Shown: piece by piece, positions 1-37,500 of the stretch
Layout of the letters: the number at the start of each line of letters is the position of its first letter
How positions within the stretch are numbered: the first letter of the stretch is position 1
Assembly (NCBI GenBank): GCA_018398765.1
Contig: JAHBMJ010000500.1
Coordinates: forward strand, 1 to 37,500
Reading direction: 5' to 3'
Length of the DNA stretch: 37,500 nt
Source of the DNA: Chromera velia
Lineage: Eukaryota > Sar > Chromeraceae
Notes under the pieces: generated by a model
Databases searched by the model: none
Seen by the model: the letters and a program-made list of their open reading frames with translations, nothing else
What the model was told of the DNA's origin: nothing
Translations under genes and position numbers: made by a program

Positions 1-32
<32 letters not shown>
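1..32. repeat. (TA)n microsatellite
   Basis: Sixteen uninterrupted TA units open the window. The tract may continue upstream of the window. Confidence 0.95.
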
Positions 33-33
<1 letters not shown>

Positions 34-1289
34 CTTGAATATAAAACTTAATTTTTATTGTATTAATTAATGCAACTCATTTAAATCATGTAATCTGATA
101 TGATAGGATTAATAAAATATTATAGACTATAAATAATTTCTTTAATAGCGTTTTATTGATTTTCTAATTTAAGTATAACGGGTATAAATTAGTAGTAAAT
201 GTTAAAGTCCGACTTGAGGGCAAAAGTCCGTTTGTGAGGGCACAGGCCTGGATGCGATGGGGACTGAGGAGGAGTTAGACAGACAGACAAACAGACAGAG
301 AGAAAGAGAGAGAGAGACTGACAGACAGACAGATAAATACACTACAAGTTGACATGGCATTAAGATGACAGGATTCCTCTCTGAAAGGACATTGTTCTTC
401 GCTCACAAACATATAAAGTCCTGCATACAGAGACAGGAACAAAAGAAGAAATCAGACGTTGTCAGGACAGGGGGTGTGTGAGAAGTTCGGCCCTGTGGGG
501 TCCGATATCTCAGTGTCCCGCCACCGCCTGACTGACTGATTGACTAAAGTACGAGAGAACGCGCGCATGCAGAGCGAAATCAAAAGAATCAAGCCAGGTG
601 CATTACGTCCCTAACCAGATAAGTCTCGAATGCAGATCGATCAAAGTACATACATATATGTAATTGAATCAGACAAGAAAAGTCTGATCAATCAAAGTAC
701 AGAAGTATAAGGTGAGGCAGAACAGACAGAATCTCCGAAGTAGGAACAATCAATTTCCTATGTAAAGCTGACTCCTTCGTACAATCTCTCATCTCTAGCC
801 TAGAACTGAGTACATACCACGAAACGTTTTGGTAGCTCAGCTTTCAGCTTTGAACTTGAAGTGTCTGCTTCAAAAAGATAAATAAATAAAAAGTAAAAGT
901 GATTTTAGGCAATTAACTTTTTTAAATTTTTATCTTTTTTATGTATAAGGAGCCTAGATGTAAAAGTGAATGAGAGCTGGATATAAGAAATCAATTTTGA
1001 GTCTTATACTAATCATTAGTACAACATCTAGAGTTTACACTCTAAAGTTCTATTCTAGGGCGGAACATATCAATCAATCAATCAAAATCAAAGAAAGGGA
1101 CTAGGAGAGAAATTAGAAAAAAAAGTAAGAAAGAAAGAAAGAATGTCAAAGAAAGAAAGAAAGAAAAAAAGAAAGAAAAAAGCTATAGATCGAAAGAAAG
1201 AAAGAAAGAAAGTTTATCTGAGTTTTACATGCAGTAGTGTCACATACTTCCCGCCAGCTTTATTATAGGAAAAGAATATAAGTTAGAAG
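33..1289. other. Non-coding, simple-repeat-rich flank
   Basis: No ORF of note on either strand. Recognisable content is simple sequence: a CAGA/GA-rich tract at about 273-335 and GAAA/AAAG runs at about 1115-1215. The rest is AT-rich unique-looking DNA. I see no gene, RNA gene or mobile element. Confidence 0.6.
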
Positions 1290-1530
1290 GCCTCAGTTGT
1301 GAGTTAGAGTCATGACAGTCTTAGAATGGAGATGTCAGAGGTGCCAGGGGTGACTGAATCTGACGTCATCCTCATAGGATCTGTATTATCAATCATATGA
1401 TACAGATACCTGCAAGACAGAGAAGGTTCATTATACCTTGTCATAATGTTAGTCTCTTAGCAGTCGTAAGGACCTTGCATATGAGAGTCCGTGTGTCTAA
1501 TAGTCGTCCAGATTAACCCATATTATTTCT
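1290..1530 (+). repeat. E1 5' LTR with preceding target duplication
   Basis: GCCTC duplication at 1290-1294, then the LTR at 1295-1530. The LTR should carry the element promoter and transcription start. The boundary was set by aligning it with 6622-6857 and by the matching GCCTC after the 3' copy. Confidence 0.88.
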
Positions 1531-1571
1531 GGTACGACGCCAGCGAGAGTAAAGGAGGTTTGGAGTAGGCT

Positions 1572-4500
1572 GTGCAAATGTCCGCAACGGATGGAAAGCT
1601 CGTCTTCCCTCTCTTTGTCGACAAACCCGATAAAGACTTGGCAGTTAATGAGGTCAATACCTTTTCGAGGTTTTACGACTCCTTCCTTTCGATTTTGGAT
1701 GGAAAAGTAGACCTTGACGGGGTGAAGCTGGATCGTTGGACATGCGACCAGCTGTATCGGTCAACAAAAGGACACCCCAGGGTAGGAGTGGTCATAGACA
1801 ATGTATTTCAGAAGAGGAAAGCGGGTGACTATGACGCTGCCAACGGAAGTACCGAGTACGATAAGTACAAAAAGGCCCTTATTGATGCCCTCAAGTCATT
1901 GGGGGAGGATAACGATGAAAAGAAACGCGATGAGGTAGAAAGAGAGTGGGAGACTTTCCCCGCATTGAGCAGATCAACTGGGACTGAGGTGATTAATCAG
2001 TATAGAAACCTGGTAACCCGTACCGATAGTCTCAAAGGGGAAGTTCCCATGAGGAAGAGGGCCGATGCTGTACTCAGATCCCTGTCCCAGTCAACGCAGG
2101 ATGTCTGGTCGGCAACTCTCATATCCGCACAGCTGAAGGATCCAGACGTACTCATTCAGAAACTCACTGAGATGTGCAAAACAGTACACGGAGATGAGTC
2201 TACCCCGCGGAAGGGGGGGCTTGCACCCAGGAAGCAGGGGGACATACGGGCCGTCATGAAAAAAGAGATTGCGCTGTTTGTTGGAGGTGGGATGGGACTC
2301 CCACGCAAAGAAAAACCCAACAACACCCGTCCCCCGAAGAAGTCAAACAACTCGTCTCAGCCGAAAGGCAACCCCGTCTCGAATTCCGAAAAGAAGTGTT
2401 GGCGTTGTGGTCGGAGCAGCTGCAAGAACCCCAGTACATGCGAATCACTCAAAGAAGGGAATGTGTGTAAGTGCTGTGGTCATCTGGACCACTGGAAGCC
2501 AACTTGCAGGTGCAGCAAGTGTATGGCAGAGAAGAATGCCGCCCCACCCAAGTCAAAGAAGAAACAAACAGTCAACCACGTTCGAGGAGATCCGGTTAAC
2601 CCGGGTAAGTTCGTCATCGGAGAGTATGATGTGCTCAACTTCCGCCCTTCCCCTCACACAGCGTTTGACTTCCAGCAATCATCGAACTGTGTCACATATC
2701 AGTGTACGAACTGTCGGCATGATGTCGGACAGGCCATGGTAGACACGGGTACCGAGAGGGGAATGGGGAATCGTGGGAGACTGCAGAGAGCTGGAGTTCT
2801 GGTTCGGGAACAGCCGTACTCCGCGCGCGTCAGCGTTGAAAAGCGCGACGGCGACGGCCGCCAAACGTCCGAGCGCGTTTGGATCAATGTCAATGGGATC
2901 GGTACCGTGATTCTAGAGAACGAGACGGGTGGGCTATTCCACACGTATCTCTACCTCACAGATGACGATGTTCCCACGTTGGTCACATATGATGCCTGCG
3001 CAGCGTTTGATAGGTCGGGTGAGACGCCATCGTACTTTGATGTGCGAAACGTCCGTGGCATTATACATCGCGTCACTGTTGATGCACCGAATGGCCACTG
3101 CTGCTCTCATATCCCTTCTTTTCCTCTCCCTGTCAATGCGAAGAAAAGGGAAGCAGAGTTCGACCGTGAGTGGGGTGGTGGTAGGCAGGCTCTGTGTGTG
3201 CAGCGTGAGCTGCGTCGTTTGGACATGGAGGAGGCAAGAGTTGAGCACAATCGTCTCGACATCCACTCGGGGGCTGAATATTTCCGTCTTACCCTCGAGG
3301 AGGACGGGAAGTCCATCACAGCAGCCATGGCAGCAGAGATTACTGCCACTTGCCGGACTTGCCAGCAGAAGCAGGCAGTCAACAAGTCGTTGAGGGCAGC
3401 GACTCGGGAGAAGAGCCGGAGAAGCAAGGTGAAGGAATTCAAGGATGAGGTATATTTGGACACGTGGTTTCCTGGGGATGAGGATGCAGAGGTCAGTGGG
3501 TTCCCGTGTGGGAATCTTTGGACAGATCTCCACACTCGTAGCAAGTTTAACACTCCGATGCGTGGCCGCCGCGATGCTGCAGATTCCCTGATGGATTGGA
3601 TCGATTACTACGGTGTCGTTCCTAAGAAGATCCTCACAGACAGGGCCCCTGAGTTGATTGGGGGTAAGTTTATCGAAACCTGCAGGTCGTTCAGCCCACC
3701 CATCCTCCCAGAAAGGGCCCCGACTGGAATCAAAGGGATTTTGGGATTCGCTGAGAAACCTATCCGCACTCATCGAAATCAGGTCAGGGTGGCTCTGGAC
3801 AGGTGTTTGGTTCCGAGTGAGGGGGGGAGATGGGGAGAGCGAATTCCCTATAGTCTTGCACACGAGATCAGCATAGCAGTAGCCATAGAAGGAGATGAGA
3901 TTGTCCATCCCACTGACAGAAAGAGTGCATATGAGCGGAGGACTGGGGAGAAACCAGATCGCAAGTTTGCGTTGGGGGATTGGGTTGTGATTCGTTACGG
4001 TCCTAAAGACCTTTCCCTCCCAGGCAAGCTTTGTATGTTTCTCTACATTTGGTCCCCCCGTATCGTAGCACTCTTGTACTACAATGCACAGAAACACCGC
4101 ATTCAGGTTCTCAACACACACCCTTTCCTCGTGGAGCCCTTGCATGATGGTCCACTTACGGGGTGGCGTATGGTGAAGAGAATTCTGGAGACCCCTGTGA
4201 AGGGAAGGCTTGTGTCTGGGGGTGAAAATGTGCTTTTGCCCTCTGCTCCGCAGGTTTTTGGTCAAAACCTTCCCGCCGCCCATCCACAGGGTGGTGGGGC
4301 TCCTCCACAGATCAGTGCGATTCAGAGGGGGGCAGCCGCTGCTCAAGAGGACGGGGGGGGTGCAGCAGGCATAGGAGGTGACGACCAGGATCTGAGGGTG
4401 GAAGTCCAGGCCGAGGTTCCACAGCAGGGAGCGGGCCCTCCAGGAGATAGCCAGAGGAAGTACACAGGTTTGCTTGTAGAAGCGAATGGCAGGCGTTTTG

Positions 4501-4625
4501 TGATGATGCAGACAGGGAAAGCATATCACAAGTCCATCCCTGCAGCATGGCTCCAGCCAGTGGGGGATGGGAGTGGGAAGTGGCGTGCAGAGGGAATAAC
4601 GCCCAATCCTATTTCGATTTCGTAG
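1572..4625 (+). CDS. E1 Gag-protease-integrase polyprotein (1017 aa)
   Basis: N-terminal about 1-230 is a copia-type capsid region. A CCHC zinc knuckle follows at C299-x2-C302-x4-H307-x4-C312, preceded by another Cys-rich stretch from about residue 277. The aspartic-protease motif is D391-T-G. An HHCC-like integrase zinc segment lies around residues 560-600 (His pair, then CRTC). The integrase core has D630, D690 and E728 (D-x37-E), so the DDE triad looks intact. The C-terminal part is Pro/Gly/Gln-rich linker. The frame closes with TAG at 4623, while RT lies in another frame that overlaps from 4547. The ORF is open for 3 kb, so Gag and integrase could still be expressed. The ATG is the first long-frame start, 41 bp after the LTR. 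Confidence 0.87.
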
Positions 4626-6589
4626 ACGACCGTCTGCCTGCCAAGATTGAATCCCAAGTCTCCCCAGGCCCCCCTCCGATTGGTGTCGGTCTGTCCGCAC
4701 AGCAGCAGGGTGTTGTGAATGAGGGGGTGCCGCCAGACGCAGGTGGGGATGCACCTGCAGCCCCTCACCCTGATTGTATTCCTCCTGATGACTCCTTGTT
4801 TAGTTCCGACCTCCTCAGAAATCCTCAGCACGAGGGGGGGGCAGAACAAGGGTCAGTGCATTCGGAATCGTTGGAGGCGCTGGCAGCCTTTGATTTCAAG
4901 AAAGGCTCCACCAACATTCCAGCAAAGGAGGAAGAGGTGAGGGAGGGGAAGTTCAATGAGGCGATGAGAGATGAGTGGCTCCAGAACATCTGCGGGCAGG
5001 AGGTGTTTGGGAGGGCGGTTCCGAGGGAAGAGGCCAAGATGGTGATGGATCTCGGCTGGAGGCTCACATAGAAGGAGAAGGAGGCAGAGAAAGGAAAGGG
5101 GAAGGAAGGAAAGAACGGAAGTCCGTCTCCCAGTCACTCTCCCCCCACAGCGACAAAGAGAGTGCCAAAAGCCCGATGCTTCGGGAAGGGCTTCCGGAAC
5201 AAAAGAAAGATCGATACCTTCACAGGTACCCCTGTCCCTGCTCTGATCTTTTTCTGCATGATCTGGGCACTCGCGTGTGCTTTGCAGATTTTTGTAGGGG
5301 ATGTGAAGGGGGCGTTCCTTCAGTCTACCGACACGAATGCAGAGAGAGTCTACGCACGCATGCCTGCGTGGATGCCTCCGATCCCAGACGTGTGCCCCTA
5401 TCCAGACATGAAGCCCGAGAAGTGGGAGAGAGTGAAAGAATACGCCAGATCTCTCTTGCCTGGACAGATCCGGGAGGTCGTTCACGGTCTCTACGGCATG
5501 CGTGTCTCGTCCAAACTTTTTGACAACAAGTGGGTTGGGACAACGGGACGGGCAGGGTTTGAGAGAATAGAGTTGGGGATTGCAGTTGATAAAGAGAAGA
5601 ATGTTCTCATCAATTGGATCGATAACGTTTTTGGCCTGATTGCTTTTGGGCAGGTTGAGGGGGTGATGCGACATCTGCAGGGGGAGATGGAGTTTAGGAA
5701 AATGACGAGGCTTGATATGGCTTCATATAAATTTAAGTATGCGGGAATGGACTTTGAAGGAGACAAAGGGGGGTGCAGAGTCTCGATGTCCTCGTATCTT
5801 GAGGGGGTGGACACAGACAAACTGTTCAGAGAATACAAGATCCCTCGGAGAGGAGTGGGGGGCACGTCTTCATGTAAAGAAAAGGATTTTCATCTGCAAG
5901 AAGGTGAGCAACCAGATCTGTCTCTGAAAGACATCTACAGCAGTGTGATCGGGTGTCTGGGTTGGGGAGGACGTCTCTCTCCTTTCTGTCATATGTGGTA
6001 CGATGTTCTTTCTCGCTATAGGAAGGCACCGACCCACACGCATCTCGCGATTGCTGTCAGAATCCTGTACGAAATCAAAAAAGATCCAGAAGGTCTGAAT
6101 TTCCGCTGTCTGTCTCGCTCTCCTCTTCTCAAGATGGTTTTCTTCATTGATTCCTCTCATGAGAAAGACACATACAAAGGAAGGCATGCATGGATTGCTC
6201 TTCTGGTTGATCATGCCTGGAAGTCAGGAGATGAATTGTTCAACATTTTTGCATGGCGTTCGATGCGTTCGACCGTCAAGCTGGGCAGCTCCACAGCTTC
6301 AGAGTTGGTTGGGTTTGAGCAGTGCCTCAAGCGTGTGCCTCGACTGATTTCTTTTGGCCGGAATTTTCAGAAAGACGTGCCCGTACAGTTCTTGATTGAC
6401 TGTAACCCTTTGCATGATCAGTTCAGATCGGGGGTGGCAGATTCAGACACGGGGATGCAGCATGTTCTCGACTGGTGCATTCAGAGATGCAAGCAATTGT
6501 CTGCCAGCGTTGTTTGGATCCCTCGTGAGATTCAGGCAGCCAATGCACTCACCAAGCCTATTGCTTTTGGTCAATCGATCTATGATTGA
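4547..6589 (+). pseudogene. E1 reverse transcriptase-RNase H, interrupted
   Basis: This continues E1 pol in the -1 frame relative to the upstream ORF. An open stretch runs 4547-5071, then a UAG at 5069 falls inside the RT N-terminus just before the KARCFGKGF segment (copia KARLVAKGF). RT motifs follow: GDVKGAFLQ (copia LDVKTAFLNG) and LYGMRVSSKLF (copia LYGLKQSPRAW). The catalytic YVDD box appears as WIDN (5615-5626), with Asn at the second Asp. RNase H is recognisable by FFIDSSHEKD, WRSMRSTVKLGSSTASE and the C-terminal NALTKPIA (copia LADLLTKPL). It ends at TGA 6587-6589. With a frame change, a stop and a lost catalytic residue I call it inactive. Recoding at the overlap is possible but would not repair the active site. 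Confidence 0.85.
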
Positions 6590-6621
6590 AGTGTGGATCG
6601 TTCGCCTGTCATGAGGGGGTG

Positions 6622-6862
6622 AGTTGTGAGTTAGAGTCATGACAGTCTTAGAATGGAGATGTCAGGGGTGCCAGGGGTGACTGAATCTGACGTCATCCTC
6701 ATAGGATCTGTATTATCAATCATATGATACAGATACCTGCAAGACAGAGAAGGTTCGTTGTATCTTGTCGTAATGTTAGTCTTTTAGCAGTCGTAAGGAC
6801 CTTGCATATGAGAGTCCGTGTGTCTAATAGTCGTCCAGATTAATCCATATTATTTCTGCCTC
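6622..6862 (+). repeat. E1 3' LTR with following target duplication
   Basis: The second 236-bp LTR copy (6622-6857) is followed by GCCTC at 6858-6862. The purine tract ending at 6621 marks the expected plus-strand DNA priming site. It differs from the 5' LTR by 7 transitions and no transversions. Confidence 0.88.
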
Positions 6863-6940
6863 CTTCATTCAAATGGAAAACTAGCTTGAACCTTGTTGAG
6901 GTTAAGTTTTTTAAGCCATGGGCTGAGTCTAGCCTAGAGT
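6863..6940. other. Short spacer between E1 and E3
   Basis: About 78 bp separate the two LTR elements. It ends with AGAGT (6936-6940), the target duplication of E3. No coding content. Confidence 0.7.
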
Positions 6941-7472
6941 TGATGATGACTTGTGAGTAAATGACAGGATCGGTAAAGGAAGAAACGGTACACTATGCTT
7001 TCAACTTCCAGACTGTAAGTAAATGCGTGACTGGAGTGACACTGTGTGTATAGAACTTGATAGAAATTGATTGTCAGGACCGAGATTGATGTGAATGGTT
7101 ATATTGCGCATCTGGGGTGAATGAGTTTGACTGACTTTCCCGCGTCCTCACGCGTGTGCGTATTTCGAGCCAGTATGGCGAGTCAGTAAAAAATTGATGC
7201 ATGCATGCATGCCAGTGAATTACACATGCTCGTATTGCAAAGTACGTGCTGTGCAACATTGTTGGAAGTGTTGTGATTGATATAGACAGACAGAATTTCT
7301 ATCCTCGTACGTGTAGGAAGCTCTTCATTGCTGGTTTCCAGCTTGTTAGACTCTAGTGGATTGGTTGCCAACCACAGTAGACAAAGACTTAATCTTATAA
7401 GCTTGCTTGCCAAGTGCTTTCCAGTCTAGCAACAGTTGTGCTTACTGCACAGTTGTCTAGATTTTTTCATCA
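6941..7472 (+). repeat. E3 5' LTR (532 bp)
   Basis: Direct-repeat partner of 9042-9342 plus 15587-15817. TG...CA termini. AGAGT precedes it at 6936-6940. Confidence 0.88.
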
Positions 7473-9041
7473 ATGGTGACGGAAGTGGGGGGTGAGCAGC
7501 CCTCCCTTCCCTGTTCAGTCTTCTTCATTCAGTCTCCATCTATCCAGTTGTCTGACTTAGTCTGAGTCGACTTGTCTTCGGTTGCAGTCTGTGAGTCGAG
7601 GTTGGATCGAATTCCCCCCGATAAGCAACACTTGTCGTCTGACCGCAGATCTTGTAGATTGTGCATCTGTGTCCTTCGAGACTGGAGCAGTCAAGCCAGC
7701 TCGATGAGAAGTGGAAACATTCTTTCGGTTTCTGTCTTTATTGTCTCTTGATGACATTTTGTATATCTTTTCATGGATTCGCTTCCCGAAGGTGTACGAC
7801 TGTATGGAGAACCGTCCTTCAACTTAGAGAATATCGAGCAGGTGATCAAGAACCAGAACCGAGCCATCATATTGCATCAGAGACTGCGTCCTCCGTTTCT
7901 TTGCTTGCATTCTACAGTGCCTGTTGATGTCCAAGAAGACGGACCTTGCACGTTGGCCTGTAAAGCAAGTAGTACGACATGTTTTTGTCGTGTACATGTT
8001 GGTGACTGACCTTTGTGTTACACAGTACGCATGTGTGCCTGTTTTCCTTCAATTTCCTTGGTTGTGCTTGTTTGTGGTTGGAGTTGCTTCATTGTGTGAA
8101 CCTTGGTGGGAAGAAGAGAGAGAAAAAAGACAAAAATGGAAACAGAGGAGGAAGAGGTGGAAGAGGAAGAGGAGGATCCTCAAGGTGGCACAGAGATCAG
8201 CAGAGAAGTGTAGAATATTATGCACAGGGAAGACAGCAGCAGCAGGAGCAAGGGCAGTCCATGTTTGCCTTTATAAAGCACGCCCTGAAGTCTGCTTTGA
8301 AGGAGGCGCCAACAAAGGAGGAGTTTAAGAGAGCTGCACACGATCGCGAGTTCTAGAAAGAGAATGACGAGGGATTTGAGAGTGCATGAAGAAAAGAAAG
8401 AGATGCATGGATGCCGCGATCTCTGTCCCTCTCCGTTTTAACATATCACAGTTAGTACATAGAATTAAACTCTTTTCTTTGCACCATCTGAACTTGTGCT
8501 TCTTTGTGTCTTCGTGCTTTGTCTTTGTTTTTTGCCTGATGCAATCAGACTGCATTGGTGAGAGAGAGTTCACTGCACGAACCCAGGAAGCCGGTAAAAA
8601 GATTGGGCTATTGAAAAAACAGAATCATTAAAAATATACTACGTGCGTCTCTGTTTGTTTCTTGTCTCAAACGGATGCCGTGAGAAAAAGAAGAAGCAGT
8701 GTCGTTCACACTGGTTACCGTATGACAAACACACTTCACTTACTTCGATTTCGGATGCCGAATCACTAACAAAACAGAGAACAGAGAACAGAGAGCTGAG
8801 TTGAGACCCAGAAATGAATGAATCGGTTGCCGACATGAACTTTGACCTTATCTCATTCCAACCTTATCTCATTCCCTCACTTCATTCACGTTGCTCTCTC
8901 TTCACGTTGCTGTCTGCGTTTCCGTCTCTTGTGTTAATCTGTGCCTATGCCTGTGTTTCAGTGCGTCATGTGAAAGAGAAGGAAACAATTAAAGGGGGAA
9001 TGTAATCATGCGCACTCCGTGCAAAAAGAAAGAGATGCGTT
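7473..9041 (+). other. E3 interior, without recognisable pol
   Basis: 1569 bp with a candidate primer site at its left end and a purine tract at its right end. Several short ORFs occur (7661-7927, 7773-8009, 7924-8328, 8015-8356). None matches a retrotransposon domain I know. The most protein-like stretch is the RGG-rich 8015-8356 ORF, listed separately. Confidence 0.6.
8015..8356 (+). CDS. Possible RGG-rich small protein within E3 (113 aa)
   Basis: Not recognised. The N-terminal 30 residues are hydrophobic/Cys-rich and may not be real coding. From about residue 31 the sequence becomes basic (KKREKKDKNGN), then an RGG-type run (RGGRGGRGRGG), then a Gln-rich stretch and a charged helix-like C-terminus ending AAHDREF. 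RGG boxes are common in RNA-binding proteins, so an RNA-binding or Gag-like role in packaging is conceivable, but that is inference. Two overlapping ORFs upstream in other frames (7773-8009, 7924-8328) might contribute through splicing or frame change. I could not define clean splice sites. Confidence 0.25.
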   Translation: MLHSTHVCLFSFNFLGCACLWLELLHCVNLGGKKREKKDKNGNRGGRGGRGRGGSSRWHRDQQRSVEYYAQGRQQQQEQGQSMFAFIKHALKSALKEAPTKEEFKRAAHDREF

Positions 9042-9342
9042 TGATGATGACTTGTAAGTAAATGGCAGGATCGGTGAAGGAAGAAATGGTACACCATGCT
9101 TTCAACTTCCAGACTGCAAGTAAATGCGTGACTGGAGTGACACTGTATGCATAGAACTTGATAAAAATTGATTATCAGGACCAAGATTGATGTGAATGGT
9201 CATGGTGCGCATCCGGGGTGAATGAGTTTGACTGACTTTCCCGCGTCCTCACGCGTGCGCGCATTTCGAGCCAGTATGGCGAGTCAGTAAAGAATCGATG
9301 CATGCATGCATACTAGTGAATTACACATGTTCGTATTATAAA
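9042..9342 (+). repeat. E3 3' LTR, left part
   Basis: First 301 bp of the E3 right LTR, cut by E2. The last five bases (ATAAA, 9338-9342) are the left copy of the E2 target duplication. The LTR resumes at 15587. Confidence 0.88.
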
Positions 9343-9673
9343 TGAAAAGCCCCAATTCTTACAGACCAGTGAAGATCTATGCAGGAGTTGAGGTATCTCA
9401 AGGTGCACAGAATTTATTGTGTGTGTTCGTTGTTCATTCAACAAGGCAATTCACTACTTGACTTCAAACTGTCTTCACTGATCGATCTTCTACTTGCATG
9501 CTTCGATCAACTGAAAAGCATGTACTTGCATGCATCTAATTGAATCGCATTCGCTGTTTAACGCACGCAAGGACTCACGCCGACGCACGCAAATGCACGC
9601 AGGGACTCACGCCGACGCACGCATGCTTTCTGTCATCTCGGCTCATTGACTGACTTCAGGTTGGTTCACAACA
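9343..9673 (-). repeat. E2 3' LTR (331 bp)
   Basis: Left copy of the LTR pair. Includes short internal repeats of the ACGCACGCA type around 9560-9625. Purine tract on the minus strand immediately inside. Confidence 0.9.
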
Positions 9674-9720
9674 TACATTCTTTTCTTTTTCTTTTCTTTC
9701 ATACATGTAAAAAAAATAAA

Positions 9721-11845
9721 TCATAATACAATGGCACTCGAACCAAGAGAAGGGTCACAGAAAGGATGAGAGGATAGGTTCGTGAAGAAAGGAAGGAGTA
9801 AAGAGATGGACATAGGCTTGGTCAACAAATCGGCAACATTTTCTTCTGAGGGGACAAAAGAGAGGCGGACTGAGGCGGCTTCGAAGGCGTCTCGGAGTGA
9901 AAGGGTGTCAGTGAAGGACAAGGGTATGAAGGGAACGTTCGAGGACTCCCAATTGCAGAGACTGGATGACTGACAGAAGGGCACGCTCTGTCGGTCGGGG
10001 CATCTCACTGGAAACAAGCTTTAGAAGGTCATCAGAATTAACTCTGACCTCTGAAACTATGCCTGCTTTCCAGACACATCGGAGGGCTGGCAAGAGACAC
10101 TCTAAAAAGTCAACCAAGTCATGAGCAGTGTACAGTTCGGCCCTTGTGGAAGAGCGCGCTACACGCTGTTGCGAGAAGGATCGCCAATGTAAGATGGCAG
10201 ATCCTAGGCTGAGGAGCCAGCCTGTCTGGAGGTGGGCGTTGCCTGCTGTTCCTAGAGCAGCATCACTCCAGGAGATGGGGTGAATGACGGAGGAGGTAGA
10301 AGGGACATCGGAATGAGAGATTTTGATGACACGGGATGTGGCTGTGCGACGGGCATAGCATAGGAGGGAAAGTAGAAGGTCTGCATCAGCAGTTGAAGGG
10401 GCAGAAGCGTGGCGGCTGAGTTGGTTACGCCCCTGCGCTAAGTCAGGGCGGGTATCACGTGTAACCCAAGAGAGACACCCAAGTCGTTCTCTGAAGGAGC
10501 TGGCGTCTTTTGCTGATAGGAGGGGGGAGGGTTCTTCGGGGATGTCTCGAGAAGAAGAAGGAAGAGAGAACAATATGGAAGACTCGCCCTCACCGTTTGT
10601 GTCTGTTGAGGGTGCTTCCCCTATGCCTTCTGGGAGGGGAAGAGAGAGGAGATACTCTGTCTGATGGATGGTGATGGAGTCTCTCTTCAGCTCAAAATTC
10701 ACCCCTGCCCAGCGCAGGCTGCCCTTGTTAGGTTTGGTGATCTTCATTTCATACCCCCCTTTTTGAGCTATCTCGCGTGCTAGTTGCACAGCAGACCCTC
10801 CAATTGGAATGATCGCAAAGTCGTCAACGAAAGTGGGAAGGAGGCTAAGGTCCTAGAGCCGGGAGGAGGGGGCCTCTGGCTTTCCTGTCCATTTTCACCA
10901 TACCCCCCGGATTGGTGAGGGTACCCAGCCTGCAGCTGCGAGGGTTTTGTTTCGGGAACGGTCCCACAAGTTTCCTGAATCCTTCATTCCGTAGAGGGCA
11001 CGCTTCAAGCGCCAGAGATACTTGCCGTAGTCTGGATGGTCCTTCGGGGGGCGGACATACACGCAGTCGGATCGAAGGGCTGTCAGGTAGGCGGTCTTCA
11101 CATCTGCTACGATAATTTCACGGGGATCGAAATCTGCGTGTGCAAATACCATTGCCAATGCACAGCGCATGGCCCACTGCGAAGCGGTGGCATACGATGT
11201 CGTAACCCCCTCTCTGCGATCAAAAAACGGTGACCCGTCTGCGACTACTCTGGACTTGAAATCCCATTCTCCCGCCTTCTGTCTCTTCATTGTGTCAACA
11301 AAATGGGTGGGGATTGCAGAGCGGGCGAGTTGCTCCGGCACTTCAGCAATGGGGACGCAATCGTAGACATCGTTCTCAGATAGGGAGAAGAGCTCTTTCT
11401 CCCAGGAAGCCGCGCGGCCTTTAAGCTGCTCTGGAGACAAACCGTGGCGAGGGAGAGGGGTGTGGGTTGTGGCTGCTGAGCAGGCGCCTACAGAACCCTC
11501 ATCTTCATCTGCGTTCCACAGAAATATAGCGGCAGACGGTTCTGTCTCAGGAGCATCGGAGGCATTCTCAGGTAAGGGAGAGAACAAAGTAGCCATGGCA
11601 GCTTGGGAAGTAAGGGAGTCAAAAGAGAGACGGTCTATGGGGAAACATGTGTCATGACTGGCAAGCAGGACGCTTTTGTACGTCTGACACACATCGGGGG
11701 GGAGACGGCCCTCAGGAGTGAGGGCTGTTCGCTCAACAACCTCCTCAGGAATGAGGTAGCAGAGTTCCGGTCCACAGCCTGCAGGCTTCTGTGGGGAGTA
11801 CAGCAGCTTGGGTCGGCCACGCAAGGGGCACCAAGCAGGCTGCAT
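9721..11845 (-). pseudogene. E2 reverse transcriptase-RNase H, interrupted
   Basis: RT begins in the same frame. Motifs are ADVKTAYL (motif A) and LYGMKDSGNLW. TGA (10897-10895) and TAG (10855-10853) follow, then the catalytic box FVDD (minus strand near 10825-10836) with both Asp present. RNase H follows from 10789 (SWSDAALG, WRSFSQQRVARSSTRAE, VNSDD). A frameshift between about 9950 and 9910 moves the C-terminus (VPSEENVADLLTKPM, the canonical copia ending) into another frame (10017-9721). Motif order and spacing are copia. The active-site residues survive but the reading frame does not. Confidence 0.86.
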
Positions 11846-11881
11846 GCGGCGGCTGGCAAGAAGCAGTCGCCCTGTGGATCT

Positions 11882-13402
11882 CTAGGCTTGGACCTTAACT
11901 CTACCCTCTCCACTGGGGTCAACAGCTCGGGCGCTTCCAAGGAAACACCGATTCGTGTTGGCGTCCTTCCAGATGATAAGCTCATCCTTACAAAAGTCGT
12001 TGATGTCAAACTTTGGGTGCTCAGGAGGGTGGGACTCTGTTGGCTGCTGCTGCTGCTGCTGCTGTTCTGAGACAGAACTCGTACTTGAACTTGCAGAAGG
12101 AGTGGGAGATTGCTGCAGTTCGGAAAGAGGGACGGAGAAGACAAGCTCGGGCTGGCTGCTGTCATTTGGTCGGATGCAAGGACGGTGAGCAAGAATAGGA
12201 CAGCCGGAGGGGAGACGCAACCGGAACACATGCTCTTTCACTCGTTGAAGGACGGAAGCGGGAGTGTAGAGGGGTTCAAGTTTTGCGCGGGGCAAATCAG
12301 GGTGATGGTAAAGGACAGAGGAGCCGACGGAGAAGGGAGATGACCCCTCGGATGGGCGGCGGGTGGTCTGAAGCAAGTCACAAAGGGCAGCAATGGGGGG
12401 GCTGGGAGGCTGTGCAGACCACCTGCGCTCAAATGGGCTCTTTTTGCTGTGACCACGAGGCTGGCGGTTGTATTTGGTGGCTGCTAGGGACGCAAAATCT
12501 CGCCAGTGGGACTTATCCAGACCGCGGTCATGGAGGATGCCTCGCAAAATCGTTAGCCACTCACGGTGGGATCTCTCGTTCTTACCGAGAGACTGATGGC
12601 TACCGACGGGAGTAAAGGGGTTGTAAGCTTCTCGCTCGGCAAGTCGGGCCCCAAACTTCCCTTGAAACTCAGTCCCATGGTCGGTCATCACCTGAGGGGT
12701 AAGGTCCCCCTCCAGACTGTTCGTCCACATCTCGTAGGCTGCATTAATTGCATCGGAGGATTTCTCCTCCACCACCATAACCCCCAAGTAACCTGTGTGC
12801 TGGTCTTGAATATATAATGAGTACCCCCCGCTCAGTCCCATGACCAGATCACAAGTTACACGCAACCCTGGCTGCGTCACTTCAAGGGACCCCCGACTGC
12901 CGTCACCTGCGTGTCGGGGTTTGACTCTCTCGCAGGTGCCCCCCCGGATGCAGGGTAGTAAGGCACGCTGAACGGCTCTGCGGGAAATGCCGGCTTTCAG
13001 GGCTGGGAGGTCTTGGAGGCCTGCTCTGAGGGAGCGCCACGTTGTCTCAATGCCTGGATGGCCAAGCCACTCATGATGTGAGCGGATCAGTTCGTCGACG
13101 GTTGCCTTAATAGAAAGGCGACTGGGAACAGAAGGCTGGGACAAAGGAGGGGAGGGCGGATCCGATGAGCTTCCTGGTTTCGAATGCTGACATGAAGGAG
13201 TCTTTGGTTGGTGCTTCTACTTTCTGCGATTTTGTCTTGCGGTCTTTAAACGGAGCGGGAGGCGTCCGTTCGCAAGGACAAGATGGGATTCGGCAGGTAA
13301 AGGCGGTGAAGACAAAAGAGGAGGAGAAGACACGGAGGAAGACACAGAATCAGAAGAAGAGACACAAGATGGATCTTCCGCCGTTGCAGCCTCTGAAGAC
13401 AC
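11882..13402 (-). pseudogene. E2 integrase region
   Basis: Same frame as gag. A Ser/Pro linker carries a TAG at 13219-13217. An open 420-codon stretch (13144-11882) then carries integrase: the HHCC zinc segment (HHEWLGH, later CIRGGTC) and a complete catalytic triad in CDLVMG (D99), MTDHGTEF (D155) and GKNERSH (E190), numbered from 13144. D155-x34-E190 is the textbook DD35E spacing. The C-terminal part has the usual variable Pro/Ser/Gln linker with a polyglutamine run. TAG at 11884-11882 separates it from RT. The catalytic core itself looks intact. Confidence 0.87.
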
Positions 13403-15187
13403 TTACTGGGGGGAAAGCTCGGACTCGGAGTGGGGTGGGCCAGTCCCGTCTATCTCCATAGGCAGAAAGAATAAATCATTTTCTGCACGGAGAAATTTGA
13501 GAGCGGTGGAAGGGAGATGCAAAGTGCCTGTCTGATAGTCAAACTTCGCACCCAACCGAATTAAGCGATCATTTCCAATCAGGCAAAGGGTTTCAGCTTT
13601 TGTCTCTATGATGGACGGCTTCAGCAAAATGGGCTTCCCATCAAAAGAACAGCGAATCGAGGCACGTTTATTCATCCATACCTTCTTTGCGCATGCACTT
13701 CGAACAGAAACAGGCTTGCGCAAAGGTTCTTCTGTCCAAGTCAAACCGGATTCTTTTGTATCCTTGTCAAGCCAGCCACATGTGCATGTGGTACCGCTAG
13801 CACCCACATCAAGCAGACAGCCGAGACCATCAAAAGAAAAAGGAGGAGGAGAAGAGGAAGAAACGTTAGCTGACGTCATATGGCCTGCAGCAGCTGCTGC
13901 AGGGTTAGAGTCAGATGCGTCATCACCAGACTCCTCGTCTTTGGAATCGTTTGTTCCTGCCAGTGCCCCCCCTCTCTGTCTGGAGCGCCCGTACGGTCTT
14001 CCCTGCATGTCGCGAGTGGGATAGCCATAAGCACGAAGGAGGGCAAAGATATCTTTGGCGAGTTCACAGTCGCCAGGCTTGTGCCCCCAGCGAACGCAGG
14101 AGGGGCAGAAATGCTGCTTCAGGCAGTGCTCTGCTTTGTGACCGGGATGGGAACAGTGGGGTCTTGGAGGCAAGGGACGCCCACCAACGCTGGGAGAGTG
14201 CTGCTGCCCTGAAGTAGAGCCAGCAGGTCGGGGAGGGGGCTTTCCTGTGACATGGACACCCTGCTGCATCTCTGGAGGACAGGCCTTGGTGGGAGGAGCA
14301 GGGCGGAAACAGGAAGGCCTGGCAAAAGTGCGGAACTTCTCGAGTGCGCCGTCATCACCATAGAATGCCATGTGCGGGGGGAGCGCATTCTAGACTTGCG
14401 CGCGCACTTCTGCATCAGAAATGCTATTAAGGAGGAGCAGCGACGCAAGCTGCCCATCTCGTCGTCCCAGGGGGTCAAGCAGAGGAACCTTCTACTTGAC
14501 CACTTTCCAGTTGGAATCGTCGTTCTCATCTCCATTGCCAGAGTACGCGCACACTCGCTCCTCTCGTAGAGACAGAGTGGCGATTCGCTGGCAGGCCGTC
14601 TCTACCGCGTTGCCATAGTGCTCGGCGTTGGGGGACTGCGAGGAAGAAAGCGTGGCAAGAGATTGGAAGCTGTCAACAAGGCGCTTCTCTTCCTGCTCAC
14701 CAGACGCCTTCAGGATCTTGTTTTTCATGTACTCGTAGTCATCTCGGAAGGGGGAGGGGAGCTCGGAGATCAGGTTGTGGAGCTCGGCAAATGACTCCAA
14801 GCCTGAACGAAAAGCAGAGGCGACGACAGCAGCGGTGGCGGAAGGCTGCTGCCGGACTCTGAGGTGGTCTTCGAAAGAAGAGACAATTTTCTGGCGCCCG
14901 GCGTATGAGCGGTCCTCGTATTTCAGCTTACATTCCCACTTCTGAAACTTGTGAGAGGCAGATGGAGACGGGGACAAAACAGTGGAAGAAGAAGGAGACG
15001 GCGCAGCTGCTGCAGTGCTGGCTTGCTGCTGGGCGACGGCCATGGTAAGCAGAACTTCTGTGGACTTGGCAATGGCTGCCACAACGTCAGAAAGACTGGA
15101 GGAACCACCACTGTTCTCCTCAGGAGTAGGAGTGGCCGGGAGGAAACGACCATCCTCACCTCTGAGTCGGTTCTTTCTCTTCCCCAT
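13403..15187 (-). pseudogene. E2 gag-protease region with in-frame stops
   Basis: ATG at 15187-15185 opens MGKRKNRLRG. Residues 1-231 are a capsid-like Gag (Ser/Ala-rich linker, then a helical core). TAG stops occur in the same frame at 14494-14492 and 14392-14390, and TAA at 13405-13403. After the second stop the frame resumes with a His/Cys-rich segment including the zinc knuckle CPSCVRWGHKPGDC (C-x2-C-x4-H-x4-C). The protease-like GCLLDVGASGTT follows, where the expected D-S/T-G reads D-V-G. The region is a clear Gag-protease but cannot be translated through without suppression. The flanking text reads as normal Gag on both sides of each stop, so these are nonsense changes, not ORF ends. 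Confidence 0.85.
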
Positions 15188-15250
15188 GCCAAAAACGGCT
15201 ACGGGAAGTCAAATGAAGAAGAAGAACTGAATCGAACCAATCTGCTACCA

Positions 15251-15581
15251 TGAAAAGCCCCAATTCCTACAGACCAGTGAAGATCTATGCAGGAGTTGAG
15301 GTATCTCAAGGTGCACAGAATTTATTGTGTGTGTTCGTTGTTCATTCAACAAGGCAATTCACTACTTGACTTCAAACTGTCTTCACTGATCGATCTTCTA
15401 CTTGCATGCTTCGATCAACTAAAAAGCATGTACTTGCATGCATCTAATTGAATCGCATTCGCTGTTTAACGCACGCAAGGACTCACGCCGACGCACGCAA
15501 ATGTACGCAAGGACTCACGCCGACGCACGCATGCTTTCTGTCATCTTGGCTCATTGACTGACTTCAGGTTGGTTCACAACA
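15251..15581 (-). repeat. E2 5' LTR (331 bp)
   Basis: Right copy. On the minus strand it is followed directly by the tRNA-iMet-type primer site (15250 downward). Confidence 0.9.
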
Positions 15582-15822
15582 GTAAAGTATGTACTGTACA
15601 ACGTTGTTGGAAGTGTTGTGATTGATGTAGACGGACAGAATTTCTATCTTCATACGTATAGAAAGCTCTTCATCGCTCGTTTCTGGCTTGTTAGACTCTG
15701 GTGGATTGGTTGCCAACCACAGTAGACAAAGACTTAATCTTATAAGCTTGCTTGCCAAGTGCTTTTCAGTCTAGCAACAGTTATGCTTACTACACGGTTG
15801 TCTAGATTTTTCCATCAAGAGT
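15582..15822 (+). repeat. E3 3' LTR, right part, and target duplication
   Basis: 15582-15586 (GTAAA) is the right copy of the E2 target duplication. 15587-15817 completes the 532-bp LTR. AGAGT at 15818-15822 is the E3 target duplication. The two halves sum to exactly the left LTR length, which confirms all three boundaries. Confidence 0.88.
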
Positions 15823-16127
15823 CTAGCGGCAGCGGCTAATATAAAGTCCTAGAGAAAGCTAGAGATAAAGTCTTTCGATGCATGATCTAGGGGAACTAGC
15901 TAGCCTTAGATCGAGCGGGAAGCTAGACGGGAAGGTATCTACCCTAGTATCTATAGTATAATCTACCGGAATTAAGGCTTCAATTATAGGACAAAACCTA
16001 GGACAAAACTTATCAATTAATTATTATATACTTAAAAAATCAATGTACTAGTCAATACAGTACCCTCTTATACTAGTTTCTACATTATACGCCGCATTGT
16101 GACTTTGACTCTGTCTTTGCTTTTCAG
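15823..16127. other. Spacer between E3 and the RT fragment
   Basis: AT-rich, with CTAG-rich motifs (15880-15960). No ORF or repeat boundary recognised. Confidence 0.5.
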
Positions 16128-17276
16128 GATAAGGTTGGGATCTTTAATTCAGGGTTTGGGAGACTTGCAGATCGTGGCTCTTGTTTTTCTTCTAATTTGT
16201 ATTGGCCTCGGGGTGGACTTGGTCTGCTGGTGGACGACATCAAAGCATTTTTTCCCTCTCTACCCAGAGCTGATTTCCTTTCTTGTTTGAATAACTTTGT
16301 TCATTTCATTTATTCTTCCTCTAGATATCGCTTTGTTGTATTGCCAACCCATAAGTCTTTTTGTATTAAGGAGGCGGGTCCGGGAGAGGGTGAGAAGTGG
16401 TATTCTTGGAGACGTTACTTAAAACCTATTGCTTTTTTATCCTCCCACTACAATTATGCGAATGCACTTTCTTGCCCTCTTCATATGCTGGCTCGTATAA
16501 TTAATCTTGATTTTGTTTCGAATGTAATTCGGGTTTGAGGGAAGATGGTCAGACAGCATGAAGGTTTTCCTCAAGGGAGTCCATGCTCTCCTGGTGGGGC
16601 CCGATTTTTTGCCGCGTGGAAAGAGTACTCTGTTGCATTGATGAGATCGAAGCCTTCATGGGGGGGGGAGAAATGGATGGCAGGGAGATACATGGACGAT
16701 AGAACGATTGTTTTTAGGTCTGACTGTGGTATGAGTGACGTGCCGGATGACCCCATGATGGAAAAGTTACTTGAGGAAGACTTCTACAATCCTGCATGCG
16801 TTTTAGAGCGTCAGAAGGGATCTACAGTGCATGGTCTGCATCTTTTCTCTTTGCCGGAATCTCCTTCGATTTTGCTTTTTGCTGCTGTTAATCCTAACCG
16901 TGATGTTCTTTTTGATTTCTTTCGTGATTTGGTTGCTTTTTCTCTGTTGCTCATTTCTGGAGGATGGTCGTCTTTTCCTAACCTACCTTCACTTCGTAGA
17001 GTGCGTCTGATGCATGCTTTCTCCTGTGTTCCTTCTGTCTCGGCCAAGAAGGGCCTAATATCCTCTCATCTTATCCGGACACTTCTTTCTTGTAATGCAC
17101 CTGCGGTTGTCCTGGTTGACGAACTTACTTTTCTGTTTTTGGAGTTATATATTTTGAGATGGCCTGTTTCGTTTTTGCTTGATTTGTTCATGTCTGCAGT
17201 CCGTCGGACTGGTGATGATGGTCTTCGTTCTCTTTGGAAGGCGCGTTTGTCCTTTCTTTATTTTGTTCTAAAATAA
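16128..17276 (+). pseudogene. Reverse-transcriptase fragment (QGSP / YMDD type)
   Basis: One frame from about 16128 to TAA 17274, broken by TGA at 16536-16538. Motif A reads VDDIKAFFPSL (from 16230). Motif B is GFPQGSPCSP shortly after the stop. Motif C is YMDD (16689-16700). All catalytic Asp are kept. QGSP followed by Y-x-DD excludes copia and fits non-LTR, Penelope-like or cellular RT groups. I cannot place the family. No LTR, endonuclease or zinc-finger domain is visible. A pyrimidine run ending in CAG lies just before 16128, so this could be an exon-like or 5'-truncated piece. The C-terminal 100 residues are hydrophobic-rich and unassigned. Confidence 0.6.
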
Positions 17277-19481
17277 TCTACATATGACTGATTTTCAACG
17301 TTACGGCCTTTTGTTGTCGTTTGCTTCCGCAAGTGCACCTGAGAACCGTCAGCGATAGACAAAAGACAGCGGTATAGATATGGAGGGGCGTCGCGCGCTG
17401 GACACTACATATGTTCTCTAATCATGCCTACGGTCTATCCATCGGCTTGCAAGGATCGACGTAATACTGCGATTAATTGGCATGCTTATTTCGAGCTATT
17501 AATGTTTAGCTCGGCGTGTATACGAAGCGTCAGTCTCCAATGGTTTTTCGCATGCATGCGTTTTTTGTATGTCGTGTAATTAGCATGTATTCGATAAATT
17601 CCAATTGAATCAGACAGCAGCCTGTTGGATTGTACTGGATTATGGTAGATTGACCGTGTGCTCCTACCGACACATTTATGCACAGACAATATAGGATCTC
17701 AGCTGTTGGAAGAGACTTTCAATTTCCTAGAATCTCTATTATATTAGACTATATACATACGACAGAGTGACATCTCGCTCCAGACTTCGCTGTAATCTAG
17801 GCTCAGTAGGCTGTAATCTAGGCTGTAAAACAAACAAAAAAAAAATGCTCTTCGGACCTTTTTTTTTTTGTTTTCACTACCTCAGTGGGGCCCGGATGCA
17901 AAGACAATAGGGAACCACACATTTTTCACATGAAAACAAAAAATAAAAATAAAAAACAAAAAAATGAAAATGACCATTTTTTTTTGTTTTCTTTTTTTTA
18001 AAAAGTACCCCTATATAGCTGTAATGGTTTCAACCAGCCAGCTAAAAATTTAGACCTAGATTCAGACTTGGATAAAGTTGGATTCCTTGATTCACGGTCA
18101 TTCACCTCTTAGAATGAAGTCTCCGTCATCCATAAAGGTCAGAAAACAAGGCAGGAAGAGGTTCTGACCATATAAAAGACGGCTTAAAGAGACATGGGGA
18201 GAGAAGGAATTTAGAAGTTAGCGGTGAACGAAGGAAATCGTAGAGAGAAGCCTTCTTTCCGCCATCGTATGAATCGTATCGACGTGCGGAAAACACAACG
18301 CAGTCGAGCCTTTGTCGGCATCCTCGATGAATGCATTCCACTCGATCCAGAGAACATAGCAGGCAGACTGATAGGAGCACAGACTTACAGGCCTGCGTGC
18401 TCAACGAATACAAGAGGGATGAATCAATTTGGTTTAAAGATTGACGCACTTGACCGTTCTCCTTTGGACGGACAGTCTCTCTGCTCTTTTCTGTGCAGAT
18501 AAAGAGAGAGAGAGAAAGGCATACTGAAGTAATGACGACAGTACTTGACTCTGAGGAAAGAAAAAAGCTGCATCGATCGAGGAGGGAGACCTGGAAGGCC
18601 GACCAACACCAAGACCAAGCTAGAGCCGACCGGGAAAATCATATTGCTGCCTTCCCACCGGAACGATTGATTGCGTCTAACCCGGTGAAACCGTTTCCCT
18701 TGCAGCCCTTTAGGTCCTTCCACTCCCTCTCACTCACTCGCTGATTAACTTAGACCCCCCCCCAAGGACACATGCTGCATGCCATGTGCACCCAATTCCC
18801 TTTCCCTCACGCCCCCACCATCCTCCAATGCAACAACATGAAACGAAACGAAAGGGCGGGTGTCAACGTCCGAAAAAGCAGTTGGTGCAAACGGATGACA
18901 AGGACACATCACGGGGGTTCTGATCATGCACGCAAGCAGATGGAGACCTTCCGACTATACAGGCAGGCACAAGACACGAAGAACTGGGAAGAACAAGAAA
19001 GAGGACACCCCACGTCACCCCCCCTTACCCTTTCACCCACCCCGAAAGCGCACATCGGTGGAGGGAAGGAAAGACATGGACAGTAGGGCACTGGATGAAA
19101 TGGAAGAAGAGTCTTTACAACGTTCACGCAACCACACATACGCAGGCAGACATGGGTACACACCCCCCCCCGGATGGCACACATACTTTCACACCAACCA
19201 TTCCTCCTTCCTCCCCTCCCTTTCCTACTTCACAGACCGCCCGCCCTTCCACCGTCGCTTTCGAAACCCCTCGAGCCTCGGCCCGGAATCTTTCATTTCT
19301 CGCTCCATCCATACGCTGGAGGATTAAGTTAAAAGAAGCAATGCACGCACATACATGTCGACTACGAATGCAAGAAGTTAGAGAAGATTAGTCGATCATC
19401 AGGACCCTTCCAGACATGCAGCAAGCAATCCTGCTGCCTCTGTGGCGAACAGAGCAACTCACCAGACGCATGCATAGAAAA

Positions 19482-19512
<31 letters not shown>

Positions 19513-20079
19513 GAAAGTGAGAAAGGATTCCCTGACGCCACGAGCACCCCCCGACCCTCCCAAAATTTCCCTTTCCCCCCTTCCCTTTGTGAATCAAATC
19601 ATGAGCACGGCATAATGCAGGCATGCAAACCAGCAAAAGTGTCGAATTTCCCGCATGCACCCTTTGTCTTCTTCTTCACCTTTGAACCTGCTCCCAAACA
19701 GACGGCCGTACAGACAGACCCATGGTTTCTTTCTTATGGTATTGCCCGAATTCGATTTATTTAGTTCCTCTGTATTTCTTCTTGTCCCTTTCTCTACTTA
19801 AACAGACCGGCCAGCCAGCCTCCCCCCTTTGCTCAGCACACAGAAGGAGACTGACGCACCAAAAACATAAACAAAACAGTTAACTTAAGGTGGTTTCCTT
19901 CTTTTCTTTCACCCTCCAATTGCACGACCACACACCCTCCCATCTTGATGCCAGACTTCGATCTGATTGTTTGTTTGCGATTGATTCGGTCGACCGACCA
20001 GTCAGTCAGCTGACATGACGGACCACCTTCCTCCTCCTCCTCCCCTCAGCGCACACCCTTCCTTCCTTCCTTCCTTCCT
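17277..20079. other. 2.8 kb without a recognised gene
   Basis: Contains poly-A/poly-T rich blocks at about 17840-18005 that can fold on each other, and a (GA)n tract at 19481-19504. Pyrimidine-rich, coding-like but unrecognised ORFs occur on both strands (for example 18224-18502 and 18493-18744 on plus, 18126-18449 on minus). None shows a domain I know. The part near 20079 probably includes the 3' UTR of the GTPase gene. Confidence 0.5.
20051..20079. repeat. (CTTC)n tract beside the GTPase stop codon
   Basis: Seven or so TTCC units directly downstream of the stop codon (20080-20082, minus strand), so it would lie at the start of that gene's 3' UTR. Confidence 0.8.
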
Positions 20080-22376
20080 TCACGCATCGTGGAAGAGGTT
20101 CGAGATCCGTCCGAGTCCCTTGGTGCGTCCCTCCCTGAACAGGAGGGGGAGGTCGAGAACCAGGTACTCTGCGTTGTACATGAATCGGAACCGGATGCGC
20201 CCCTTGTCGCCTGTGCGCAACAGATCTCCCGAGAGGCACTTCACCTGCAATCGACGGGGGGTGGGCAGAAAACGGAGGAGAAGGAAATGGTCCTCGAAGA
20301 GAAAGCGACGCAAGAGAGGACAAAACAGGACAAAATAAGGAACCAAACGGCTGTGGAATAGAGAACAAGTGAGAATCTTGTTCCTCCTTTAGATCTACGT
20401 ATGTGTGCATGAACCGGCTCAAAGGACAAGAAGGGCACGCCAGAGGGGGTACGGAGGGGAATGCACAGCTAGGTTCACAGGTGTACAGAAAAAGGGCTAC
20501 AAGGCAAAAAGAAACAAACAGAAGTGCTGATCAGCCTAAGAGTATGAGACGAAAACACGAATTCAAACAACAGAAAGAAAAAATGTACCTGAGCAGCCTG
20601 GCGGATCACTCCACAGTGGATCACTGCCTGGTATCTCTCCTTGATCGTCGTGGCGTGGTGAAGAATCACGACCTCCGCCTCGAACTCCCACGTTGCCTTG
20701 GGCTGTATGCCTCTGTCGAGGAGCACCATGCCCTTTCTGAAAGCTGCTCGCTTCAGGGTGTCCTTCTTCATCAGGGACCGCAACGCGAAGGATGCGGCCT
20801 GACCAGACACCACCTTGGGCACTGGTACTCTCTTGGAATGGACAGAACGAACAAGAACGGGTTTGAAGTTCCCCGACTTGTCGGGCCCCAACAGCAACTG
20901 GCTGTTGTTTTGGATAGTGCCTGCCTTCATGGTGCCTGCAACCACCACCCCCACCCCCGTGACTTGGTACACACCGTCGATGTGGAATTCTGCGGGATCG
21001 GTGGGAGGACGGAAGTTTCCGGATTCGCGTAACCTGTTGGCTATCTTGAAAAGGAACTTGCGTACGAGATCTAGTCCCTCCCCTGTCACGTTGGACACAG
21101 AGAATATCGGGCAGACTCGGTCACATGCTATTGAGGAAGCGGCTGCTTCAATGTCGTTCTCGTCCTTCACCATCAGGGGCAGCTTCTTGGCTGCAGTTCC
21201 CTTCAGGATCTTCTGCAACTGGGCAACGCTCTGCTTGTACACATTCTCCGGGGCTATGTCGACCTTGGTCAATACAACGAAAAACGGCACTTTCAATGCG
21301 AGGGCAATACCGAGGTGCTCTCTAGTCATCCTCTGCACCCCCATGTTTGCCCCCACGACTATCATGGCATAGTCGGGGCACAGACCAACGAGACCGAAGA
21401 TGGTGGTCTTCAGATACCGCTCGTGACCACAAAGGTCCATGAAGGTGATGATACGCGCGGCATTCTTCACAATCGTCCCCCACGTGTTGTTTCTGCTCGC
21501 AGCAGTCACTGCAGCCGCAGAGGACGAGCTGCCTCCACCGTGGTCAGTTTGCACCTGCACACACGGTAGTGCAAAGAAAACATGTGTACAGACAGTCACG
21601 GGTCTGCACGGGAAATGGGAAACAGGCAGGAGCGAACGGAAACGGAAACGGTGGAAGAGCAGGCAGAGCCGCTGGTCGGGCAGGGCAGAACCCAATGAGA
21701 GCGGACGCTTGGGGGGGGGGAAGAAGATGCAACTACATTCGTATGGCTCCTCTCGCGACAGGGAAGGTTTTTGTCGCGACGGGAAGCAGGACAGAAACAG
21801 AGATCGACATTTGGACCGGCGGCATGTGTAGACAATGGCAGACCGGCTCTTTCAGAGCGAGAGACAACCATGCACACGCAAACCAACCTGACTTCCGTCC
21901 TGATGGAACCCGATGATCTCCTGAGCAATCGAGGAAGTCCTCCCGTTTGCCTGTTCGTGCACAAAGTTGAATACCTTCCCTCTCGCTAAACCACGCCCGT
22001 CGTCTAGACAGCTCTTGGTGAGAACACCAACGAGAGTGCTCTTCCCACTGTCTACATTCCCAATCACCGCCACCTTTATGTCTTCAGACAACCCCTCCAA
22101 TTCCCCCCCTAAACTCCACTCATCATGCTCATCCATTTCTGCATAGGCAGCAGCAATCCCTTCCTCAGTTTCTGCGGAGTGGTTCTCTTTGCCGGTCTCG
22201 TCCATGGACTTTCCGGGGCCCTCCTCCGCCTTCCCTGACTCTTCTAGTGATACTGGCTCGTCCATCGGGGGAAAACCCTGATGGGCCACTGTAGAAGAGG
22301 AAGCATCCAGACTTTCACAGTCTGGTAATGATGGGGAACACTGGTCGTCTGGACGTATCCTGTCGCTGTCAGACAT
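20080..22376 (-). CDS. GTPBP1-like: GTPBP1/GTPBP2-family translational GTPase, three exons
   Basis: Exons 22376-21888, 21554-20589 and 20244-20080 give 539 residues ending at TGA. Both introns (333 and 344 bp) are GT-AG and phase 0. Residues 1-100 are acidic and unconserved-looking. The G domain has the P-loop GNVDSGKST (106-114), a GRTSS switch-I segment near 145-149, DLCGH (203-207, G3) and TKVD (259-262, G4). The C-terminal third has the elongation-factor-like beta-barrels ([10 protein letters not shown]-type, then GQAASFALR). It closes with [10 protein letters not shown], characteristic of GTPBP1/2. Exon 3 restores the LRTGDK segment, which confirms the splice model. Family members are EF1A/eRF3-related GTPases linked to ribosome rescue and mRNA turnover in the cytosol. 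Human GTPBP1 is longer at its N-terminus. No close neighbour gene is visible. Confidence 0.93.
20245..20588 (-). other. GTPase gene intron 2 (344 bp, phase 0)
   Basis: Donor CAG|GTACAT, acceptor GATTGCAG|GTGAAG. Splicing joins IRQAAQ to [15 protein letters not shown], matching the family's C-terminal barrel. CAGGT again at both borders. Confidence 0.88.
21555..21887 (-). other. GTPase gene intron 1 (333 bp, phase 0)
   Basis: Donor CAG|GTTGGT and acceptor TGTGTGCAG|GTGCAA on the minus strand. Reading frame matches on both sides, and splicing joins the switch-I region to the G3 motif as in GTPBP1. CAGGT occurs at both borders. Confidence 0.88.
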
Positions 22377-23756
22377 TTTGCAGACAGCAGAAGCGTCTCT
22401 TCAGGAGGAGACAAAACTCTGAGGGCTCTTTCCCGACTTTCAAATCCAGACAGCGAATCAAGACAAGAAGCAACTCAAAAACCACGGTTGGGCCAGAGTC
22501 ACCGGATTCAGTTTCTCTCTCTCTTCAGGAAAATAAACCTCGCAGGCAGCTGCAGGGTTGAAATGCAAGCAAGTACACAAGGGAGAAGTGGTTTTGTAAC
22601 GCTGTCCCTCCAAAAGAAGGAAGAGCCGATTTGTTTAAGGAAGGGAACTTGAATGAGGAGACCAACTGCATGGGTTTTCTGACCGTAATTTCATCTCACC
22701 GATACATTTCTTTTGCCGGGGTCCTTAACCGGGCCGCTACGAGCGCACCTTTCATTCGTGACCACGGCATGCCACACAATTTTTCCGCTGGGCCCCCATC
22801 ACACTTTGGGTACGTGCCCCCCACACCACACGCGCGGTCGAATTCGTTGTCGCAACTCCGTGCGAATGGTCGAGATTTCAGCGATCTGCACAGATTAATG
22901 CAGGTTAACATAGATCTACAAAACCCTCAATCATCGATCTGCAAAAAGGGGGATCTGCAATAGTATAGGGCACTGAGAAATAGGCAGAAATAGGCAGAGC
23001 TGTACAGAGTTGATCTTACCTAATTTTAACGATATCTAGTGATGCAAGCTGGTACCAGGTGGATTAGCGTTTTTCACTACTTTTGACGTATAACATTTTT
23101 TATTGTGTATGCTGTAGTATGCTACATAATATCGTGTTTTATATATGAGGGAGGGATCTAACCTAGTTTATCAAAAGGTTCCATTTTTTTCTGTTAGTTT
23201 CGAATCTAGAAAATGAATAAACTAGGTAAAACTGGGTTGACTCCGCTCTACTCTACTATACCCCGCATCCTCTCAAAACCCCGTATATATGGATATGGCA
23301 TACATATATTTTAATATCTATTCACATTAAAACATATCGAACCTTCAATCATCTTGCTGTAATAGCTCGTAGTAACCTTAGAACTTAGTAACCTAGGTAG
23401 TAGCCCACACTCTAACATGTTCTCACATTGCTTTGACAATCTTCTCTGACAAACTCCAACAACATACATGTTTATAGAGTTGACCGTTAACAGTCACCAT
23501 TGACTAAACACCGTGCTACATATTTTTTCCCCATAGAATTATAATAAGCTGCCCAGGAGCTTAGCGCTCCAACTGGGGTTAAGCACCCTTAGGGACTCTC
23601 TAACTAACTCTAAGTAGGAAACACGTATCCAGACATATTATTTTTTAAAAAGATATTTTATTTAAATTTAAAAATTATAGCAGAGGTAAAAATTGAGTCT
23701 CATGGTAATACATTGTATTCAAAAAAAAAACCTGATTGCAAAAAATATGAGAGATG
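22377..23756. other. Upstream region of the GTPase gene, then AT-rich DNA
   Basis: 22377-22960 should hold the 5' UTR and promoter of the minus-strand GTPase. I see no clear TATA or other motif. 22961-23756 is AT-rich with no long ORF and nothing I recognise. Confidence 0.5.
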
Positions 23757-23990
23757 AACCTCCCTGAACCTAAGTACCACTTAAAAAAAAATAATCAAGA
23801 TGGTTTCTATCTGCGGCATTGTTTTTCAAAAGACCGTCCACGCTTGCGGCGTATACGGTCAAGACACCGTCCAGATATACGGCTGTGGCTTTCAAGACAC
23901 CGTAAATAATCCGCGCCTGCGGCGCGGACTTTCAAGCTTATCAAAAAATACGGCTTAAACTTTCAAGTGGTACTTAGGTTCAGGGAGGTC
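23757..23990. mobile_element. hAT-type MITE (234 bp, 8-bp target duplication)
   Basis: Perfect 24-bp inverted arms at 23759-23782 and 23965-23988 (core CCTCCCTGAACCTAAG), near-perfect out to 23757 and 23990. GAGAGATG is duplicated at 23749-23756 and 23991-23998. An 8-bp duplication is the hAT signature. The interior is non-coding and contains degenerate subrepeats of the TTTCAAGACACCGT kind and a GC-rich hairpin (CCGCGCCTGCGGCGCGG). It would need a transposase from elsewhere. Confidence 0.82.
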
Positions 23991-24416
23991 GAGAGATGCT
24001 TAGAGATGATGAGAGTGCACAAATCTTGTTTGGTCCATCGAAGGCAGATCGAAGGCGCATCAAAGGCATACATAGACGGGAGGGGTATAGAGGGGTACTG
24101 TCGATCATCTTTGTCAAATCCCCGTATGTAAGAACAAAGTTTGCACAACTGAAGGGGCGGAGAATAAAATTTTTAAATGCAATGACTGGCACCCACCCAG
24201 CCAGGCCGCCCATGAACGAGAGAGAATTAATTGATTGCTCAAAATTGCAAAACAGTGACATAACAGTGACACACGCCTTTACTTTCTTCTGCATACTCTT
24301 CTCTCATTGCAGGGATGTAATCTTTCACGTTTGTCGGCATGTTTTTCTCTGTCTCTGTCCGCTTATTCCCCACGAGCATGACTGCCTGCCCTGACGAACA
24401 CCATCTGTTGCCGATC

Positions 24417-25923
24417 CTATCGCATTTGTTTCTCTTCTTCCCATCTTATAAGTTTGTCACAAATGGTAAAAAATTTGCAGCCATGTCTTTTCACCTTCTT
24501 CTCGTCCTTCATGCCTCGCCAGTAAACCTTCCCCCCGCATTCCTTCGCATACAGAAGCACACGTCGCAGCCTCTTCATACCTCTTGTTGAGCCAGCTTGC
24601 ATGACCAACTGTGATTTACCAAAAGCAGTGCAGTTGAAGACGTTTGTTGCCAGCGCTTCCACTACCAGTGAAGCAGCGTTTGGAACCTGCCCCCGAGAGG
24701 CAGAGCAGCCCGCAGTCTCTTCACTGTTGTCACGTACAGTGTGTGCAGAGCGGCGAGGAGTCTCTTCACCGTCGTCACGTGCAGTGCGTGAAGAGGGACT
24801 CGCATTAGGGCGGTTTTTCTGCAAGAAACAAGAGAATCACAGTTTGGTTGGGTGTGGCACAAAAACAATTTAAAGGCGCACGGAGCCCAAAAAAAGGAAT
24901 CAAGCTTTACACATCAACCTTTCTAAGACTTAAAGTTCCCCCTTGTTTGTTTAATTTTCTTCTTTCTTTAAACTTTCGTAATCTCCCTAGCTCTGTTTCT
25001 TTTCTTTTCTTTGCCTTCCTTCCTTGAAAAAGCTTCTTCCTTCCTTCCTTCCTTCCTTCCTTCCTTCCTTCCTTTCTTCCTTCCTTCCTTCCTTCCTTCC
25101 TCCTTTTTTTCTTTTTTTCTTTTTTTTTTTTCTTTCTTTCTTTCTATTTTAAATTGTTTGCACGTCTGTCTACCTGTCTACCTGTGGAAGGGTACCAGAG
25201 CTCCAGGCCTTAAGCGTACTCTGCGGCCCTTCTTTGCCCAGTGCAGGCTTCTGCCTTTGCACTTCTACTTTCTTTCCATCTGGACGTGTTCGTTTCCTTT
25301 CAGACAGAAAGACAGACAGACAGACACTTAGTCATCAAATCTTGGTGTTTTCACTTGCAAAAACACTCATGTTTTTAGCAATATAATTGCGACAGAAAAG
25401 AAAGACAGAAGGGCAGATAGATATGAATGAATGCACAGAGACAGGCAGAAAGGACGAAAGTAAAAAAAGAGCTCGCCAACGAACCTCTCGGCAATTTCCT
25501 TATTACGACCGTGCGGCGTCTCTTCTCCTCCAGTGGATTGTCGACCTGCAAAACGGTTTGCGACCCCTAAGGCGAGATTTGAGATGAACAGATCGTCGAT
25601 CTCTCTTTCTTGAAGATGAGTAGCTGTTTTAAGGACGGCAACGATTCAAGGTGACAGCAGGCAAGTCGGTGTAAGCCGGGGTAGGTCGAAACGAATGAGG
25701 ACATCCTTCCTTTGTGTACGTACACGTGAATCTCTGTGTGACAGGCTGGTTAGAACATGTTGGGACACGTACATGAAAGGACGAAATGACAGGGCAGGCT
25801 GCAGTCTGCTCTCAGACTGAAAGATGGGGAGATGTGCGGTGCTTCTTTGCCGCTCTCTCTTGCTCTATTCTCTAGCTTTTTTCTTCATGCACTGACCTGG
25901 ATGGTCTCACCGACGTCCGTCAT
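24417..25923 (-). CDS. Possible spliced host gene, partial model
   Basis: Not recognised. ATG at 25923-25921 follows an in-frame upstream stop and encodes MTDVGETIQ, ending at CAG|GTCAGT (exon 1 lower limit 25897). A 351-bp intron ends at TTTTGCAG, and exon 2 (from 25545) continues in phase 0 as VDNPLEEKRRRTVVIRKLP. Beyond that the text turns intron-like, with an AGAG|GTTCGT donor candidate near 25483. Further down, a TTTCTTGCAG acceptor at 24819 precedes a 134-codon open stretch (24818-24417). This is Ser/Arg/Glu-rich, then basic (KRLRRVLLYAKECGGKVYWRG). I cannot join that stretch to exon 2 in frame with a convincing donor, so an exon may be missing or they may be separate. RRRTVVIRKLP loosely recalls an RRM first strand. 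That is only a hint. Confidence 0.35.
25023..25145. repeat. (CTTC)n / poly-pyrimidine tract
   Basis: Long TTCC array (about 25033-25100) running into T-rich TTTC sequence. It lies in a putative intron of the minus-strand gene model. Confidence 0.9.
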
Positions 25924-27332
25924 CGAGACAGTGGGGGCCAGGACAAGGAGCAGTCATGCGAGGAGTGAGGAAGGGGGGGCTGTCGGAAGCGACTCGGATG
26001 CGTTGGTGTCTGCCCCTGGAATGATGGATACGTCGGCTGCCAAATGCGGCTTTTTTCTGTGTTCGAGAAAAGGGGATTTCGCAAGGAAAGAAACACCGCA
26101 CCGCAGGTAACGAGGCGAAAAGTGTTTTCTCATACGCTTTGCTCATGCATGATCACTCGATCCTCGATCATGCAATATTAATATCATTCGTTCATTCATT
26201 TTCTCATCGATATATAAGTACATTTAAAAATGCATATATATATACATGAGACGCTATAAACAGAGTAAGAGAGTTTAGCGTGTTGCATCGCGCATGTTGC
26301 AAATTGCATGCATGCGCATGTTGCAATGATCATCCGCGCGTGTTGCACAACTATATATATACCCCTGCCCTTGAATTTGGCTATGGGGGGGCGGTCTATC
26401 CTAGACAATCTTTTGACCCGTCGGGCCAGCACCCCCAAATACCCCCAAAGACGGTCCGGTGCAGTTAGTCTTGGGTACCTACATACATTAAACAAACAAC
26501 AGTATGCCGTCTCCAATAATTCAACTGGGATGCTCGTATACATTCACAAGAAAGGCGAGGGGGGGACACACTGACCAGCAAGACACGCACATACGGCCAA
26601 AAGGGCCATCCCTCTCTACGCAATATAATTATACTACTTTCGACAAAGAGAGAGCAACCAATCTTCAGTCAAAATGCTGGCCTGTGTTTGTTCCCCCCTG
26701 TTCATAAAGCAGGCAACACATGAAAAATCGAACCCTAAAAGTCGATATTTTCATAAAATAACCTGCGGGAGTTTTCCGGAAAAGTCAAAGGACTACAGAA
26801 CAACACTTCAAAGAATCAAAGAAGCCGTCTATCATCTCTCACTTCAACAATTCACACAGAAAAGAAAACAAACTCTGACTAAGTCTGATTGGTTGTTAAT
26901 ACATGTACGCATGATTCAAGTATAGTAGGTCCCTGGCGTAGAGGCCCGGGCCCTGGCATGAGTACTCTGTATTAGAGGCCCGCACGTACATTTTTTTCCC
27001 CCATAGTCAAATTCAAGGGCAGGAGTTTATATAGCGTGCATGCATGCATGTGAAAATGCGGTTATTCTATAGCAGGACTGAGTATTTTATCACACGATCA
27101 CCCCTGTCATAATTATCGATACGCGCGTGCAACCTCACGAATGCATGTGGGCCCTTTTCACGCGCCGCTGCACATATGCATGTACATACAGGTCAGTCAG
27201 AGCTCAACTCAACCCTGAAAGTCGAAGTCCAAAATAGAAGAAAAAACTAAGAGAATATATACTTGCAGTAGCAATATGAAGTGACTGTCTAGAATGAACA
27301 GATGATGTAACCATTGAACTGAACATATAATA
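25924..27332. other. Mostly non-coding, AT-rich
   Basis: 25924-26150 may include 5' UTR of the minus-strand gene model. 26170-26370 has TATA and GCATGCATGC-type simple motifs. 26930-27000 has an AGAGGCCCG motif repeated. No gene recognised on either strand. Confidence 0.5.
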
Positions 27333-27563
27333 CCATATATGATTAGAATGAATAGATTCATTTATTGACTGATGAATTGTGACCAATATAATTCTCTAGA
27401 CTTATAAATTTTTACCAGTCTTGCAAGGTCCGCACGGTGCCCGAAGGGCGCCGCCACTTTTATAATAATAATTCTGTCAAGGGTAGTTAGGGGTGATTAT
27501 ATCTGTCTCGCTCGCATTGTGCACCAATTTTTTTATCTGTTCTATCCTCAGTCCTACTAATAT
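27333..27563 (+). repeat. Dispersed repeat R, copy 1
   Basis: Matches 32801-33022 in the same orientation over about 225 bp (starting ATATATGATTAGAATGAATA). Shared features are the GC-rich hairpin around GCCCGAAGGGCGCC and the sequence TATAATAATAATTCTGTCA. No coding potential. Copy 1 has a small insertion (GGGTAGTTA region, about 27480) relative to copy 2. Confidence 0.82.
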
Positions 27564-27799
27564 ATATATTCGAGTATTTTTTAGATTCGAACTTAACTTT
27601 TTGATCCAAACTTTTCAGGTATTTTCGAAATAACATTTCATGTTTTAAATTTATGTTTAGATATCTTTGAAATTTTATCAAACAGATTTTTAACTTTTGA
27701 AGTCTATTTGAAACAAAATTTTGTATATTTCAAATTTATGTTTAAATATATGTTTAATATTTTATCAAACACATATCAAACACATTTTTATATTTTAGT
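27564..27799. repeat. AT-rich segment with an inverted partner at about 32446-32520
   Basis: 27564-27640 is a diverged reverse complement of 32446-32520 (shared core TATTTTTTAGATTCGAACTT on this strand). The rest is internally repetitive (ATGTTTA, ATTTTATCAAACA). Confidence 0.6.
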
Positions 27800-28116
27800 A
27801 GTTGAACTATAGGGTCCCAGCATCCCAGCCTGCTGTGGGCCGTGAGTCGCACGTCTGGACCTACCGGGCCGAGCGTTCGAGGCCAGCCACGGGGTAATCG
27901 CTTCCATGCAAATTCGATTGATCGCCGCGCGCATTCGCGCACATACCATTTTCCAAGTGCATACCAGGTCTTGTTGAGATCAGATCTTACTAAATTGATT
28001 CGTGAGTTGATCTAGCGACCTGTCCCTTTGAATATAGACTTTCCATCAAGAACTCTGACAGGATGACCTGCCTCTAGCGGGCAGTATGCATATTCGCTCT
28101 CTTTTAGGTCTCTAGT
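27800..28116 (+). repeat. E4 5' LTR (317 bp)
   Basis: Starts AGTTGAACTATAGGG, ends GGTCTCTAGT. TTAGT precedes it. Because the following base is also A, the boundary could slip by one. Confidence 0.82.
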
Positions 28117-28187
28117 GCGGTTAACAGGAAGGTCTGTCTTCTCTTTGTGTTCCTTTCTGAACAACTGCTGTTATATCTTGTCATCAG

Positions 28188-29692
28188 ATGAATCCTTCCA
28201 CTTCTTCCAATCTGAAGTTCACTTCTGACAAGCCGCCACAAAGGCAGTAAGTCAACTTGTCTGAAGTTTATCTTGAATTGCTTCAACTGTGGGCTAAGGA
28301 GTATACCAGCTATGCTGGACTCCGAGAGCTCAAAGGAGCGATCGACGGCGATCGAGGTTTCTTCATTCCTCGTGAACAGGGCCCTCCAAAGACGGACTGT
28401 GTCTCTGGCTTCTGATCCTCAATATGTTCTTCCGGTTAGGCAGGCTGGCAAGGAACTTGTAGACTTTGAAGACCGTCTTTATGACTGGGCAGAGAAGTTT
28501 TTATAGACCCTCTCTGGCGACAATACGCAGCTTTCTCTGGACCTCTAAAAAGAGACGGCGTGGGCAACCTTCGAGTCCTTCATCACCCTCATCACCGAGA
28601 TCACACCTGTTGGAGTTGCGCTCTCTCTGTCCTTCAAAGAGAAGTACTTTGCCTACAAGGAGTTGCTTACGGATTTGAAGAGCCGGTCCCTGGAGCCCGC
28701 CGATTTCGTCATGGGGGTCAAGTTCTGGTCTTTCCTCCCTGAAGAGATCAAGGCCCTTGCCCGGCGCACCAAGCCGAAGAAGCAGGTTGGAGGTACTGGC
28801 GATCCAGTTTCTGTCAAGCACAGCTGGAAGTACATGCAAGAGGTCATCGAGGAGGCCATAGCAACCCTGGACCAGAAGCACACCTGCCTTGAGTGGGTTA
28901 CATCCGTTTCATCTGGAGTTCTCCGTCTTTGCAGCTCCAGCGACACCTATGTGAAGAAGAGGGAGATTGAGGTTTCCAAGTACCACAAAGACAGGGCACA
29001 TGACAGCACCAGCGGGTCCTCCGGTGCCAGTCTTGAGCAGTTGATTGTTGCGACTGACCTTTCCAGGGATATTCAGTCAATGGATCTTGAGAAGGTCCAA
29101 ATGCTCACCGACTTCTCTCGAAAGTGGAGTGAGAAGATGAAAAGTTCAGGCTGCGGGAACATTGGAAGAAGCAACAACCGGAAGAATCGACAGCAGAGGC
29201 AGCAGCAGTCCCATCAACTTTTTTGAAGGGCAGCAGCAGTCTGATGACAAACAGCAAAGCCAGTCTTCCCAGTCTTCAGGCCAGAAGGGGAGGCAGTCTC
29301 TCTTCAAGGCTGACATCGATAGCATTGCTTCCACGATGTTGAAGATACAAGAAGATAAGAAAGAAGGGGACAGCAGCAGAGAGACAGCAAAGATAACCTG
29401 GAAGAAAGTGAGAATGGCAGTGACATCCTGTGAAGCAGAAACCAACGAGGCCATTCGCTATGGCGGCGGCTTTGTTAATATGGTGTTCGAGCAGCCTCCT
29501 GCCTGGATCCAGAGTTTGCCAATCATAGAATACTCTGACACAGAGCTGGAGGAAGATACTCCAGCTATCGAGGGTAGGACAGACACTGAGGAGACAGAGG
29601 GGGGGCAGCAAGGGGAGCCACGTCGGATTTTTGATATGTTGAATCCTGCCGATCAGGAAGCATGGATGGCTCGCTTTGCAAACTGTATATGA
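28188..29692 (+). pseudogene. E4 Gag, interrupted
   Basis: ATG at 28188 gives MNPSTSSNLKF and reaches TAA at 28248 unless a 52-bp intron is removed (28247-28298, GTAAGT...AAG). Removal would restore the next frame. That frame runs through about 29226 with TAG at 28504-28506 and TAA at 28546-28548. Its sequence (WATFESFITLITEI, FKEKYFAYKELLTDLKS, FVMGVKFWSFLPEEIKALA) is helical and Gag-capsid-like. No zinc knuckle is visible. Near 29160-29226 a second ORF (29162-29692, +1 frame) takes over with Gln/Ser-rich, then acidic sequence ending FDMLNPADQEAWMARF and TGA. I take the whole as one decayed Gag. No known family match beyond general Gag character. Confidence 0.6.
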
Positions 29693-30106
29693 ATTTCTTT
29701 TCTTTCCGTTGCATGAGCCTTATTCCTCAAGAAAGGATCCGAAAGGATCGAAATTTGAACATGCATTAATCCAATGACATATTGGAATGAAAGATGACTG
29801 GTTGTTTTTGTGCATACAGTGTGTGTGACTGTAATTCCGCCTTTGAAGATGATCGGCTACTTGCATTGCTGTAATTCCGCCTTTAAAGATGATCGGTCTG
29901 TTGTACACAGAAAGTCATACTGTATAATTCCGCTCTTTCTCCATGATTGCTTTCATTTGATTCCTGTTGAGAACTTAAAGTAAGAACAAGGGGGTTGAAG
30001 CCTTCGAAGCGCAGTTAGTTAGAGCAAGCGGCTGTTTCTTCCCTTTGTATTTCTCTCTTATGTTTCGATTTCGTTCTCTTTGCACAGAAACGTAATCGAG
30101 GGGGGG

Positions 30107-30423
30107 AGTTGAACTATAGGGTCCCAGCGTTCTAGCCTGCTGTGGGTCGTGAGTCGCACGTCTGGACCTACGAGGCCGAGCGTTCAAGGCCAGCCGCGGA
30201 GTAATCGCTTCCATGCAAATTCGATTGATCGCCGCGCGCATTCGCGTGCATGCCATTTTCCGAGTGCATACCAGGTCTTGTTGAGATTAGATCTTGCCAA
30301 ATTGATTCGTGAGTTGATCTAGCGACCTGTCCTTTTGAACACAGACTTTATATCAAGAGCTCTGACAGGATGACCTGCCTTTAGCGGGCAGTGTGCATAT
30401 TCGCTTTCCCTTAGGTCTCTAGT
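30107..30423 (+). repeat. E4 3' LTR (317 bp)
   Basis: Same length as the 5' copy, with a G-rich purine tract directly before and TTAGT directly after. Confidence 0.82.
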
Positions 30424-30429
30424 TTAGTA

Positions 30430-30815
30430 CGTAACTGAAATAAAATCTCCGTTTTTTTGTTTATTTTGTTATATTTTGCTATATAATATGACAGTTTTAA
30501 CTTTTTATTCATATTTGTTGTACTATTAATAAGTTGTTTATACTTAAATCAGTACTATAAAAATATTTATAGTATAAATTTTTAGCTGAGTTTTAAATGA
30601 ATTATACTAGGAATTATAATTTTAAATTAAATATTCACTTTTTTCTTGTCCTGATCCGGATTGCACAAAGTTTGAATTTAATGAATTGTAATTTCAATTG
30701 ATTGCATACACTCTTTCTGCTCTGTTAACTAGTCTGTTTAATGCAATTGAATCACGCTGAAATAAAACCAGGTCGAAACTTAGTGATTCAGAAAGCACGC
30801 ATGCTATTATATTAA
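30430..30815. other. AT-rich spacer
   Basis: Very AT-rich between E4 and the LINE fragment. No ORF, repeat or boundary signal recognised. Confidence 0.5.
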
Positions 30816-32148
30816 CTGGTTTTGAAGATGATGATGCCTGTCTGCAAGTCAGACATGGATGCATTAGATGTCCTTCAATTGCGCTTTGTCCATTGGGCTT
30901 TGAATCTGTCTCTCTCTTCTTTCCGTGTACCTATTCTATGTGCTGTCTGTCTACTTCCTGCATGTGTGCATGTGTCGATAAGACTTGCTGGGTATTTGGC
31001 TAACTTAAAACATATTGACCTCAAGATGCCTGCGGGTGCCTGGTCGGCTTTAATGAATGGTGATTGTCCTTCCTCTATGATGCACGCACAAAAATTAATT
31101 AGGTCGACCGGATTGGAAGAATTTGTGACTGTCAATCCAACCATCAGAAGAAAAAAGAAAGCCACCAAAGTTGGCAGTCTCCTTCTCTTAAGAGCAGTGA
31201 TCAACCGGGAAGTTGATGAATGGATTGATAGTTGTCTAGAAAGGGCCGCTTCACGGGGGGCGGTTTTGTAGTTTGGCAGAGGCGTCAGACCGAATATGTT
31301 CCAAACGTCTTATCCTACTGCCCAACGTTCGTCTCTCCTCTTCCTTTCCTCTACTTTTCCTTCATCCCCTTCGTCCCCCCGTTTCGTTTCCCTCCCTCGC
31401 GCTGCGATCTGGTCCTCAGGCCCTTTTTCAGCCTTGCTGTATATGTTGCTTGGTGGTCGCCCCCATGCACCATACAGAGGGCTGGAAGACGCGGTTTGCC
31501 CTGCATGCAGGGGCAAAGCAGACGATCTACTGCACCGACTGACTGAATGCACAGAAACAAGAGCAGATCGAGAGGCTCTGAATGCAATTGTAACCAAAAT
31601 TGAAGCCAAATTAGATAGAGCCCAAAAAAGAGAGACAAAGTGGTTGCTATCGAAAGACTCCACCCCTCTAAAACACGCCACGCAAAGCGAATTGTTGGCA
31701 CGAATGAAGGTCACCCTGACACTCAGACACTCACCCATACCGGCCCTGTGACTCTTGCAAAACATCTGTCTGCGCCCTCCATCGTAAGGCCTGCGATTCG
31801 ATGCATGTGATGGTTACTTACCTCTCTTCCCGTCTCACCTTTGAATGTTCTTCTTTCACCTCCCACGTACATCACCCGTTCCCCCTCTCCACCGGTCTTC
31901 TTGTCTGCCTCTACTGCCTGAGAGTCTCTGTTGCAGTTGTCGTACTCCTCCCACAGAAGGGAAACGACATCAGCGATTTAGAAAGCATATTCTAGATGCA
32001 GGGTGTTTAGAGTTACGAGAGTGAAGCCCCCTCCCGTTGTATGATGCAGGTCTGGCAAAGGGGCAATAAAGCATTGTCCTAGACTCATACACTACATGAT
32101 CGCCTATAGACCGATTAATAATAATAATAATGATGATGATGATGATTG
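30816..32148 (+). mobile_element. 5'-truncated LINE, 3' end only
   Basis: The ORF portion is the region after the RT domain of a non-LTR ORF2, followed by a 3' UTR with an AATAAA signal (about 32065-32070). It ends in a (TAA)n(TGA)n tail (about 32118-32148). Trinucleotide tails are typical of several LINE clades. The coding frame opens just after a TAA at 30813-30815, so 5' truncation is near there. I did not find a target duplication. Confidence 0.7.
30822..31751 (+). pseudogene. LINE ORF2 C-terminal region with zinc finger
   Basis: One frame, broken by TAG at 31269-31271. The first part has the post-RT helical signature (ALDVLQLRFVHWALNLSLSS, then CAVCLLPACVHVSIRLAGYL), comparable to the LQRRALR...LGLLPL region of LINEs. 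The second part has the RT-associated zinc finger CPACRGKADDLLHRLTEC (C-x2-C-x8-H-x4-C), diagnostic of the zf-RVT region near the ORF2 C-terminus. It ends at TGA 31749-31751. The RT itself is absent. This is an established non-LTR layout, with assignment to a clade not possible by eye. Confidence 0.7.
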
Positions 32149-32525
32149 AGGGTTAAATCCTAGATCTAGCGACGCCAGATCCCAAACCACTAACAAGGCT
32201 TTGAGGATAGACTTTTGGTAGAGTCCTCTGCATGCAAGTCTCCTACCAATTAATGAGACTATCATACACAGAATCAGCTAGTGCATATAATATTTTGGTT
32301 ATTGAAAAAAAACTTAAATCACTAAACTTTCCTAGAAACTTTCAAAAATACACTTTTAAATGAGGTCATTTTTTAAAGTGGAAAAAAAAAATGATGACAA
32401 AAAAAAAAGGTTTATGACGCTTAAGTTTTTTTTTTTTTAAACGAGATGATTTTATTTCAAAAACACCTAAAAAGTTCGGATTAAAAAGTCAAGTTCGAAT
32501 CTAAAAAATACTTGAATACATATAC

Positions 32526-32732
32526 CTCCATGTGTTTTACTGTCCATATTGTCCGTCATGTGCAGTCCGTATCTATGTGCAGTCCTTCTCTTTGCCCTTT
32601 TCCCTGCCTTTTTCCCCCCCTTAATTATTATTTCTTTATTTCTTTATTTCTTTATATCTGTGCTATTGATATTAGTTGACACCCGGCCCGTTGACAGACT
32701 ATTCTTTACGTACCTTAGTCTATGTAGATAAC
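32526..32732 (+). repeat. Tandem-type repeat S, copy 1
   Basis: Matches 33023-33202 over about 180 bp (TCCATGTGTTTTACTGTCC... to CGGCCCGTTGACAGACTATT). Its next 30 bases (TACGTACCTTAGTCTATG...) match 37147-37176, beyond E5. Copy 2 was therefore interrupted by E5. Confidence 0.8.
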
Positions 32733-32735
32733 TTT

Positions 32736-32798
32736 AAAAGATCTTTTAATTCTTCCTGCAAGAAGAATTAAAATACAGGAAGAATTAAAAGATCTTTT
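32736..32798. repeat. Perfect 23-bp inverted repeat (hairpin)
   Basis: Arms 32736-32758 and 32776-32798 are exact reverse complements, with a 17-bp loop. The arm itself contains a smaller palindrome (AAAAGATCTTTT). It joins repeat S copy 1 to repeat R copy 2. Confidence 0.95.
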
Positions 32799-32800
32799 AC

Positions 32801-33022
32801 TATATATGATTAGAATGAATAGATTCATTTATTGACTGATTAATTGTGACCAATCCGATTCTCTGGACTTATAAATTTTTACAAGTCTTGCAAGGTCTGC
32901 ACGGCGCCCGAAGGGCGCCGCCACTTTTATAATAATAATTCTGTCAGGGGTGATTATATCTGTCTCGCTCGCATTGCGTACTCATTTTTTTATCTGTTAT
33001 ATCCTCAGCCCTACTATATATA
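32801..33022 (+). repeat. Dispersed repeat R, copy 2
   Basis: Same orientation as 27333-27563. It carries a perfect hairpin CGGCGCCC-GAA-GGGCGCCG. In copy 1 the corresponding stem has one C-to-T change. Confidence 0.82.
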
Positions 33023-33202
33023 CTCCCATGTGCTTTACTGTCCATATTGTCCGTTATGTGTAGTCTGTGTCTATGTGCAGTCTATCTCTTTGCCCTTTTC
33101 CCTACCTTTTTCCCCCTTTAATTATTATTTCTTTATTGCTTTCTTTCTTTATATCTGTGTTATTGACATTAGTTGATACCCGGCCCGTTGATAGATTATT
33201 CT
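33023..33202 (+). repeat. Repeat S, copy 2 (interrupted by E5)
   Basis: Second copy of the 180-bp repeat. Its continuation is found at 37147-37176 after E5. Confidence 0.78.
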
Positions 33203-33206
33203 GATT

Positions 33207-33692
33207 TGTTCCTCCTGTCCGGCCACTTTATGGCGTCCAGACAGAAGGTAAAACAAGGATAAGAACTTTAAGAAGATCTAGAGAAGGAACATGAACAACA
33301 CTCCGTCAGGCAACAGTTTACAGAAGGTTTGTCCCTACATCAGTTTAAGTTCTAGCGCGATCTGGTATTTCAATCGGCTGGATTCATTCTATCATTGCAC
33401 AATTTCCACTTATGTTTCTCTCTGTTCCTCTCTCTCAGAGTCTTAGACTCCCAATCTATGATAAACAGACATTCAATTTAGCCTTAAACGATATGCTATC
33501 CGTTGCTTGAGTAACATATTGCATGCTTGAATACGAAGGTCAGACTTGACTTCAACAACTTTGATTGATGCACGCGTAACACGTACGAAGCAAAGCGCGG
33601 CGGCAGAATGTGGCGCGGCACGCTAGCTTACTCAGTCACGGCGCCGTGCATGCGAAGGCTCAAAGGGCGGCGCCACAGGGTAGGACTTCACA
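33207..33692 (-). repeat. E5 left LTR
   Basis: Begins TGTTCCTCCTG and ends TTCACA. Purine tract on the minus strand directly inside. Confidence 0.72.
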
Positions 33693-35277
33693 GATCCCCC
33701 CCGGCCACAGACAGGAAAATCGCGTCCTTACGATCAACAAATGAAAAGACCAAGCATGCGCTTCAATACCTAAAATAGATCTCATCCAAGTCGCCGTAGA
33801 TGTAACACACAGTTGTTAGAGCTCCGAAAACTCTATCTCGATGGCATCCGTGTCGAAATATTTAAGGCACCACATGAATCAGAACGATCTTAAAACGCCA
33901 CGATGTGTGAGGCGTGCTTGCAAATCCAAAATCACCTAGAGATAGACACCTAATGCAGATACTGCTGGCACCAATAAAAGCACCTGTTCAGCGTCTGTGT
34001 ATGTCGTTGACCGGAAGATTCGATCGGAGTCGTGGGTCTCCAGCACAAGCCAGTTTAAGAGCACGATGCCCATACGTATGCATCCAACTCGGTGTTAACG
34101 AATTGTTAACAGCTGCAAAGGGATGGAGAGAAAAGAAAAAAGTGCAACTATATACTGCTCTACTCACGGTTTTCTGTAAGCTTGTTTGCGTGCTGTCCAT
34201 CCTTGTTCTCACTAAGCTACCATACCAAACCAAGTAACTCTAGAACCTCCTGTCATGACCTCACTCCTCGAGGTGCATTGCTCTGATTGTTCGATTGTTT
34301 AGTTTATGAGCAGCCATCACCAGCTTCAAATCCTTCCACCTTCTTACTGTCAGTCGAGAGGAACGGTACAACCGGGACATATCGACCCATCACAGGGCAA
34401 CCTGGCCACGCGGCAGCAGTTACACACTTGACTTTTCATACTTCAGGCTTGCCGTTCCCTCATTGACAGGGGCATCACATACATCGGATGCCTCCTGGCT
34501 TAACATCAAGATCGAAAGTGCAAGTCTCTTCAGCTTCAGACAGCTTCTTATTGTGCAGCAGAAAGAACTCTCTCAGCTTCGCTCTCTCGGAGGGAAGTCC
34601 CGACGACTTTATGTGCGTGTGTATAAAATGGATAGAGTGGTCGTAGGGCCATAGCACACTCAGCCTCCTGCTAAGCACCCATACCTTTCGCATCATTTCA
34701 ATACAAAAAGATTATCGCACAAAGGTGCCAACCACCGTGAATAAGCGCATACACCACCTGACAGAATCAGACTATATGCGGACAGTCGTTCATATGCAGA
34801 TACGCACGCAGCAAACAGTAGAGTCAACGCCGGACATGCACACGCCGGTTCTGATCGATTAGGTACAGAACTAGTCATATACACTCACAGAACAGCAAGC
34901 AAAAGAAGCAATCTACTGGCCGTTTCATTTGCGATGCACTCATAGACGGCAATTTCCGTGAGGTGGAGTCACTCTAAAGTTTAAACAACACCAAGCAACA
35001 TCTTTATGATCGGTTCTATGCAGAGGTCTCCGATCCACTTCTTCAATCAGGAACGCCACCCCAAGTTCCCAGTGTACCACGATAATCTTGAAAAGAGGGC
35101 CCCGGGCAGCTTGGAATGCAAGGGGACGCTGAATTCCCCCACTCATGGTCTTTGCCTGACCGTGCCCATATCGTTGCAATCGGCTTTCAACTGTTGCGCA
35201 AAAAGAAGATCTGATCTCCATCACAGAAGGAAAACGAGAGTCGACACTCATCGAGTTGGGTGTTTACCACAATGCTT
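33693..35277 (-). other. E5 interior, no recognised gene
   Basis: About 1.6 kb. Only short ORFs occur (minus 34940-35251, 34693-34884 and 34475-34696; plus 33914-34237 and 35006-35365). None carries a domain I know. Its size is close to the E3 interior (1569 bp), but I see no sequence similarity between them. Confidence 0.55.
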
Positions 35278-35613
35278 TATCCCTCCTGTTCGGCCACTTT
35301 ATAGCGTTCAAACAGAAGGTAAAGCAAGGATAAGAACCTTAGGAAGATCTAGAGAAGGAACGTGAGCAACACTCCGTCAGGCAACAGTTTACAGAAGGTT
35401 TGTTCCTACATTAGTTTAAGTTCTAGTACGATCTAGTATTTCAATTGGCTGGATTTATTCTATCATTGCACAATTTCTACTTATGTTTCTCTCTGTTCCT
35501 CTCTCTCAGAGTCTCAGACTCCCAATCTACTAGCCCGATCTAGAACAAACAGACATTAGCCTTAAACGATGCTATCCGTTGCTCGAGTAACATATTGCAT
35601 GCTTGAATACGAA
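35278..35613 (-). repeat. E5 right LTR, left part
   Basis: Aligns with 33207-33534. Contains a small insertion (AGCCCGATCTAGAAC region) relative to the left copy. The LTR resumes at 36988. Confidence 0.72.
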
Positions 35614-36987
35614 AGTGACCATGTTTGATTTGATTTGATTTGATTTGATTTAATTTGAGGTAGGGCTTAAGCTCAAATCAAATATCCAGTCAGGGAGGAC
35701 CTAGTGTTTAAAGACCTATCAAATACGATCAAATATTTGATTAATATGACTTTCAACCTCAAATATGAAGGTCCTGAAAAAACTTTTGCAAGTACCAATC
35801 CGTCACGCATGCTGATTCAAATGAAAAAACCTAAATCTTGATGGTTTGCTCTCAAAAAAAAAACGTTTTGAGCTGCACTGAAATTGACGTTTCACCCCCT
35901 TTTACTTCATACAGAGGTAAACCGATCAGCTGAACGTTTTCCCGAACAGCTGTGTTGACTTTTCTGGTGCTGGAACATCTTTTACGGCCCCCTTTTTGAG
36001 CGTCTGCAAACATTTTACACCCCGTAAAGACATGTCACACAATCCGACAGGGTCGAACGGGAAGAAGGAGGCATTTGTTTTTAGAGCCGGGTACGCAAAA
36101 AAAATATGGTCCGTAGTGCTGGAGGGGGGGCCGCTCCTGCAGGGCCCGGCGGGAGGACCAATTTGAAACCAAAGGAGGCGGCCGCAGACGCAAATGCTGA
36201 GAAGGCTGGGGGGAAACTTCCCCCTCCTGAGAAAGTCATCACTCCGGGTGAGGAAGGCTACCGACCTCTCTATATTCACCTCCAACACAAGGGGCTTGTT
36301 GTCGGCCCTGGCGCGGCACAGAGGGTAGCCGAACTTACCAACTCTGGATGCTTAGCTGCCCAGAAACAGGACGGTTCCAACACCAACAGCAATAGCAAAC
36401 GTGTGCGCGGTTCTCCGTCTCACCCCGTTGTCATCTCTCCGCAACCGAATAGAAGCCCAGGAGCACCCACTCCTGGAAAGCCGAAAAGCCAGAGAAAAAG
36501 CTCTCAGCAGCTCCCACCACCGATCGATTCGATTCACATTGAAGAAAGTGATCATGAAGAAGAGGAAAAGGAAGTGCCATAAAGCTGAGTGATTGTCACC
36601 TCAATTTTGGTACGTGCTCTAACTTTATCGTATCAACAAAAAGTCATATGCAATTTCAAATCTATCAATTTTACGTTCTTAATCTCTATTAGTACTAGAG
36701 TGAGTCTCAGTGACTAGTGTATATACACTGCCACACAGGCATATTTTTTTTACGGAACTGATAAGTTATAATTTTATATATATTTTTTTAAATTTTTGAA
36801 ACACACATCAGAAATGTTCTGATAACTATTGTCATGAGAAAAATGATCAGAGTGATAGTAAGTCAGTGACTCAGTGAGGAACCCTAAGAGGTTAACCTCA
36901 AATCTTACCTCAAATATCAAATATTTGAGGTTGAAGCTCAAATCAAATCAAATCAAATCAAATATAATCAAATCAAACATGGTCACT
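35614..36987. mobile_element. TIR element inserted in E5 (1374 bp)
   Basis: Inverted ends AGTGACCATGTTTGATTTG at 35614 and its complement ending at 36987. They extend as degenerate TTTGA pentamer arrays (about 35628-35660 and 36930-36980). The uninterrupted E5 LTR at 33535-33545 shows the empty site, so the insertion is clear. The target duplication is at most one or two A bases, so the superfamily is undetermined. The interior carries one ORF and no recognisable transposase. Confidence 0.75.
36106..36582 (+). CDS. Unrecognised basic/Pro-rich ORF in the TIR element (158 aa)
   Basis: Not recognised. Gly/Ala/Pro-rich N-terminus, then a compact segment (PLYIHLQHKGLVVGPGAAQRVAEL). A disordered Ser/Pro/Lys tail follows, ending in an acidic run (ESDHEEEEKE). 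A second ORF starts at ATG 36032 in another frame (MSHNPTGSNGKKEAFVFRAGYAKK) and meets this frame at an A8 run (about 36097-36104). A slip there would extend the protein N-terminally, which suggests the true product starts at 36032. The order could fit a small accessory or truncated protein of a DNA transposon, but no DDE motif or zinc finger is visible. Confidence 0.35.
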   Translation: MVRSAGGGAAPAGPGGRTNLKPKEAAADANAEKAGGKLPPPEKVITPGEEGYRPLYIHLQHKGLVVGPGAAQRVAELTNSGCLAAQKQDGSNTNSNSKRVRGSPSHPVVISPQPNRSPGAPTPGKPKSQRKSSQQLPPPIDSIHIEESDHEEEEKEVP

Positions 36988-37143
36988 AGGTCAGACTCGA
37001 CTTCAACAACTTTGATCGACGCACGCACAACACGTACGAAGCAAAGCGTGGCGGCAGAATGTGGCGTGGCACGCTGGCTTATTCAGTCATGGCGCCGCGT
37101 ATACGAAGGCTCAAAGGGCAGCGCTACAGGGTAGGACTCCACA
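36988..37143 (-). repeat. E5 right LTR, right part
   Basis: Aligns with about 33538-33692 (AGGTCAGAC... to GGGTAGGACTCCACA). Differences are mostly transitions. Confidence 0.72.
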
Positions 37144-37500
37144 ATTTTCTACGTAGGTTAGTCTATGTAGACGACTAAATAGTTTTTTTAGCTACCTAGC
37201 TCTATTTGTATTAATTTGTATTTATTTGTATATCGTTTTAGACATTACTATACTTCTATTCCGGATAATTCTGGAGAACGTTCGTCTGCCCGGTACCTAG
37301 CTTGGTAGTAGTAATAGTTACCGAGGCCGGTACTGCCTGGTTATACCCGGTTGCACCCGGTAACGGTTCCGGTTATCCATTATTCTAGTACTACCATGGG
37401 CGACATAAGTTTTGTATACTCATATTTTGACCTCTCTACCACCAATAAAATATGACAAGAAGTAAACATTTATACAATTAAATTAGTGAGCTATAACGGT
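37144..37500. other. Right flank, AT-rich
   Basis: 37147-37176 continues repeat S. 37290-37380 is rich in CCGG/GGTACC-like short motifs (CCGGTA, CCCGGT) repeated irregularly. No gene seen. Confidence 0.55.

Follow-up and report, generated by a model that had tools for sequence, protein, structure and literature searches.

Decay of 5-methylcytosine is known from the methylated transposons of plants and vertebrates, and the LTR pairs of retrotransposons usually differ by two to four transitions for each transversion (2-4:1). In filamentous fungi, repeats are mutated by RIP, whose context is given as CpA/TpG in PMC12543289. For apicomplexans, PMC10164579 describes cytosine methylation as disputed, with DNMT2 as the known candidate enzyme, and reports for the DNMT2-only Plasmodium falciparum a low-level, mostly non-CG methylation (0.13-0.19% of cytosines) in which CG is not prominent. 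Retrotransposons carrying a cytosine methyltransferase have also been described, for which PMC5890265 links methylation with the expected loss of CG. In the titles and abstract openings of the open-access papers listed, we found no report of comparable decay in a chromerid. Through its two LTRs, each element keeps its own record of mutation, and in this study we have read this record in the window, a stretch of 37,500 nucleotides, and in related copies elsewhere in the genome.

The window contains four LTR elements (E1 to E4), part of a high-copy repeat and further repeat pairs (Table 1). E2 is a Ty1/copia LTR retrotransposon, with its RVT_2 reverse transcriptase between two LTRs; an additional Integrase_H2C2 match at 11882-13216 (E=0.007) is under the Pfam cut-off. 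The copia-like assignment of E1 is weak, as the best Pfam match of its frames (rve, E=0.15) falls below the cut-off. E4, whose frame gave no match in the Pfam scan, is probably a non-autonomous element. Unlike the retrotransposons of PMC5890265, the scanned frames of E1, E2 and E4 have no methyltransferase domain reported by Pfam. E2 is nested in the 3' LTR of E3 and shows the lower divergence (1.5% vs 8%), which is the order expected from this nesting. The E1 and E2 LTRs have 26 and 18 genome matches, respectively, their own two counted in. Beginning the E1 LTR 9 bp earlier (at 1286) would add one transition and three C/G differences, and because of these we took that stretch as lying outside the LTR.

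Table 1. Elements and repeats of the window, with differences between paired copies.
Feature	Position	Strand	Details
E1 5' LTR	1295..1531	+	237 bp; vs 6622-6858: 7 transitions, 0 transversions
E1 interior	1532..6621	+	two long frames, 1569-4625 and 5072-6589; copia-like by eye only
E1 3' LTR	6622..6858	+	pairwise alignment with 1295-1531
E3 5' LTR	6940..7473	+	534 bp; vs split 3' LTR: 41 transitions, 2 transversions
E3 3' LTR, first half	9041..9337	+	broken by E2 insertion
E2 LTR	9342..9673	-	within E3 3' LTR; long E2 frames on - strand; 5 transitions, 0 transversions
E2 interior, Ty1/copia-type	9674..15249	-	RVT_2 E=4.4e-12, over cut-off, in 10895-11881
E2 second LTR	15250..15581	-	pairwise alignment with 9342-9673
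E3 3' LTR, second half	15584..15818	+	other side of E2
High-copy repeat, part	17000..17745		independent sample; 39 other copies fetched, 92-97% identity
E4 5' LTR	27800..28116	+	317 bp; 25 transitions, 2 transversions; 37 genome matches including own two
E4 interior	28117..30106	+	2 kb; frame 28549-29226
E4 3' LTR	30107..30423	+	pairwise alignment with 27800-28116
Further repeat pair	33202..33540 with 35273..35616		25 transitions, 1 transversion; absent from the earlier note's list
Further repeat pair	33537..33692 with 36988..37143		16 transitions, 0 transversions

An earlier note on this DNA, made by eye, had counted 79 transitions among 83 LTR differences and placed this bias far above 2:1. 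Our recount over the four window pairs gives 78 of 82 (78:4; P = 4e-10 against 2:1, P = 1e-4 against 4:1), with identical figures for E1 (7:0 in 237 bp), E2 (5:0 in 332 bp) and E4 (25:2 in 317 bp), and for E3, previously 42:2, either 40:2 with the halves aligned apart or 41:2 in the family alignment. Four further repeat pairs of the window stand at 25:1, 16:0, 16:3 and 10:5. Genome-wide, 22 same-contig LTR pairs, all from these four families and including those of the window, differ by 342 transitions and 24 transversions, an excess of about 14:1 (95% interval 9-23) that lies far above that of usual LTR pairs. By family this is 93:10 in 10 pairs for E1 (26 matches, 22 aligned, 20 copies), 35:2 in 3 pairs for E2 (18 matches, 11 aligned, 6 copies), 41:2 in one pair for E3 (20 matches, namely the window's own 3, 11 others aligned and 6 partial ones left out) and 173:10 in 8 pairs for E4 (37 matches, 30 loci, 25 aligned, 16 copies). 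Two of the counted pairs, C3527 (E2) and C15 (E1), are spaced by 0.3-1.2 kb and possibly do not enclose complete elements; C3453 of the E2 family (16:1 over 214 bp) was aligned and left out of the count.

We polarised the LTR changes by the votes of other copies. Excluding 34 unresolved changes and 5 at alignment ends, 327 changes in the four families comprise 297 C>T, 11 T>C and 19 transversions, or 27 C>T for each T>C. In E1, changes after insertion (90 C>T, 2 T>C, 10 transversions) are distinct from those common to both LTRs (19, 1 and 12; P = 0.001), whereas E4 has no such before/after contrast (P = 0.22), its common changes being 21 C>T with neither T>C nor transversions. Between elements, in comparisons that share copies and are not independent, the ratio is ordinary for E1 (2717:877, or 3.1), lowish for E3 (median 4.5, range 2.6-16), 8-24 in the main E2 group and high for E4 (7252:551). 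A contrast between the inserted copy and the evolving lineage is thus present in two families of four. The cytosine deamination proposed in the earlier note is, after polarisation, well supported for inserted elements; an APOBEC/AID-type deaminase as its agent is disfavoured by the sequence context given below.

In E1, E3 and E4 taken together, the C>T rate varies strongly with the next base (P = 9e-18), with 78/856 changed at CpG (9.1%), 125/1573 at CpA (8.0%), 39/1440 at CpT (2.7%) and 22/989 at CpC (2.2%), so that CpA stands above CpT and CpC, yet not above CpG; the odds ratio of CpR vs CpY is 3.5 (P = 6e-20). For the previous base, no effect could be detected in the same three families (P = 0.54). 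Plant-style CHG methylation is unsupported in E4, the rates there being 4.8% for CHG, 5.2% for CHH and 8.2% for CG. These contexts bear on the possibility that an APOBEC/AID-like deaminase edits single-stranded element DNA, at reverse transcription or in R-loops. Such an enzyme would account for one-way C>T in elements, but known members of this group act in TC, CC or WRC contexts, and C>T and G>A occur together in 15/16 E4 copies and in 40/40 copies of the high-copy repeat, where strand clusters are also missing (273 same-strand neighbours vs 264 +/- 11 when shuffled). With context and strand tests both against it, we reject this explanation as very improbable. The process is, by its base changes, a one-way cytosine decay of inserted repeats in a methyltransferase-like context, unlike that of APOBEC/AID.

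The high-copy repeat offers a second sample, in which sites whose majority reaches 85% or more show 567 C>T, 84 T>C and 74 transversions, a bias less extreme overall than that of the LTR pairs. Across 40 copies, C>T per 1000 follows the order of the LTRs (CpG 66.5, CpA 60.2, CpT 28.6, CpC 14.8), and differences by previous base are small (40.8-50.6). At CpG, C>T exceeds T>C (84 in 17148 sites) about 13-fold, which is near the size of 5-methylcytosine decay in vertebrates. Counted by site, singleton alleles are near-ordinary (71 C>T, 51 T>C, 59 transversions) and the excess is carried by alleles in at least two copies (178, 12 and 12), a pattern that recurrent mutation of hot sites would give, though common descent would give it too. 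C>T counts per copy are Poisson-like (mean 14.2, variance 14.8) in these 40 copies, 39 of them picked as best matches, a choice that would omit heavily mutated ones; such even counts favour gradual decay. An artefact of assembly, alignment or counting could be suspected in a draft assembly of 4040 contigs. We give it next to no credence, since four LTR families across many contigs change in one direction, the next-base context is equal in two independent samples and the divergences agree with the nesting of E2 in E3.

A broader alternative is that C>T at CpR dominates mutation throughout the nuclear genome, selection or biased conversion masking this in genes. CpG observed/expected is below 1 in 10/10 window stretches (0.68-0.86); E1, E4 and the E2 and E3 interiors lie at 0.68-0.69, and the other stretches, at 0.69-0.86, overlap with them. 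The E4 and main-group E2 elements show a like transition excess between elements. The LTR changes imply an equilibrium GC of 4%, but the window has 47%, with every 2.5-kb bin at 41.6% or more, and fetched loci totalling 221 kb have 45%; E1 elements differ from one another at an ordinary ratio. The earlier note had held that equal bias in single-copy DNA would point to such a general spectrum. In host gene duplicates we found near-ordinary ratios at similar divergence, from about 5 to 0.9, which speaks partly against this, the duplicates being few, mostly coding and under selection. Recent duplicates of light-harvesting (LHC) genes (335-617 bp, 96-99.8% identity; pairs not independent) stand at 17:6, 10:2, 10:4, 5:1, 5:1, 4:1, 2:2, 1:0 and 0:1, without a bias comparable to that of the LTRs in these few, coding changes; an older LHC pair gives 31:25 and a histone-family pair 35:40. 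Only 8 changes of the main LHC pair could be polarised, of which 4 are C>T. We regard a general spectrum as unlikely.

Three candidate neutral controls were set aside. For the non-coding flank of an LHC duplicate, homology stopped 83 bp beyond the part compared before, which gave 28:10 over 699 bp. Organelle DNA in the nucleus was sought with PF00124, which has no match in the assembly. For a haplotype copy, a search with 17000-27300, in which 39 of 1512 candidates were scored, listed one partial copy and three short matches besides the end of the repeat; the query's own copy is not among them, so this shows neither uniqueness nor absence of a haplotype.

In an exon-by-exon gene search, from which split genes can escape, the cytosine-methyltransferase exons found are DNMT2-like, one of them weakly, and no canonical DNMT1/3/5 was recognised. 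Among 8 PF00145 matches down to E=10, two of the eight below cut-off and left unassigned, none was recognised as a RID/Masc1-type methyltransferase. We rejected a possible third methyltransferase (C675) and a weak match (C788), whose 4586 and 501 scanned bases hold no PCQ or ENV motif and a single ENP tripeptide. These genes, with the patterns above, bear on a RIP-like process, in which duplicated DNA would be recognised (e.g. before meiosis) and an enzyme preferring CpA/CpG would turn C into T, a genome defence outside fungi. As in filamentous fungi, repeats here carry near-pure C>T, with CpA one of two preferred contexts. Such a process would also fit the changes on both strands and the hits in repeats, with the few host gene duplicates spared. 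Unlike fungal RIP, CpG is struck as often as CpA, counts per copy in the best-match sample are even rather than bursty, no RID-like gene was recognised, and the host is a photosynthetic alveolate by gene content, carrying LHC and alveolin genes, and probably Chromera velia. RIP hits any sufficiently long duplicated DNA, genes included, whereas the recent LHC duplicates, whose counts are small and coding, lack a comparable bias. We regard a RIP-like process as improbable.

Methylation of transposons at CpG and CpA, followed by gradual deamination, is the best reading of these sequences, and we hold it slightly likelier to be right than wrong. What the sequences show is a transition excess, one-way C>T in four LTR families, a preference for CpR in three of these families as well as the high-copy repeat, an even spread of changes over the copies of that repeat, and a few gene duplicates whose ratios are near-ordinary. 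LTR elements, and with them at least one further high-copy repeat, would undergo cytosine modification once inserted, most likely to 5-methylcytosine at CpG and CpA and less at CpT and CpC; the modified cytosines would then deaminate to T slowly, independently and on both strands. The modification would be aimed at transposons rather than spread genome-wide, and the enzyme could be of DNMT2 type or another one missed by the gene search. Methylated transposons elsewhere are alike in C>T after insertion, on both strands, gradual and with the next-base dependence of methyltransferases; here, unlike there, CpA is as strong as CpG and E4 lacks a CHG preference. As in Plasmodium falciparum (PMC10164579), there are DNMT2-like genes and non-CG sites are involved, but here CpG equals CpA in strength and repeats bear a large mutational footprint.

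These results describe one-way C>T in a CpA and CpG context, recorded in a lineage probably close to apicomplexans. The dating of LTRs is biased by such decay, as insertions of the E1-E4 type would be given wrong ages by clocks based on ordinary substitution. Should the modification be 5-methylcytosine, it could readily be sought in the E1-E4 LTRs; should active mutagenesis be at work, this would be a genome defence known otherwise from fungi. A bolder and rather unlikely prospect is that a photosynthetic alveolate, whose recognised methyltransferase exons are DNMT2-like, may have its own repeat-directed cytosine mutagenesis, striking CpA and CpG alike, either as an independent counterpart of RIP outside fungi or as the strong footprint that a DNMT2-type enzyme leaves in DNA.

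The excess of transitions between the two LTRs of an element is real: it runs through the four LTR families represented in the window (elements E1-E4) and, less strongly, through a high-copy repeat, and it is directional and context-bound. Pairwise alignment confirmed the positions of all four LTR pairs proposed in the earlier note, and its claim of near-pure transitions (79 of 83 differences) became 78 of 82 on our recount (P = 4e-10 against 2:1), made up of 7 transitions and no transversions over 237 bp in E1, 5 and none over 332 bp in E2, 41 and 2 over 534 bp in E3 (40 and 2 with the halves aligned separately), and 25 and 2 over 317 bp in E4. The partner LTR of E3 is split because E2 sits inside the E3 3' LTR, and the LTR divergences of the two elements, 1.5% for E2 versus 8% for E3, agree with this order of insertion. 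Four additional repeat pairs in the window gave transition:transversion counts of 25:1, 16:0, 16:3 and 10:5. When the 177.8 Mb assembly (4040 contigs) was searched with the LTRs of E1-E4, we obtained 26, 18, 20 and 37 matches, respectively, window copies included. Same-contig pairs gave 93:10 for the E1 family (10 pairs), 35:2 for E2 (3 pairs), 41:2 for E3 (1 pair) and 173:10 for E4 (8 pairs), or 342:24 pooled, so that transitions make up 93.4% of the differences (interval 90.4-95.8%); the pairs counted belong to the window's own four families.

Coordinates and properties of the features discussed
Feature	Location	Remarks
E2	window 9338-15583	nested in E3 3' LTR
E3 partner LTR	window 9041-9337 + 15584-15818	split
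Repeat with reverse transcriptase (probable)	window 15819-17745	one repeat; YMDD by eye in frame 16539-17276; Pfam RVT_1 at E = 0.23 only
High-copy part of that repeat	window 17000-17745	at least 39 other copies, 92-97% identity
Host gene	window 20475-22400 (-)	at least 2 frames; GTP-binding translation-factor-like (GTP_EFTU)
Cluster of extra repeat pairs	window 32517-37143	direct and inverted (25:1, 16:0, 16:3); perhaps nested elements; additional to the pairs of the earlier note
DNMT2-like gene 1	contig C3982; locus L072 1000-2880	single 626-residue frame; best solved relatives DNMT2/tRNA-C38 methyltransferases
DNMT2-like gene 2	contig C1092; loci L073 1441-2115 + L074 520-1707	same best solved relatives
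C-terminal PF00145 exon	contig C675	weak DNMT2 match, E = 0.035

Change in the LTRs is one-way. With each differing site polarised by the majority among the remaining copies, 70% or more of which had to agree, C>T (G>A on the other strand included), T>C and transversions numbered 88, 2 and 7 in E1, 33, 1 and 1 in E2, 29, 2 and 2 in E3, and 147, 6 and 9 in E4, summing to 297, 11 and 19, with 34 sites unresolved and 5 lost at alignment ends. At 90% agreement the counts were 60, 1 and 6 in E1 (36 unresolved) and 78, 6 and 7 in E4 (92 unresolved). The rates in E1, E3 and E4 imply an equilibrium GC of about 4%, whereas the actual value is 47% in the window and 45% in 221 kb of fetched loci. The earlier note had allowed that an equal bias in single-copy DNA would point to a general mutation spectrum; gene duplicates, which are few and mostly coding, answer this in part and look near-ordinary. 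Recent light-harvesting (LHC) duplicates, mutually dependent and mostly coding, gave 17:6 over 617 bp, 10:2, 10:4, 5:1, 5:1, 4:1, 2:2, 1:0 and 0:1, and an older LHC pair and a histone-family pair, again mostly coding, gave 31:25 and 35:40. The LTR pairs differ from the 17:6 pair at P = 0.005, and the E4 pairs from the histone-family pair at P = 4e-17. The LHC gene copies L116 and L134, from contigs C2574 and C1809, show a single difference over 529 bases, which points either to duplication in the very recent past or to an allelic contig end. Changes common to both LTRs of one element, mostly pre-insertion, numbered 19 C>T, 1 T>C and 12 transversions in E1 against 90, 2 and 10 after insertion (P = 0.001); E4 showed no such contrast (21, 0 and 0 against 147, 6 and 9). 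Between elements, the ratio was 3.1 in E1, a median of 4.5 in E3 (60 of 77 comparisons between 3 and 6), 13 in E4 and, within the main E2 group, between 8 and 24. Taken together, the between-element and pre-insertion data indicate that inserted copies change differently from their lineage in two of the four families. It is likely that the process is directed at repeats and not at all non-coding DNA.

In E1, E3 and E4 combined (E2 was polarised only), C>T depended on the next base (P = 9e-18), with rates of 9.1% at CpG (78/856), 8.0% at CpA (125/1573), 2.7% at CpT (39/1440) and 2.2% at CpC (22/989); no effect of the previous base was detectable there (P = 0.54), nor was a CHG preference found in E4. 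Over 40 copies of the high-copy repeat, C>T changes numbered 567, against 84 T>C changes and 74 transversions; its bias is weaker, and its contexts rank in the same order (66.5, 60.2, 28.6 and 14.8 per 1000 at CpG, CpA, CpT and CpC); these copies are the best 39 of 1512 candidates plus that of the window, so strongly mutated copies are absent from the sample. Its CpG rate is about 13 times its T>C rate, near the known magnitude of 5-methylcytosine decay in vertebrates. Counted by site, singleton alleles were nearly ordinary (71 C>T, 51 T>C, 59 transversions), and alleles in at least two copies numbered 178, 12 and 12, a C>T excess that could come from repeated hits at hot sites or from common ancestry. 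C>T changes per copy had a mean of 14.2 and a variance of 14.8, and neighbouring changes in this repeat showed no strand clustering; such Poisson-like counts speak for gradual and independent hits. Our data leave room for an active process in the LTRs resembling fungal repeat-induced point mutation (RIP), as the ratio of their CpG rate to their T>C rate is above that of the high-copy repeat, though with few T>C events. Fungal RIP has a CpA context (PMC12543289), whereas in E1, E3 and E4 CpG is used as much as CpA; the even counts per copy among the best-match copies of the high-copy repeat and the apparent sparing of the few, mostly coding gene duplicates also weigh against a RIP-like process.

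As for the enzymes, a PF00145 profile search returned four rows with E < 0.001, spread over three contigs; under a looser threshold the C3982 frame contributed two more stretches, and two rows below the cut-off appeared. An intron carrying dinucleotide repeats apparently interrupts the second DNMT2-like gene. The search proceeded exon by exon, by which split enzymes can be missed, and this bounds any absence of other DNMTs. The assembly also gave 58 light-harvesting (PF00504), 12 histone and 11 alveolin rows (PF12314, a model that is not exclusive and also matches Caulobacter), a gene content that fits a photosynthetic alveolate; PF00124 (psbA/psbD) had no match in it, as expected if plastid DNA lies outside the assembly. 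According to PMC10164579, DNMT2-only organisms have low-level methylation, and a further enzyme besides DNMT2 is suspected in P. falciparum. The cytosine deamination proposed in the earlier note is supported, and methylation as the step before it is likely. Because these changes are one-way, bound to the next base, and found on both strands of inserted elements, methylation followed by deamination is preferred: CpG and CpA in inserted elements would be methylated, the methylated cytosines would then deaminate to T on both strands, and the pattern is best explained in this way.
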